Below, piece after piece: positions 1 through 64,000 of a stretch of DNA of 64,000 bases. Both the position numbers and the translations under genes were made by a program. The DNA lies in contig NZ_VUYU01000022.1 of NCBI RefSeq assembly GCF_011682065.1, positions 1-64,000 of the forward strand, in the 5' to 3' direction. Every line of letters begins with the position of its first letter. Position 1 is the stretch's first letter. This stretch comes from Massilia rubra (lineage in GTDB: Bacteria > Pseudomonadota > Gammaproteobacteria > Burkholderiales > Burkholderiaceae_D). Under the pieces are notes generated by a model. The model made no database searches and had not been told where the DNA came from. It saw only the letters and a program-made list of their open reading frames with translations.

Positions 1-112
1 GCGGCGGTCTCCTGTTTTTTAAACCGCCGCTTTTGGGGGGCGGGCCCCCGGGGGGGGGGGTCCCATCCCCCCCTGCCCCCTGCGGGGTTTTGTCCCCCCG
101 CGGGGGGGGGGG
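1..112. other. Low-quality contig edge
   Basis: The first ~112 bases are runs of G and C, including several runs of about ten identical bases, unlike anything else in the window. No codon structure is visible. The pattern fits an unreliable sequence end rather than biology. Readable sequence resumes near 113, just ahead of the first gene. A GCGGCGGT...ACCGCCGC inverted repeat at 1-30 could be the remnant of a real terminator. Confidence 0.7.
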
Positions 113-148
113 ACGACGGCTTGTCAACTATACGAGAGAAGATGAACC

Positions 149-1648
149 ATGATCCGTAAAACGAGCAGCCTGTTGATCGCCCTGGCGCTGGCAGCCAATG
201 CGCACGCCGACGCGCCCACCGCCAAGTCCAAAGCCAACGAAGCGGCCACCGCGCGCCACCTCGCGGGCCTGATCGCCGGCGCCGAGCCAAAGCTGTCCGA
301 ACTGACCCTGTTCTTCTCGCAGATGCCCAAGGGCGCCGACCTGCACCACCACTATTCGGGCGCCCTCTACGCCGAACAATACGTCGACTTCCTCGACAAG
401 CAGGGCCTGTGCGTCAACAAGCAGACCTACCGCGTCGAAACCAGCAAGGCCGTCATCGACGCCCAGCGCGCGCTGCCCGCCGCCGAGCGCACCTGCCTGT
501 CATCAAGCGAGGTGCTGGCCGACGACCTGACCTATCGCGAGCTGCTGCAGCGCTGGTCGAGCAAGGACTTCTCCAACCACGGCGCGATCCAGCCGCCGCC
601 GGACCGCCAGTTCTTCCAGACCTTCGGCTTTTTCGGCCCGGTCTCGAACGCCAACTATAACGAAGGCTTGCTGGAGCTGAAAAAGCGCGCCATCGCCGAA
701 AACGTCGGCTACATCGAAACCATGTTCAAGCTCGCGCCGATGACCGGCAGCGCCGACGCCGATACGGCCATGTGGAAGGCCGCCGACGATGCCGCACTCA
801 CCGCCGCCATGCGCAACTGGATGGAAAAGCTCGACAAAGACCCCGCCTTCAACCAGGGCCTGGACGACTACGTCGCGCGCATCGAGACCAACCACGCCAA
901 CATCGACGACGCGCAGTTCACCATGCGCTACCAGGCGTATGTACTGCGCCTGGTCAACCCGTCGCTGGTGTTTTCGTCGATGCTGGCCGGCTTCAAGGCC
1001 GCCAGCCGGAGCGAGTTGATCGTCGGCGTCAATATCGTCGGCCAGGAAAGCCTGGCGCCGTCGATGCGCGACTATGAACTGCACATGAAGATGTTCCGCT
1101 TCCTGAAGACCCAGTATCCGAAAGTGAAGCTGGCCCTGCACGCCGGCGAACTGGCGCTGGGCGACGTGCCGCCGGAAGGGCTCAAGTTCCACATCGAGCA
1201 AGCCCTGAACGTGGCCGGCGCCGACCGCATCGGCCACGGCATCGACCTGGCGCACGAGTCGAATGCGACCGCGATCATGAAGACCATGCGCGAGAAGGAT
1301 ATTCCGGTCGAGATCAACCTGACCAGCAATGCCTTCATCTCCGGCATTGAAGGCGCCAATCATCCGGTGACCTTGTACCGCAAGTTCGGCGTGCCGTATG
1401 TGATTTCGACCGACGATGCCGGTGTCACGCGCCATAACCTGTCGCAGGAATACACGTTGTTCGCCAGCCGCTACCAGCCCTCGTACGCCGAAATCAAGAA
1501 GGTCTCGTACAACGGCGTGCGCTACGCCTTTTTGCCGGAGCAGCAAAAGCTGCGCCTGACGCGCCAGCTCGACGAGCGCTTTGCGCGCTTTGAAGCGCAG
1601 GTGGCAAGCTGGCCGACGGCCGCCAGCGCCAAGCCGCGCGCTCGCTGA
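149..1648 (+). CDS. Secreted adenosine deaminase family protein (ADGF-like)
   Basis: Predicted to deaminate adenosine or deoxyadenosine to inosine outside the cytoplasm. The 499-residue product starts with a Sec-type signal peptide (about residues 1-20, ending AHA-DA). It then shows the adenosine/AMP deaminase metal-site motifs: HHH near residues 66-68 (HxH), LHAGE with His331 and Glu334, DRIGHGIDL, and STDDAG with Asp422/423. At ~500 residues it is longer than cytosolic adenosine deaminase (~340) and matches secreted ADGF-type enzymes, which carry an extended N-terminal part. A purine-rich stretch (GAGAGAAG) precedes the ATG. A strong hairpin follows the stop. Next to a TonB receptor and exported nucleotidase and nuclease genes, it fits the step from extracellular adenosine to inosine. 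Substrate is inferred from family. Confidence 0.85.
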   Translation: MIRKTSSLLIALALAANAHADAPTAKSKANEAATARHLAGLIAGAEPKLSELTLFFSQMPKGADLHHHYSGALYAEQYVDFLDKQGLCVNKQTYRVETSKAVIDAQRALPAAERTCLSSSEVLADDLTYRELLQRWSSKDFSNHGAIQPPPDRQFFQTFGFFGPVSNANYNEGLLELKKRAIAENVGYIETMFKLAPMTGSADADTAMWKAADDAALTAAMRNWMEKLDKDPAFNQGLDDYVARIETNHANIDDAQFTMRYQAYVLRLVNPSLVFSSMLAGFKAASRSELIVGVNIVGQESLAPSMRDYELHMKMFRFLKTQYPKVKLALHAGELALGDVPPEGLKFHIEQALNVAGADRIGHGIDLAHESNATAIMKTMREKDIPVEINLTSNAFISGIEGANHPVTLYRKFGVPYVISTDDAGVTRHNLSQEYTLFASRYQPSYAEIKKVSYNGVRYAFLPEQQKLRLTRQLDERFARFEAQVASWPTAASAKPRAR

Positions 1649-1656
1649 CTTGCCGC

Positions 1657-1691
1657 ATCGCCTCCGGCACTGCCGGAGGCGATGGCGTTTT
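1657..1691 (+). terminator. Rho-independent terminator after the adenosine deaminase
   Basis: A perfect 13-bp inverted repeat (1657-1669 with 1671-1683), rich in G and C, begins 8 bases after the stop codon and is followed by GGCG and TTTT. It would end transcription of the deaminase gene and insulate it from the long regulatory region ahead of the TonB receptor. Confidence 0.75.
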
Positions 1692-1962
1692 GCCGTTTTC
1701 CCGCTCCCACCTCCCAAACTCAGCACAAGCTCGTCCGTGCAATCTTGAGTTAGCCCAAATCTCCCCGCTTTAGTTGTAAAAAATGATTTACGTAATGGAA
1801 AGTGTGTGGCCGTCCCGCTACACATTTGCGCGTCAGGGCAAACGTTTGTCGAAATTCTGTATGAAAGGATTTCACCTCAGAACGTAGGATTTATAATCCC
1901 GCCAAGGCCACAAGCCCGGAAACACGCCTCAGGAACCCCTTCTAGCACTACTTTATGCATGA
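1692..1962. other. Non-coding intergenic stretch with a LacI-type palindrome
   Basis: No convincing gene is present. The only clear structure is the 10-bp perfect palindrome CAAACGTTTG at 1839-1848, the centre type favoured by LacI-family repressors. It lies about 130 bases upstream of the operator-promoter for the TonB receptor. Function is a guess; no LacI-family gene is in the window. Confidence 0.35.
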
Positions 1963-2033
1963 ATTTATATGATCGATATATAAATGCATAAATGAAATGG
2001 TATTTGTCAGCCGCGCAGCCAGTGCTGCATAGT
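1963..2033 (+). promoter_or_regulatory. Nucleoside-regulon operator and promoter, site A
   Basis: Operator ATTTATAT-GATCGAT-ATATAAAT lies at 1963-1985, with partly symmetric flanks TTTATGCAT (1952-1960) and ATGCATAAA (1984-1992). The -35 box TTGTCA is at 2004-2009 and the -10 box CATAGT, preceded by TG, is at 2028-2033 after an 18-bp spacer. The same palindrome, distances and -10 recur at 22594-22664 (reversed) and 33650-33720. The palindrome centre is about 66 bp before the expected start near 2040, a position usual for an activator. It points at the TonB receptor at 2311, leaving a leader of about 270 bases. Confidence 0.75.
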
Positions 2034-2039
2034 TGCCTG

Positions 2040-2310
2040 AGGATGATCCACGAAGCAATCTTGCCAGTCGCCACTTGGTCATGCTGGTGACATATTAAGT
2101 CAGTAGACTTGCGCGCTGCGCAGGACATTGTCGCGGTCGAGCGCGCTCGCTTGACGGACCTGGCCGATGAGAATAAGAACGGCATCGCGTTGATGTGACT
2201 GGTTTTTCGTGGCGGCGCCACCCGCGCCGCCAGCGCAGATTTGCAACAAAGTACAGAGGGAAAGCACCGCCGCTTTCCCACCATAACATGTCTTTTTTTG
2301 GGGTTACACA
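2040..2310 (+). promoter_or_regulatory. Structured leader of the TonB receptor mRNA
   Basis: The stretch between the predicted transcription start and the receptor ATG has no convincing ORF. It holds two clean hairpins: GGCGGCGC (2211-2218) with GCGCCGCC (2224-2231), and GGGAAAGC (2258-2265) with GCTTTCCC (2272-2279). A run of seven or more T follows at about 2290. A GCAACAAA word at 2243 recurs at 22722 in the leader of the second TonB receptor. No known riboswitch class is recognised; attenuation is possible but not shown. Confidence 0.4.
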
Positions 2311-5300
2311 ATGATCAAACATAATCGGATGCAGGTCACCAAGCTGGCGCTGGCGCTATCGATCGCGCTGGCGACCTTGCCGGCCATGGCGCAGAACACC
2401 ACGTCGGCCATCGGCGGGCGCATTTCCGCCGCCGACGGCAAGCCAGCCAGCGGCGCGACCGTATCCATCGTCCACGCCGAATCCGGTTCCGTCAGCAATG
2501 TCGTCACCGATGGCGAAGGGCGCTATGTGGCGCGCGGCCTGCGTTCGGGCGGCCCGTACACGATCATCATCACCAAAGACGGCATCACCGAAAAACGCGA
2601 AGGTGTGTTCATCCAGCTGGCCGAGACCGCTTCCATCGACGCCACCCTGGGCGCGCCGATGCAGACCGTGACCATCGCCGGTTCGGCTGCCCGTTCCGAA
2701 AAATTCTCGAAAACCAACATGGGCTCGGGCACCAGCCTCGGTTCGACCGAAATCGCCACCCAGGCATCGATCCAGCGCAATCTGCAGGACTACGCCCGCG
2801 CCGACCCGCGCGTGGCCCAGACCGACAAGGAACGCGGCGAAATCTCCGTGGCCGGCCAGAACTCGCGCTACAACTCGCTGACCATCGACGGCGTGGCCGT
2901 GAACGACACCTTCGGCCTGGAATCGAACGGCAGCCCGACCGCCAAGCAGCCGATCTCGATCGAAGCGATCCAGACCGTGCAGGTCAACGTCGCCAACTAC
3001 GACGTCACGCAAAAGGGCTACACCGGCGGCAACATCAATGCCGTCACCAAGTCCGGCACCAACACCCTCAAGGGCAGCCTGTATTACGTGTTCCGTAACG
3101 ACAAGATGTCGGGCGATCGCTACAACAACGCCAACGACACCTACTACGCGCCGCCATCGTCGAAGGACACCACCGCCGGCTTCACCCTGGGCGGCCCGCT
3201 GATCCAGGACAAGCTGTTCATTTTCGCCAACTACGAGAAGCTCGAGTCGAGCCGCGCCGCGCCGGCCTTCGGCCCGCTGGGCAGCTCGCTGACCAACGTC
3301 GGCATTTCGCCGCTGCTGATCTCGTCGGCCCAAAGCATTGCCAAGGACCGTTACGGCCTCAATGCCGGCACCACCGACGTGCCGAGCGGCGCCAAGCTGA
3401 ATGTGGAAGATGCGCTGGTCAAGGTCGACTGGAACATCAACGACGACCACCGCGCCATGTTCCGCTACTCGAAGACGTCGCAGTCCGAGCCGCAATTTGC
3501 CGGCATTTCCGCCACCGGCCTGTCGCTCAATTCGCAGTGGTTCGCGCAAGACAAGACCATCGAAACCTTCGTGGCCCAGCTGACGTCCGACTGGAGCCCG
3601 AACTTCTCGACCGAATTCAAGATTTCGCAGCGCGACTACGACAGCGTGCCGACCCTGAACTCGCGCCTGCCGTCGATCAGCCTGTCGATGACCGGTCGTA
3701 ATCCGGACGGTACGCCGGCATCGGTGCCAACCACCAACCGCTCGCTCGCCTTCGGCACTGAGAACAGCCGTCACCGCAACGTTCTCGGCACCAAGACCGA
3801 CGACATTTACCTGGGCGCAAACTGGGCCCTGGGCGATCACGAAGTCAAGTTCGGCACCGACTACAGCAACAACAAGGTCTACAACGCTTTCCAGCAAAAC
3901 ATTTTCGGCAACTACTCGTTCAGCTGCCAGAACAGCAGCGATACCTGGACCTACAGCTTCGGCAAGATCACCTGCGGCAGCGCGACCCCTGCCCAGGTTG
4001 AACAGGCGATCCTGGAAAACTTCAGCAAAGGCCGTCCAAGTTCGTACCAGGTGCAGGTTGCCGCACCTGGCGTGAACCTGGCCGACGCCGTCGCCGACTT
4101 CTCGCTGAAAAACTACGGCGCGTTTGTGCAGGATACCTGGACCCTCAGCCCACGCCTGACCGTGACCGCCGGCGTGCGTCTCGACGCCGCCCGCATCAGC
4201 GACCGTCCGCGCCGCAACAACGCCATCGCCGCAGCGAAGATCGAAGGCAATGTGCTGACCGGCGCGCGCGAAAAAGGCGGCTATGGCATGGACAACACCA
4301 ACACCTTCGACGGCCAGAACCTGGTGCAGCCGCGTTTCGGCATCAACTACCAGCTCGACACCAGCCGCAAGATGCAAATTCGCGGTGGCGCCGGCCTGTT
4401 CCAGGGTAACGCCGCCGCTGTGTGGCTGTCGAACCCGTTCTCGAATCCTGGCGTGGCAACCACCACGGTCGGTTGCGGCACCGGCAACTTTGCGTCGTGC
4501 AACGGCGCGACCATCTTCAATGCCGATCCAGACCAGCAAAAGACCAACTTCGTCGGCGTGACCACGCCAGCGGCCAACGTCGACATCCTGGCGCAAGGCT
4601 TGCGCCAGCCGTCGGTGTGGAAGGCCAACGTCGCCTTCGACATGGAACTGCCTTGGTACGGCCTGGTGTTCAGCGCGGAATACCTGCACGTCAAGTCCAA
4701 AGATGCGATCTACTACCAGAACTTGAACCTCGGCGCCGCCACCCGTAAAGGCAGCGACGGCCGCGACCTGTTCTACACCAACCAGGCTTACAACAAGGAT
4801 TGCTGGAGCTCGAACGGTAACGTGATCAACAGCGGCACCGTCTGCGGCGGCCTGCGTTCTAAAGCACTGAGCAACGAATCGTTCGCCAACGTGCTGCTGG
4901 CGCAAAAGACCGACAAGGGCGGCAGCGGCATGGCCACCATGTCGATCAGCCGTCCGATGACCTCGGGCCTGGGCTGGTCGATGGCGTACACCTACACCGA
5001 CGCCAAGGAAGTCTCGCCACTGACCTCGTCGACCTCGAACTCGAACTTCACCGGCCGTTCGGTGTTCAATCCGAATGAAGAAGTCAACGCCAATTCGAGC
5101 TACCTGGTCAAGAACCGCGTGAACGCCATCGTCAACTTCCAGAAGAACTTCTTCGGTGCTTACAAGACGCGCTTCGGCATGTTCTACGAAGGCCGTTCGG
5201 GTAAACCTTACAGCTGGACCATCAACAACGACTTGAACGGCGACGGCTCCGGTGGTAACGACTTGATGTACATCCCGTCGGCGCCAGGTTCGGGCGAAGT

Positions 5301-5730
5301 GGTGTTCGCTGGCGATGTCGGAGGCAGCCATGCCAACGAAGACAAGTTCTGGGGCGTGGTCAACAGCAACAGCGTGCTGAAAAAAGCCGCTGGCGGCGTG
5401 GTTGGCCGTAACACGGACTTCTCGCCATGGACCAACAGCTTCGACATGCGCATCGCCCAGGAACTGCCAGGTCTGTTCGCGAAAAATAAGGCCGTGTTCA
5501 GCCTCGACTTCTTCAACGTCGGCAACCTGCTGAACAAGAAATGGGGCCGTATCAATGAAGTGGCCTTCCAGGGCGCCGGCGCGCAGGCGCGCAGCTTCGT
5601 CGACTACGTCGGCATGGATGGGAACAAGTACATCTACAAAGTACGCGACAACGTTGAATCGCTCGACGTTCGCCAGACCAAGGGCGAATCGCAGTGGGCC
5701 ATCCAGGCGACCGTCAAGTACGAATTCTGA
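2311..5730 (+). CDS. TonB-dependent receptor, Oar-like, with carboxypeptidase-regulatory-like N-terminal domain
   Basis: Outer-membrane active transporter of 1139 residues. It has a signal peptide (about 1-28, ending AMAQN). A carboxypeptidase-regulatory-like beta-sandwich follows (about 30-110; GGRISAADGKPASGATVSI, then GGPYTIIITKDG). Next come a plug domain (about 130-260, with LTIDGVAVNDTFG) and a long beta-barrel. The C-terminus ends in the aromatic VKYEF signature of outer-membrane barrel proteins. Oar-type receptors are larger than classic siderophore receptors and usually take up bulky or polymeric compounds. The nucleoside-type operator-promoter upstream and the nuclease/nucleotidase operon downstream suggest that the substrate is a nucleoside, nucleotide or oligonucleotide; this is inference. 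Only a weak Shine-Dalgarno (GGGGTT) precedes the ATG. Confidence 0.9.
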   Translation: MIKHNRMQVTKLALALSIALATLPAMAQNTTSAIGGRISAADGKPASGATVSIVHAESGSVSNVVTDGEGRYVARGLRSGGPYTIIITKDGITEKREGVFIQLAETASIDATLGAPMQTVTIAGSAARSEKFSKTNMGSGTSLGSTEIATQASIQRNLQDYARADPRVAQTDKERGEISVAGQNSRYNSLTIDGVAVNDTFGLESNGSPTAKQPISIEAIQTVQVNVANYDVTQKGYTGGNINAVTKSGTNTLKGSLYYVFRNDKMSGDRYNNANDTYYAPPSSKDTTAGFTLGGPLIQDKLFIFANYEKLESSRAAPAFGPLGSSLTNVGISPLLISSAQSIAKDRYGLNAGTTDVPSGAKLNVEDALVKVDWNINDDHRAMFRYSKTSQSEPQFAGISATGLSLNSQWFAQDKTIETFVAQLTSDWSPNFSTEFKISQRDYDSVPTLNSRLPSISLSMTGRNPDGTPASVPTTNRSLAFGTENSRHRNVLGTKTDDIYLGANWALGDHEVKFGTDYSNNKVYNAFQQNIFGNYSFSCQNSSDTWTYSFGKITCGSATPAQVEQAILENFSKGRPSSYQVQVAAPGVNLADAVADFSLKNYGAFVQDTWTLSPRLTVTAGVRLDAARISDRPRRNNAIAAAKIEGNVLTGAREKGGYGMDNTNTFDGQNLVQPRFGINYQLDTSRKMQIRGGAGLFQGNAAAVWLSNPFSNPGVATTTVGCGTGNFASCNGATIFNADPDQQKTNFVGVTTPAANVDILAQGLRQPSVWKANVAFDMELPWYGLVFSAEYLHVKSKDAIYYQNLNLGAATRKGSDGRDLFYTNQAYNKDCWSSNGNVINSGTVCGGLRSKALSNESFANVLLAQKTDKGGSGMATMSISRPMTSGLGWSMAYTYTDAKEVSPLTSSTSNSNFTGRSVFNPNEEVNANSSYLVKNRVNAIVNFQKNFFGAYKTRFGMFYEGRSGKPYSWTINNDLNGDGSGGNDLMYIPSAPGSGEVVFAGDVGGSHANEDKFWGVVNSNSVLKKAAGGVVGRNTDFSPWTNSFDMRIAQELPGLFAKNKAVFSLDFFNVGNLLNKKWGRINEVAFQGAGAQARSFVDYVGMDGNKYIYKVRDNVESLDVRQTKGESQWAIQATVKYEF

Positions 5731-5752
5731 TGCCTAGCTAAGTAACTCAAGG

Positions 5753-5784
5753 AACGGCCGGTGGCGACACTGGCCGTTTTTTTT
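5753..5784 (+). terminator. Rho-independent terminator after the TonB receptor
   Basis: AACGGCCGGTG pairs with CACTGGCCGTT across a short loop, and eight T residues follow directly. It lies 22 bases after the receptor stop codon. Confidence 0.9.
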
Positions 5785-5866
5785 CGTCCCGCGCGATACA
5801 TTCCCGATACATTTCAAGGGGCGTAGCGTCCGCTGCGGCCCGCGCTCTTCGGTTATCCTACTACCT

Positions 5867-7555
5867 ATGACACTATTCTCAAGGCCCCTTTGCGCCGCGC
5901 TCGCCGCGGCCTTCCTGTCGGCGGGCTGCGCCACGCGCCCGACGGCCCAGATCGAGATCAACCTGGTTGCGCTGAACGACTTCCACGGCCACCTCGACGC
6001 CACCAAATTCCAGTACAACAGCATCCACGCCAGCGGCCAGCAAACCGTGCAAGCGGGCGGGGTCGACACCATCGCCGCCGCCGTCCAGGCCTGGCGCCGC
6101 GAGGACAAGGACCTGCTGTTCGTCGGCGCCGGCGACCTGATTGGCGCCTCGCCCGCCATGTCGTCGATGTGGGCGGACGAACCGGCGCTGGAGGCGTTGA
6201 CCATGGCCGGCATGCGCATCTCCTCGGTCGGCAATCACGAATTCGATAACGGCCGCGCCGAACTGCTGCGCCAGCAGCGCGGCGGCTGCGAGTCGGTGCG
6301 CCCCGAAAAGGCCTGCCAGTTCACCAAGGACTTCCGTGGCGCCGGCTTTAGCTACCTGGCCGCCAACGTGATCGACGACGCCACCGGCAAGCCGTTCCTG
6401 CCGGCTTACCGGATCGAAGACGTCAAGGGCGTCAAGGTCGGCCTGATCGGCGCCGTGCTGCGCAACACCGCCTCCGTGGTGCTGGCCTCGGGCATCGTCG
6501 GCCTGACGTTCGAAGATGAAGCGACTGCGATTAACCGCGTCATCCCCGCCATGCGCGCGCAGGGAGCGCAGGTGTTCGTGGTGCTCATTCACGAAGGCGG
6601 GACCACGCCGGAACCGTTCGACAAGCCCGATTGCAGCAAGCTGAAAGGCCCGGTGGTCGACATCGTCAAGAAGCTCGATCTGGCCATTCGCGTGATCGTC
6701 AGCGGCCACTCGCACACGGGCTTCCAGTGCAAGGTCGACGGGCGCGTGGTGACCCAGGGCGAGATGGGCGGCCATGTCCTCTCGCGCATCAAGATGATGG
6801 TCGACCCGGCCAGCGGCGCGGTGGGCGACATCGCGGTGCGCAACGTGATCATGAAACCGGGCCAGTATCCACCGGATGAACGCGTCTCGGCTTTCCTCAA
6901 GCAAGCGAAGGATCGCAGCGAGCAGGCCCTTGGGCGCCCGGTCGCGCGCGTGGCTGTGCGCTCGATCCACCGCAAGGAAAGCGCGGGCGGCGAAACCGTG
7001 TTGGGTGGCCTGATCGCCGACGCGGTGCTGTCCGCCACCGAATCGCAGGGCGTGCAGATCGGCTTCATGAACATGGGCGGCATGCGCCAGGATCTCGACG
7101 TCGAAGCCAACCTCACCGCCACCTACGGCGACGTGCAGATCGTGCTCCCGTTCGGGAACACCATCGTGGTCATGGACATGAGCGGCGCTCAACTGCGCGC
7201 GCTGCTCGAACAGCAATGGGCGCGTCCGGGCGCGAGCAGCGTCTCGGTGCTGCAGGTGTCGGATGGCTTCAGCTATCGCTGGAACAAGGCCGCGCCGAAA
7301 GGACAGCGCGTCGTGCGCGACAGCGTCACCCTGAACGGCAAGGCGATCGACGACGCCGCCATTTATCGCGTGGCCGGGAATAACTTCCTGGCCGAAGGCG
7401 GCGACAGCTTCCCCGCCTTTGCCGCCGCCACCAACAAGCGCGATACGCAGATCCGCGATATCGACGCCGTGGTGCAATTCCTGGTCAAGCAGGACAAGGC
7501 CGGCAAGCCGGCGGGCAGCGACACGCCGCCGGGTCGCATCGGGACGGTCCAATGA
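5867..7555 (+). CDS. Exported 5'-nucleotidase / metallophosphoesterase lipoprotein
   Basis: Predicted to strip phosphate from extracytoplasmic 5'-nucleotides so that nucleosides can be taken up. The 562-residue protein starts with a lipoprotein signal whose lipobox LSAGC puts the acylated cysteine at residue 21. Metallophosphoesterase motifs follow in order: NDFHGH, GAGDLIGASP, GNHEFDNG and SGHSHTGF, giving the two-metal site. The C-terminal half (from about 350) is the 5'-nucleotidase substrate-binding domain, with NMGGMRQD and LPFGN. Length is normal for the UshA/5'-nucleotidase family. The last four bases overlap the next gene (ATGA), so the two are translationally coupled. A separate UDP-sugar hydrolase activity is possible. 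Confidence 0.9.
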   Translation: MTLFSRPLCAALAAAFLSAGCATRPTAQIEINLVALNDFHGHLDATKFQYNSIHASGQQTVQAGGVDTIAAAVQAWRREDKDLLFVGAGDLIGASPAMSSMWADEPALEALTMAGMRISSVGNHEFDNGRAELLRQQRGGCESVRPEKACQFTKDFRGAGFSYLAANVIDDATGKPFLPAYRIEDVKGVKVGLIGAVLRNTASVVLASGIVGLTFEDEATAINRVIPAMRAQGAQVFVVLIHEGGTTPEPFDKPDCSKLKGPVVDIVKKLDLAIRVIVSGHSHTGFQCKVDGRVVTQGEMGGHVLSRIKMMVDPASGAVGDIAVRNVIMKPGQYPPDERVSAFLKQAKDRSEQALGRPVARVAVRSIHRKESAGGETVLGGLIADAVLSATESQGVQIGFMNMGGMRQDLDVEANLTATYGDVQIVLPFGNTIVVMDMSGAQLRALLEQQWARPGASSVSVLQVSDGFSYRWNKAAPKGQRVVRDSVTLNGKAIDDAAIYRVAGNNFLAEGGDSFPAFAAATNKRDTQIRDIDAVVQFLVKQDKAGKPAGSDTPPGRIGTVQ

Positions 7556-8766
7556 CGCCCCTTCGGCGCGGCCTCGTCGCACTGCTTGCGCTGGTCCTGG
7601 GACCGCATGCGCAGGCCGGTTTTTCCATCCCCGGCTATGAACTGGTGCAGACCGCGCCGGTGGAAACGACGCTCGTCAACGCCGACCTGCGCAGCAGCGC
7701 CGCGGTCTGGACGCAGCTGTTCGACGAGGCGCGCAGCGAGATCGTGATCGGCCAGTTCTACGCCATCAGCAAGGCCGGCACGCCGTTCGACAAGGTGGTG
7801 GAGCGCCTGGAGGCGGCCAGCGCGCGCGGTGTGAAGATCCGCTTTTTGCTCGACAAGAAAGGTATCGGCCTGTCCGATCCGGCCACCTTGGAGCGGCTGC
7901 GCAAGGTCCCCAATCTGGAGATGCGCGTGCTCGATTACGCGCAGCTGACCGGCACCGGCATCATCCACGCCAAGTACCTCGCGGTGGACAAGAAGGCCGC
8001 CTTTATCGGCAGCCAGAATTTCGACTGGCGCGCCTTTACCCACATTCACGAAACGGGCCTGTTGATTACCGACGCGGCCATGGTGGCGCAGGTGCACGCG
8101 GTCTTCGAACGTGACTGGCAGGCGCAGTCGCTGCTGGCGGCCAAGCTGGCGGTGCCGCGCGCGCTGGCCGTTGCGGTATCGCCGCAAGCTGCGCAACTGG
8201 TCGCCAGCCCGGCGGCGTACAACCCGCCCGGCGTGGCCGATTCCGAAGTGGTGCTGCCGGCGCTGCTGGCCGATGCGCGCAGCGAGGTGCGTATCCAGTT
8301 GCTCGACTATGCGCCGCTCGGCTACGGACCTGACAACACGCGCCCGTACTATGGCGTGATCGACAATGCGGTGCGCGCGGCCGCAGCGCGCGGCGTGAAA
8401 ATCAAGCTGATGGTATCGAACTGGAACACCGACCAACCCGGCATCGCCTACCTCAAAAGCCTGGCGCTGCTGCCGAACGTGGAGGTGCGCATCGTCACCT
8501 TGCCGGTGGCGTCGGGCGGGCCGATTCCGTTCGCGCGCGTCATCCACAGCAAGACCATGACGATCGACGGCAAGCTGGCCTGGGTCGGCACCAGCAACTG
8601 GGCCGGCGGCTACTTCGACAAGTCGCGCAATCTCGAAGTCGTGCTGCGCAACGAGAAAATGGCGCAGCGCCTCGGCGCGCTGCACGAGCAGGCGTGGAGC
8701 TCCTCGTACGCGGCGCCGATCGAGATTGGCAAAGACTATCCAAAACCGAACAAGGGAAATGAATGA
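7552..8766 (+). CDS. Exported phospholipase D-fold protein
   Basis: This 404-residue protein has a cleavable signal peptide (about 1-21, ending AQA) and two PLD-type HxK catalytic motifs: IIHAKYLAVDKKAAFIGSQN in the first half and VIHSKTMTIDGKLAWVGTSN in the second. The family includes phospholipases, cardiolipin synthases and the Nuc endonucleases. With a 5'-nucleotidase before it and an S1/P1 nuclease after it, both joined by 4-base ATGA overlaps, a role in breaking down extracellular nucleic acid or membrane phospholipid is plausible. No family member with exactly this activity is recognised. The protein has no transmembrane segments beyond the signal, unlike cardiolipin synthase. Confidence 0.8.
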   Translation: MTPLRRGLVALLALVLGPHAQAGFSIPGYELVQTAPVETTLVNADLRSSAAVWTQLFDEARSEIVIGQFYAISKAGTPFDKVVERLEAASARGVKIRFLLDKKGIGLSDPATLERLRKVPNLEMRVLDYAQLTGTGIIHAKYLAVDKKAAFIGSQNFDWRAFTHIHETGLLITDAAMVAQVHAVFERDWQAQSLLAAKLAVPRALAVAVSPQAAQLVASPAAYNPPGVADSEVVLPALLADARSEVRIQLLDYAPLGYGPDNTRPYYGVIDNAVRAAAARGVKIKLMVSNWNTDQPGIAYLKSLALLPNVEVRIVTLPVASGGPIPFARVIHSKTMTIDGKLAWVGTSNWAGGYFDKSRNLEVVLRNEKMAQRLGALHEQAWSSSYAAPIEIGKDYPKPNKGNE

Positions 8767-9818
8767 TGAAGAAACTGGCTTGTGTACTGGCGCTGTCCGC
8801 CGCCTTCGTGTCGGCCGAGGCGCTGGCTTGGGGCGCCGAGGGGCACCGCGCGGTCGGCGCCATCGCCGAAAAACTGATCAAGGGCAGCAACGCCGAAAAG
8901 CAGGTGGCGGCCTTGCTGCTGCCGGGAGAGAGCCTCGAATCGATCACGGTATGGGCCGACAGCGCCAAGGGCGGCGTCGGCTACACGCCGCCGACCGCCG
9001 AGATGAACGCTTACACGGCGGTCAATCCGCGCCACAGTGAATATCACTACACCGACATCCCGTTCCAGAACGAGCACTATCATGACGGTGCGGTGGGCAC
9101 GGCCGATGTCGACATCGTGCAAACGCTCAAGCAGGCCATCGCCGTCTTGCAGGGCAAGACCGATCCGGCGCTCAATCCCAACAAACTGACCCGACGCCAG
9201 GCCTTGCTGCTGGTGGCGCACATGACCGGCGACATCCACCAGCCGCTGCACGTTGGCGCGGCGTTTGTCGGCAAGGATGGCAAGTTCGTTGTGCCGAAAA
9301 AGCACGAGGATGTCGACAGCCTGAATATCTACGATTCGCGCGGCGGCAACAGCCTGCTGCTCGACGACGACAAGCTCACGTCGCTCAGCGCGAAGCTGAT
9401 CGAGGGCGAAGCCAAGCCCCTGCCGCCGGGTGCGCAGAAGTGGACCACGCGGCCGTTCCACTCGTACTGGGACAGCACCGTGGTCGATTACGCGATGCGC
9501 CGCATCAGCACCAAGACGCCGGAGCAGTTCGCGCAGAAGGTCATCGACGGCAAACCGGTGGTGGCGATGAACACGGGCGATGCGACCAGTTGGCCGTACC
9601 AGTGGGCGGACGACGCGCTGGCCGCGTCCAAGCTGGCGTATTCGGATGTAACGCCGGGTGCGATCGGCAAGCAGACCAACCGCAAAGGCGAGACCTACTA
9701 CACCTTCGGGCTGGAGATGGGATCGAACTACCCGGTGCCGAGTTCCGCGCTGGCCAAAACGCAGCTGATCAAAGGCGGCTACCATCTGGCGTCGCTGCTG
9801 CAAACCATCTGGCCGTAA
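8763..9818 (+). CDS. S1/P1-type zinc nuclease, exported
   Basis: Predicted periplasmic or secreted nuclease that cuts single-stranded DNA and RNA to 5'-mononucleotides. The precursor is 351 residues. The signal peptide ends AEALA directly before Trp23, so processing exposes WGAEGH as the mature N-terminus. In P1-type nucleases the amino group and carbonyl of this Trp bind zinc, with the His of EGH. Other ligands are in HMTGDIHQPLH and in the YTDIPF region. The start overlaps the preceding stop (ATGA). Products feed the nucleotidase encoded two genes upstream. A half copy of a dispersed palindromic repeat follows the stop. Confidence 0.92.
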   Translation: MMKKLACVLALSAAFVSAEALAWGAEGHRAVGAIAEKLIKGSNAEKQVAALLLPGESLESITVWADSAKGGVGYTPPTAEMNAYTAVNPRHSEYHYTDIPFQNEHYHDGAVGTADVDIVQTLKQAIAVLQGKTDPALNPNKLTRRQALLLVAHMTGDIHQPLHVGAAFVGKDGKFVVPKKHEDVDSLNIYDSRGGNSLLLDDDKLTSLSAKLIEGEAKPLPPGAQKWTTRPFHSYWDSTVVDYAMRRISTKTPEQFAQKVIDGKPVVAMNTGDATSWPYQWADDALAASKLAYSDVTPGAIGKQTNRKGETYYTFGLEMGSNYPVPSSALAKTQLIKGGYHLASLLQTIWP

Positions 9819-9829
9819 ATCTTCCCCCA

Positions 9830-9866
9830 CCGTCGTACCCGCGAAGGCGGGTACCCAAGTTCGCAG
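9830..9866 (+). repeat. REP-like dispersed palindrome, single half (copy 1)
   Basis: It contains the core CCGTCGTACCCGCGAAGGCG followed by GGTACCCAAGTTCG, shared with the longer paired copies at 34695, 40755, 54230 and 62563. Here only one arm is present, between the S1/P1 nuclease and the MipA-family gene. Confidence 0.7.
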
Positions 9867-9886
9867 ATCCACCCGTGAGCATCCTC

Positions 9887-10717
9887 ATGAAACCAGCCGC
9901 AATAGTCGCCGTCGTATTCCTGGCCCTCCCCATTGCGGCCCGCGCCGCACCCGCCCAAAGCAAACCGCTCCCCCTGTGGGAAGCCGGCGTCCTCGGCGGC
10001 GTCGCCTCCACCCCAGCCTACCCCGGCGCGGCCGACCGCTCCACGCGCGGCTTGCTGCTGCCGTTCCTGATCTATCGCGGCAAGGTATTTCGCGCCGATC
10101 AATCCGGCATCGGCGCACGCCTGGTCAAGCGCGAAGCTGTGGAACTCGACGTCGGCCTGGCGGCGTCGCTGCCGGCCCGCTCCGACGACGTGGCGGCGCG
10201 CTCCGGCATGCCCAATCTCGGCACCTTGCTCGAATTCGGGCCGCGCCTGAAAGTGCGCATCGCCGAGCCGAGCGCGTCGAGCCGGATCCGCCTCGACATC
10301 CCGCTGCGCGCCGTGATCGAAGCGCGCGCCGGGGTGCGCACGCAGGGCTTCACGTTCGAACCGAAAGTGGTGTACGAGATGCGCAGCGCCGATGGCCTGT
10401 GGACGTTCGATGCCAACGCGGGCGTCGTCATCGGCGACAAGAAGGTGAACCGCTACTTCTACGAAGTGCAGCCCCAGTACGCCACGTCCGCGCGGCCGGC
10501 TTACCGGTCCGCCGCGGGACTGATGCTCACGCGTGTGGGCGCAAGCGCCTCGCGCATGATCAACGAGGATGTGCGCGTGTTCGGCTTTGTGCGCCTTGAA
10601 AGTTACGCGGGCGCTGCCAACGAAGACAGTCCGCTGATGAAGAAGAAGTCCGGCGCCTCGGCTGGCGTGGCGTTTGCATGGACGCTGGGCCGCTCAACGC
10701 GCTTGGCGGGCGACTGA
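9887..10717 (+). CDS. MipA/OmpV family outer-membrane protein
   Basis: A 276-residue outer-membrane beta-barrel candidate. The chosen ATG gives a clean signal peptide (MKPAAIVAVVFLALPIAARA), followed by the family opening LWEAGVLGGVASTPAYPGA. Alternating beta strands include LLLPFLIYRGKVFRAD and FGFVRLESYAGAAN. Family members bridge a murein transglycosylase to a synthase (MipA) or act as porin-like proteins; the specific role is not evident. The GTG four codons upstream is an alternative start. About 230 bases of non-coding sequence follow, AT-richer than its surroundings, leading into the microcin locus. They contain ACTTA-CGT-TAAGT near 10829 and no gene. Confidence 0.85.
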   Translation: MKPAAIVAVVFLALPIAARAAPAQSKPLPLWEAGVLGGVASTPAYPGAADRSTRGLLLPFLIYRGKVFRADQSGIGARLVKREAVELDVGLAASLPARSDDVAARSGMPNLGTLLEFGPRLKVRIAEPSASSRIRLDIPLRAVIEARAGVRTQGFTFEPKVVYEMRSADGLWTFDANAGVVIGDKKVNRYFYEVQPQYATSARPAYRSAAGLMLTRVGASASRMINEDVRVFGFVRLESYAGAANEDSPLMKKKSGASAGVAFAWTLGRSTRLAGD

Positions 10718-10948
10718 TCCGCTTTGCAAGCGCAGCCACTCATCAGGGCAGCGCGATAAGCGCACGATCTTGTGCGTGTGGTTTTGTTTTACCGCAAGCT
10801 GAATTGCAATAAGCTAATGTCGGGAAAACTTACGTTAAGTCATTAGATGACGCTGCATGTTCGATAGCCTGTAAGACTCCGTTTCTTCACGCAAACCGCG
10901 TCGCTGCAAGGCGATGCGCGCTGCCCATCGTGAAATGAGACTTGTCCA

Positions 10949-12334
10949 ATGTCGAACATTTGTCAGAACACGCTCAATACCGCCTCGCCGGATGTAAGGC
11001 AGGCCGCCCCTCCCGAATATCAATCGGCAGTCAACGATACATTCTTCCGCAAAGAAGTGGCACAAGCGCATTCCGATCAATGGATGGGTACCATTCGGCT
11101 CGCCCAGCCCATGTCGGTCAGAATCGTGGCGGGTTTTGCCATGGTCATTGCGCTGTGCGTCCTCGCCTACATTTTCTTCGGCACCGTGACCAGAAAGGCG
11201 CGGGTGACTGGCATGACTTTGCCTGCCGGAGGAAGCTTGACGATCTCCGCGATGAACCCGGGAATTCTGACCCGTAGCTTCGTGACCGAAGGTCAAGCTG
11301 TGATCGCCGGGCAGCCGCTGTTCGAGGTGGCGACGGAACGCCAGGGAAGCAGCGGAGAAATTTCCATGCTGGTGGCTCAACAGTTAACAATCCAGAAAAA
11401 CACCTTGGCCTCCGAACGCCGCACCCGCGTCGCGCAGCATCGCGACAAGGCGAGTGCAATCGATGAACGCCTGGTGAATGTCAATGCGGAGACGCTGGAA
11501 CTCGATCAGGAAATTGCGCTAGCGCAGCGGCGCCTCGACCTCGCAAAGTCGAGCTTGGTCAAGTACGAAACCCTGCAAGGCAGCGGCTTTGTTTCAGCTG
11601 CGCAGACGCAGCAAAAGCAGGAAGAACTGATCGATCTTGGTGCAAGGATGAGTACGCTCACAAGGGCAAAGCTGCAACTCCAAGCCACCAAGCTGAACCT
11701 GGCTGCCGAACGTACCGCCAGCGTGGGCGAGCTGGATAATACGATGAGTCAATTGCAGCGCTCAGAGGCTATCGTCGACAAGGATATAGCCGAAAACCAC
11801 AGCCGGAGAACCAGTCTGATACTCGCACCGCAGGCAGGCGTTGTGGCGACGATTACTTACCGTTCCGGGCAAGCGGTCGCGGCGGCTCAGTCTCTTGCGG
11901 TGTTGATACCTCAGGCGAGCAGCAAGCAAAACATGGAACCTTTGGAGGTGCAACTTTACGCGCCCAGCCGGATGATGGGCTTTGTCGCTACCGGCCAAAC
12001 GGTCTTGATTCGTTATCAGGCCTATCCCTATCAGAAATTCGGCCTGCATCGGGGGCGCATTGTCGATATCAGCAAGGCGCCGTTTGCGCCAAACGATCTT
12101 CCCCCTCACTTGGCCAGCACGATATTAAGCAATGCCCTGCAGAGCATGCCGGGTGTAAACAGCAACGAGGCCTTGTTCCGAATCAAAGTGCAGTTGTCGC
12201 GCCAGAGCATCGATGTCTATGGCGTAGCGCAGCCACTGCCTGCCGGGATGACGCTGGATGCCGATATCGTCCAGGACCGGCGACGCATCTGGGAATGGAT
12301 CGCGGCCCCGTTGCTGGCTGCGACGCAGCGCTGA
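10949..12334 (+). CDS. HlyD/CvaA-type membrane fusion protein of the microcin exporter
   Basis: Periplasmic adaptor that joins the inner-membrane exporter to a TolC-type channel. The 461-residue protein has one N-terminal membrane anchor (about 60-82, MVIALCVLAYIFFGTV). A first lipoyl half follows (about 90-135), then a long coiled-coil hairpin with LDQEIALAQRRLDLAKSSLV and NTMSQLQRSEAIVDKDIAEN. A second lipoyl half (APQAGVVATITYRSGQAV) and a beta-barrel region come last. The short cytoplasmic N-terminus and overall layout match the adaptors of double-glycine peptide exporters. The C39 exporter gene starts 20 bases downstream. Base composition is visibly less GC-rich than the flanks, consistent with transfer. 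No strong Shine-Dalgarno is seen at the ATG. Confidence 0.9.
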   Translation: MSNICQNTLNTASPDVRQAAPPEYQSAVNDTFFRKEVAQAHSDQWMGTIRLAQPMSVRIVAGFAMVIALCVLAYIFFGTVTRKARVTGMTLPAGGSLTISAMNPGILTRSFVTEGQAVIAGQPLFEVATERQGSSGEISMLVAQQLTIQKNTLASERRTRVAQHRDKASAIDERLVNVNAETLELDQEIALAQRRLDLAKSSLVKYETLQGSGFVSAAQTQQKQEELIDLGARMSTLTRAKLQLQATKLNLAAERTASVGELDNTMSQLQRSEAIVDKDIAENHSRRTSLILAPQAGVVATITYRSGQAVAAAQSLAVLIPQASSKQNMEPLEVQLYAPSRMMGFVATGQTVLIRYQAYPYQKFGLHRGRIVDISKAPFAPNDLPPHLASTILSNALQSMPGVNSNEALFRIKVQLSRQSIDVYGVAQPLPAGMTLDADIVQDRRRIWEWIAAPLLAATQR

Positions 12335-12354
12335 GTCAATCTGAGGAGGCGGTG

Positions 12355-14451
12355 ATGAAAACCATTCTGCAGACCGAATCGAGCGAATGCGGCCTTGCGT
12401 GTCTCGCCATGGTGGCAAGCCACTTCGGCAGTCATATGGACCTTGCGGATTTACGAAGGCGTTTTTCGATCAGCCTCAAGGGCGCAAGCCTGGCTCAATT
12501 GATGCGTCACGCCGGCTCGATGCATTTGGCCCCGCGGCCTTTAAAACTGGCGCTGGAAGAGTTGGGTGCCTTGAAGTGCCCTTGCATCTTGCACTGGAAC
12601 CTGAATCATTTTGTCGTACTTAAAAAGATCAAGCGCAGCTTGCGCGGCATGACGACTGTGGTTATTCTCGATCCCGCTGTTGGCGAACGTGTTCTGACGA
12701 TGGCTGAGGTGTCGGATCATTTCACCGGTGTCGCACTGGAACTTGTGCCGACGGCGCAATTTGAGCAGAAGGACGCCACCCGCAAGATGTCGATCAAGCA
12801 GTTGACCGGGCCGGTCGTGGGATTGCGCCGGGCCTTATTGCAAGTGTTTGCGCTGGCACTTGCGTTGGAAGTGTTTGCGCTTGTATCGCCGCTGTTCAAT
12901 CAATATGTGATCGATGAGGTGATCGTCAGCGGCGATCATCAACTGCTGCAGATTTTGGTTGTCGGCTTTGCTCTCTTGCTGGTCACGCAGACGCTGATTG
13001 GTATCGCGCGCAGCCTGGTGCTCATGAGATGGAGCATCGACGTTGGCCTGCAATGGTCGGCCCGTGTCTTCTCGCATCTGGTCAGTCTGCCGACAGTGTT
13101 TTTTGAAAAACGTCACTTGGGCGACGTGCTCTCTCGTTTTGGCAGTATCGCCGCGATCCAGCAAACGTTAACCAGTGTCTTTGTGGAAAGCGCACTCGAT
13201 GGTTTGATGGCGTTGCTGGCCGTGGGGATGATGCTGATGTACAGCGCTGAGCTCACGCTGATCGTCGCCATCAGCGTCGCTCTGTACGCCGCATTGAGGT
13301 GGATTTTTTACCAGCCGCTCAGGATCGCATCGCAGGAACGCCTGATCCTCGCGGCAAAGGAAAATACGCATTTTGTGGAAACCGTACGCGCCATCGTTCC
13401 CCTCAAATTGTTCGGGCGGGAGACCGAGCGCAAGGCGCGCTGGCAAAACCTCAAACAGGATGTCGTCAATCGTGACGCCAGAACCGAAAAACTCATCATC
13501 CTGATCAAGGCGGGGAACAGCACAATCATCGGCTTGCAAAGTCTCATCGTTTTCTACATTGGGGCAGGGCTGGTGCTGCGAAATGCGCTGACGGTGGGTA
13601 TGCTGATGGCATTCATCAGTTACGCGACGACATTCGCAGGCCGTATGGTCAGCCTCGTGGATATGTTGATCAACCTGAAGATGCTTGGGCTGCACGCCGA
13701 ACGTCTGTCCGATATCGTTCTTGAGCCGGCGGAGCCCACGACCATGTCGGAAAGCGACCTAAGCCGCATTTCTCCCAGCATCACCCTGCGCGATGTGAAG
13801 TTTCGCTATGCGGACGGCGAACCTTGGATTCTGGATGGGGTGAATCTGCACATCCCGGCAGGGCAGAACGTGGCGCTCGTCGGTCCCAGCGGATGTGGCA
13901 AGACGACAATGTGCAAGATCCTTCTCGGACTGCTTGCGCCCACCGAAGGGGAGGTGATGATCGATGGAATCCCGATTCAGCAGCTTGGTTTGCAGGCCTA
14001 TCGACAACTCGTCGGCACAGTCATGCAAGATGATGTTCTCCTGGCAGGTTCCATCATCGACAACATCAGTTTTTTCGACAGCAGATGTGAATACGCGGAT
14101 GTCGAGCGGTGCGCCCGTATGGCGGCTGTACACGAGGAAATCGCTTCCATGCCGATGGGGTATCAGACGCTCGTTGGCGATATGGGGAGCAGTTTGTCCG
14201 GGGGGCAGAAACAGCGCATTCTCCTGGCACGCGCGTTATACAAATCTCCCAAAGTCCTGGCCTTGGATGAAGCGACCAGTCATCTCGATATTCAAAATGA
14301 ACAGCTCGTCAATGCAGCGCTGAGTGCAATGGCACTGACGCGCATCATGGTGGCGCACCGCCCGGAAACGATCAACTCTGCGGATCGGGTTGTTGGCTTA
14401 AATGCTGGTAAGGCATCGGATTTGCGAACAGTTAATTCCTCATTCTTATAA
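12355..14451 (+). CDS. C39 peptidase-containing ABC exporter (bacteriocin processing and export, CvaB-type)
   Basis: Cleaves the double-glycine leader and exports the mature peptide. The ATG after GAGGAGGC gives a 698-residue protein. The N-terminal C39 domain (1-130) has catalytic Cys12 in SSECGLACLAMV, His85 in NHFVVL and Asp106 in ILDPAVG. Six membrane spans follow (about 160-440). The C-terminal ATPase has Walker A GPSGCGKTT (from residue 510), signature LSGGQKQR and Walker B VLALDEATSHLD. Earlier in-frame starts would overlap the fusion-protein gene and disrupt the C39 N-terminus, so they were not used. Length and domain order are standard for CvaB/LagD exporters with active peptidase. 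The substrate is most likely the product of the small gene 238 bases downstream. Confidence 0.95.
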   Translation: MKTILQTESSECGLACLAMVASHFGSHMDLADLRRRFSISLKGASLAQLMRHAGSMHLAPRPLKLALEELGALKCPCILHWNLNHFVVLKKIKRSLRGMTTVVILDPAVGERVLTMAEVSDHFTGVALELVPTAQFEQKDATRKMSIKQLTGPVVGLRRALLQVFALALALEVFALVSPLFNQYVIDEVIVSGDHQLLQILVVGFALLLVTQTLIGIARSLVLMRWSIDVGLQWSARVFSHLVSLPTVFFEKRHLGDVLSRFGSIAAIQQTLTSVFVESALDGLMALLAVGMMLMYSAELTLIVAISVALYAALRWIFYQPLRIASQERLILAAKENTHFVETVRAIVPLKLFGRETERKARWQNLKQDVVNRDARTEKLIILIKAGNSTIIGLQSLIVFYIGAGLVLRNALTVGMLMAFISYATTFAGRMVSLVDMLINLKMLGLHAERLSDIVLEPAEPTTMSESDLSRISPSITLRDVKFRYADGEPWILDGVNLHIPAGQNVALVGPSGCGKTTMCKILLGLLAPTEGEVMIDGIPIQQLGLQAYRQLVGTVMQDDVLLAGSIIDNISFFDSRCEYADVERCARMAAVHEEIASMPMGYQTLVGDMGSSLSGGQKQRILLARALYKSPKVLALDEATSHLDIQNEQLVNAALSAMALTRIMVAHRPETINSADRVVGLNAGKASDLRTVNSSFL

Positions 14452-14689
14452 CTCAGGAAAACTGCGGTTTTTGGTAACCATTCAGCCATTACGCGACTGA
14501 TAAGATAGAAATTTCATCGTGACTCAGGCCGAACAATCAAAAAAATTAGATAAGAAAAAGATGTTGATTGTAGAAAGTCAACGATCGATACGGGAGGGGA
14601 ACTGAAATCGGTTTGAACAGCCTTTATTGATAAGTCTGCTAGCCCACCGTAAGTAGCGAGCGGTGCGTATTGTACTTAAAGGAGAAAGT

Positions 14690-14914
14690 ATGAGAGCCCT
14701 GACAACCAGTGAAGTTGATCATGTATCTGGCGGAGACATTTCCAAAGCAGTAGTCACAGCAGGCACGACAGTAGGCTCAGCGCAGATTGGTGCGTTTCTT
14801 GGCGGTGCACGACTAGGGGCAATGTTCGGTTCCGCAGCCGGCCCTATAGGTGCAGTTATAGGCGCCATGGTTGGTGGTGGAGTGACTTACGCATATCTTC
14901 GAACAAAAAATTAG
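14690..14914 (+). CDS. Class II microcin-like bacteriocin precursor (double-glycine leader)
   Basis: A 74-residue peptide with a textbook leader, MRALTTSEVDHVSGG, matching the colicin V-type pattern MRxLTxxExDxVSGG. Cleavage after Gly15 by the C39 exporter upstream would release a 59-residue core starting DISKAVV. The core is rich in Gly and Ala, has no Cys, and carries six GxxxG motifs (GTTVG, GAFLG, GARLG, GSAAG, GAVIG, GAMVG) in a long hydrophobic helix. This architecture is typical of membrane-inserting unmodified bacteriocins. The tail is YAYLRTKN. AAGGAG sits five bases before the ATG, which decides against the GTG nine codons upstream. Target range is unknown. A single peptide is present; no partner was found nearby. 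Confidence 0.88.
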   Translation: MRALTTSEVDHVSGGDISKAVVTAGTTVGSAQIGAFLGGARLGAMFGSAAGPIGAVIGAMVGGGVTYAYLRTKN

Positions 14915-14983
14915 GGTTTGCTCGGAACTGAACGTGTTGAGAGTTGCATAACGTTTGCCGCGTAATAACTGTAAATATTATTG

Positions 14984-15028
14984 CCGGAAAAATTTTCCGG
15001 GCGGCGGCAATTTGAAATCGCCCCGCCC
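14984..15028 (+). promoter_or_regulatory. Inverted repeats between microcin and candidate immunity gene
   Basis: The near-perfect palindrome CCGGAAAAATTTTCCGG (14984-15000) overlaps a second stem, GGGCGG (14999-15004) with CCGCCC (15023-15028). TTGCCG/CGGCAA flanks enclose the first. The two stems are mutually exclusive in part. This could partially terminate transcription after the microcin gene or set the ratio of microcin to immunity protein. No long T-run follows, so it is not a classic terminator. Confidence 0.45.
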
Positions 15029-15063
15029 GGGTTTACTTAAATTTTTCAATATTGGGGGATTAA

Positions 15064-15549
15064 ATGTCGCCTAACGAAAAAACCAGCCGCAATATTTCGA
15101 CAATTTCCTATCCTCAGCCGCCCTGGCGCTATATGCTGGTTTTTCAGTCATGGTCCCAGTTGAGCTCATGGCTAATCATTGTTTTGTTAACGACTCTGTT
15201 GATGTATGGTTTTTTTGGGGGGCTTAAGGAGTCATTACCAGTTGAGGGACTCTTGCTTGGTGTCGCACTGGGTTCACTAGTGTCCGTCTTTATGGTTGTG
15301 CCCGCACGATTTAGAGTGGACGCTAACACTATGAACTCTATTGTAATCTTGTATAGGGTCATTGAAGGTATGCACTATGTTGAAAGCCATCGGACACCCG
15401 ATTCCATTGTCTATCGCCAGAAACTGCCTAGGTTTCTTCGCTGGAGAGAGGGGGAAGTAGTGGTTCGTCCAACCCCCGGGGTTATCGTTATAGACGGCCC
15501 GCGTGCCATTCTAGGCAGGGTGAGAGAGAAGTTAATGAAGGAGACTTAA
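15064..15549 (+). CDS. Small membrane protein, candidate microcin immunity protein
   Basis: No family is recognised with confidence. The 161-residue protein has a soluble N-terminus with PPWRYMLVFQSWSQ, two adjacent membrane spans (about 38-56, LIIVLLTTLLMYGFFGG, and 62-83, LLLGVALGSLVSVFMVVPA), then a basic cytoplasmic domain of about 75 residues with a strand-rich PH-like look (FLRWREGEVVVRPTPGVIVI). It lies directly downstream of the microcin gene on the same strand, at similarly low GC. That is where immunity genes sit, and two-span membrane proteins are common as immunity proteins for membrane-acting microcins. It is larger than the ColV immunity protein. Immunity is inference. GGGGGA precedes the ATG. 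Confidence 0.6.
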   Translation: MSPNEKTSRNISTISYPQPPWRYMLVFQSWSQLSSWLIIVLLTTLLMYGFFGGLKESLPVEGLLLGVALGSLVSVFMVVPARFRVDANTMNSIVILYRVIEGMHYVESHRTPDSIVYRQKLPRFLRWREGEVVVRPTPGVIVIDGPRAILGRVREKLMKET

Positions 15550-15673
15550 GAACCGAGAATGACCTCTGACTTCCGAAGCTTGCGTTACTTCCTCCCTTTA
15601 TCGCAGGCGCTTTACTTGAGAATTTTTATCCGAATCAATAACGAAACGCCATCAGTCCCTGTCCTGCGAGTGC

Positions 15674-16564
15674 TCATTTTTTGAGCGGGTTAATGCCTCT
15701 GAGGTGCTGCGCCATGAATTGGCCGATGCGCGCCTCATACTCGTACTTCGCCAGCCCATGGAAGTCGGTGTGCGCCGCTCCGGGCACGATCCACAGCTGC
15801 TTCGGTCCCGGCACGGCGGCGTAGATGCGGCGTGTCTCGGCTTCGCTGGTATGGCGGTCGAACTCTCCGCCCACCACGAGGGTAGGGCAGGCCAGCGCGC
15901 CGACGGCGTCGATCGGCCGTAGCTGCTCCAGGGTCAGGTCCAGCCGCAGCGGCACCTGCCATAGCAACAGCGGCGCCAGCGCACCACCCGCGCCGCCCAT
16001 ATACAGGCGCAGCCGGTTTTCGATCGCTTCTTCAATGGTCGGATACATCGCCTCGATCACCAGCGCATCGATGGCGCGACCGGGTTTCGACAGCACCAGC
16101 GCGGCCGCGCCGAGCGACATGCCGATGACGCCGATCCGCTCTCCCGGCTGTTCGCGCCTGAGGTACCCCAGCGCCGCGCGCACCCCCTCGGCCTCGCGCA
16201 CGCCGAAACTGATGCGCTCACCGGCGCTTTCGCCATGCGCCTGCTGGTCGATCAGCAGCACGCCGTAGCCCAGACGAGAGAGAAAACGGGCCCGGTCCAG
16301 CATCTGCAGGCGGTTGCCGCGCACGCCGTGCAGCAGCAGGACCGTGCCGGCACCGGGCATGCCGCGCACCATCCAGCCGCGCACAGGACCGGCGGCGCTG
16401 GGAATGGTAACCGAGGAAGCAGGGAAGTCGGGCGGCGCGGCGCCGATCTGGCGCCGCGCGGGAGAACTGAGGTATTCGCCAGCGCCGAACAGCGCCCCGA
16501 ATCCCAGTGAGAGCAGACAGGCGAAGGCGGCCAGGCTGCGCTTCGCCATGCGCCTTGTCAGCAC
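15674..16564 (-). CDS. Alpha/beta hydrolase, membrane-anchored or exported
   Basis: A 296-residue serine hydrolase. The N-terminal hydrophobic stretch (about 9-29) is a signal anchor or signal peptide. The core shows oxyanion-region LLLHGVRGN, nucleophile Ser150 in GMSLGA, Asp236 in GGEFDRHT and His265 in PGAAHTDFH, so the triad is complete. It resembles the YqkD/BAAT-like group of esterases and acylaminoacyl-type hydrolases of unknown substrate. It ends one base before the preceding ABC permease stop region on the same strand and could be the last member... it is transcribed leftwards after the permease genes, so it may belong to their operon. The 124 bases between it and the convergent microcin locus hold only a weak GCTCA/TGAGC stem. 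Confidence 0.8.
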   Translation of the reverse strand: MLTRRMAKRSLAAFACLLSLGFGALFGAGEYLSSPARRQIGAAPPDFPASSVTIPSAAGPVRGWMVRGMPGAGTVLLLHGVRGNRLQMLDRARFLSRLGYGVLLIDQQAHGESAGERISFGVREAEGVRAALGYLRREQPGERIGVIGMSLGAAALVLSKPGRAIDALVIEAMYPTIEEAIENRLRLYMGGAGGALAPLLLWQVPLRLDLTLEQLRPIDAVGALACPTLVVGGEFDRHTSEAETRRIYAAVPGPKQLWIVPGAAHTDFHGLAKYEYEARIGQFMAQHLRGINPLKK

Positions 16565-16565
16565 A

Positions 16566-17534
16566 TTAACGCGATTTGACGAACGGTTTGCCGATCGCTT
16601 TCGGCGCCACCGACTTGGCCATCAGGCCGGCCAGCACGATCACGGTGACCACGTACGGCACCATCTGGATCAGCGAGCCCGGAATGCGGCCGATGCCCGG
16701 CAAGTCCACGCCTTCGATCTGGATCTGCACCGCGCTGAAAAAGCCGAACATCATGCAGCCGAGCGCCGTGTACATCGGACGCCAGTTACCGAACACCAGC
16801 GCCGTCAGCGCCAGGTAGCCAGCGCCGGCCGACATATCGCGCAGGAAGAAACCACTTTGCACAATCGCCAGGTAAGCACCCGAGAACGAGCACAGGATGC
16901 CGGCCACCAGCATCGCCATGTAGCGCGTGGTGGCGACACTGACGCCGGCCGCGTCGGCCGCGTGCGGGTTTTCTCCACAGGCGCGCAGGCGCAGGCCAAA
17001 GCGGCTGTGGTAGATCACCCAGTGCACCAGCGGGATCAGCGCGAACGCCAGGTACACCAGCGCCGAATGGCCGCCGATCACGTGCCCGTAGAACCAGCCG
17101 ATGAAAGGAATGCCTTCGAGCGCCTGGGTGCCAGGCAAGACGATGTCGAACAGGCGCGCCTGGCCCAGGTCCGGCGTGCGGCCACCCTGCTGGTAGAAGA
17201 ACTGCGCCAGCACGAAAGTCAGGCCGCTCATGGCGATGTTGATCGCAATGCCGCCCACCAGCTGGTTGCCCTTCTGGGTGATGCTCACGTAACCCTGCAA
17301 CAGCGCCAGTGCGGCCGATACGGCCACGCCGGCAGCCACGCCGTACCAGGCGTTCTGCGTGGTGAAGGCGACAGCGGCCGAGACGAACGCGCTGGCGAGG
17401 ATCTTGCCCTCTAATGCGATGTCGACCACGCCGCTGCGTTCGGCGAACAGGCCGGCCATGGCGGCAAAAATCAGGACGGGTGCATTGCGGATCGTGGAGA
17501 CGACAATGCTGGCTAAATGGAGGTCTTCGAACAT
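16566..17534 (-). CDS. BMP-type ABC importer, permease 2 (NupQ/YufQ-like)
   Basis: Inner-membrane permease of 322 residues in the branched-chain amino-acid/ribose permease superfamily, with about eight to nine hydrophobic spans. The family signature region EDLHLASIVVSTIRNAPVLI...AERSGVVDIALEGKI opens the protein, and LRACGENPHAADAAGVSV contacts the ATPase. Its relatives (NupQ, YufQ) move purine and pyrimidine nucleosides. It is encoded three bases after the partner permease, in the order ATPase, permease 1, permease 2 on the minus strand. Substrate assignment to nucleosides rests on family and on the surrounding salvage genes. Confidence 0.9.
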   Translation of the reverse strand: MFEDLHLASIVVSTIRNAPVLIFAAMAGLFAERSGVVDIALEGKILASAFVSAAVAFTTQNAWYGVAAGVAVSAALALLQGYVSITQKGNQLVGGIAINIAMSGLTFVLAQFFYQQGGRTPDLGQARLFDIVLPGTQALEGIPFIGWFYGHVIGGHSALVYLAFALIPLVHWVIYHSRFGLRLRACGENPHAADAAGVSVATTRYMAMLVAGILCSFSGAYLAIVQSGFFLRDMSAGAGYLALTALVFGNWRPMYTALGCMMFGFFSAVQIQIEGVDLPGIGRIPGSLIQMVPYVVTVIVLAGLMAKSVAPKAIGKPFVKSR

Positions 17535-17537
17535 GGC

Positions 17538-18616
17538 TTATCCTTTGCGAATGTTAAGCAGCTTCAGGACAGCGGGCGCATACAGATTTTCCATCGCGCC
17601 GCAGAACAGGATGATCAGCCCCTGGATGAAGATGAAGGTCTCCTGCGGGATGTTCGGTTTTTCCAGCGACAGGTCGAAGCCGCCCTGGATCAGTGCACCG
17701 AACAAGACGCTCGAGAGGAAAATGCCGACCGGGTGCTGGCGTCCCATCAACGCGATCGCGATGCCGATAAAACCGGCGCCGGCCGGGAAGTTCAGGCTCA
17801 GGTAATGGGTCGAGCCCATGACCGAATTGACCGCGGCCAGGCCGGCCAGCGCGCCCGAAATGAGCATCGCCACGATGATCATGCGGCTGATCGAGACGCC
17901 CGCATAATGCGCCGCGCTTTGATTCAGACCCGTGGCGCGCAGCTGGTAGCCCCACGAGGAGCGCCACACCATCACGCCGTAGATGACCAGGGCGGCAATG
18001 GCGATCAGGAAGCTGACGTTGAGCGGAGTATCGCCCAGGACCGGGAACCATTCGTTCAGGCGCGGCATGGCGCCGGCGTCCGAGAACACGCGGCTGGCGG
18101 GGTTTTGCTGGCCTTCCGGGATCAGGTACTTGACGATGATGAAGTTCATCAGGCTGGCCGCGATGAAGTTGAACATGATCGTCGTGACCACCACATGGCT
18201 GCCGCGCTTGGCCTGCAGATAGCCGGGCAGCCAGGCCCAGGCCGCGCCGAACACCGCGCTGCCGAGCATGGCGGCGGGAATCAGGAGCCAGGCGGGCAGC
18301 GAGTGGTCGAGCGTGAGCATGACCACGGTCAGTCCCAGGCCGCCGACGTACATCTGGCCTTCGCTGCCGATGTTGAACAGGCCCGCCTTCATGGCGATCG
18401 ATACCGACAGGCCGGTAAAGATGAAGGTACTGGCGTAGAACAGCGTGTAGCTCAGGCCCTCCGGGTTGATGACGGCGCTGTCGATCAGGATGCGCAGCGA
18501 TTCGGTCGGGCTTTCGCCGAGCAGGTGGATCACCAGCGCGGCCACCAGCAAAGCCGATAACAGGTTCAGTACAGGCAGGACAAACGCGCTTGCCCAGCGT
18601 GGGAGTTCGGTCGTTT

Positions 18617-18620
<4 letters not shown>
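17538..18620 (-). CDS. BMP-type ABC importer, permease 1 (NupP/YufP-like)
   Basis: A 360-residue permease with about nine to ten hydrophobic spans and an N-terminal extension typical of the longer subunit. The motif GLFNIGSEGQMYVGG is characteristic of this permease class, and LRATGLNQSAAHYAGVS forms the ATPase-coupling region. The start overlaps the ATPase stop by four bases (ATGA), so they are translationally coupled. It pairs with the downstream permease to form the channel of a nucleoside-type importer. Confidence 0.9.
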
Positions 18621-20146
<1,526 letters not shown>

Positions 20147-20182
20147 AGCGGTCAGTGGTAAGAGATAAAGGTAAATGAGTTC

Positions 20183-20224
20183 AAAAGCGCGCCGGACCAG
20201 TCAAGACTGGTGCGGCGCGCTTTT
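20183..20224 (-). terminator. Intercistronic attenuating terminator after the binding-protein gene
   Basis: AAAAGCGCGCCG and its complement flank a second complementary pair, ACCAGTC/GACTGGT, giving a long nearly perfect hairpin bounded by A4 and T4. It would partially stop leftward transcription between the binding protein and the ATPase/permease genes, the usual way to make more binding protein than transporter. Confidence 0.8.
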
Positions 20225-20243
20225 CTGAGAAGCGGGGGAGAAT

Positions 20244-21239
20244 CTAGACCGGGCAGCTGCTGCCAGCGCGGTAGTCGACCACTTTGACCTTGCCGCTGAT
20301 GATATTGGCCTTGGCTTCGTTGACGCGCTTTTCGATTTCCGGCGTGACGACCGCACGGTTATCCTTGTCCAGCGCCCAATCGACGCCGCCTTCTTTCAAG
20401 CCTTTGTAGGTGACGCCGGCTTTCCAGGTGTTGTTCTTCATCTGCATGAAAGAATCGTAGATCGCCAGGTCGACCCGCTTGACCATGGAGGTCAGCATGG
20501 TACCCGGATGCAGGTAGTTCTGGTTCGAGTCGACGCCGATGGCCAGCTTGCCTTTTTCCTTGGCCGTTTGCAGGGTGCCCATGCCGCTGCCGCCGGCAAC
20601 GGCGAAGACAACGTCCACGCCGCGGTCGAACTGCGCGCGCGCCAGCTCACCGCCCTTGGCCGGGTCGTTCCAGGCCGCGCTGGTGGTGCCGACCATGTTT
20701 TGCATGACTTCGATTTTCGGATTGGTCGCTTTTGCGCCCTGGCTGTAGCCGCAGGCGAAAGTGCGGATCAGCGGAATGTCCATGCCGCCCACGAAACCGA
20801 TTTTCTTCGACTTCGACGCGATGGCGCCGGCCACGCCGGCCAGGTACGAGCCTTCTTCTTCCTTGAACAGGATCGAGTTGACGTTCGCGCCCTTGGCAAC
20901 GGCGTCGATCAGCACGAAGCGCACGTTCGGGAATTCCTGCGCGACCTTCTGCACGGCCTGCGTCTGCGAGAAGCCGACGGCGGCGATCAGGTCGAGCTTT
21001 TTGCGCGCCAGGCCGCGCAGCACTTGTTCGGCCTGGGTATCGCTGCTGGCCTGCGCCTCGATGTATTTGATGTTGGTCTCTTTCTTGAAGCGCTCGGCGC
21101 CTTCGAAAGCGGACTGGTTGAACGACTTGTCGAACTTGCCGCCGGCGTCGTACACGATGCCCAGTTTCGGGTCGGCAGCCGTGGCGCTGGCGGCGACGCA
21201 CAGCGCCGCGATCGTGATACTAAGTTGCTTTAATTTCAT
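20244..21239 (-). CDS. BMP-family (PnrA/NupN-like) nucleoside-binding protein
   Basis: Periplasmic substrate-binding subunit of 331 residues with a Sec signal peptide (about 1-22, ending ASATA) and no lipobox. The BMP-family hallmarks are the strand LGIVYDAGGKFDKSFNQSAFEG at the mature start, VGFVGGMDIPLIRTFACGYSQG in the middle and IGVDSNQNY towards the end. Relatives bind purine nucleosides (PnrA) or nucleosides generally. A good Shine-Dalgarno (AGGAG) precedes the ATG. The gene follows transaldolase by 79 bases on the same strand and leads the ABC operon. The shared nucleoside promoter upstream of transaldolase could drive all five genes. Confidence 0.92.
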   Translation of the reverse strand: MKLKQLSITIAALCVAASATAADPKLGIVYDAGGKFDKSFNQSAFEGAERFKKETNIKYIEAQASSDTQAEQVLRGLARKKLDLIAAVGFSQTQAVQKVAQEFPNVRFVLIDAVAKGANVNSILFKEEEGSYLAGVAGAIASKSKKIGFVGGMDIPLIRTFACGYSQGAKATNPKIEVMQNMVGTTSAAWNDPAKGGELARAQFDRGVDVVFAVAGGSGMGTLQTAKEKGKLAIGVDSNQNYLHPGTMLTSMVKRVDLAIYDSFMQMKNNTWKAGVTYKGLKEGGVDWALDKDNRAVVTPEIEKRVNEAKANIISGKVKVVDYRAGSSCPV

Positions 21240-21318
21240 GACTTAACTCCTGGAAAGCGATATTGTACCCGGCACACCGGCTGCGATGGGGCGAAAGGAA
21301 TGCGTAAGCTTAACGACA

Positions 21319-22398
21319 CTAAGCAAGCAAAGCCAGCAAATTGGCGTGTGCTTGCTCGAATTGTGTCAGGCCGGCGCGCAAGAGGTCGTTACCAATTGTA
21401 TCGAGTGCGATGCCGTGCCGCCCCAGTTGCGTCAATACGGCGCGCGCCTGGTCGACGTCCTCAATGAGCGACAGGCGCGCTTCGCCGTGCTCGCGAAAGG
21501 CCGTCAGGGTCGCATCGGGCACCGTATTGACGGTGTCCGCGCCGATCAATTCTTCAACGTAGGTCACGTCGCGCATGGCCGGATCCTTGACGCCGGTGCT
21601 GGCCCACAGCAGCCATTGCGGCGTGGCGCCGAAGGCGGTGAAGATGGCAAAGCCGGCGTCGTTCCTGAACTCGTGATACGCCACGCGCGCGGCGGCAATG
21701 GCCGCCTTGCCGCGCAGGGCCGCCGCGGCTGGCGGCAGCAGCGCGTCGACGGCGGCGTCGACCCGGCTGATAAACATGCTGGCCACGCTGGCGATGCGCT
21801 GCACCGACAGTTTCGCTTCCAGGCGGCGCGCCAGTCCGCGCCGGTGCGCCGCGCGCACGGCGGCCAGCTGGGTGGCGCTGAAAATGAGGGTGACGTTGAC
21901 GTTGATGCCGGCATAGATCACTTCTTCGAGCGCCGCGATGCCCGCTTCGGTGGCGGGAATCTTGATCATCGCATTCGGCCGGCCGATGGCCGCCCACAGG
22001 CGCACCGCATCGGCCACCGTGCCAGCGCAATCGTGCGCCAGGCGCGGCGCGACTTCAAAGCTCACAAAACCGGCGCGGCCGCCGCTGGCGGTATACAGGG
22101 GCGCGAACAGGTCGCACGCGGCTTGCACGTCGGGCAGCGCCAGCGCTTCGAAACGCGCTTCCGGCTCAGGGAAGGCCGCGCGCAGCGCCGGCAGCGCGGC
22201 CCGGTAGGCGGGGTCGCTGCGGATCGCGTTGTAGAAAATGGCGGGATTCGAGGTCACGCCCTGAACGCCGTCGTCGGCAATCCAGCGCGCCAGTTGGCCC
22301 GATGCGATCAAATCGCGACTGAGGTTGTCGAGCCAGATTTGCTGGCCGAGGCCGGCAACGGCCTTCAGGCGGCTGGCGGATGCACTAAGTTGGTTCAT
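21319..22398 (-). CDS. tal: Transaldolase (mycobacterial/cyanobacterial-length subfamily)
   Basis: Moves a dihydroxyacetone unit between sedoheptulose-7-phosphate and glyceraldehyde-3-phosphate in the pentose-phosphate pathway, which disposes of ribose-5-phosphate. The protein has 359 residues. Signature WLDNLSR near residue 22, GVTSNPAIF near 48, and MIKIPAT with the Schiff-base Lys near 145 are all present. An N-terminal GLGQQIWLDN layout and ~360-residue length match the longer Tal subfamily rather than E. coli TalB. Located between a nucleoside-type importer and a nucleoside-type promoter, it fits handling of pentose from imported nucleosides. AGGAAA lies before the ATG. Confidence 0.9.
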   Translation of the reverse strand: MNQLSASASRLKAVAGLGQQIWLDNLSRDLIASGQLARWIADDGVQGVTSNPAIFYNAIRSDPAYRAALPALRAAFPEPEARFEALALPDVQAACDLFAPLYTASGGRAGFVSFEVAPRLAHDCAGTVADAVRLWAAIGRPNAMIKIPATEAGIAALEEVIYAGINVNVTLIFSATQLAAVRAAHRRGLARRLEAKLSVQRIASVASMFISRVDAAVDALLPPAAAALRGKAAIAAARVAYHEFRNDAGFAIFTAFGATPQWLLWASTGVKDPAMRDVTYVEELIGADTVNTVPDATLTAFREHGEARLSLIEDVDQARAVLTQLGRHGIALDTIGNDLLRAGLTQFEQAHANLLALLA

Positions 22399-22593
22399 GG
22401 CAATTTTCCTGGCGAACTATGTCGTATTGTTGCAACAACTCATGTGGCGAAAATTACGCGTCTTTTTGTGCAGAACCTTGCTCGCCAGGCCCCCTCTGGC
22501 CGGGCCGGTGGTATCGCCATGTTCGCTATGCCCGGGATTGCGTATGGCTAGGGAATATTGCGCTGCGCCAAATGGCACAGGCACAGTTTTAGA

Positions 22594-22664
22594 ACTATGC
22601 ATCAGCACTAATATGTATGGCAAATACGATTTTGCTTCGTCATTTATATGATCGAAATATAAAT
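22594..22664 (-). promoter_or_regulatory. Nucleoside-regulon operator and leftward promoter, site B
   Basis: On the minus strand the palindrome ATTTATAT-TTCGATC-ATATAAAT (22642-22664) is followed, after exactly 18 bp, by -35 TTGCCA (22623-22618), an 18-bp spacer, and TG-CATAGT as -10 (22599-22594). The 16-base stretch GTATTTGCCATACATA covering the -35 is identical to that at 33687-33702. Predicted start is near 22588, about 190 bases ahead of transaldolase. Confidence 0.78.
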
Positions 22665-22712
22665 GAAAACGCAATTGCCATGATTTCGGGTCAATTCTTT
22701 TCATGCTACGAT
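22642..22712 (+). promoter_or_regulatory. Candidate rightward promoter sharing operator B
   Basis: The extended -10 TGC-TACGAT at 22707-22712 lies on the other side of operator B. It is at the same distance from the palindrome centre (about 56.5 bp to the hexamer centre) as the leftward -10. No good -35 is seen, which would fit activator dependence. It points at the second TonB receptor. The leader from about 22719 to 22873 has no ORF and begins with GCAACAAA, as seen in the first receptor leader at 2243. Confidence 0.5.
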
Positions 22713-22873
22713 GCCCAAGCAGCAACAAAATACGGACGGGAGCGCAGTCGCAGCAGGGTGATCAGGGCCATTTTGTGCGCTGCAAGGCGCTTGAAAGCCA
22801 GGGTTGGCCCATGCCGATGCGAACCGGGACGCAGGTTTCATCAAATGGTTCATCGACCTAAGGAATTACCTAC

Positions 22874-25165
22874 ATGACAATCAAGAGCAAGCAGTTCGCC
22901 ACCCGTTCGCTGATCGCCCTGGCCGTCGCCAGCGCCTTTCCGTTGCACGTTGCGATGGCACAGGACAAGCCAGCCGAACAAGCCAGGCCGCAAGCCGGCC
23001 AGCTGGAAACCGTCATCGTGACCGCGCAGCGCCGTTCCGAGAACATCAAGGATGTGCCGATGGCGATCACCACGCTCAAAGGCGAAAAGCTCGACGTGCT
23101 GACCTCGGGCGGGCAGGATATCCGCTTCCTGTCGGGCCGCACGCCAAGCCTGAACATCGAATCCGACTACGGCCGTTCGTTCCCGCGTTTTTACATCCGT
23201 GGCCAGGGCAATACCGACTTTGACCTGAACGCATCGCAGCCGGTCGGCCTGGTGGTCGACGACATCGTGCAGGAAAGCCCGATGTTGAAGGGCTTCCCGG
23301 TGTTCGACGTCGACCAGGTCGAAGTGCTGCGCGGCCCGCAGGGCACCCTGTTCGGCCGTAACTCGCCGGCCGGCGTGATCAAGTTCGACTCGGCCAAGCC
23401 GCAGATCGGCAAGTCCGACGGCTACGCCACCATCGGCATCGGCAACTACCGCGCGCGCAACCTGGAAGGCGCGGTCAACCTGCCGATCAGCGACACTGTC
23501 GCCGCGCGCATCTCGGTGCAGTCGCAGAACCGCGACGACCGCGTTCACAACGGCCGTCCGGGCAACGGCACCAAGAATTTCGAAGGCTACCACGATGACG
23601 CGCTGCGCCTGCAAGTGCTGGTCAAGCCGACCAGCGCCTTCAGCGCCCTGTTCAACGTGCATGCGCGCGACATGGATGGCAGCGCCACCCTGTTCCGCTC
23701 GAATATCCTCAAAAAGGGCAGCAATGAACTGGTCGACGGCTTCGAATACGGCCGTTACGACACCGACGGCGTGAACGAACAGCGCCTCAGCACCGAAGGC
23801 GCCAGCATGCGCCTGCGCCTGGACCTCTCCGGCGTGACGCTGCACTCGATCACCGGTTACGAGTCGGCCGACTTCTACAGCCGCGCCGACGTCGACGGCG
23901 GCTACGGCGCCGTGTACGCGCAGCCAATGGGTCCGAGCTACGCCAACCAGGCCGCGTTCATCCCGTTCGTGGTCGAAACCGCGGATGTGCTGCCGAAGCA
24001 TCGCCAGTTCACCCAGGAGTTCCGCGCGGAGTCGGTCAACAGCGGCCCGCTGCAGTGGATCGCCGGCCTGTTCTACTTCAACGAAGACATCCAGATCGAC
24101 AGCATCAGCTTCGATTCGCTCGCGCCCGGCAATCCGCAGAACCCGTTCTTCGCGACCCAGACCCAGGACACCAAATCGTGGGCGGCTTTCGGTTCGCTGA
24201 ACTACACCGTGTCCGACAAGTTCAAGCTGCGCAGCGGCCTGCGCTACACCAACGACAAGAAGAACTTCGCCGCCAAGCGGGTTGAGTTGACCACTGCCGG
24301 TCCTTTCGGCATCAGCAACGACTCGAAGAACGTCAGCTGGGATATGTCCGGCACCTACGCCCTGAGCGCCGATTCCAACCTGTTCGCCCGCATCGCCACC
24401 GGCTATCGCGCACCGAGCATGCAGGGTCGCCTGAACGGCCTGGCCGATCGTCCATCGTTCGCCGAAGCCGAAAAAGTGCTGTCGTACGAAGCCGGTATCA
24501 AGCAGGACCTGTTCAACCGCCGCGCGCGTTTGTCGGCCAGCGTGTTCCAGTACCGCGTCAAGGACAAGCAGCTGACCGCCGGTTCGGGCCAGATCAACAT
24601 GAACCAGTTGATCAACGCCGACAAGGTGACCGGGCAGGGCGTGGAGCTGGACTTCCAGGCCAACCTGTCGGATGCACTGCGCATGACCCTGGGCGGCAGC
24701 TACAACAACACCGAGATCAAGGATTCGGACCTGTTCGTCCAGACCTGCGGCAATGAGCCGAACACCAAGGGTGTAAATGGTTGCACCCCGACCGGCGTGC
24801 CAGGCCCGTTTGCGTACACGCAAAAACTGAACGGCAATCCGCTGCCGCGCGCACCGAAGTGGCAAGGTAACTTCACCTTGCGCTACAGCGTGCCGGTGGC
24901 GAATGGCGAATTCTTTGCGTACACCGACTGGGCGTACCGCAGCACCTACAATATGTTCCTGTACGAAGCCAAGGAATACAAGGCCAAGTCGCTGCTCGAA
25001 GGTGGCCTGCGCATGGGCTACAAGTGGGATAACTACGAAGTGGCGGCTTTCGCGCGCAACATCACCGACAAGGTACAGTCGGTCGGCGCGATCGACTTCG
25101 ATAACCTGACCGGTATCGTCAACGAGCCACGCACCCTGGGCGTGCAGGTGAAAGCGACGTTCTAA
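22874..25165 (+). CDS. TonB-dependent receptor (second)
   Basis: Outer-membrane active transporter of 763 residues. It has a signal peptide (about 1-29, ending AMAQD), a TonB-box-like stretch LETVIVTAQRR (about 47-57), a plug domain (about 60-170, with FYIRGQGNTDFD and VEVLRGPQGTLFGRN), a 22-strand barrel, and terminal VKATF. Length and motifs are standard for the IroN/iron-complex to general receptor class; no substrate can be read from the sequence. The divergent nucleoside-regulon operator and the neighbouring nucleoside importer suggest nucleoside or nucleobase uptake across the outer membrane. AAGGA precedes the ATG. Confidence 0.9.
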   Translation: MTIKSKQFATRSLIALAVASAFPLHVAMAQDKPAEQARPQAGQLETVIVTAQRRSENIKDVPMAITTLKGEKLDVLTSGGQDIRFLSGRTPSLNIESDYGRSFPRFYIRGQGNTDFDLNASQPVGLVVDDIVQESPMLKGFPVFDVDQVEVLRGPQGTLFGRNSPAGVIKFDSAKPQIGKSDGYATIGIGNYRARNLEGAVNLPISDTVAARISVQSQNRDDRVHNGRPGNGTKNFEGYHDDALRLQVLVKPTSAFSALFNVHARDMDGSATLFRSNILKKGSNELVDGFEYGRYDTDGVNEQRLSTEGASMRLRLDLSGVTLHSITGYESADFYSRADVDGGYGAVYAQPMGPSYANQAAFIPFVVETADVLPKHRQFTQEFRAESVNSGPLQWIAGLFYFNEDIQIDSISFDSLAPGNPQNPFFATQTQDTKSWAAFGSLNYTVSDKFKLRSGLRYTNDKKNFAAKRVELTTAGPFGISNDSKNVSWDMSGTYALSADSNLFARIATGYRAPSMQGRLNGLADRPSFAEAEKVLSYEAGIKQDLFNRRARLSASVFQYRVKDKQLTAGSGQINMNQLINADKVTGQGVELDFQANLSDALRMTLGGSYNNTEIKDSDLFVQTCGNEPNTKGVNGCTPTGVPGPFAYTQKLNGNPLPRAPKWQGNFTLRYSVPVANGEFFAYTDWAYRSTYNMFLYEAKEYKAKSLLEGGLRMGYKWDNYEVAAFARNITDKVQSVGAIDFDNLTGIVNEPRTLGVQVKATF

Positions 25166-25187
25166 GCATCGACTGATGCCGCAACCT

Positions 25188-25224
25188 GCCCCGCATGTCG
25201 CAAGATGTGCGGGGCTGTTTTTTT
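25188..25224 (+). terminator. Rho-independent terminator after the second TonB receptor
   Basis: GCCCCGCA (25188-25195) pairs with TGCGGGGC (25208-25215), followed by TG and seven T. The T-run runs directly into AGGAAG, the ribosome-binding site of the next gene, so read-through could feed that gene. Confidence 0.88.
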
Positions 25225-25233
25225 AGGAAGAAC

Positions 25234-25713
25234 ATGAAATCGATCCATGCCCTGGTCGCCGGCGCAGCGCTGTGCGGCATATGCTCGGTCGCAGTGGCGC
25301 AGACCAAAACAGATGCAATGTGCGCGGTGATCGACAGTTTTGCCGAAGGCATCGCAGTCGGCGAAACGCGCTCGATGGAACTGGAGACGCAATATGGTGG
25401 TAGCGTCAATCAGATCGCATCGAAGAGCTGCAAGCCATCCGTCATGGATGCGAAAGGCCGGGCAATCTGCGAGTGGATGATGCAGAACACCTCGTTCGAG
25501 TTCATGGAGCATAACATCTCGCGTGTCGTCAAGTGCGTGACCAAGGGCATGGAGTTGATCCGCAAAGATGTCTACGTCAAGTCGCTGTCCGGTGAATTCT
25601 CGGTCTATCGGCCGCAGGCCGACATCCAGGTGACATACCAGTTCAATTCCCCGCATGACAAGCGCAATTTCTTCGCCATTCGCATCAAGGGCGTGGAGCC
25701 CGAAGAAGACTAG
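25234..25713 (+). CDS. Secreted protein of unknown function
   Basis: The gene is not recognised. The ATG after AGGAAG gives 159 residues with a Sec signal peptide (about 1-21, ending SVAVAQ). The mature part is small and holds four or so cysteines (in TDAMCAVID, SCKPS, AICEWM and VVKCVTKG), suggesting disulphide bonds in the periplasm. It ends with an acidic EPEED tail. A diverged, truncated copy of its middle (residues 62-99) lies 458 bases downstream at 25991-26104, so the gene has been duplicated. It has no evident link to nucleoside use. The only promoter signal seen is read-through of the preceding terminator. Confidence 0.6.
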   Translation: MKSIHALVAGAALCGICSVAVAQTKTDAMCAVIDSFAEGIAVGETRSMELETQYGGSVNQIASKSCKPSVMDAKGRAICEWMMQNTSFEFMEHNISRVVKCVTKGMELIRKDVYVKSLSGEFSVYRPQADIQVTYQFNSPHDKRNFFAIRIKGVEPEED

Positions 25714-25727
25714 GGCGCCGCCCCGGT

Positions 25728-25986
25728 ATCGGGTAAGATTCCCCGGCCCCCTGACGGGTCTACCGTAGAAACCATTCAAACAGCTGTCAATCTGTGGTCG
25801 CTCATCGGCGTCGTCGTCATCATCGTCGGCTACGTACTGCGCCTGCATCCCGTGCTGGTGGTCGTCGCCGCCTGCGGGGCCACCGGCCTGGCCGTGGCGA
25901 TGCCGGTCGAAGCGCTGCTTGCTTCGCTCGGCGCCGCCTTCATCAAGACGCGCAAGCTGCCGATGATCCTGCTGCTGCCACTGGCA
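25728..25986 (+). pseudogene. Truncated duplicate of the DUF969 gene 5' end
   Basis: Bases 25774-25986 match the first 71 codons of the intact DUF969 gene (from 28240) at 192 of 213 positions by hand count. The start codon has become ATT, and the frame runs open into unrelated sequence. Upstream, ATCGGGTAAGATT and following bases at 25728-25749 match 28146-28167 at 20 of 22 positions, so the repeat includes the DUF969 upstream region. The copy has lost part of the spacer that precedes the intact gene. Confidence 0.8.
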
Positions 25987-25990
25987 GGTA

Positions 25991-26104
25991 GCATCGAAGA
26001 GCCGCAAGCCATCCGCGATGGATGCGCAAGGCCGCGCAATCTGCGAGTGGATGATAAAGAACAGCTCGTTCGAGTTCATGGACCACACTATGTCACGCGT
26101 GGTG
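25991..26104 (+). pseudogene. Truncated duplicate of the unknown secreted protein gene
   Basis: These bases match codons 62-99 of the gene at 25234-25713 at 97 of 114 positions by hand count, and stay open in its frame (ASKSRKPSAMDAQGRAICEW). It is fused directly to the DUF969 fragment but in a different reading frame, so no combined protein is made. Many changes are synonymous or conservative. That suggests the donor copy was functional for some time before truncation. Confidence 0.8.
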
Positions 26105-26510
26105 GCCCAGGATGCCTCCCCCTCGCACAGGGTTGAATTTGAGAACTATTGATGTTAAACTAATCTTGACAGCGGATTAATAGTCCTCCTTCCCACCCGT
26201 TCCGGCGCACGCCATGTACAAGCAATAACTCCCCTCCGCCCGATGTACCGACCGCCCTCGTGACCCTCACGACCAGCGGCGTATCCGTGTGCGGCCGCGC
26301 AGTCACCACTGCGGCCGCAGCAAGCTTGTTTCCGCGCCCGAACGGTGCCGCACCGATCCCGGGTGCGCGCCAGTGTGTCGACGCGCGGCGTAACAGCCGG
26401 CGAAACCGCCTTTCCAGCCCCGCCAGACGCACTTGCCGCGTCGCGGCGCCGCATGCGGTCCACGCGCTACGCCTTCGCCCACCTTCCGTTGAACAGATCG
26501 AATCGACCGC
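26105..26510 (+). other. Non-coding leader region before the ABC-F gene
   Basis: No convincing gene. A possible promoter has TTGAAT (26133-26138), a 17-base spacer and TAAACT (26156-26161). Downstream, two GCGGCCGC octamers (26291-26298 and 26311-26318) can pair into a 9-bp stem with a 12-base loop. The implied leader is over 300 bases, long enough for translation-dependent attenuation as in some ABC-F resistance genes, but no clear leader peptide was identified. Confidence 0.35.
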
Positions 26511-28154
26511 ATGCACACTACCCGCTGTATCGCCACCTACAACACCAGCTACACGATCGAGGGGACGGCGCTCAATATCGCCGGCTTCACGCATACTTTT
26601 TACCAACGCAAAATCGGCATCATCGGCGACAACGGCATCGGCAAGAGCACCTTGCTCAAGCTGATCGCCGGAACGCTGCTTCCGCAGGCTGGATCGATCG
26701 CGGTCACGGGCAGCATCTGCCACTGCCCGCAGGAGAGCGGCGCGTTCGACGGCGACAGCGTCGCTTGCGTGCTCGGCGTGGCCGGCAAGATCGCCGCACT
26801 CGCGCGCATCGGCGCCGGCAGCGTGGAGCAGGCCGACCTCGCCGCGTTGGATGACGACTGGGATGTGGAGCGCACTGTGCGCCTGCAGCTCGAGCGCCAT
26901 GGCCTGGCGCAGCTCGGCCTGGCGCGCTCCTTCGGCACGCTCAGCGCCGGCCAGAAAACCCGGCTGCTGCTGATCCGCGCGGTCCTGAGCGGGGCCGATT
27001 TCCTGCTGCTGGACGAACCGACGAACAACCTCGATAGCCAGTCCAGGGAGGCGCTCTACGACTTCGTCGCCACCACCGAGACCGGCCTGCTGATGGTCAG
27101 CCATGACCGCACGCTGCTGGGGTATTGCGATGAGATCATCGAATTGACCGCTAACGGCATCCACGTCCACGGTGGGAATTTTGACGCTTTCAGCGAACAG
27201 AAAAAGCTGCGCGAAGATGCCATCGAGCGTCACTACGAGGACGCCAAAAAAGGCTGCAAGAAGGCTGGCCGCGCCGCCCAGCAGGCGCTCGAAGCGTTCG
27301 ACAGGAAGCGCGCCAAAGGCCGCAAGCTGTTTAGCGAAGGCCGGATCGACCGCAATGAAGCGAACGCCAAGCGCGGCACCAGCGAGCGCACGCTGGGGCG
27401 CATGAGCACCCATCAAGAGCGCTTGCTGGCCGCCGCCAACAGCCGCTTCGACAGCGCCAGGCAACTGCGCGAAGTAAAGGAGGAAATCAATGTGGTCATG
27501 GACAAGACCTCGGTCCCGAACGGGAAAATGGTCTTGATGGTCGAGCGCCTGGCGTACCGGTATCCCGGGAGCGCGCAGCGCCTGTTCTCGGATTTTTCGA
27601 TGAGCATGTTCGGGCCGGAGCGGGTGGCGCTGGTGGGCCGCAACGGCGCCGGCAAGTCGACGCTGCTCAAGCTGATCTGCGCGCAGCTGGCGCCGGTGGG
27701 CGGCACGGCCACCATCGGCGTGGGCCAATACAGTTACCTGAGTCAGGATATCGGCATGCTGCAGGCCGGGCAAACGGTGCTCGACAATTTCCAGCGTCTC
27801 AACGCGGACCTGTCGCACAACGATTGCCACCATGCGCTGGCGCAGTTCAAGTTCCGCAACAAGGATGCGCAAAAACTGGCCGGCCAGCTCAGTGGCGGGG
27901 AACGGATCCGCGCGGGCCTGGCGTGCGTTCTCATGTCCAGCACCCCACCGCAGTTGCTGCTGCTCGACGAACCGACCAATCACCTGGACATGGCGAGCCT
28001 GGAGGCGCTGGAAGACATCGTCAACCAGTACCGGGGCGCGCTGCTGGTGGTGTCGCACGACGCCACGTTCCTGGAAAGGGTGAACGTGGAGCGTTACGTG
28101 GCGTTGCCGGCACTGGCGCAAGACGGCCTTCGCAGCGGCAGCGACATCGGGTAA
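26511..28154 (+). CDS. ABC-F family ATPase
   Basis: Soluble ribosome-associated ATPase of 547 residues with two ABC domains and no membrane segments. Domain 1 has Walker A GDNGIGKST, an altered signature LSAGQKTR and Walker B LLLDEPTNNLD. A charged linker follows (about 235-325, with FDRKRAKGRKLFSEGR). Domain 2 has GRNGAGKST, LSGGERIR and LLLLDEPTNHLD. The ABC-F family includes translation factors and antibiotic-resistance proteins acting on the ribosome; which applies here cannot be told. No Shine-Dalgarno is clear at the ATG. The last two codons and stop (ATCGGGTAA) lie inside the direct repeat shared with 25728, so the gene is bracketed by repeats. Confidence 0.88.
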   Translation: MHTTRCIATYNTSYTIEGTALNIAGFTHTFYQRKIGIIGDNGIGKSTLLKLIAGTLLPQAGSIAVTGSICHCPQESGAFDGDSVACVLGVAGKIAALARIGAGSVEQADLAALDDDWDVERTVRLQLERHGLAQLGLARSFGTLSAGQKTRLLLIRAVLSGADFLLLDEPTNNLDSQSREALYDFVATTETGLLMVSHDRTLLGYCDEIIELTANGIHVHGGNFDAFSEQKKLREDAIERHYEDAKKGCKKAGRAAQQALEAFDRKRAKGRKLFSEGRIDRNEANAKRGTSERTLGRMSTHQERLLAAANSRFDSARQLREVKEEINVVMDKTSVPNGKMVLMVERLAYRYPGSAQRLFSDFSMSMFGPERVALVGRNGAGKSTLLKLICAQLAPVGGTATIGVGQYSYLSQDIGMLQAGQTVLDNFQRLNADLSHNDCHHALAQFKFRNKDAQKLAGQLSGGERIRAGLACVLMSSTPPQLLLLDEPTNHLDMASLEALEDIVNQYRGALLVVSHDATFLERVNVERYVALPALAQDGLRSGSDIG

Positions 28155-28452
28155 GATTGGCCGGCCCTCGTATGTGGCGCCACCATACCGCCGCCGTTCC
28201 TGCCGTCCGCAGGGGCGGCGCTTCACCGCCGGAGAGTTCATGCAATCAGCAGTCAACCTGTGGCCGCTCATCGGCGTCGCCGTCATCATCGTCGGCTTCG
28301 TGCTGCGCGTGCATCCCGTGCTGGTGGTCGTCGCCGCGTGCGGGGCCACCGGCCTGGCCGTGTCGATGCCGGTCGAAGCGCTTTTCGCCTCGCTCGGCAC
28401 CGCTTTCATCAAAACGCGCAACCTGCCGATGATCCTGCTGCTGCCGCTGGCC
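28146..28452 (+). repeat. Direct repeat partner of 25728-25986
   Basis: Covers the end of the ABC-F gene, the DUF969 upstream region and its first 71 codons. It is the intact counterpart of the truncated copy. The two copies flank the ABC-F gene in direct orientation. Confidence 0.75.
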
Positions 28453-28932
28453 GCCATCGGCCTGCTCGAACGCTTCGGCCTGAAGGAACACGCGCAGGCC
28501 AGCATCGCCAAGATCAAATCGGCCACCACCGGCCGCCTGCTGATCGTCTACCTGGCCGTGCGCGAAGTCTCGGCCGCATTCGGGCTGACCAGTCTTGGCG
28601 GGCACCCGTCGATGGTGCGCCCGCTGGTCGCGCCCATGGCCGAAGCGGCCGCCGAAACGCGCAAGGGCAGCATCAGCGACAAGCTGCGCTACCGCATCCG
28701 CGCCATGTCGGCCGCCACCGACAACGTTGGCCTGTTTTTCGGCGAAGATGTCTTTGTCGCCTTCGGGGCTATCGTGCTGATGCAAACCATCCTCGCGGCC
28801 GAAGGCATCCTGGTCAATCCGCTGCACATGGCGCTGTGGGGCATTCCCACCGCGATCACCGCCTTCATCATTCATGCCTGGCGCCTGCACCGCTTCGACG
28901 CCGAGATCGCGCGCGACGGAGGGGCCGCATGA
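28240..28932 (+). CDS. 5-oxoproline transporter subunit, DUF969 family
   Basis: Integral membrane protein of 230 residues. The ATG after GGAGAG was chosen over an upstream one because the family begins close to LWPLIGVAVIIVGF. About six hydrophobic stretches are present, with a conserved MPVEALFASLGTAFIKTRNLPM loop and ERFGLKEHA. DUF969 and DUF979 proteins are encoded together with pyroglutamyl-peptidase in many bacteria and are annotated as a two-part 5-oxoproline transporter. Here the order is DUF969-DUF979-pcp, each overlapping the next by four bases (ATGA), so the three form a tightly coupled operon. Confidence 0.88.
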   Translation: MQSAVNLWPLIGVAVIIVGFVLRVHPVLVVVAACGATGLAVSMPVEALFASLGTAFIKTRNLPMILLLPLAAIGLLERFGLKEHAQASIAKIKSATTGRLLIVYLAVREVSAAFGLTSLGGHPSMVRPLVAPMAEAAAETRKGSISDKLRYRIRAMSAATDNVGLFFGEDVFVAFGAIVLMQTILAAEGILVNPLHMALWGIPTAITAFIIHAWRLHRFDAEIARDGGAA

Positions 28933-29888
28933 TCATCCTGCTCGACTACTTCTACCTGGCGCTGGGCGCCATGCTGGCCGCGTCGGCTGTCATGTCGCTG
29001 CGCGACAAGGACAATCCGCGCCGCTATTCGAGCGCCTTGTTCTGGGGCCTGTACGCCGCGGTCTACCTGGTTGGCGAACGGCTGCCGCCAGCGCTGGTGG
29101 GCGTGATCATGATCACGATGGCGCTCATCGCCGGCTGCGGCGGCGTCACCCTCGGCAAGTACGGCGTGCGCACGACTGAGGAAAAGACCTCCAGCGCGCG
29201 CCGCCTCGGCCACCTGCTGTTCATCCCCGCGCTGATCATCCCGGTCGTGACCATGATCGGTTCGACCCTGCTCAAGGATGTGCAGATCGGCGGCCTGCTG
29301 CTGCTCGAAACCAAGCACATTACGCTGGTCAGCCTGGGTTGCGCCTCGGTGCTGGCGGTCGGCGCGGCCTGCTGGCTGACCCGTTCCACGCCGCTGCAGG
29401 GCATGCGCGAATGGCGCCGCCTGACCGATGCCGTCGGCTGGGCGGTGGTGCTGCCGCATATGCTGGCCGTGCTCGGGCTGCTGTTCGCCGAAGCGGGCGT
29501 GGGCAAGGCGGTTGCGCACATCACCACCTCCTACATCAACATGGATTCGCGGTTTGTCGCGGTGGTGGTGTTCTGCGTCGGCATGGCGCTGTTTACCATC
29601 ATCATGGGCAATGGCTTCGCGGCCTTTCCGGTGATGGCGGGCGGCGTCGGCATTCCGGTCCTGATCGGCCAGTACGGCGCCAACCCGGCGGTGATGGCCG
29701 CCATCGGCATGTTCAGCGCCTACTGCGGCACCTTGATGACGCCCATGGCGGCCAACTTCAACGTGGTGCCGGTGGTGCTGCTCGAACTGCCCGACAAGCA
29801 CGCGGTGATCAAGGCGCAGATACCGACCGCGCTGCCGCTCTTGGTGGCAAATATCTTCCTGCTGTATTTTTTGATGGGTCAGAAATGA
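28929..29888 (+). CDS. 5-oxoproline transporter subunit, DUF979 family
   Basis: Integral membrane protein of 319 residues with about nine to ten spans (for example [20 protein letters not shown] and [16 protein letters not shown] at the end). The start overlaps the DUF969 stop by ATGA, which sets the start. Family hallmarks visible are [16 protein letters not shown] and [14 protein letters not shown]. It partners with DUF969 to bring in 5-oxoproline (pyroglutamate) or related compounds, by family association. Confidence 0.9.
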
Positions 29889-30529
29889 CGAGAACAGTGC
29901 TGCTGACGGGCTTCGAGCCGTTCAATAAAGAGACTATCAACCCGGCGTGGGAGGCGGTGCGCGCGCTGGCCGGAGTCGAGGGCGATGGCTACCGCGTCGA
30001 AGTGCGCCAGTTGCCCTGCGTGTTCGGCGCCGCCGGCGAGGTGCTGCGCGCGGCCATCGACGAGCTGCGGCCGGCGGTGGTGATCGCGGTCGGGCAGGCC
30101 GGGGGCAGGGTGGACCTGTCGGTCGAACGCATCGCCATCAATATCGACGACGCGCCCATTCCCGACAACGCCCAGTGCCAGCTGGTCGACCAGCCGGTGG
30201 TCGAAGGCGGACCGGCGGCGTACTTTTCGACCCTGCCGATCAAGGCCATCGTGACGCGCTTGCGCGACAGTGGTTTGCCGGCGTCGGTGTCGCAGACGGC
30301 CGGCACTTTTGTATGCAATCACGTTTTCTATAGCCTGATGCACCAGACGGTGGGCCGCGATATCCGGGCCGGCTTCATTCACATTCCGTATTTGCCGCAG
30401 CAGGCGGCAGCGCACCCGGGTGCGCCCAGCATGGCGCTGGCCGAGGTGGTGCGGGGGTTGACGATGGCGCTGGAAGCGGCGCTGCTTGTCGGCGACGACA
30501 TCTGCGTCGCCGGCGGGGCAGTCGACTAG
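29885..30529 (+). CDS. pcp: Pyroglutamyl-peptidase I
   Basis: Cytosolic cysteine peptidase that removes N-terminal pyroglutamate from peptides. The protein has 214 residues, the usual length. The triad falls at canonical positions: Glu81 in VERIAIN, Cys144 in AGTFVCNH and His166 in FIHIPYLP. The N-terminal signature LLTGFEPF is present. Its start overlaps the DUF979 stop (ATGA). Its stop overlaps the convergent LysR gene by four bases, so the two genes meet tail to tail with no terminator between them. Confidence 0.96.
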
Positions 30530-31425
30530 GCGGTCGGATTGAGGATATTCAGGAACGCCCGCACCACCGGCGCATCGTCCTGCGTGGTGTAGGTGATGTA
30601 CAGATTGGCCGATGGCGGGTTGGTCTTGATCGGCAAGAAGATCACGCCCGGCCAGCCGATGCGGCTGGTCGTCTCCGGCATCAAGGCCACGCCCAGGCCA
30701 GCGCCCACCATCGCCAGCAAGGTTTGCGGCTCGGACGCTTCCTGGAAAATCGTCGGCTGGAACCCGGCCTTGATGCAGCACTGGATCAGGTAGCGCGGAA
30801 AGGCCGACTTGTCCAGCGCCAGCGTGAGCATCGGCTGGTCCGCAATGTCGGCCAGTTCGATCCACGGCTGCGTGGCCAGCGGATGGTGCTCGTTGACGGC
30901 CACGCATACGTTCTCGCGGAAGCACAGCTCCTGGCGCAGGTTGTCGTGTTTGAGTTCATCTTCATCGAGCTTGGGCTCGCGCCAGAAACCCACGTCGATC
31001 TGCTTGGCGCGCAGCGCCTCGTACTGCACGTTCGGTCCCGACTCGTGCAGGGTCCAGGTCACGCGCGGGAACTTGGTCTGGAATTCTTCGAGCAGGCTCG
31101 GAATCGGCCCCCACATGGCCGAACCGACGATGCCCACCCGCAGGCGTCCGACTTCACCCCGGTCGATCTGGCGGATGGTGTCGATCGTCATGCGCATCTT
31201 GGCCAGCAGGTCCGATGCTTCCCCCATCAACGCCTTGCCCGCCACCGTCAGCTCGAAGGTGCGGGTGGTGCGCGCGAACAGGCGCACGCCCAATTCGCTT
31301 TCGAGCTTCATGATCTGCTGGCTCAAAGGCGGCTGCGAGATGTGCAGCCGCTCGGCGGCGCGGCTGAAGCTCTTTTCTTCAGCTACCGCGAGGAAGTACT
31401 TGAGCTGTTTCAGGTCGATGGACAT
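30526..31425 (-). CDS. LysR-family transcriptional regulator
   Basis: A 299-residue regulator. The N-terminal winged helix (about 1-60) has the LysR hallmark [21 protein letters not shown] followed by [11 protein letters not shown]. The C-terminal co-inducer domain (about 90-295) carries [12 protein letters not shown] and ALMPET. It lies 18 bases after the pseudouridine glycosidase stop on the same strand, so it may be the third gene of the psuK-psuG unit. It converges on pcp. Targets could be the psu genes or the 5-oxoproline operon; nothing in the sequence decides. Confidence 0.9.
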
Positions 31426-31443
31426 GGCGTATGGGGTCGGGGG

Positions 31444-32373
<930 letters not shown>

Positions 32374-32375
32374 GG

Positions 32376-33530
32376 TCAGTCCTGGTAAAGAGCGTTGAAC
32401 GGTTGCTGGGCGCCGGGCAGGGCGTCGGGATTCGGAATCTCGGCGAGCACTTCCGCCGTCAGGTAAGGGCATACGGTTTCTTCGCAGGCGAGCGTCATGG
32501 CCGACAATTGCAGGCCGCGCCTGCAGGCCAGCGTCATGTCGTCGCTGCCATGGAACAGGGACCAGCATACCGCAGCGGCAAAGGCGTCGCCCGCACCGGT
32601 GACGTCGACGATCTGCGCCGGCGGCGCGTCCAGCTGCGCGATGCCGCCGGCAGTGGTGTAGACCACGCCGGTGGCGCCGCGCGTGACGATGACGTCCTGC
32701 GCGCCTTGCGCCTGGATGGTGCGGCAGGCGGCCAGGAAATCGGCGTCGGTCACGAGCCGCGCACCAATGCGCGTTTCGAGTTCGCCCTGGTTCAGGATCA
32801 ACAGGCGCAGGCCGCGCAGGTCGTCCGGCAGGTGCGCCATTTTCGGCTGCGATACGGCCACCAGCACCAGCGGCACCGAGCCGCGCGCGGCGTCGTCGAG
32901 CAGCGCGCGCAGGGTCTCGCGCGGCAGGTTCAGGTCGGCCACGATCAGGGCTCCGACGGCGCGCTGCGGCTGGCGCGTGTCCAGGAAGGCCGGCGTTATG
33001 GCGTCGTACAAGGCCATGTCGGCCAGGGCCAGCAGCATTTCGCCATGGTCGTCGAGTACGGCGGTATAGGTGCCGCTGCATACGCCGGTCAGGTGCAGGG
33101 TGGCGCGGGTGTCGATGCCGGCCGCCTCGGCATGCGCCAGCAGCGCCTTGCCGGACGAGTCGTCGCCGATGGCGGTGATCAGTGCAACGGGGGCCGACAG
33201 GCGCGCCAGGTTTTCCGCGATGTTGCGGGCCACGCCGCCGAACGATTCGTCCTGGCGCGCCGGGTTCGAGGTGCCCATCTTGAGCGTGGCGATGGAGCGC
33301 AGCTTGCGATCGAGGTTGGCCGCGCCGAGGCAGACGATGGGCCGGTTATCGGGCAGCACGTAGGCGCGCCCGAGCAGGCGGCGGTCGCGGATCAGGCCCG
33401 CGATGTAGCCCGCCACGGCGGAACGCGACAAACCGAGCACGCTGGCCAAGTCCTGCTGCGAGATGAAAGGATTGGCGCGGATCAGTTCGTACAACTGGTC
33501 TTTTTTGGAGAGTTCGGTCACAATAAGCAA
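32376..33530 (-). CDS. psuK: Pseudouridine kinase with N-terminal helix-turn-helix (PfkB family)
   Basis: Phosphorylates pseudouridine for the glycosidase downstream. The 384-residue protein joins a winged-helix-like domain (about 5-58, [21 protein letters not shown]) to a PfkB carbohydrate-kinase domain (about 64-365). The kinase part shows [14 protein letters not shown] near 98 and the catalytic motif [13 protein letters not shown]. The extra DNA-binding-like domain, also known in YeiI/PsuK-type kinases, could allow self-regulation. The start is uncertain: TTG at 33530, or GTG at 33521 (VTELSKKDQ); neither has a good ribosome-binding site. It is transcribed away from the purine nucleoside phosphorylase across operator C. 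Confidence 0.88.
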
Positions 33531-33649
33531 TCATTAAACAATTGTTTTTGATAGTAGACAAATGTCTTAGTGCTGTCAATCAATGATTGTGTCCTGCTCT
33601 CCTATAGTGCGCTCGAACGAATGCTGGGGTTCAACTGATTCTAGCGTGG

Positions 33650-33720
33650 ATTTATATGTTGCGCGTATAAATGAGGAAGAAAAATGGTATTTGCCATACA
33701 TATCACCGATCATGCATAGT
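33650..33720 (+). promoter_or_regulatory. Nucleoside-regulon operator and promoter, site C
   Basis: Operator ATTTATAT-GTTGCGC-GTATAAAT (33650-33672, one mismatch in the arms) lies 18 bp before -35 TTGCCA (33691-33696). An 18-bp spacer leads to TG-CATAGT as -10 (33715-33720). Architecture is the same as sites A and B. Predicted start is near 33727, about 80 bases before the phosphorylase gene. On the other side, TATAGG (minus strand, 33606-33601) lies at nearly the mirrored distance and could be the -10 for psuK. The rest of the 277-base intergenic region has no gene. Confidence 0.78.
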
Positions 33721-33807
33721 TATAATAGTCAGCGAACTCATTCTCCGCGCCGCTTGCAGCATGCACGCCGCGCGGCAGCGCCCTCCCCGAACAGATAAGG
33801 AATCCAC

Positions 33808-34650
33808 ATGTCGAACAACACCCCCTTCGAAGCCGCCGATATCATCCGCGCCCGCAAACCTGGTTTTGAGCCGCGCGTGGCGATGATCCTCGGTTCCGGC
33901 CTTGGCGTACTGGCCGAGCAGATGACCGACGCGGTCTCGATCGGTTTCGACGAACTGCCTGGCTTCCCGATCAGCACCGTGCACGGTCACGCCGGTGAGC
34001 TGGTCCTGGGCACCCTGGCAGGTGTGAATGTGGTGTGCATGAAGGGCCGCGGCCACTTTTATGAAGGCTACGGCATGGGCGTGATGACCAGCGCCGTGCG
34101 CACCATGAAGCTGCTCGGTTGCGAGATGCTGTTCGTGACCAACGCCGCCGGTTCGCTGCGCACCGAAGTCGATGCGGGCAGCCTGGTGGCCCTGACCGAC
34201 CATATCAACTGGCTGCCCGGCACGCCGATGGTCGGCCCGAACGACGACCGTTTCGGCCCGCGCTTTTTCAGCATGGCTAATGCCTACGACAGCGATATCC
34301 GCAACGTGGTCAAGGAGACCGCGGCGGCCAAGGGCATCACCTTGCACGAAGGCGTGTTCATTGCGTATCCGGGCCCGAACTTCGAGACCGCCGCCGAAAT
34401 CCGCATGATGGCCAAGCTGGGTGCGGACGTGGTGGGCATGTCGGTGGTGCCGGAAGTGGTGTCGGCGCGTCATTGCGGTTTGAAGGTGGTTGGCGTGTCG
34501 GTCATTACCAACCTGGCCGAAGGGATGTCGCCGTTCCCGCTGTCGCACGAGCAGACCTTGAAGTACGCCGCCATCGGCGCCAAGGACCTGGTTGAGTTGA
34601 TTCCGGCGTTCCTGGAGCGCGTTGCGCAACAACCGCGCGCCGCTGCCTGA
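33808..34650 (+). CDS. Purine nucleoside phosphorylase, trimeric type
   Basis: Phosphorolyses inosine, guanosine and their deoxy forms (possibly xanthosine) to base plus (deoxy)ribose-1-phosphate. The protein has 280 residues. PNP-I hallmarks are ILGSGLG (phosphate loop), KGRGHFYEGY, VTNAAGSL, GPNFETAAE, VGMSVVPE and ITNLAEG near the end. The Glu and Asn expected for purine binding in trimeric PNPs are in these last motifs. It heads a rightward set with phosphopentomutase, deoC and others and sits just after operator C. AAGGAAT precedes the ATG. PunA or XapA would both be acceptable names. Confidence 0.93.
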   Translation: MSNNTPFEAADIIRARKPGFEPRVAMILGSGLGVLAEQMTDAVSIGFDELPGFPISTVHGHAGELVLGTLAGVNVVCMKGRGHFYEGYGMGVMTSAVRTMKLLGCEMLFVTNAAGSLRTEVDAGSLVALTDHINWLPGTPMVGPNDDRFGPRFFSMANAYDSDIRNVVKETAAAKGITLHEGVFIAYPGPNFETAAEIRMMAKLGADVVGMSVVPEVVSARHCGLKVVGVSVITNLAEGMSPFPLSHEQTLKYAAIGAKDLVELIPAFLERVAQQPRAAA

Positions 34651-34694
34651 TTCGATTTGTCGCTGTCGCTGTCCCGATGCCACTAGCCCCAAGG

Positions 34695-34774
34695 CCGTCG
34701 TCCCCGCGCAGGCGGGGATCCATAGCACCTCTGCTCACCGGTGCTATGGGCCCCCGCCTGCGCGGGGGAGACGG
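34695..34774. repeat. REP-like paired palindrome (copy 2)
   Basis: CCGTCGTCCCCGCGCAGGCG faces its reverse complement around 34751-34774 with a smaller stem CATAGCACC/GGTGCTATG inside. The structure lies between the phosphorylase and phosphopentomutase genes and could act as a transcription or mRNA-end barrier. It lacks the CCCAAGTT inner words of copies 3-5. Confidence 0.8.
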
Positions 34775-34845
34775 CTCGCAAGTTAGCGTTGGCGGATGGT
34801 GCGTCCCTCTTCCCGTACCTGAACCTTTCTGAAGCGAGCGATCCC

Positions 34846-36039
34846 ATGTCACGCGCATTTATCCTCCTGCTTGATTCCTTCGGCCTTGGCGCCACGCCAG
34901 ACGCCGACAAATTCGGCGACGTTGGCGCCAACACCTTCGGCCATATCGCCGCCTGGGCCGCCGAACAAGGCAAGCCTATGCAGCTGCCGAACCTCGAACG
35001 CCTCGGCCTCGCCGCCGCCGCCCACCTGGCCAGCGGCGAATGGGCTGCCGGCTTTAACCAGCGCGACGGCTTCACCGGCGCCTACGGCGTGGCGCGCGAG
35101 CGCTCCACCGGCAAGGACACCCAGAGCGGCCACTGGGAAATCGCCGGCGTCCCCGTCGAATTCGACTGGGGCTACTTCCCGCGCACCGTGCCATCGTTCC
35201 CGGCCGAACTGACCGACAAGCTGCAAGAACTGACCGGCGTGGCCGGCTACCTCGGCAACTGCCACGCATCCGGCACCGACATCATCAACAAGCACGGCGA
35301 CGAACATGTCGCCACCGGCAAAATCATCGTCTACACCTCGGGCGACTCGGTGATGCAGATCGCCGCGCACGAAGAACACTTCGGCCTGGAGCGCCTGTAC
35401 GCGGTCTGCGAAGCGGCGTTCGAGCTGGTCAAGCCGTACAACATCGGCCGCGTGATCGCGCGACCGTTCCTGGGCGAGAACGGCAACTACCGCCGCACCA
35501 GCAACCGCCACGACTACGCCGTGCCGCCCCCAAGCGCGACGCTGCTCGATCACGTCAAAAACGAAGGCGGAGAAGTCATCGGCCTGGGCAAGATCAGCGA
35601 CATTTTCGCCACCCAGGGCATTTCGCGCGTGGTCAAGGGCGTGGATAACATGGCCCTGTTCGACGCGCTGCTCAAGGTGGCCGACGAAGCCGGCGACAAG
35701 TCGCTCACGTTCGTGAACTTCGTCGACTTCGACCAGGCCTTCGGCCATCGCCGCGACGTGGCGGGTTACTCGAACGCGCTGCACGAAATGGACGCGCGCC
35801 TGCCCGAATTCATGGCCAAGCTCAAAGAGGGCGACCTGGTGGTCATTACCGCCGACCATGGCTGCGACCCAAGCTGGCCGGGCTCGGACCACACGCGCGA
35901 GCACATTCCGATGATCTTCTTCGGGCCGGGCGTTAGCGCGCGCGCGCTGCCGGTATCGAACACCTTCTCCGACATCGGCGCCACCCTGGCCAAGCACCTC
36001 GGCGTCAAACCCCTTTCCAACGGAACCGCTCTGCTATGA
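34846..36039 (+). CDS. deoB: Phosphopentomutase
   Basis: Interconverts (deoxy)ribose-1-phosphate and (deoxy)ribose-5-phosphate, taking the sugar from the phosphorylases to DeoC or the pentose-phosphate pathway. The chosen ATG gives 397 residues, the normal length. It begins with the metal-binding SRAFILLLDSFGLGATPDA; KDTQSGHWEIAG holds the phospho-acceptor Thr, and TADHGCDPSWPGSDHTREH supplies further metal ligands. An in-frame upstream start would run through the palindromic repeat and was rejected. The end overlaps deoC by four bases (ATGA). Confidence 0.96.
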   Translation: MSRAFILLLDSFGLGATPDADKFGDVGANTFGHIAAWAAEQGKPMQLPNLERLGLAAAAHLASGEWAAGFNQRDGFTGAYGVARERSTGKDTQSGHWEIAGVPVEFDWGYFPRTVPSFPAELTDKLQELTGVAGYLGNCHASGTDIINKHGDEHVATGKIIVYTSGDSVMQIAAHEEHFGLERLYAVCEAAFELVKPYNIGRVIARPFLGENGNYRRTSNRHDYAVPPPSATLLDHVKNEGGEVIGLGKISDIFATQGISRVVKGVDNMALFDALLKVADEAGDKSLTFVNFVDFDQAFGHRRDVAGYSNALHEMDARLPEFMAKLKEGDLVVITADHGCDPSWPGSDHTREHIPMIFFGPGVSARALPVSNTFSDIGATLAKHLGVKPLSNGTALL

Positions 36040-36992
36040 CTCACAATTCCGCATTCAAACGCAACGAGGTGGTTGGCCTCGATCTCGGCTGGGTCAACCA
36101 GATCAAAGTCAATCGCAATGCGTCGGACCGCCGCGCCGCCAGCCTGGCCAATCGCCGCACCGTCAAAAAAGAATACCAGGCCGCGTGGCTGATCAAGGCG
36201 CTGCAATGCATCGACCTGACCACCCTCGGCGGCGACGACACGCCGGGCCGCGTCGAGCGCCTGTGCATGAAGGCCATGCGTCCGCTGCGCACCGATTTGA
36301 TGGAAGCGCTGGGCGTGTCCAACCTGACCACCGGCGCGGTGTGCGTGTACCACGAGATGATCACCCCTGCGGCGAAGATCCTGCAAGGCCGCCTGCCGAT
36401 CGCCGCGGTATCGACCGCGTTTCCGGCCGGCCTGGCCAGCATGGAAACCAAGGTGCGCGAGATCGAACTGTCGGTCGCCGCCGGCGCCACCGAAATCGAT
36501 ATCGTCATCACCCGCCAGCATGTCCTGATGGGTAACTGGCAGGCCCTGTACGACGAAATGGTCGCTTACCGCAAAGCTTGCGGCGAGGCGCACGTCAAAG
36601 CCATTCTCGCCACCGGCGACCTGCTCACGCTGGAAAACGTGGCCAAGGCCTCGTGGGTGTGCATGATGGCGGGCTCGGACTTCATCAAGACCTCGACCGG
36701 CAAGGAAGGCGTCAACGCCACCATTCCTGTGGCCCTGACGATGGTGCGCACGATCCGCGAATACCATGAGCAGACTGGCTTCCAGGTCGGCTTCAAGCCG
36801 GCCGGCGGCGTGTCGAGCGCCAAGAGCGCGTTGCAGTACCTGACCCTGATGAAAGAGGAATTGGGACGTGAGTGGCTGGAGCCGCATCTGTTCCGCATCG
36901 GCGCATCGAGCCTGCTGACCGACATCGAGCGCCAGCTCGAACATTACGTCACCGGGAACTACTCGGCCAACCATCGCCACGCGCAACCATAA
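36036..36992 (+). CDS. deoC: Deoxyribose-phosphate aldolase
   Basis: Splits 2-deoxyribose-5-phosphate into acetaldehyde and glyceraldehyde-3-phosphate. The protein has 318 residues, longer than E. coli DeoC (~259) because of an N-terminal extension of about 50 residues, as in animal-type and some proteobacterial forms. The Schiff-base lysine is Lys218 in DFIKTSTGKEG; a second conserved Lys is in KPAGGVSS, and Asp in the ILATGDLL region. The start overlaps the deoB stop (ATGA). The acetaldehyde product is presumably oxidised by the aldehyde dehydrogenase encoded 17 bases downstream. Confidence 0.95.
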   Translation: MTHNSAFKRNEVVGLDLGWVNQIKVNRNASDRRAASLANRRTVKKEYQAAWLIKALQCIDLTTLGGDDTPGRVERLCMKAMRPLRTDLMEALGVSNLTTGAVCVYHEMITPAAKILQGRLPIAAVSTAFPAGLASMETKVREIELSVAAGATEIDIVITRQHVLMGNWQALYDEMVAYRKACGEAHVKAILATGDLLTLENVAKASWVCMMAGSDFIKTSTGKEGVNATIPVALTMVRTIREYHEQTGFQVGFKPAGGVSSAKSALQYLTLMKEELGREWLEPHLFRIGASSLLTDIERQLEHYVTGNYSANHRHAQP

Positions 36993-37009
36993 ACCTCAAC
37001 GGATTCGTC

Positions 37010-39388
37010 ATGCCAACAATTAACGAGATTCTTCAAACTATGGACTACGGCCCTGCACCCGAGAGCACCAAAGAAGCGCAAGCATGGCTGGACCAGCATG
37101 AGCGCCGTTTTGGGCTGTTCATCGATAACGCCTGGCTTGCACCCGCCGACACCTTTGCGTCCACCAATCCGGCCGACGGCAAGGAACTGGCCCAAGTAAC
37201 CCAGGCCAGCGGCGACGATGTCGATCGCGCAGTGGAAGCGGCGCGTCGCGCCCAGCCGGGCTGGGTGGCGCTGGGCGGCCATGGCCGCGCGCGCGTACTG
37301 TACGCGCTGGCGCGGCTGCTGCAAAAGCATGCGCGCCTGTTCGCGGTCCTCGAAACGCTCGACAACGGCAAGACGATCCGCGAAACGCGCGACGCCGACC
37401 TGCCTTTGGCCGCGCGTCACTTCTACCATCACGCCGGCTGGGCGCAACTGCAATCGGAAGAATTTGCCGATTACCGCGCCGTGGGCGTGGTGGGCCAGAT
37501 CGTCCCCTGGAACTTCCCGCTGCTGATGCTGGCCTGGAAAATCGCACCGGCGCTGGCCGCCGGTAACACGGTCGTCTTCAAGCCGGCTGAATTCACCTCG
37601 CTGACCGCGCTGCTGTTCGCCGAAATCTGCCAGCAGGCCGGCGTGCCGGCCGGCGTGGTCAACATCGTCACCGGCGACGGCCGCGTGGGTGAAGCCATCG
37701 TCAACCATGCGGGCATCGACAAGATCGCCTTCACCGGCTCCACCGAAGTTGGCCGCATCATCCGCAAGGCCACCTCCGGCAGCGGCAAGAAGCTCTCGCT
37801 TGAACTGGGCGGCAAGTCGCCTTTCATCGTGTTCGAAGATGCCGACCTGGATGCCGCCGTCGAAGGCGTGGTCGATTCGATCTTCTTCAACCAGGGCCAG
37901 GTCTGCTGTGCCGGTTCGCGCCTGCTGGTGCAGGAATCGATCGAAGAGCGCTTCCTCGCCAAGCTGCGCGCACGAATGGACAATCTGCGTCTCGGTTCCC
38001 CGATTGAAAAATCGGTGGACATCGGCGCCCTGATCGATCCGATCCAGCGCCAGCGCATCGAAGGCCTGGTCGAAGCGGCCCGCGCCGAAGGCTGCACCAT
38101 TTACCAGCCAGCGTGCGACATTCCGGCGACCGGCTCGTGGTTCCCGCCGACCCTGATTACCGGCGCATCCACCTCGGCCGGCATCGCCCAGACCGAAGTC
38201 TTCGGACCGGTACTCGTTGCGATGAGCTTCCGCACGCCGGTCGAAGCGGTCCAGCTGGCGAACAACACCGTCTATGGCTTAGCTGCCAGCTTGTGGTCCG
38301 AGTCGATCAGCCTCGCGCTCGACGTGGCGCCGCAGATCAAGGCTGGCGTGGTGTGGATCAATACCGCCAACCAGTTCGACGCCGCATGCGGCTTCGGCGG
38401 CTACCGCGAATCCGGTTTCGGGCGCGAAGGCGGCAAGGAAGGCATGTATGAATACATGACGGCGCTGTCGGAAGACGCGCGTCCTGCGCTGCCCGTGGTG
38501 GAAGCCAAGGGCAAGGCCAGGCCGGCCGAGGCGCCAGGTCCGTTCGCCATCGACCGCACCGCCAAGATGTACATCGGCGGCAAGCAGGCGCGCCCTGACG
38601 GCGCTTACACCCGCGCGATCACCGGGGCCAATGGCGTGTTTGTCGGCGACGTGGGCGAGGGCGGCCGCAAGGACATCCGCAACGCCGTGGAAGCGGCGCA
38701 CAAGGCGTCCGGCTGGGCCAAGGCCACCTCGCACAACCGCGCGCAGGTCTTGTATTACATCGCCGAGAACCTGGCGATCCGCGCCGACGAATTCGCGGCG
38801 CGCCTGGCGGCCATGACCGGCGCCAAAAATCCCGAGAAGGAAGTGCAGGCCTCGATCGAACGCCTGTTCTACTACGCGGCGTGGGCCGACAAGTACGACG
38901 GCCTGGCGCACCAGCCACCGATGCACGGCATCACCGTGGCGCTGAACGAGCCGGTTGGCGTGATCGGCATCATTTGCCCGAACGAGTCGCCGCTGCTCGG
39001 CTTCATCTCGCTGGTGGCGCCTGCGCTGGCGCTGGGTAACCGCGTGATCGCGGTGCCGTCGGAAGCGTATCCGCTGGCGGCGACCGACCTGTATCAGGTA
39101 CTCGACACGTCGGACCTGCCGGGCGGTGCGCTCAACATCATCACCGGCAGCGCCGACGAACTGGCCAAGACGCTGGCGACGCACTCGGACGTGGACGCCG
39201 TGTGGCGCCACGACGGTTCGCTTGAGGGCTGCGCCGAAGTCGAGCGCCTGTCGGCCGAATCGCTCAAGCGCACCTGGGTGGGCGGCGGCAAAGGGCGCGA
39301 CTGGTACGACACCAAACAGGCCGGGGGACGCGCAGTGCTGGCGCACGCGAGCCAGGTCAAGAATGTCTGGATTCCGTACGGCGTGTAA
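37010..39388 (+). CDS. Aldehyde dehydrogenase with a second, partial ALDH domain
   Basis: A 792-residue fusion. Residues about 1-495 form a complete aldehyde dehydrogenase: VGQIVPWNFPL, FTGSTEVG, catalytic Glu265 in LELGGKSP and catalytic Cys299 in NQGQVCCAGSR. Residues about 520-792 resemble the N-terminal part of a second ALDH (RAQVLYYIAENLAIRADEFA, VGVIGIICPNESPLLGF, and a Rossmann-type NIITGSADELA), but lack the catalytic Cys/Glu segment. The C-terminal part is likely structural. Seventeen bases after deoC, it fits oxidation of DeoC-derived acetaldehyde to acetate. Substrate is inferred from context. The 5' boundary is set by the ATG at 37010. Confidence 0.88.
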   Translation: MPTINEILQTMDYGPAPESTKEAQAWLDQHERRFGLFIDNAWLAPADTFASTNPADGKELAQVTQASGDDVDRAVEAARRAQPGWVALGGHGRARVLYALARLLQKHARLFAVLETLDNGKTIRETRDADLPLAARHFYHHAGWAQLQSEEFADYRAVGVVGQIVPWNFPLLMLAWKIAPALAAGNTVVFKPAEFTSLTALLFAEICQQAGVPAGVVNIVTGDGRVGEAIVNHAGIDKIAFTGSTEVGRIIRKATSGSGKKLSLELGGKSPFIVFEDADLDAAVEGVVDSIFFNQGQVCCAGSRLLVQESIEERFLAKLRARMDNLRLGSPIEKSVDIGALIDPIQRQRIEGLVEAARAEGCTIYQPACDIPATGSWFPPTLITGASTSAGIAQTEVFGPVLVAMSFRTPVEAVQLANNTVYGLAASLWSESISLALDVAPQIKAGVVWINTANQFDAACGFGGYRESGFGREGGKEGMYEYMTALSEDARPALPVVEAKGKARPAEAPGPFAIDRTAKMYIGGKQARPDGAYTRAITGANGVFVGDVGEGGRKDIRNAVEAAHKASGWAKATSHNRAQVLYYIAENLAIRADEFAARLAAMTGAKNPEKEVQASIERLFYYAAWADKYDGLAHQPPMHGITVALNEPVGVIGIICPNESPLLGFISLVAPALALGNRVIAVPSEAYPLAATDLYQVLDTSDLPGGALNIITGSADELAKTLATHSDVDAVWRHDGSLEGCAEVERLSAESLKRTWVGGGKGRDWYDTKQAGGRAVLAHASQVKNVWIPYGV

Positions 39389-39429
39389 GCCTGCGGCTCA
39401 GTGACAACAATATCAAGTAAAGGCAGCAC

Positions 39430-40752
39430 ATGTTCTTAAATCAGGAAATCATCCGCAAAAAACGCGATGGCGGGGCTCTCTCAGCTCAAGAGATCCAGTT
39501 CTTCGTACGCGGCATCACCGACGGCAGCGTCACCGAAGGCCAGATCGCGGCACTCGCGATGGCCGTCTTCTTCAACGACATGAACATGGATGAACGCGTC
39601 GCCTTCACCCTGGCCATGCGCGACTCCGGCCAGGTCATGGAATGGCGTTCGATGAACCTGCCCGGTCCCGTGGTCGACAAGCACTCCACCGGCGGCGTGG
39701 GCGACGTGGTTTCGCTGATGCTCGGACCGATGATCGCCGCCTGCGGCGGCTTCGTGCCGATGATCTCCGGCCGTGGCCTTGGCCACACCGGCGGCACGCT
39801 CGACAAGTTCGATTCGATTCCCGGCTACTGCACCGTGCCCGATCCGGAACTGTTCCGCAACGTCGTCAAGGACGTCGGCGTGGCCATCATCGGCCAGACC
39901 GCGCAACTGGCGCCGTCGGACAAGCGTTTCTACAGCATCCGCGACACCACCGCGACGGTGGAATCGGTGGCGATGATCACCGGTTCGATCCTGTCGAAGA
40001 AGCTCTCCGCTGGCCTGGACGCGCTGGTGATGGACGTCAAGGTCGGCACCGGCGCTTTCATGCCGAGTTACGACAAGTCGGTCGAACTGGCCGAGAGTAT
40101 CGTCGCTGTCGGTAACGGCGCGGGCACGCGCACCTCGGCGCTGCTGACCGAGATGAACGAGTCGCTCGGTCCGGTAGCCGGCAATGCGTTGGAAGTGCGC
40201 CTGGCGATGGATTACCTGACCGGCCGTTCGCGTCCGGCGCGCCTGCACGAAGTGACCATGGCGCTGTGCGCCGAGATGCTGGTGCTGGGCAAACTGGCCG
40301 CCAACGAAACCGAGGCGCGCGCCAAGCTGCAGGCGGGGCTGGACTCCGGCGAAGCGGCTGAGCGCTTTTCGCGCATGGTGGCGGCGTTGGGCGGCCCGGC
40401 CGATCTGGTCGAGCGTCCGGATGCGTATCTGGAAAAGGCGCCGATCGTGGTGCCGGTGCCGGCGCTGCAGGCGGGTTTTGCGACGGCGACCGATTGCCGT
40501 GGTTTGGGCCTGGCGGTGGTCAGCCTGGGCGGCGGTCGTCGTCGTCCGGAAGACGCAATCGACTTCGCGGTGGGCTTGACCGGGCTGGTGGAGTTGGGCG
40601 ACGCGATTGCCGTTGGCCAGCCGCTGGCGATGGTGCACGCGCGCACGCAGGCTGCGGCCGAACAGGCGGTGCGCGAGGTGCAGGCTGCGTACAAGGTTGG
40701 CGATACGAAGCCGGCTGCGAATCCGATCATTTACCGTACGATCCGTCCTTAA
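39430..40752 (+). CDS. deoA: Thymidine phosphorylase
   Basis: Phosphorolyses thymidine and deoxyuridine to base plus deoxyribose-1-phosphate. The protein has 440 residues, matching E. coli DeoA. Family motifs are [15 protein letters not shown] (phosphate binding), [16 protein letters not shown] (the signature), [14 protein letters not shown] and [15 protein letters not shown]. An AAGGCAG-type site precedes the ATG. It releases thymine or uracil that the cluster at 51365-61248 can degrade. A paired palindromic repeat separates it from cytidine deaminase. Confidence 0.97.
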
Positions 40753-40754
40753 AT

Positions 40755-40844
40755 CGTCGCACCCGTGCAGGCGGGTGCCCAAGTTCGTTCCGACGCCAAC
40801 GGCTACGCTGAAAACTTGGGCGCCCGCCTGCGCGGGTGCGACGG
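40755..40844. repeat. REP-like paired palindrome (copy 3)
   Basis: CGTCGCACCCGTGCAGGCGG, GTGCCCAAGTTCG, a central spacer with a run ending AAAACTTGGGCGCCC, then the mirrored GCCTGCGCGGGTGCGACGG. The arms are nearly perfect inverted repeats of ~30 bases. Lies between deoA and cdd. Confidence 0.85.
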
Positions 40845-40877
40845 TTTTGAGTGCGTAAGAATTAACAGGGACCACCC

Positions 40878-41282
40878 ATGAACTACGAAAAACTCATCAC
40901 CGAAGCCACCGCAGCCCGCCTGCTGGCCTACACCCCATACTCGAACTTCCAGGTCGGGGCCGCCCTGGAATGCAAGGACGGTCGCATCTTCCGTGGCTGT
41001 AACGTCGAAAACGCGTCCTACGGCTTGTGCAACTGCGCCGAGCGCACTGCCTTTTTCAGCGCCATCGCGCACGGCTACAAACCGGGCGACTTCGCCGCGC
41101 TCGCTGTCATCGGCCAGACCGACGGCCCGATCGCCCCATGCGGCGCGTGCCGCCAGGTGATCCTGGAACTGGGCGGCAACGACCTGCCGATCGTACTCAC
41201 CAACCTCAATGGCGACATTCTCGAAACGACGGCGGCCGGCCAGCTTCCGAACGCGTTCGGAAGCTGGGACCTGAAGAAGTAA
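40878..41282 (+). CDS. cdd: Cytidine deaminase
   Basis: Deaminates cytidine and deoxycytidine to uridine and deoxyuridine. The 134-residue length fits the tetrameric small form. The zinc site is NCAERTAFF (Cys and proton-shuttling Glu) plus PCGACRQVILE (two Cys), so all three zinc ligands are cysteines as in the small type. YSNFQVGAAL near residue 24 is the substrate loop. AGGGACC precedes the ATG. Four bases separate it from the next deaminase-fold gene. Confidence 0.96.
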   Translation: MNYEKLITEATAARLLAYTPYSNFQVGAALECKDGRIFRGCNVENASYGLCNCAERTAFFSAIAHGYKPGDFAALAVIGQTDGPIAPCGACRQVILELGGNDLPIVLTNLNGDILETTAAGQLPNAFGSWDLKK

Positions 41283-42506
<1,224 letters not shown>

Positions 42507-42522
42507 CCACAGCCGCGGACCT

Positions 42523-42915
42523 TCATGCAGCCGTGATATCTGCCTGCATCATCCCGAAGATATTCCCGTCCGGGTCCTTGACGTAGGCCAGCCAGCCGAT
42601 CCCCGGCACCGCTACCTTGGGCACGCACACCACGCCATGCGGCGAGCCGGAGGCGGCTTTCGCGAGCGAGGCGTCGATATCTTCCACATCGACCGTGATG
42701 ACGAAGGCGTTGACCGCCGCCTGGCTCTCGGGCAGCGGCCCGCGGCGCGGCAGCAGGCCGCCGTTGATGCCCGGCTGGTCTTCCGGCCCGGTGTGCACCA
42801 TCCAGTACTCGCCGCCCGCCCATTTGTTGAAGGTCCAGCCGAACAGGCGCTGATAAAAGTCGATGATGGCCTGCGGCTCGGATGCCTGGATTTCGAAGTG
42901 GACTGCACGTGACAT
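42523..42915 (-). CDS. VOC-family (glyoxalase-like) protein
   Basis: A single-module VOC protein of 130 residues with the typical beta-alpha-beta-beta-beta arrangement: AVHFEIQASEPQAIIDFYQRLFGW at the start and KDPDGNIFGMMQ at the end. Putative metal ligands are the His of VHFEI and Glu/Asp in later strands. The substrate is unknown. It faces the salvage cluster tail to tail, 16 bases from its end, and is followed on the minus strand by nothing in the same unit. Confidence 0.8.
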   Translation of the reverse strand: MSRAVHFEIQASEPQAIIDFYQRLFGWTFNKWAGGEYWMVHTGPEDQPGINGGLLPRRGPLPESQAAVNAFVITVDVEDIDASLAKAASGSPHGVVCVPKVAVPGIGWLAYVKDPDGNIFGMMQADITAA

Positions 42916-42949
42916 GGTGTGCTCCTCGATGGCTGCTTATGTGGCTCGA

Positions 42950-43381
42950 TTATTCGAACGGGTCGTAGGTGCCGAAGGTCCAGACGTGGCCCTCCAGGTC
43001 GCGGCAGGTAAAGCTGCGCCCGCCGTAGTCTTCATCCTTGAGGTCCATGACGATCTGCGCGCGCGCCGCCAGCACGCGCTCGTAGACGGCGTCGGCGTCG
43101 GCCACGACCACGCAGATGGTCTGGGTTTGCGCGCCGCCGATCTCGTCGGGCTGCTTCATCAGTTTGCTGTATTCGGAGTCGATGGCCGAGGTCGAGCCCA
43201 GCATCACCATGCCGTTGCCGAAGGTTAATTGCGCGTGGAGGATGGTGTTGTTGTCTCCGGGGACGACGAGTTGCTTTTCGAAACCGAAGTTATTGCAGAG
43301 CCATTCGATGGCGGCCGGGGCGTTGCGGTAGCGCAGGCACGGAATGACGTTGGCGCGGGTTTGCTTGGGAGTTGCTGACAT
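42950..43381 (-). CDS. VOC-family (glyoxalase/PhnB-like) protein
   Basis: 143 residues from an ATG preceded by AGGAGAAGGA, which excludes the longer upstream reading. PhnB-like features are VIPCLRYRNAPAAIEWLCNN at the start, LTFGNGMVMLGS in the middle and FTCRDLEGHVWTFGTYDPFE at the end. No close function can be given. It lies 34 bases upstream of another VOC gene on the same strand, so the two may be co-transcribed. Confidence 0.82.
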   Translation of the reverse strand: MSATPKQTRANVIPCLRYRNAPAAIEWLCNNFGFEKQLVVPGDNNTILHAQLTFGNGMVMLGSTSAIDSEYSKLMKQPDEIGGAQTQTICVVVADADAVYERVLAARAQIVMDLKDEDYGGRSFTCRDLEGHVWTFGTYDPFE

Positions 43382-43462
43382 ATTCCTTCTCCTGGGTAGG
43401 TAATCGGGAAAAGCAGGGTTTTTCAAGCTCCCTATGGTACTGGATTATCGGGGCCGTGGCGC

Positions 43463-44221
43463 TTACATTTGCTGGAACAGATGCGCGTGATTGCGGCTCA
43501 CTTCCAGCAGCGTCGGGTGGTTGCGCACCCTGAGCATCTGGCGTCCGCGCTCGTCGCGCGTGACCTCGGCAATGGCGTCGACCCGCACCAGCGTGGAGCG
43601 GTGGATGCGCCAGAATTCGTCGGGATCGAGTTCGTCGGCCAGTTCCTTGAGCGTTTTGCGGATCAGCAGTTCGGCCTGCGCCGTCTGCACTAGCGTGTAC
43701 TTGTCGTCGGACTGGAAATACAGGATTTCGCGGGTGCTGATCATGCGCAGGTTGCTGCCTACCTGGGCCTGGATCCAGCGCAGGTAAGCGGGTTTTTTGG
43801 TTTCGCCTTGTTGCAGGATCTGCGTCAGTTGGCGCAATTGTTCGCCGATGTTATCGGGTGCCTGGGTCAAGCGCGTGCGCAGGCGCTCGCACGTCACGCG
43901 CAGGCGCTCGGCCACCACGGGCTTGAGCAGGTAATCCATCGCGCCCTGCTCGAAGGCATCCAGCGCGTATTGGTCGTAGGCGGTTACGAACACGATGTGG
44001 CAGCGGTTGTACAACCGGCGCGCCGCTTCGATGCCGCCCTGGCCCGGCATGCGGATGTCGAGGAAGACGATGTCGGGCTGGTGCCGTTCCGCCATGGTAA
44101 CGGCATCGAGGCCGTTGCTTGCCTCGCCGACGATGACCAGCTCGGGCCAGGCCTCGGCCAGGCGCGCGCGCAGTTGGTCGCGCATGGGCGATTCGTCGTC
44201 GACAATGAGGGCGCTTGCCAT
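43463..44221 (-). CDS. LytTR-type response regulator
   Basis: A 252-residue response regulator. The receiver domain (1-120) has the acidic pair DD at 8-9, phospho-acceptor Asp55 in IVFLDIRMPG, and Lys in LLKPV. A LytTR DNA-binding domain (about 150-252) follows, with EILYFQSDDKYTLV, ELADELDPDEFWRIHRS and VSRNHAHLF. It is encoded directly after its histidine kinase, with a single base between stop and start. Targets are unknown; LytTR regulators typically bind upstream of membrane or export genes. Confidence 0.93.
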   Translation of the reverse strand: MASALIVDDESPMRDQLRARLAEAWPELVIVGEASNGLDAVTMAERHQPDIVFLDIRMPGQGGIEAARRLYNRCHIVFVTAYDQYALDAFEQGAMDYLLKPVVAERLRVTCERLRTRLTQAPDNIGEQLRQLTQILQQGETKKPAYLRWIQAQVGSNLRMISTREILYFQSDDKYTLVQTAQAELLIRKTLKELADELDPDEFWRIHRSTLVRVDAIAEVTRDERGRQMLRVRNHPTLLEVSRNHAHLFQQM

Positions 44222-44222
44222 G

Positions 44223-45113
44223 TCAGTTGACCTCTTGAGATGAATAGGGCACGCGCAGCGACGCCAGCGCGCCGCCCTCGAGCGGCATTTCGATCACCAG
44301 TTCCGCGCGTGACCCGAACAGCAGGAACAGGCGCTCGCGGATATTCGCCAGGCCCACGCCGTCACCGGCATGCATGTTAAAGCCAACGCCATTGTCGCGC
44401 ACATCGACGTGCATGGCGTCGCCCACCAGGCGCGCGCCGACGTCGATGCGGCCGCCCTCGATTTTTGGTTCGAGGCCGTGCTTGATGGCGTTTTCGATCA
44501 GGATCTGCAGCATCATCGGCGGGAAGGGCGTGTGTTCCAGGTGCGCGGGCACGTCGAAGCTGACCGCCAGCCGCTCCTTCATGCGCGCCTGCATGATCGA
44601 CAGGTAGGCGCGCGAGAGCTGTACCTGGCGCCCCAGGGTGCCGCCACCGGTCGCGCGCATCTGCGGCAGGGTGGAGCGCAGGTATTCGATCAGGTGCATG
44701 TGGATGCGCGCGGCCTGCGGCGGATCGGTTTCGATCAGTTGGCCGATCAGGGCCAGGGTGTTGAACAGGAAGTGCGGCTCGACCTGCGCCTGCAGGGTTG
44801 CCATCTGCGCTTCGAGCAGGCGCCGTTCGAGCACGGCGACATTGGCTTCGGCGGTCGCTTCCCTGGCCACCAGTTCAGCCTTGCGCTTGCCGCCGGCGAG
44901 CACTTTTACGCCGTACGAGATGATGATGTACCAGATCGCCGGTTCGGGCAGGGTCAGGATCAGGCCGAAGGCCATGGCCAGGAACCAGGTGATGAACAGT
45001 TGCCGCCATTCCACCAAGGCAAGCCAGTCGAAGAAGTTCCACCATAACACTGTGGCTTGCGCAAGTGAATCGCGCAGGAAATCCATTATCTTGTTCAGCT
45101 GGCTTGCTTTCAC
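44223..45113 (-). CDS. LytS-family sensor histidine kinase
   Basis: A 296-residue kinase from a GTG start, with two short N-terminal membrane spans (about 38-58 and 60-74) and little extracellular sequence. A coiled-coil linker comes next, then the His_kinase domain with phosphorylated His114 in VEPHFLFNTL. The ATPase has NAIKHGLEP (N-box) and DNGVGF (G-box). The almost complete lack of a periplasmic domain suggests membrane-internal sensing. It partners with the response regulator one base downstream and follows a small membrane-protein gene by four bases. Confidence 0.92.
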   Translation of the reverse strand: MKASQLNKIMDFLRDSLAQATVLWWNFFDWLALVEWRQLFITWFLAMAFGLILTLPEPAIWYIIISYGVKVLAGGKRKAELVAREATAEANVAVLERRLLEAQMATLQAQVEPHFLFNTLALIGQLIETDPPQAARIHMHLIEYLRSTLPQMRATGGGTLGRQVQLSRAYLSIMQARMKERLAVSFDVPAHLEHTPFPPMMLQILIENAIKHGLEPKIEGGRIDVGARLVGDAMHVDVRDNGVGFNMHAGDGVGLANIRERLFLLFGSRAELVIEMPLEGGALASLRVPYSSQEVN

Positions 45114-45117
45114 GCTG

Positions 45118-45399
45118 TTATTCGCCTTCGGTCTTGACCGGGGTGTAGGGCGTGGCCGGGCCGCGCGTGGCGCGGTCGCTCACGTAGCCGTTCACCAGTT
45201 TGATGACCATGAACAACACGAACAAGGTGAGCACCAGCGGCACGATGGTCAGCAGCAAGGCCAGGCCGACGGCGCTGAGCATCAGGGTCGGCCAGGACAT
45301 GGTGGAAATGGCGCCGACGGCGTATTTGGCTGCCTTGACCAGGGTGCGGCCGAGGTCTTCCAGGCTGGCAAAAAAGGACGTAAAGGCAGGGTTGTTCAT
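45118..45399 (-). CDS. Small membrane protein, first gene of the two-component operon
   Basis: 93 residues, not recognised. The N-terminal part (about 1-30) is amphipathic (FFASLEDLGRTLVKAAKYAV), followed by a strong hydrophobic region at about 38-70 (LMLSAVGLALLLTIVPLVLT) that could form one long or two short spans. The C-terminal tail is charged (DRATRGPATPYTPVKTEGE). GGAGAAG lies before the ATG. Its stop is four bases from the kinase start, so it is probably co-expressed and may be the sensory partner of a kinase that lacks its own sensor domain. That role is inference. Confidence 0.65.
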   Translation of the reverse strand: MNNPAFTSFFASLEDLGRTLVKAAKYAVGAISTMSWPTLMLSAVGLALLLTIVPLVLTLFVLFMVIKLVNGYVSDRATRGPATPYTPVKTEGE

Positions 45400-45530
45400 T
45401 TGCTTCTCCAGGGGAGGGTTGTCGATGGAGAGACTGTAGCAAGCGTACGGGGAATGCTCTACGATTGTCCGACGAAGTGCATGAAATGGGGGGTGATTGG
45501 CGTGGAGGGGCGATAAGCGGGCCGGCATCC

Positions 45531-46271
45531 CTACGCCAGCGCCACGACCTTGCCGCCATGGTCGTCTGCGATCACCAGCATCTCGCCCGGACCTGGCGCG
45601 GCGACGATCAGCTCTCCACCGGAGGCCCAGATCGCGCTGCGGCCGGCGCTCTGGTATCCGCCCGATGCGTGCGCGTGATTGGCCATCAGCACAGCCATCC
45701 CGAACAGCTTCGCATAGCCGGCCAGCTGCCCGGTATCCTTGTCGTACCCGCCTGCGGAAATGAGCGAGCCGGCCGCGTACAGCTCGGCCCCGGCCACCGC
45801 CGCGGCGTGCGCGTGCTGCTGCTGGCCGGTGTCGGCGCAAATCGCCAGCGCCACCCTGGTGCCGCGCACATCGTGCAACTGGCTGATGGCGCTGCCGGCC
45901 GTGACGTGCTGTTCCTCCCCCGCATGCAGGAAGTGCTTGCGGTAGCTTGATGTGCGCCCGACCGGATGATAGGTGATCGCGCCGATGGAAGGCAGCGCAC
46001 CGGCGTTGGTCAGCGGCGCGCCAACCACGATGGTCATATTGGCGCTGGCGGCGCGCTCGCGCAGCGGCGCAAGGCGGATGTCGTCGGCCTTGAGCGCGCT
46101 GGCGCCCATCCCGGCCAGCTCGTAGCCGCACAGGGACAGTTCGGGGAACACCAGCAGCTGCACGCCGGCCGCGCCGGCGGCGTCGATGAAGGCCAGATGG
46201 CGCGTGACGTTGGCCGCGATATCGAGCGGCGCGCAGGCATACTGCGCCGCCGCGTAGCGCAGGCCGGCCAT
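45531..46271 (-). CDS. Carbon-nitrogen hydrolase (nitrilase superfamily)
   Basis: A 246-residue cytosolic amidase. The nitrilase triad is complete: Glu44 in VFPELSLCGYE, Lys112 in SSYRKHF and Cys145 in LAICADTG. Substrate is not evident; the superfamily hydrolyses amides, carbamoyl compounds and nitriles. The start codon overlaps the preceding acetyltransferase stop (TGATG), so the two are coupled. It is not part of the pyrimidine cluster. Confidence 0.85.
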   Translation of the reverse strand: MAGLRYAAAQYACAPLDIAANVTRHLAFIDAAGAAGVQLLVFPELSLCGYELAGMGASALKADDIRLAPLRERAASANMTIVVGAPLTNAGALPSIGAITYHPVGRTSSYRKHFLHAGEEQHVTAGSAISQLHDVRGTRVALAICADTGQQQHAHAAAVAGAELYAAGSLISAGGYDKDTGQLAGYAKLFGMAVLMANHAHASGGYQSAGRSAIWASGGELIVAAPGPGEMLVIADDHGGKVVALA

Positions 46272-46825
46272 CAGATGCTCTCCCAGCCGCGCCGCAGCAG
46301 GCCGTAGAACGCGGTGTCGCAGATTTCGCCGTTGACGATCCAGCGTTCCGGCATGTAGCCTTCTTTTTGAAAGCCCATGCGTTCGAGCAGCTTGGCCGAG
46401 GCCAGGTTGCGCGGGTCGATATCGGCTTCGATGCGGTTCATGTTCATTTCCTTGAACAGGTAATCGAGCGTGACGCGCATCGCTTCGCTCAGGTAGCCCT
46501 GGCCCCAGAAGGCGCTGGCCAGCGCGTAGCCGATTTCGCAGCGGCGGTTCTGCGCATGGAAGGCATGCGGGTTGATGGTGCCGATCAGCTTGCCCGTCTC
46601 GCGCAGGACCAGCGCCATTTTCATGCTGCTGCCGTCGCTGTAGCCGTCCAGCGCGCGCGCTATTTCGGCGTCGCCCTGGGCCGGGTCGGTCCAGGCGGTG
46701 CCGCTGAAGTAGCGCATCACGAGCGGGTCGGAGTGGATGGTGTACAGCGCTTGCGCGTCGCTGGCGTGCAGGAAGCGCAGCGTCAGGCGTTCGGTCTGGA
46801 GGGTGATGGGAGCAATTTCGGACAT
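46271..46825 (-). CDS. GNAT-family N-acetyltransferase (RimJ/RimL-like)
   Basis: 184 residues, starting at MSEIAPITLQTERL, the usual opening of this subgroup. Acetyl-CoA binding appears in ALASAFWGQGYLSEAMR (Q/RxxGxG/A type), followed by LLERMGFQKEGYMPER. RimJ/RimL-like members acetylate ribosomal protein N-termini or small molecules; no substrate can be named. An in-frame upstream reading extends to 46990 but has no family similarity. Overlaps the nitrilase gene. Confidence 0.85.
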   Translation of the reverse strand: MSEIAPITLQTERLTLRFLHASDAQALYTIHSDPLVMRYFSGTAWTDPAQGDAEIARALDGYSDGSSMKMALVLRETGKLIGTINPHAFHAQNRRCEIGYALASAFWGQGYLSEAMRVTLDYLFKEMNMNRIEADIDPRNLASAKLLERMGFQKEGYMPERWIVNGEICDTAFYGLLRRGWESI

Positions 46826-47030
46826 GGGACAGCCTGCTGGATGGGTAATTGACAAGAATACACCAATGTCGCAAATCGGGCATGCCGCTGCGTCGTCTTG
46901 CGGCATTGATTGTTTCCACGTGACAAAAACAGCACGACCTGATCCCACGCGCACCCAAGGCATGGTCCTACTCGCATGCATAGCTTGCAATGTAAGAATG
47001 TCTGTTCGATATCCTCATCAGGAGACAGGC

Positions 47031-47543
47031 ATGAAAACCAAGATCGCAATGACGCTCGTCGCACTCATGGTCGGCGGCGCCGCGCTGGCGCAAACCCAGG
47101 GCGGCGCCACGACCGGATCGAGCGCCACCAATACCGGCACGGCCGCACGCGGCGATGCGTCGAGGGCCAATCCGGACCGGCAGAATCGCAACCGCACCAA
47201 AGCGCCGCAAAACCGCGACAAGGCGCCGGAAGAGCGCGACGTGGCGAACGATCCGCGCGATAGCACCACGGCCACCGGGACTGGCGCCAACAGTGGCAAC
47301 ACTGCCGCCCGCGATGCGACGCGCGATGCCGACCGCTCGTCGACCAGCGGCGGCAGCGAGATGCGCGGTTCGTCGGGCGCCAGCGGCGCCACCGGCACCA
47401 ATGGCGTCAATAACAACGGCACGACCAGCACCAATGAACCGGCCCGCAATGGCGATGTGCCTTCGCCGCGCACCGGCGGCATGTCCGGAGCCGGCCCTGC
47501 CACGGGGTCGACCGACAAATCGGCGGTGCCGCCAGTGAGGTAA
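47031..47543 (+). CDS. Exported low-complexity Asn/Thr/Ser/Gly/Ala-rich protein
   Basis: 170 residues from an ATG after AGGAGACAGG. A signal peptide (about 1-20, ending GAALAQ) leads into a low-complexity, presumably disordered chain rich in Gly, Ala, Asn, Thr, Ser, Arg and Asp, for example NRTKAPQNRDKAPEERD and GASGATGTNGVNNNGTTS. There is no Cys and no domain. The composition suggests a secreted or periplasmic unstructured protein. Function is unknown. Longer in-frame readings upstream of 47031 cross the divergent GNAT promoter region and were rejected. Confidence 0.6.
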   Translation: MKTKIAMTLVALMVGGAALAQTQGGATTGSSATNTGTAARGDASRANPDRQNRNRTKAPQNRDKAPEERDVANDPRDSTTATGTGANSGNTAARDATRDADRSSTSGGSEMRGSSGASGATGTNGVNNNGTTSTNEPARNGDVPSPRTGGMSGAGPATGSTDKSAVPPVR

Positions 47544-47612
47544 CTTCAACTGGCGAGCACGCCGCCAGGAACGCCGGCTACGGTGTTCCCGGCGGTGGCA
47601 TGTACGGTACGG

Positions 47613-48305
47613 TCAGGTGTCGTGACAGACCGTTTCTTCGATCTTGAAGCCCAGTGCCGGACGCAGCGCATCCATCTGCGCATCGACCAGTGCTTCAGGC
47701 ACGAGGTTGGGCACCCGCACTTTGCGCAGCTTGAGCCGATCATCGAGATAGCTGATGTCGATGCCGCAAGGGTTGTTGTAACTGCTGTATTGAAATGGGC
47801 AAACCGACGTGATCGCGTCAAACGACAGCCTCATGATCCTGATCCGGTCGCCCGAGCCTGGAAGATGCAGCACGATCCGCTCCCCCTCCAGGTCGATCTG
47901 GTAAAACGTCACGTTCCCGAGCGACTGCCCGCAGATCATGCCAAGTCCTATCATTCCCGCAACCATGAACCACGCCACGGCCGCACCCGAATTGTTCGCA
48001 AACCAGGCCTGGGTTTTGCCGCTGGCCAGTAGCGCCCCGAAAAAGAATACATGGATGAGCACGAAAGTCGTCTTGTAGGGCCGTTCAGTGATAAACGACA
48101 AGGCCGGAAACCTTGGCGGCGCGTCTTCCGGCGCGTTTTTATCGTGGTGCTCGGCGCACCATTCCAGTATGACAGGGGCGGCGGGCGGTGCAGGCTTCTT
48201 GACGGCCTTGCGCGCTGCCACCGCCTGCGCTTTTACCACCTGCGCTTGCGCGCTGCGTACACGCTTGCCCTTCTGGCGCAGCCGGCGCGACCGGGGTACT
48301 GTCAT
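47613..48305 (-). CDS. Membrane protein of unknown function
   Basis: 230 residues, not recognised. The N-terminus is very basic (RSRRLRQKGKRVRS, about 4-17), followed by a Pro/Ala-rich stretch. Two membrane spans come next (about 80-98, TTFVLIHVFFFGALLASG, and 107-127, AAVAWFMVAGMIGLGMI). A C-terminal soluble domain has PH-like strands (FYQIDLEGERIVLHLPGSGD). The start overlaps the SIMPL-domain gene stop (ATGA), so they are coupled. Confidence 0.6.
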   Translation of the reverse strand: MTVPRSRRLRQKGKRVRSAQAQVVKAQAVAARKAVKKPAPPAAPVILEWCAEHHDKNAPEDAPPRFPALSFITERPYKTTFVLIHVFFFGALLASGKTQAWFANNSGAAVAWFMVAGMIGLGMICGQSLGNVTFYQIDLEGERIVLHLPGSGDRIRIMRLSFDAITSVCPFQYSSYNNPCGIDISYLDDRLKLRKVRVPNLVPEALVDAQMDALRPALGFKIEETVCHDT

Positions 48306-49000
48306 GCGCCATCGGCCGGCGCGACAGCGGCAATGCCGAAGCGCACCCGGTAGCGCAGCATGCTGACCCGCCTGGCGCCTTCGAGTTCGATGTACGCCGG
48401 TTCGTTATCGTCGCCCGAAGCGCCTCCGATCGAACGCATGGCGCCGGCCCTGGCCCAGCCCTGGTCGCCGAAGGCGCCGGAATGCTCGATGTGCGCTCCA
48501 AGGGACTCGACCTGCGAGACGAACGCCAGCCGCACGCCCGCTTCCGCCGCGATGATGCTGGCCGCATTGCGCGCGTTGGCGATCGCCGCAGCATGGGCGG
48601 CTGTGCGCTCGGCCTCGGACGCGTCAAATTTGGGCGCGAGCATGGACACGCTCAGGGTGTAGCGCTGGTGTTCGAAAATCGGCTGCAGCGCGTCGAGCGC
48701 AACATACAGGCGCTTCGCTTCGGCACAGGCGAGCAAAATCTTGAAGGTGCGTTCCTGCCCCGGTTTGTTCTTTTTCCAGAACCAAGGCTGCCAGATGGCG
48801 TTGCCGCCCTCGCTCATTTCGTCCGGTGCGATGCCCGAGCTTTTGAGCACGCGGATGCAGTCGTCGCGCAGCGCGCCCGCTTCGGTGATGGCGTTGTCGG
48901 TGGTGGTGGCGCGCACCGAAATCGACAGGTCGGCGCGGTAGGTGGTCACTTGTTCGATCAGCGAAGACTCGCCGGTTACTTCGATATACGATTCCGTCAT
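48302..49000 (-). CDS. SIMPL (DUF541)-like protein
   Basis: 232 residues with the SIMPL-domain layout: an opening strand YIEVTGESS, then TTYRADLSISVRATTTDNA, and a repeating alpha/beta pattern with AAAIANARNAASIIAAEAGV near the end of the domain. No signal peptide is visible from the chosen ATG, although most relatives are exported. An alternative ATG at 49051 adds 17 residues and still gives no signal. Function of the family is poorly known. Confidence 0.6.
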   Translation of the reverse strand: MTESYIEVTGESSLIEQVTTYRADLSISVRATTTDNAITEAGALRDDCIRVLKSSGIAPDEMSEGGNAIWQPWFWKKNKPGQERTFKILLACAEAKRLYVALDALQPIFEHQRYTLSVSMLAPKFDASEAERTAAHAAAIANARNAASIIAAEAGVRLAFVSQVESLGAHIEHSGAFGDQGWARAGAMRSIGGASGDDNEPAYIELEGARRVSMLRYRVRFGIAAVAPADGA

Positions 49001-49047
49001 GGTGTCTTTATGGGCGTTGTTTTCAAATGGGCTTGTCCCGATGAGAA

Positions 49048-49722
49048 TCATACGGCATCGGCGCGGGCGGCCGTGCCGGGCATGGACACCGCCGCCAGCA
49101 CCATGTGCGTGATCATCGCTTCGGCGTCGTCGAAGTCCTTGCGCGTTAGCTGCCTGCGGTTCAGCACCAGCGCCATCTGCGCCGAAAAATCGGCGTACGA
49201 CTGCGTCATGGCCCAGATGGCGAACAGCAGGTGGGTGGCGTTGATCGGGCCGATGCGGCCTTCGCCGATCCAGCGTTCGAACACCTCGATATCCTTGCGC
49301 AGCAGCGGCACCACGCGGCTCTGGATCTGCTGGCCGTACAGCTGCGCCCCGCTGATCACCTCCATCGCATACACGCGCGAAGCCCACGGCTGGTCGCGCG
49401 AAAAGCGCAGCTTGGCCTGGATGTACGCGCGCAGCACGTCGTGCGGCTCCTGGGTCGGATCGGCCAGGGTAGCCATGCGCGCCAGCCAGTCATCGAGCAC
49501 GCCATCGAGCACGCGTTCGTACAGCGCCTGCTTGGTCGGAAAATAGTACATCAGGTTTTGCTTCGACAGGCCGGCCTGCTCGGCGATGGTGGCGATCGAG
49601 GTGCCTTCGTAGCCGCATTCGGCGAACACGCGCACGGCCACGCCGGCGATGTCGGCTTCGAGCTTGTCGCGATTGAGGATGCGGCGCTTGACGGCGGGAG
49701 TCTTGGTGGCGGCCATGGTCAC
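49048..49722 (-). CDS. RutR-like TetR-family regulator
   Basis: 224 residues. The N-terminal helix-turn-helix has GTSIATIAEQAGLSKQNLMYYF. The C-terminal ligand domain reads like RutR, with KLRFSRDQPWASRVYAMEVISGA, IGPINATHLLFAIWAMTQSYADF and LNRRQLTRKDF. E. coli RutR senses uracil and controls pyrimidine degradation, so control of the neighbouring uracil/thymine pathway is likely. Start is GTG at 49722 or ATG at 49716. It lies two bases after the MocR stop on the same strand, so both regulators are probably one transcript. No RutR-type operator was identified by eye. Confidence 0.85.
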   Translation of the reverse strand: MTMAATKTPAVKRRILNRDKLEADIAGVAVRVFAECGYEGTSIATIAEQAGLSKQNLMYYFPTKQALYERVLDGVLDDWLARMATLADPTQEPHDVLRAYIQAKLRFSRDQPWASRVYAMEVISGAQLYGQQIQSRVVPLLRKDIEVFERWIGEGRIGPINATHLLFAIWAMTQSYADFSAQMALVLNRRQLTRKDFDDAEAMITHMVLAAVSMPGTAARADAV

Positions 49723-49724
49723 TT

Positions 49725-51197
49725 TCAGCGTAGCGATTGCAAGAAGCCGATCAACGCGGGCGCATCGGCGGCGTACGCCACGTTGAAGCGGAACCAGATG
49801 CTCGGGGAAGGGCGCAGCATGAAAAATTCGTACGGCGAGAGCAGGATGCCGGCGCGCAGCGCGCGGTCGGCGATGACCTTGCCGTTGAACTCCGGCGTGG
49901 GCGCGAGCGGCCAGCCGGCGCTGACGAACATGCCGCCGCGCGGCCGGGCCAGCGGCTCCATGCCCGCCTCCTGCAAGCGCTCGATGGTGCGTTCGCGCCC
50001 CGAGCGCAATTGATCGGTCAGGCGTTCGACCATGCGCTTGTAAGGCCGCGCCGAAATGGCGTGGTACACCGCGCGCTCGTTGATTTCGGAGGTGGTCAGC
50101 CCGGTCAGCATCTTCACGCGCAGCAGTTCGGGAATGAGCGAATTCGATGCGCAGATCGAGCCGACCCGCAGCACCGGCGAGAGGGTCTTGGAAAAGCTGC
50201 CGACCCGGATCACGCGCCGCAGTCCATCCATGGCGGCCAGCGAGGCGTCGCCGCCGGCTGCCAGTTCGCGGTAGATGTCGTCTTCCACCAGCCAGAAGTC
50301 GAACTGCTCGGCCGCCAGCAGCAGGCGGTGCGCCTGCGCCTGCGTGAGCGAGGTGCCGAGCGGATTTTGCAGCACGGTGTTGACGAACATGAGCTTGGGC
50401 TGGGTGCTTGCCGCCTGCGCCATCAGGGCGTCCATATCCAGCCCGTCCGGGCCGCGTGGAATGCCGACCGCAATGCAGCCGTGATGGCGGATCAGCGAGA
50501 GCAGGTTGCTGTAGCCCGGGTCCTCGACAAAGACCGTGTCGCCCGGCTTGGTGAGCGTGCGCAGGATCAGGTCGAACGCGTGGGTGGCGCCGTTGGTGAG
50601 CAAGATCTGGTCCGGGCTGGCCGCGAACAGCTCATCGGCCAGGGTGCCGGCCAAGTGCTGGCGCAGCGTGGGAAAACCAAGCGGATGGCCGTAGCCGCGC
50701 AGGCGGCTGGCCGGAATTTTCATCGCGTGGCGTACCGCGTCGAGCACCGTGTCGTCGCCATACCATTCGGGCGGCAGCCAGCCAGCGCCGACCGGCAGCG
50801 CGTCCGACACGCCGGAATACAGGTCCGGGGTCAGGGCGTCGATGGCGGCGGGCGTGGGCTGCAGCGCCAGTTGCTGCGGCGCGCTGGCCGCCTCGCTGCG
50901 CGCCACGAAGAAGCCGGAACCACGGCGCGAACTCAACAGCCCCAGGGTGAGCAGGCGGTCGTACGATTCCACCACCGTGAAGGTGCTCACGCCATTACAC
51001 TTTGCGAAACGTCGAACCGAGGGCATCTTTGTGCCCACGCGCAGTTCGCGCCGGTTTACCATCAGCGTGATGGCCGCCACGATCTGGTCGACCAGGCCGC
51101 CGCGCTTGCTGCGCTCGATCGCCAGCACCGGCCAGCCATCCCCGCAATTGCCAGGAGGCACTTCGTCACGCAGAACGTCGCTCTCATCCATCCACAT
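49725..51197 (-). CDS. MocR/PdxR-family regulator (GntR helix-turn-helix plus aminotransferase domain)
   Basis: 490 residues. The GntR-type DNA-binding domain occupies about 30-100 (KMPSVRRFAKCNGVSTFTVV). The fold-type I aminotransferase domain follows (about 130-490), with the PLP-binding lysine in VGSFSKTLSPVLRVG and NTVLQNPLGTSL ahead of it. Such regulators sense an amine or amino acid through bound PLP (GABA for GabR). Encoded divergently from a beta-alanine transaminase, it may respond to beta-alanine; that is inference. A 32-bp dyad lies just upstream of its start. ATG at 51191 is an alternative start. Confidence 0.9.
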   Translation of the reverse strand: MWMDESDVLRDEVPPGNCGDGWPVLAIERSKRGGLVDQIVAAITLMVNRRELRVGTKMPSVRRFAKCNGVSTFTVVESYDRLLTLGLLSSRRGSGFFVARSEAASAPQQLALQPTPAAIDALTPDLYSGVSDALPVGAGWLPPEWYGDDTVLDAVRHAMKIPASRLRGYGHPLGFPTLRQHLAGTLADELFAASPDQILLTNGATHAFDLILRTLTKPGDTVFVEDPGYSNLLSLIRHHGCIAVGIPRGPDGLDMDALMAQAASTQPKLMFVNTVLQNPLGTSLTQAQAHRLLLAAEQFDFWLVEDDIYRELAAGGDASLAAMDGLRRVIRVGSFSKTLSPVLRVGSICASNSLIPELLRVKMLTGLTTSEINERAVYHAISARPYKRMVERLTDQLRSGRERTIERLQEAGMEPLARPRGGMFVSAGWPLAPTPEFNGKVIADRALRAGILLSPYEFFMLRPSPSIWFRFNVAYAADAPALIGFLQSLR

Positions 51198-51208
51198 GTC
51201 CTTTGCTG

Positions 51209-51240
51209 CGGTGCCGCAAACTGTATTGTTTGCGCTACCG
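51209..51240. promoter_or_regulatory. Candidate operator for the MocR-family regulator
   Basis: A 32-bp dyad, CGGT-NNN-GCAAAC-TGTATT-GTTTGC-NNN-ACCG, begins 12 bases before the regulator start codon in the divergent intergenic region. The inner arms are perfect and the outer CGGT/ACCG pairs fit too. A possible rightward promoter for the transaminase, TTGCAT with TAAATT, lies near 51300-51330. Confidence 0.5.
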
Positions 51241-51364
51241 ATACGGTTGGCGGGTTTTGCGATTTGTGTATATGTGCCATAGTTGATCTGCTGACTATTA
51301 TTGCATCATCATTTTGCCAACTGGTAAATTATTTTTTTAGTTGTAAAAACTATCGGAGAGTCGC

Positions 51365-52681
51365 ATGAACGAGTCCAGACCCGCATCGATGTCGTCGTTT
51401 TGGATGCCATTTACCAATAATCGCGACTTCAAAGCCAACCCGCGCCTGCTCGTCTCGGCCGAGGGGATGTACTACAAGGATGTCGACGGCAACACCGTGC
51501 TCGACGGCACCGCCGGCCTGTGGTGCGTGCCTTGCGGGCATGCGCAGCCGAAGATCGTGGCCGCCGTGCGCGAGATGGTCGGCCAGCTCGACTTCGCCCC
51601 CACCTTCCAGATGGGCCACCCGGCCGCCTTCGACCTGGCCGAAAAGCTGATGGACTACACCGGCCACCGTTTCGGCCACGTCTTCTACACCAACTCCGGT
51701 TCGGAGGCGGTGGATACGGCGCTGAAGATGGCGCTGGCGTACCACCGCGCACGTGGTGAAGCGGGGCGCACGCGCTTGATCGGGCGCGAACGCGGCTATC
51801 ACGGCGTCGGTTTCGGCGGTATTTCGGTTGGCGGCATCGGCGGCAACCGGCGTACCTTCGGGCCGCTGCTGCCGGGTGTCGACCACCTGCCGCACACGCA
51901 CAACCTTGAGAAGAACGCATATTCGCGCGGCGAGCCGGAACACGGCGCCAACCTGGCCGATGAACTGGAACGCATCGTCGCGCTGCACGATGCATCGACC
52001 ATCGCCGCCGTCATCGTGGAACCGGTGGCCGGGTCCACCGGCGTGCTGATTCCGCCGAAAGGGTATCTGAAACGCCTGCGCGAACTGTGCACCAAGCACG
52101 GCATCCTGCTCATTTTCGATGAAGTCATTACCGGCTTCGGACGCCTGACCACGCCGTTCGCGTTCGATTACTTCGACGTGATTCCGGATATGGTTACCGC
52201 CGCCAAGGGCCTGACCAACGGCATGGTGCCGATGGGCGCGGTGTTCACCCAACAGCATATCCACGACGCCTTCATGGACGGCCCGGCCGGCATCGAGCTG
52301 TTTCATGGCTATACCTATTCGGGTCACCCGCTCGCCTGCGCCGCCGCGCTGGCCACGCTGGAAGTGTTCGAAGAGCAGAAAATCCTCGATAACGCCAAGG
52401 CCGTGCAGGAATACTGGACCGACGCGGTGCATTCGCTCAAGGGCCTGCCGCACGTGATCGATATCCGCACGATCGGGCTGGTGGCCGGCATCGAGCTGGC
52501 GCCGATCGACGGCAAACCGGGAGCGCGCGCGTTCAGCGCCTTCAAAAAAGCGTTTGCCGATGGCGTGTTGATTCGCACCACTGGCGACATCATCGCCCTG
52601 TCGCCACCGCTGGTACTCGAGAAGAAGCACATCGACGAGTTGTTCGGCAAGCTGGCAACCATCCTCAAAAACCTGGACTGA
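51365..52681 (+). CDS. Beta-alanine (omega-amino acid):pyruvate aminotransferase
   Basis: PLP enzyme that converts beta-alanine (or 3-aminoisobutyrate from thymine) and pyruvate to the semialdehyde and alanine. It has 438 residues, class III. Opening [68 protein letters not shown] and the PLP lysine in [15 protein letters not shown] match the family (BauA, OAPT). A GGAGAG site precedes the ATG. The next gene, encoding the semialdehyde dehydrogenase, starts four bases later, which supports the assignment to reductive pyrimidine breakdown. Confidence 0.93.
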
Positions 52682-52685
52682 CCCC

Positions 52686-54188
52686 ATGAGCAATCTCGAT
52701 ACCATCACGCATTTCATCAACGGCGCCAAGGTCGATACGGCCAGCGGCCGCTACGCCGACGTGTTCAATCCCGCCATGGGCGAACCATGCGCGCGCGTGG
52801 CGCTGGGTACGGCGGACGATGTGAATGCCGCCGTCGCCGCGGCCGCCGCGGCCTTTCCGTCGTGGTCGGCCACGCCGCCGCTGACGCGCGCGCGGGTCTT
52901 GTTCAAGTACCTGCAACTATGCCAGGCGCATACCGACGAATTTGCGGCCATGCTCACGCGCGAACATGGCAAGACGTTTTCCGACGCGCAGGGTGAAGTG
53001 GCACGTGGTATCGAGATGGTGGAATTCGCGGTCGGGATTCCGCAACTGCTCAAGGGCGAATTCACCGACCAGATCTCGCGCGGCATCGACGCCTGGTCGA
53101 TGCGCCAGGCGCTCGGCGTGGTGGCGGGAATCACGCCGTTTAACTTCCCGGTAATGGTGCCGATGTGGATGTTCCCGGTGGCGATCGCCTGCGGCAACAC
53201 CTTTGTACTCAAGCCGTCCGAGCGCGATCCGTCGGCCTCCTTGCTGCATGCGAAGCTGCTCAAGGAAGCGGGCCTGCCGGACGGCGTGTTCAATGTGGTC
53301 CAGGGCGACAAAGTCACCGTCGACGCGCTGCTCGATCACCCGGATGTGCAGGCGATCAGTTTTGTTGGCTCGACTCCGATCGCCGAGTATATTTACGCGC
53401 GCGGCAGCGCTAGCGGCAAGCGGGTGCAGGCGCTGGGCGGGGCCAAGAACCACATGGTGGTCATGCCCGACGCCGACATGGACATGGTGACCGACGCCCT
53501 GATTGGCGCGGCCTTCGGATCGGCCGGTGAGCGCTGCATGGCCATTTCGGTGGTGGTGGCGGTGGGCGACGCCGGCGACAAACTGATTGGCGCGCTGGGC
53601 CAGCGCACCGCCGCGCTCAAGATCCGCGACGGCATGGCATCGGATGCCGAAATGGGGCCGGTGGTCAGTGCCGCAGCCAAGGAACGCATCGAGCGTTTGA
53701 TTGGCGAAGGCGTGGAGCAGGGCGCGACCCTGGTGGTCGATGGGCGCAACTGCAAGGTGCCGGAGCGCGAGAACGGCTTCTTCGTGGGCGGCACGCTGTT
53801 CGATCACGTGACGCCCGATATGACGATCTACAAGGAAGAGATTTTCGGGCCGGTGCTGTGCGTGCTGCGCGCGCCGGACGTCGCCACGGCGGTCAAGCTG
53901 ATTAACGCCAACGAGTACGGCAACGGCGTGGCGATCTACACGCGCGACGGCGGCACCGCGCGCGAGTTCGTGCGCCAGATCCAGGTCGGCATGGTGGGGG
54001 TGAACGTGCCGCTGCCGGTGCCGATGGCGTTCAACAGCTTCGGCGGCTGGAAGCGCAGCATGTTCGGCGACCACCACGCCTACGGTCCGGAAGGCGTGCG
54101 CTTTTATACGCGGCACAAGGCGGTGATGCAGCGCTGGCCGAACACGGCGAGTGCTGGCGTGGAATTTGCTTTTCCACAGATGAAGTAG
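52686..54188 (+). CDS. mmsA: Methylmalonate/malonate-semialdehyde dehydrogenase, CoA-acylating
   Basis: Oxidises malonate semialdehyde (from uracil) to acetyl-CoA, or methylmalonate semialdehyde (from thymine) to propionyl-CoA. It has 500 residues. ALDH motifs are [28 protein letters not shown], the family-specific [15 protein letters not shown] (where most ALDHs have LGGKSP), and catalytic Cys in [12 protein letters not shown]. The MmsA-type lack of the general-base Glu fits CoA-acylating action. Four bases after the transaminase gene; a paired repeat follows its stop. Confidence 0.95.
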
Positions 54189-54229
54189 AAGACCCTGTAA
54201 GCGGGTGATGCGTACGGTTAGCCGATAAA

Positions 54230-54320
54230 CCGTCGCCCCCGCGCCGGCGGGGGCCCAAGTTAGCTCCGTAGCCAGCGACTGAGCATCGGACTTGGGCCCC
54301 CGCCTGCGCGGGGGTGACGG
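54230..54320. repeat. REP-like paired palindrome (copy 4)
   Basis: CCGTCGCCCCCGCGCCGGCG, GGGGCCCAAGTTAG, a central spacer, then GACTTGGGCCCC and CGCCTGCGCGGGGGTGACGG. Near-perfect inverted arms of about 30 bases between mmsA and preT. It is likely to form a strong hairpin in either transcript. Confidence 0.85.
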
Positions 54321-54384
54321 CGATCAGGTTAGCGTCGACGCTCCGCAAAGTGGGTGAACACATTACAAAAACAGGGATGTAAAA

Positions 54385-55758
54385 ATGATCGAATCTCTCA
54401 AGCACCTGCCGCACGCGGCCAGTTCCAGCACCGCACTGGCCGAACAGTTCACCGACCTCGCACCGGCGCTGACAAGCCGCCAGGCCGCCATCGAAAGCGC
54501 GCGCTGCCTGTACTGCTACGACGCGCCGTGCACGCGCAGCTGTCCGTCCGAAATCGACGTGGCCAGCTTTATCCGCAACATCCACGACCAGAACATCAAC
54601 GGTGCGGCGGCGGGCATCCTCAAGCAGAACATCCTGGGCGGAAGTTGCGCCCGCGTGTGCCCGACCGAGATCCTGTGCGAAGACGCCTGCGTGCGCAATC
54701 ACGATGAAGAAGGCCAGCCCGTCAAAATCGGCCTGCTGCAACGCCATGCGCTCGATCACGCCTCCTTTACCTCCTATCCCTTCCAGCGCGCCGAGCGCAC
54801 CGGCAAGAAGATCGCCGTGGTCGGCGCCGGCCCCGCCGGCCTGTCGTGCGCGCATCGCCTGGCCATGCTGGGCAACGATGTCGTCATCTTTGAAGCACGC
54901 GCCAAGTCCGGCGGCCTGAATGAATACGGCATCGCCAAGTACAAGCTGACCGGCGACTTCGCCCAGCGCGAGGTGGAGTTCTTGCTCAGTATCGGCGGCA
55001 TCGACGTGCAGCACGGCCGCATCCTCGGCGTGAACCTGCACCTGCACGAGCTGCACGCGCAGTACGACGCCATATTCCTTGGCCTGGGCCTGAACGCCAG
55101 CCGCCAGCTTGGACTGACGGGCGAAGACGCGCCGGGCCTGATGGCGGCGGTCGACTACATCGCCGACCTGCGCCAGGCAGCCGACCTGGCGACGCTGCCG
55201 GTGCCCAAGCGCGCCATCGTCATCGGCGCCGGCAACACGGCAATCGACATGGCGGTGCAGATCAAGCGCCTCGGCGCGGAAGACGTGACGCTGGTCTACC
55301 GGCGCGGTGCGGAGTCGATGAGCGCGACGCACCACGAACAGGATATCGCCAAGGCCAATATGGTGCGTATCCGCACCTGGGCGGCGCCGCTGGAAGTGCT
55401 GCTCGACGATGCGGGCCGCGTGCGCGGCATGCGCTTTGAAGAAACGCGCCTGGATGGCGGACGCCTGAACGGCACCGGCGCCTTTATCGAGATCGCCGCC
55501 GATGCCGTGTTCAAGGCGATCGGCCAGAGCATGGACCCGGTGGGTTTGTCGGACCAGATGGCGCAGCAGATCACGCGCGAGGGCGACAAGATCCACGTCG
55601 ACGCGCAGTTCCGCACGGCGCTGACGGGCATTTACGCGGGCGGCGACTGCGTCGCGCCGGGGCAGGACTTGACGGTTCAAGCAGTCCAGCATGGCAAGCT
55701 GGCGGCGATGGCCATTCACAATGACATCCAATTCAAGGTGGAGGCTTCCCATGGCTGA
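54385..55758 (+). CDS. preT: NAD(P)-dependent dihydropyrimidine dehydrogenase subunit PreT
   Basis: Flavoprotein that passes NAD(P)H electrons to PreA for reduction of uracil and thymine. It has 457 residues. Fe-S cluster ligands lie in ARCLYCYDAPCTRSCPSEID and in GGSCARVCPTEILCEDACVRN. FAD- and NAD-binding Rossmann motifs are GAGPAGLSCAHRLA and GAGNTAIDMA. YAGGDCVAPGQDLTVQAVQHGK near the end binds FAD. Its last eight bases overlap preA. Only a weak site (GGGATG) lies before the ATG. The fused animal enzyme corresponds to PreT plus PreA. Confidence 0.95.
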   Translation: MIESLKHLPHAASSSTALAEQFTDLAPALTSRQAAIESARCLYCYDAPCTRSCPSEIDVASFIRNIHDQNINGAAAGILKQNILGGSCARVCPTEILCEDACVRNHDEEGQPVKIGLLQRHALDHASFTSYPFQRAERTGKKIAVVGAGPAGLSCAHRLAMLGNDVVIFEARAKSGGLNEYGIAKYKLTGDFAQREVEFLLSIGGIDVQHGRILGVNLHLHELHAQYDAIFLGLGLNASRQLGLTGEDAPGLMAAVDYIADLRQAADLATLPVPKRAIVIGAGNTAIDMAVQIKRLGAEDVTLVYRRGAESMSATHHEQDIAKANMVRIRTWAAPLEVLLDDAGRVRGMRFEETRLDGGRLNGTGAFIEIAADAVFKAIGQSMDPVGLSDQMAQQITREGDKIHVDAQFRTALTGIYAGGDCVAPGQDLTVQAVQHGKLAAMAIHNDIQFKVEASHG

Positions 55759-57028
55759 CCTGAGCATCGAATTTTGCGGCATCAAGTCCCCCAATCCGTT
55801 CTGGCTGGCCTCCGCGCCACCGACCGACAAGGCCTACAACGTGGTGCGTGCCTTCGAGGCGGGATGGGGCGGGGTGGTCTGGAAGACGCTCGGCGAAGAC
55901 CCGGCCGCGGTCAACGTGTCGTCGCGCTACTCCGCCTTGTACGGCAAGAACCGCGAGGTGATCGGCTTTAACAACATCGAACTCATTACCGACCGCTCGC
56001 TGGAGATCAACCTGCGCGAAATCACGCAGGTGAAAAAGGACTGGCCGGACCGCGCCATGATCGTCTCGCTCATGCTGCCATGCGAAGAAGCGCTGTGGGC
56101 CGAAATCTTGCCCAAGGTCGAGGCAACCGGCGCGGACGGCATCGAGCTCAATTTCGGCTGCCCGCACGGCATGCCGGAACGCGGCATGGGCGCGGCGGTG
56201 GGTCAGGTGCCCGAATACGTGGAGATGGTCACGCGCTGGTGCAAGAAGCACTCGAAGCTGCCGGTGATCGTCAAGCTCACGCCGAACATCACCGACGTGC
56301 GTAAACCTGCGCGCGCCGCCAAGGCCGGTGGGGCCGATGCGGTTTCGCTGATTAACACCATCAACTCGATCACCCACCTTGACCTGGACCGCATGGTGGC
56401 GCTGCCGATCGTGGGCAATGCGAGCACGCACGGCGGCTACTGCGGCGCGGCGGTCAAGCCGATTGCGCTGAACATGGTCGCCGAAATCGCGCGCGATCCG
56501 GAGACGCATGGCTTGCCGATTTCTGGCATCGGCGGCATCGGCAACTGGCGCGATGCGGCCGAATTCATCGCGCTGGGCGCAGGCTCGGTACAGGTGTGCA
56601 CGGCGGCGATGCTGCACGGGTTCCGGATCGTGGAGGAGATGAAGGACGGCCTGTCGCGCTGGATGGACGAGAAGGGCTACAAGACCATTGCGGAGTTTTC
56701 GGGCAAGGCGGTACCCAACACGACTGACTGGAAATACCTGGACATGAACTACCAGGTGATCGCGCAGATCGACCAGGACAAGTGCATCAAGTGCGGCAAA
56801 TGCTATGTGGCGTGCGAAGATACGTCGCACCAGTCGATCTCCCAGTTGATCGACGCGGCGGGCACGCGCACGTACGAAGTGATCAAATCCGAGTGCGTCG
56901 GGTGTAATCTGTGCGAGATTACCTGTCCGGTGGAAGCGTGCATCACGATGGTGCCGCAGGAGACCGGGAAGGCGTACATGAACTGGACGCAGGATCCGCG
57001 TAATCCGAGGGCGGAAGTGCTTAGTTAG
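55751..57028 (+). CDS. preA: NAD(P)-dependent dihydropyrimidine dehydrogenase subunit PreA
   Basis: Catalytic subunit reducing uracil and thymine to the 5,6-dihydro bases. It has 425 residues: a dihydroorotate dehydrogenase-like FMN barrel (about 5-310) with IELNFGCPHGMPERGMG, catalytic Cys in that loop, and ISGIGGIGNWRDAAEF, then a C-terminal ferredoxin-like domain with two 4Fe-4S motifs, CIKCGKCYVACEDT and CVGCNLCEITCPVEAC. It begins eight bases before the preT stop. A possible truncated palindromic-repeat remnant (CCGTCGTTCCCG at about 57039) follows it. Confidence 0.96.
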   Translation: MADLSIEFCGIKSPNPFWLASAPPTDKAYNVVRAFEAGWGGVVWKTLGEDPAAVNVSSRYSALYGKNREVIGFNNIELITDRSLEINLREITQVKKDWPDRAMIVSLMLPCEEALWAEILPKVEATGADGIELNFGCPHGMPERGMGAAVGQVPEYVEMVTRWCKKHSKLPVIVKLTPNITDVRKPARAAKAGGADAVSLINTINSITHLDLDRMVALPIVGNASTHGGYCGAAVKPIALNMVAEIARDPETHGLPISGIGGIGNWRDAAEFIALGAGSVQVCTAAMLHGFRIVEEMKDGLSRWMDEKGYKTIAEFSGKAVPNTTDWKYLDMNYQVIAQIDQDKCIKCGKCYVACEDTSHQSISQLIDAAGTRTYEVIKSECVGCNLCEITCPVEACITMVPQETGKAYMNWTQDPRNPRAEVLS

Positions 57029-57072
57029 CCCTTGAGCCGTCGTTCCCGTGTCATCAATAGGAGATCCCCACT

Positions 57073-59974
<2,902 letters not shown>

Positions 59975-60009
59975 TATCCCGTCGCACGTCTTCAACCCTG
60001 GAGTGATCA

Positions 60010-61248
60010 ATGAACGATCTGCGCATTAACGGCGAGCGCCTGTGGGCCTCGCTGATGGAACTGGCCAAAATCGGCGCTACCCCCAAAGGCGGCGTCAAAC
60101 GCCTGGCCCTGACGGACCTCGACAAGCAGGGCCGCGACCTGGTGGTCGGCTGGGGCAAGGAAGCCGGCATGTCGATCACGGTCGACCAGATCGGCAACGT
60201 CTTCATGCGCCGTGAAGGCCGCAATCCGGCGCTGCCGCCGATCATGACCGGCAGCCATATCGACACCCAGCCGACCGGCGGAAAATTCGACGGCAACTAC
60301 GGTGTGCTCGCTGGCCTGGAAGTGGTGCGCACCCTGAACGACCGGGGCATCGAGACCGAAGCACCGGTCGAAGTGGCTTTCTGGACCAATGAAGAAGGCT
60401 CGCGTTTCGTGCCGGTGATGATGGGCTCCGGCGTCTTCTGCGGCGCCTTCAGCCTGGAGACGGCCTACGCCGCCAAAGACACCGAAGGCAAAAGCGTGCG
60501 CGACGAACTGGCGCGCATCGGCTACATGGGCGAGCAGGTCCCCGGCCAGCACCCGATCGGCGCCTATTTCGAAACCCATATCGAACAAGGCCCGGTGCTG
60601 GAAGACGCCGACAAGGTGATCGGCGTGGTGCCGGCCGTGATGGGATTGTCGTGGTACGACTGCGTGGTGACCGGCATGGAGGCGCACGCCGGCCCCACGC
60701 CCATGGGCCTGCGCAAGGATGCGCTGCAGGTGTCCACCCACATCATGCAGGAGGTGGTGAAGATCGCGAACCGCTATCCGCCTTATGGGCGTGGCACGGT
60801 GGGCATGGTGCAGCTGTTCCCGAACAGCCGCAACGTGATTCCGGGCGAGGTCAAATTCAGCATCGACCTGCGCAACGTGAACGATGAACTGCTCAACACC
60901 ATGCACGAGGAGATGCTGGCGTTTATCGACAAGACGCGCAGCGACTCCGGGCTGGCCATTTCGATCGAGCGCGTGTCGTACTATCCGCCTTGTCCGTTCC
61001 ATCCGGACTGCGTGGGTGCGGTGCGCGAGGCGACCGCCAAACTTGGCTACTCGACGATGGACGTGGTCTCGGGCGCCGGCCACGACGCCATTTACGCCGC
61101 CCGCCTGGCCCCGGCCGGGATGATCTTCGTGCCCTGCAAGGACGGTATCAGTCACAACGAAATCGAGGACGCCAAGTCGGAGCACCTCGAAGCCGGCTGT
61201 AACGTACTGCTGCATGCGATGCTGGAACGGGCCAAGATCGTCGCCTGA
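60010..61248 (+). CDS. N-carbamoyl-beta-alanine amidohydrolase (Zn-dependent hydantoinase/carbamoylase family)
   Basis: Releases beta-alanine, CO2 and ammonia from N-carbamoyl-beta-alanine. It has 412 residues in the M20-like peptidase fold. Metal-binding motifs are MTGSHIDTQPTGGKFDGNYG, WTNEEGSRF, THIEQGPVLE and, near the end, GAGHDAIYA with GISHNEIE. The inserted dimerisation domain carries EAHAGPTPMGLRKDA. The family also contains allantoate amidohydrolase and L-carbamoylase; the neighbour (dihydropyrimidinase) favours the beta-ureidopropionase role. The gene at 62665 is a distant paralogue. Confidence 0.92.
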   Translation: MNDLRINGERLWASLMELAKIGATPKGGVKRLALTDLDKQGRDLVVGWGKEAGMSITVDQIGNVFMRREGRNPALPPIMTGSHIDTQPTGGKFDGNYGVLAGLEVVRTLNDRGIETEAPVEVAFWTNEEGSRFVPVMMGSGVFCGAFSLETAYAAKDTEGKSVRDELARIGYMGEQVPGQHPIGAYFETHIEQGPVLEDADKVIGVVPAVMGLSWYDCVVTGMEAHAGPTPMGLRKDALQVSTHIMQEVVKIANRYPPYGRGTVGMVQLFPNSRNVIPGEVKFSIDLRNVNDELLNTMHEEMLAFIDKTRSDSGLAISIERVSYYPPCPFHPDCVGAVREATAKLGYSTMDVVSGAGHDAIYAARLAPAGMIFVPCKDGISHNEIEDAKSEHLEAGCNVLLHAMLERAKIVA

Positions 61249-61369
61249 TAATTTCACTTAAGAAATTACGTCGGCGTTCTCCTACCGCTACGCACGGATT
61301 GTGCTGATTCGTGTGTCGAAGTTTGCTTGTTAGGCTGTCCTTTTCCATTTTCCATGAGGAGGACAGTCC

Positions 61370-62530
61370 ATGCGCGCTTTAACCTATCACGGCAGCAACG
61401 ACGTCAAGGTTGACAACGTACCCGACCCGATTTTGCAGGAGCCGGACGACATCATCCTGAAAGTGACTGCCACCGCGATCTGCGGATCGGACCTGCACAT
61501 GTATCGCGGGAAGATTCCGGCGATGAAAAGCGGCGATATCCTGGGCCATGAATTCATGGGCGAAGTCGTCGAGACGGGCGCCAACGTCACCAGGCTGCAC
61601 AAGGGCGACCGCGTGGTGGTGCCGTTCGTGATCGCATGCGGCAGCTGCTTTTTCTGCGATATGGACCTGTATTCGGCGTGCGAGACGACCAACCCCGATC
61701 GCGGTTCGATCATGAACAAGAAAAGCCTGCGCTCGGGCGCGGCGCTGTTCGGTTTCAGCCATTTGTATGGCGGCGTGCCGGGCGGGCAGGCCGAATACGT
61801 GCGCGTGCCGAAGGCGAATGTGGGGCCGATCAAGATTCCCACTAACCTGGCGGACGAGCAGGTGCTGTTCCTGAGCGATATTCTGCCGACCGGTTATCAG
61901 GCGGTGCTCAATACGGGCGTGGGCAAGGGCGGGAGCCTGGCGATTTTTGGCGCGGGGCCGGTGGGGCAGATGGCTGCGGCCAGCGCGCGCATGCTGGGGA
62001 TCGAGAAGATTTTCATGGTCGACCATCACAAGTTCCGGCTTGATTTTGCACAGAAAACCTATGGCGTCATTCCGGTCAATTTCGAGGACTGCGACGCCGC
62101 GGAGTTCATCATCGAGCACACCGATGCGCGCGGTGTCGATGGCGTGGTGGAGGCGGTCGGCTTCGAAGCCAAGGGCAGTGCGGTGGAAACCGTGATGACC
62201 AATCTCAAGCTCGAAGGCAGCAGCGGCAAGGCGCTACGCCAGTGCATCGCGGCGGTGCGGCGCGGCGGGATGGTCAGCGTACCGGGTGTGTATGCCGGGT
62301 TTATTCACGGCTTCCTGTTCGGCGATATCTTCGAGAAGGGCATCGGGATCAAGGCGGGGCAGACGCATGTGCAGAAGCATATGCCGGAACTGCTCAAGTT
62401 CATCGAGGAAGGCAAGCTGCATCCGGATGTGATTATCTCGCACCGCCTGAATCTGTCGCAGGCGGCGGAGGGCTACAAGATGTTCGATAAAAAAGAGGAT
62501 GAGTGCCGCAAGGTCGTGCTGACGCCGTGA
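61370..62530 (+). CDS. Zinc-dependent alcohol dehydrogenase (formaldehyde-dehydrogenase-like)
   Basis: 386 residues of the medium-chain dehydrogenase superfamily. The catalytic zinc site is CGSDLHMY (Cys) and [12 protein letters not shown] (His, Glu). A structural zinc site looks reduced to [16 protein letters not shown]. The cofactor fold has [17 protein letters not shown]. The insert [24 protein letters not shown] resembles glutathione-independent formaldehyde dehydrogenases. A strong GAGGAGGA site lies before the ATG, and the 121-base gap upstream suggests its own promoter. A role in the pyrimidine pathway is not evident; reducing the semialdehyde intermediate is one possibility. Confidence 0.88.
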
Positions 62531-62562
62531 TAATGGTCGTTCATGCCACTGCCAACACAGTC

Positions 62563-62660
62563 GTCGTTCCCGCGCAGGCGGGAACCCAATTTTGTTGAGC
62601 CGCTAAGCTGCATTACGAACTTGGGTTCCCGCCAAGGAAGCCGCCGAGGCCGGGAACGAC
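62563..62660. repeat. REP-like paired palindrome with altered right arm (copy 5)
   Basis: The left arm GTCGTTCCCGCGCAGGCGGG and GAACCCAA match the other copies. The right arm reads AACTTGGGTTCCCGCC then AAGGAAGCCGCCGAGGCC before GGGAACGAC, so the loop of that arm has grown by several bases. Lies between two convergent genes, where it can serve as a terminator for both. Confidence 0.8.
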
Positions 62661-62664
62661 TGAG

Positions 62665-64000
62665 CTATGCGATGTCCTTGAGAAAATCAAGAAAAACCTG
62701 CGCCGCCATCTCCGCATCGTCCGCCGTCATGGTTTCGAGCCGGTTGTGGCTGATCCCGCCATTCCCGCAGCGGACAAACAACATGGCCACATCGGTGATC
62801 TTGGCCATCGCCATCGCGTCGTGCCCGGCCCCTGAAGCGAGGTCGTGACGCGGCAAGCCGGCGCGTTCGATCGCCTCACCGAGTCGCTCCATCAACGCCG
62901 GCGCACACGGCGCGGCCGGCGCCGATACAATCTGCTCGATCTGCATGTCCACATGCCGGCGCCCGCAGATCGCTTCGATGCCGTCCAATATATCCTTGAC
63001 CGCGGCGTGGCGCACGGCGTCGTCCGCAGCGCGGATATCGAGCGACAGCTTGCAGTGGCCAGGAATCACATTCACCGATCCGTTCGGCACCTGCAACTGG
63101 CCCACCGTGCCGACCAGCGACCCGGCGCCGCTGCAGCGCCGCTCGACCAGCAGCACGATTTCCGCCGCCGCTGTCGCCGCATCCTTGCGCATGTTCATCG
63201 GCGTGGTGCCCGCGTGGCTGGCCAGCCCGGTCAGCTCGACCAGGTAACGCGAGCTGCCGGCAATCGCGGTCACCACGCCGACCGCGAGGCCGCGTTCCAG
63301 CAGCACCGGTCCCTGTTCGATATGCACTTCCACGAACCCCAGCACATCGGCCGGATTGCGCGCGATGTCCGCAATTGCCTCGGGATGGTGGCCGGCGGCC
63401 GTCAGCGCTTCCAGCATGGTCACGCCGGCGGCATCCACCTGCTCCAGCAGCGCCATGTCGAACTGGCCGATCACCGCGTTACTGCCCAGGAAGGTGCTGC
63501 GAAAGCGCACGCCTTCTTCTTCCGCAAAACCGACCACCTCAAGGTGATAGGGCAGGCGCTCGCCGCGTTCGTGCAGGTGGCGCACCACCGCAATCGGCAG
63601 CAGGATGCCGAGGCGCCCGTCGTACTTGCCGCCATCGCGCACGGTGTCGTAGTGCGAGCCGGTCATCAGCGTCCTGGCGTCCGGGTCGAGCGACAGATAG
63701 CGCCCGACCACATTGCCGACGGCGTCGATGGTGGTCTCCATGCCCGCTTCGCGCATCCACTCGGCCAGTTGCGCCGCGGTGCGCTGGTGTACCTTGGTCA
63801 TGTAGGAACAGGTCAGGCCATCGTCCGCTTCGCTCCATGCGCCGATGGTCTCGGCCCATTGCATCACGGTGGGGCCGAATGCGGGCGTGAGTTCAAGCAG
63901 GTCGTTGATGCGCAGTTCGGCGATGCGGTGAATCTGGCGCAAGCTCTCTGCCATTTCGTCGGGGCGCTGGTTTTTCAGGCGCCGCGTGAAGGTGTCGATG
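62665..64000 (-). CDS. Allantoate amidohydrolase, probably fused to OHCU decarboxylase (UraD); 5' end outside the window
   Basis: The 429 residues from the first in-frame Met form a Zn-dependent hydantoinase/carbamoylase-type amidohydrolase: LMTGSHYDTVRDGGKYDGRLG, FAEEEGVRF, VHIEQGPVLLE, GLASHAGTTPMNMRKDA and GAGHDAMAMA. The frame stays open to the window end, upstream of that Met. The stretch just before and after it (FTRRLKNQRPDEMAES, then RIAELRINDLL) looks like the C-terminal end of UraD, the 2-oxo-4-hydroxy-4-carboxy-5-ureidoimidazoline decarboxylase of purine breakdown. Fusions of these two activities occur in proteobacteria. So the gene is partial here and belongs to urate/allantoin catabolism. 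It converges on the alcohol dehydrogenase. Confidence 0.82.
   Translation of the reverse strand, partial: IDTFTRRLKNQRPDEMAESLRQIHRIAELRINDLLELTPAFGPTVMQWAETIGAWSEADDGLTCSYMTKVHQRTAAQLAEWMREAGMETTIDAVGNVVGRYLSLDPDARTLMTGSHYDTVRDGGKYDGRLGILLPIAVVRHLHERGERLPYHLEVVGFAEEEGVRFRSTFLGSNAVIGQFDMALLEQVDAAGVTMLEALTAAGHHPEAIADIARNPADVLGFVEVHIEQGPVLLERGLAVGVVTAIAGSSRYLVELTGLASHAGTTPMNMRKDAATAAAEIVLLVERRCSGAGSLVGTVGQLQVPNGSVNVIPGHCKLSLDIRAADDAVRHAAVKDILDGIEAICGRRHVDMQIEQIVSAPAAPCAPALMERLGEAIERAGLPRHDLASGAGHDAMAMAKITDVAMLFVRCGNGGISHNRLETMTADDAEMAAQVFLDFLKDIA

What the first reader, a model, noticed from the sequence alone, without database searches (positions are those of the whole stretch)
1963..33720. 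One operator-promoter architecture shared by three nucleoside loci
The palindrome ATTTATAT-N7-ATATAAAT occurs at 1963-1985, 22642-22664 and 33650-33672. In every case exactly 18 bp separate it from a TTGYCA -35 box, which is followed by an 18-bp spacer and TG-CATAGT. The loci encode a TonB receptor, transaldolase plus nucleoside ABC importer, and the purine phosphorylase cluster. Fixed geometry at three places tens of kb apart argues for one regulator, probably an activator given the centre at about -66. I do not recognise the motif as that of a known nucleoside regulator (CytR, DeoR, NupR).
Basis: partly seen in the sequence, partly recalled or inferred. Interest (0 to 1): 0.9.

Follow-up and report, generated by a model that had tools for sequence, protein, structure and literature searches.

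The report
A XapR-type switch for eating nucleosides
Three operons for breaking down, importing and digesting nucleosides in a Massilia bacterium share one promoter design that matches that of the E. coli xanthosine regulator XapR, so a single XapR-like protein encoded beside them probably switches on the whole set.

Summary
In detail: three elements share one geometry and occur nowhere else in the 7.57-Mb genome. Two corrections: palindrome C has one mismatch, and element B reads on the minus strand, into the transaldolase/ABC-importer operon.

The element recurs in Massilia, Duganella, Rugamonas, Pseudoduganella and Janthinobacterium and goes with one LysR-type gene, window 30526-31425 (-). 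All 101 of 294 family genomes with that gene have at least one loose-pattern hit, against 30 of 193 without it. Of 16 genomes with the neighbouring HTH-kinase but no LysR, 13 have none.

The LysR protein and E. coli XapR are best matches of each other (40% identity). Of 19 xapA promoters of gammaproteobacteria, 17, E. coli K-12 included, have a palindrome centred 26 bp before the start of G/ATATT at the -35, as all three window sites do; two do not.

So this is very probably a XapR-type activator whose regulon has grown from one operon to three: receptor and nucleases; importer; phosphorylases. Binding, inducer and activation are inferred. Known kind, new variant.

The parts
1963..2033 (+). 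Element A: palindrome 1963-1985, GTATTTGTCA 2000-2009 (-35 TTGTCA), CATAGT 2028-2033
22594..22664 (-). Element B: palindrome 22642-22664, -35 TTGCCA and -10 CATAGT on the minus strand
33650..33720 (+). Element C: palindrome 33650-33672 (one mismatch), -35 TTGCCA, -10 CATAGT
30526..31425 (-). XapR-like LysR-type regulator (proposed binder of A, B and C), 299 aa
2311..5730 (+). Gene behind A: TonB-receptor-like outer-membrane protein (OMP_b-brl_4 and CarboxypepD_reg above cut-off; TonB barrel and plug models just below theirs)
5867..7555 (+). UshA-like 5'-nucleotidase
7552..8766 (+). PLD-fold protein (PLDc_2; NucT-like below cut-off)
8763..9818 (+). S1/P1-type nuclease
21319..22398 (-). First gene behind B: transaldolase
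16566..21239 (-). ABC importer behind B: BMP-type binding protein 20244-21239, ATPase 18617-20146, permeases 17538-18620 and 16566-17534
33808..34650 (+). First gene behind C: XapA-type purine nucleoside phosphorylase
   Evidence: TIGR01699, 411.6 bits, cut-off 370.9
34741..42506 (+). Rest of operon C: DeoB 34741-36039, DeoC 36036-36992, aldehyde dehydrogenase to 39388, DeoA 39430-40752, cytidine deaminase 40878-41282, deaminase-like 41286-42506
   Evidence: one operon is inferred from order and strand
32376..33521 (-). HTH-PfkB kinase, divergent from C (rival candidate for the DNA-binding protein)
31444..32373 (-). PsuG-like protein (Indigoidine_A) between kinase and LysR gene

Best explanation
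The three elements are promoters controlled by one XapR-like LysR-type regulator encoded in the window (30526-31425, -). The upstream palindrome ATTTATAY-N7-RTATAAAT, a T-N11-A box centred near -66, is its anchoring site. A conserved A-rich link leads to GTATTTGYCA (followed by TACATAT at B and C), which contains the -35 and is the likely second, activating contact. With an inducer, probably a nucleoside, the bound tetramer would change its contact at the -35 and recruit polymerase to the poor -10 CATAGT, turning on nucleic-acid breakdown and uptake, nucleoside import, and phosphorolysis into central metabolism. Shown by computation: elements, geometry, conservation, linkage and distribution with the LysR gene, reciprocal best match to XapR, and the same 26-bp rule at xapA promoters. 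Inferred: direct binding, inducer, direction of control, the tetramer mechanism.
For: Three elements, unique in the genome. In 43 stretches of relatives, of 55 promoter-half matches (GTATTTGYCA and CATAGT, each within one mismatch) 49 have the palindrome, not used for selection, at exactly 14 bp before GTATT, one more ties (L051), 5 do not. LysR orthologue (69% identity or more) in 101 of 294 family genomes, all 101 with at least one loose-pattern hit; 30 of the other 193 have one. LysR without kinase keeps the sites (G019); kinase without LysR mostly lacks them (13 of 16). In 80 named loci fetched by the LysR protein, 80 have a site and 143 of 146 sites face xapA (79), the binding-protein gene (50) or transaldolase (14) on the same strand. 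In G019 the LysR gene is divergent and starts 33 bp from a site. Reciprocal best match with XapR: 203 bits against 142 for the next in the own genome, 203 against 152 in G695; NCBIfam NF007439: window 322 bits, E. coli XapR 531, cut-off 290. 26-bp rule: 17 of 19 xapA promoters. The model made from the family sites has its best hit in the whole G664 genome at that genome's xapA promoter. LysR-family consensus CTATA-n9-TATAG in PMC5002191 (passages) has the same register as TTATA-N9-TATAA.
Against: No binding or expression data. XapR's own sites were called low-evidence in PMC7567609 (one passage). Two of 19 xapA promoters (L120, L121) do not follow the rule, and in E. coli and L259 another palindrome at gap 17 scores 12 against 11. 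The arms differ: ATTTATA here, ATCRATA or ATTGATA in most enterobacteria. G184 has a full site at a contig end but no LysR was found. In G018 the site before the TonB-type gene is degenerate, and many g18 genomes show only one or two hits. Site A lacks the second half of the proposed activation box. 30 of 193 LysR-negative genomes have loose hits, more than the 11 of 294 with reversed-control hits; those I saw listed are mostly without GTATTTGYCA.
Confidence: 0.82

Rival explanations
1. The HTH-PfkB kinase (32376-33521) is the DNA-binding protein, sensing a nucleoside through its kinase domain, and the LysR gene is a bystander.
For: It has a winged-helix domain (HTH_24, 25.5 bits, cut-off 21.9), lies next to element C, and is in 100 of the 101 LysR-positive genomes.
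Against: 16 further genomes have the kinase without LysR, and 13 of them have no loose hit. The five of the 16 searched with the full model give no full-length match. G019 has sites and LysR but no kinase at E 1e-60. The 26-bp rule is shared with xapR loci of enterobacteria.
Confidence: 0.06
2. Another protein encoded elsewhere, with the same distribution as the LysR gene, binds the palindrome.
For: No binding data; G184 has a site without a detected LysR; palindromes of this type occur without GTATTTGYCA in g12 genomes that gave no LysR match (L008, L009).
Against: Linkage in 80 of 80 named loci (fetched by the LysR protein), divergent placement in G019, orthology to XapR with the same geometry.
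Confidence: 0.07
3. The LysR protein binds the elements but acts mainly as a repressor.
For: LysR proteins can repress; the palindrome could cover a divergent promoter at C.
Against: The palindrome lies well upstream of the -35, the -10 is poor (CATAGT), and the closest characterised relative, XapR, is an activator (PMC7205307 passages).
Confidence: 0.04
4. The three elements are copies of a repeated or mobile sequence without regulatory role.
For: Three near-identical elements within 32 kb.
Against: N7 and linker letters vary freely while arms and boxes stay fixed across genera; 143 of 146 sites face the expected gene on the same strand.
Confidence: 0.01

Closest known systems
XapR/xapAB of Escherichia coli (LysR-type activator of xanthosine catabolism)
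   Same: Reciprocal best matches, 40% identity; first target is a XapA-type phosphorylase; palindrome centre 26 bp before GTATT at the -35; one site upstream and one over the -35 (PMC7205307 passages)
   Different: Three operons instead of xapAB; no XapB-like transporter gene in the window, a BMP-type ABC importer and a TonB-type receptor instead; arms ATTTATA instead of ATCRATA
LysR-type promoters in general (T-N11-A, CTATA-n9-TATAG; PMC5002191 passages)
   Same: Register of the palindrome, centre near -66, second element over the -35
   Different: Own arms and a fixed GTATTTGYCA box
CytR of gammaproteobacteria and DeoR*/PnuR (Crp family) of Shewanella (PMC3454398 and PMC3223726, passages)
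   Same: Control nucleoside transport and phosphorylase genes
   Different: Other protein families (LacI, Crp); their sites were not compared here
HusR (YnfL), a second LysR protein reported to bind upstream of E. coli xapA (PMC12844172, passages)
   Same: LysR family, acts on xapA
   Different: The binding sequences listed there do not resemble the palindrome by eye; no test made

Membership tests
LysR-type transcriptional regulators | N-terminal HTH_1 and C-terminal LysR_substrate domains | tested here: met
   PF00126 91.2 bits and PF03466 133.6 bits, both above cut-off
LysR-type transcriptional regulators | T-N11-A palindromic site upstream of the promoter | tested here: met
   T6 and A18 in A, B and C; register as in PMC5002191
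LysR-type transcriptional regulators | Direct binding to the sites as a tetramer | not testable with these tools
   no assay
XapR | Reciprocal best match with E. coli XapR | tested here: met
   (own genome), in G695, whose XapR is 93% identical to that of E. coli
XapR | Scores above the cut-off of the NCBIfam model that E. coli XapR matches best (NF007439; that it is the XapR model is my recollection) | tested here: met
   322 bits, cut-off 290; E. coli XapR 531
XapR | Linked to a xapA-type phosphorylase gene | tested here: met
   window; 79 of 80 named loci hold both
XapR | Palindrome centre 26 bp before G/ATATT at the -35 of the target | tested here: met
   A, B and C; 17 of 19 xapA promoters
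XapR | Linked to a xapB-type xanthosine transporter gene | tested here: not met
   no match to E. coli XapB in the window at E 1e-3; I do not take it as a defining feature, since the regulator and not the transporter defines the family
XapR | Activation in response to xanthosine | not testable with these tools
   needs expression or ligand-binding assay

The most novel reading that the evidence does not exclude
A XapR-type regulator has become the master switch of a nucleic-acid-eating programme: nucleases and 5'-nucleotidase, a TonB-dependent receptor for nucleosides or oligonucleotides (a substrate class for which I recall no established TonB receptor), an ABC importer and complete phosphorolysis. 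In Janthinobacterium and Rugamonas it also reaches a response-regulator/LuxR pair beside a nuclease-like gene. The receptor slot is kept although an unrelated TonB receptor fills it in Massilia eurypsychrophila.
Probability: 0.4. Interest if true: 0.65.

Novelty: new variant of a known kind. Interest (0 to 1): 0.5.

Why it matters
It names a regulator and a readable DNA code (a 71-bp element with a 26-bp rule) for nucleoside use in Massilia, Duganella, Janthinobacterium and kin. It ties these sites to the XapR promoter, whose architecture PMC7205307 calls not yet fully understood (passage), and predicts where XapR sits at xapA in E. coli. It predicts that the TonB-type receptor behind A takes up nucleosides or oligonucleotides, which can be tested. 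The arm difference with matching changes around the helix-turn-helix offers a natural specificity experiment.

Tried and rejected
Rejected: element B driving the plus-strand TonB gene at 22874 (the promoter geometry is on the minus strand); an exotic promoter type (the -35/-10 gap is 18 in 44 and 17 in 9 of 53 sites, as for sigma-70); the ATTAATA-N9-TATAAAT of E. coli as the main XapR site (25 bp further up and absent from G660), though it cannot be excluded as a further site.

Errors of mine, mended: the kinase query was in the wrong frame, so its kinase rows, and the line in my notebook (entry 3) that the kinase is missing in G144 and G188, are void; redone. The DUF979 query held a stop. The first query over the PsuG ORF gave nothing; the shorter frame matches Indigoidine_A.

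Led nowhere: Rfam (0 matches in the window); tRNA (0); RNA fold of the leader of A (z -2.08); weak hits in G094 and G159 (L241, L242), of which L241 was looked at and lies before an unrelated ORF.

Literature: six searches listed no paper on this regulon; I saw listings and, for PMC7205307, PMC7567609, PMC8743547, PMC12844172, PMC3223726, PMC5002191, PMC5343134 and PMC3454398, passages only. The original XapR papers (PMC93943, PMC177358) are not held and were not read.
Full report
WHAT IS THERE. The palindrome is exact at A and B and one letter off at C. With strand taken into account all three sites are the same 71-bp element: palindrome (23), 14 bp, GTATTTGYCA (10, holding the -35 TTGYCA), 18 bp, CATAGT. 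B reads on the minus strand. In the 7,572,464 bp of the own genome the palindrome pattern and, separately, the promoter pattern each occur only at these three places.

GENES. Behind A: a TonB-receptor-like outer-membrane protein (OMP_b-brl_4 197 bits; the TonB barrel and plug models score 26.2 and 20.1, just below their cut-offs), an UshA-like 5'-nucleotidase, a PLD-fold protein and an S1/P1-type nuclease. Behind B: transaldolase and a BMP-type ABC importer. Behind C: a XapA-type phosphorylase, DeoB, DeoC, aldehyde dehydrogenase, DeoA, cytidine deaminase and a deaminase-like protein. Between B and C on the minus strand: an HTH-PfkB kinase, a PsuG-like protein and a LysR-type regulator. The host is a Massilia by its relatives: the LysR protein is 99% identical to those of M. 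frigida, M. aquatica, M. atriviolacea and M. mucilaginosa.

CONSERVATION. A pattern of palindrome plus TTGYCA at fixed spacing, up to 2 mismatches, hit 131 of 294 family genomes; the reversed control hit 11 of 294 (the 11 is my count of the table). Most g1 and g6 genomes have three or more hits, many g18 genomes one or two. In 43 stretches from relatives I looked for the promoter half and asked whether the palindrome lies upstream: of 55 matches with CATAGT within one mismatch, 49 have it at exactly 14 bp before GTATT (3 or fewer mismatches of 14), one ties (L051), 5 do not (7-9 mismatches). Column information over 41 distinct sites with at most one promoter mismatch (these rows were chosen by the promoter half): the arms, A28 and A29, A32 to A35, GTATTTGCCATACATAT, T61 and ATGCATAGT are kept; N7 and most linker bases are not. 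The -35/-10 gap is 18 in 44 and 17 in 9 of 53. A sequence model from 53 relatives' sites gives A, B and C as the only full matches in the own genome.

THE REGULATOR. A LysR orthologue of 69% identity or more is in 101 of 294 family genomes, in six genera (g1 17, g4 5, g6 26, g18 26, g19 1, g40 26), counting one frameshifted copy in an incomplete genome (G231); the 102nd listed genome (G112) has only a 39% match. All 101 have at least one loose-pattern hit; 30 of the other 193 have one (counted by hand). The kinase is in 116 genomes: 100 of the 101, plus 16 without LysR, of which 13 have no hit and 3 one each. Five of those 16 were searched with the model and give no full-length match. Around the kinase genes of three of them (G187, G240, G281; 15-17 kb) there is no palindrome within 2 mismatches, although two keep the importer at 74-81% identity. 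G019 has LysR and sites but no kinase match, and its LysR gene starts 33 bp from a site, divergently.

AGAINST. G184 has a full site at a contig end and no LysR was found. In G018 (g18) the stretch before the TonB-type gene keeps GTATTTGTCG but not the palindrome, so site A is not universal. Similar palindromes without the promoter box occur in two g12 genomes (L008, L009). The loose pattern hits LysR-negative genomes more often (30 of 193) than the reversed control hits genomes (11 of 294).

XAPR. The protein is 40% identical to E. coli XapR over nearly its whole length, and each is the other's best match (the second test used G695, whose XapR is 93% identical to that of E. coli, and gave the xapR locus first in G660 and G664 too). 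PMC7205307 (passages) says that xapAB is thought to have two XapR sites, one overlapping the -35 and one upstream, and that removing the upstream one strongly reduced the response; PMC7567609 (one passage) calls both sites low-evidence. From E. coli, G660 and G664 I noticed that the palindrome centre lies 26 bp before the start of GTATT, as in the window. I then fetched 15 further xapR loci; one (L268) held no xapA and was dropped. Of 19 xapA promoters 17 show a palindrome at this spacing, with GTATT or ATATT; dinucleotide shuffles reach the score 0 to 13 times in 500 for these; L120 and L121 fail. Five of the 19 were in hand before the rule was stated (three fit, two fail); the 14 fetched afterwards all fit, 13 of them with gap 14 best of the gaps 9-19; in L259, as in E. 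coli, gap 17 scores one more (12 against 11). The arms are ATCRATA or ATTGATA in most enterobacteria and ATTTATA in the window and in G664. G664 shares SFS and RTTR near its recognition helix with the window protein, against HFG and RHSR in most of the others; a single independent case, suggestive only.

MECHANISM (inferred). A LysR tetramer anchored at the palindrome and bridging an A-rich linker to a second box at the -35 (ATTT-N7-ATAT at B and C) would activate a weak promoter when a nucleoside binds. Site A keeps only half of the second box and may be tuned differently.

SCOPE AND NOVELTY. The kind is known: XapR-type LysR promoters. New, so far as six searches of an open-access library show, are the 26-bp operator rule, the three-operon regulon and the inclusion of a TonB-type receptor.

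Noticed in passing
L238:3835-3881 (G048) and L240:3729-3782 (G144): A fourth copy of the element, down to GATGCATAGT, before an OmpR-type response regulator and a LuxR-type gene, just after a PEP-CTERM-like ORF and a gene with LTD and Exo_endo_phos domains; not found in the own genome.
   Followed up: partly
L239:3655-3708 (G048): A site-like element on the minus strand between a chemotaxis-receptor-like ORF and a TonB-receptor-like ORF on the plus strand; no target gene on its own strand is apparent.
   Followed up: partly
L008 and L009 (G053, G012, genus g12): A palindrome TTTATAT-N7-ATATAAA followed by another shared sequence instead of GTATTTGYCA, in genomes without a LysR match at E 1e-60; perhaps another LysR protein's site.
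   Followed up: no
L052:7578-7648 (G184): A full element at the end of a 7.7-kb contig in a genome of genus g23 with no LysR match; horizontal transfer, contamination or a gap.
   Followed up: no
window 10949-14451: HlyD-like and peptidase-C39 ABC exporter genes with lower third-position GC (0.67-0.68) than the neighbours (about 0.85); possibly acquired.
   Followed up: no
window 2034-2310: About 270 nt between the -10 of A and the first gene; the predicted RNA fold is only slightly better than shuffles (z -2.08) and Rfam gives nothing.
   Followed up: partly
upstream of element C in relatives (e.g. L045, L049, L050, L095-L100, L102, L103): A TATAAT-like box on the far side of the palindrome suggests a divergent kinase-psuG-lysR promoter that the bound regulator would overlap, that is, autoregulation. 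Not clear in the window itself.
   Followed up: no
L107:6990-7012 (E. coli K-12 xapA upstream): A second palindrome, ATTAATA-N9-TATAAAT, 25 bp upstream of the one that fits the 26-bp rule; also in L259.
   Followed up: partly
window 28240-30530: DUF969, DUF979 and pyroglutamyl-peptidase genes lie convergent to the LysR gene; they are in 51 of 80 named loci against 79 of 80 for xapA.
   Followed up: partly
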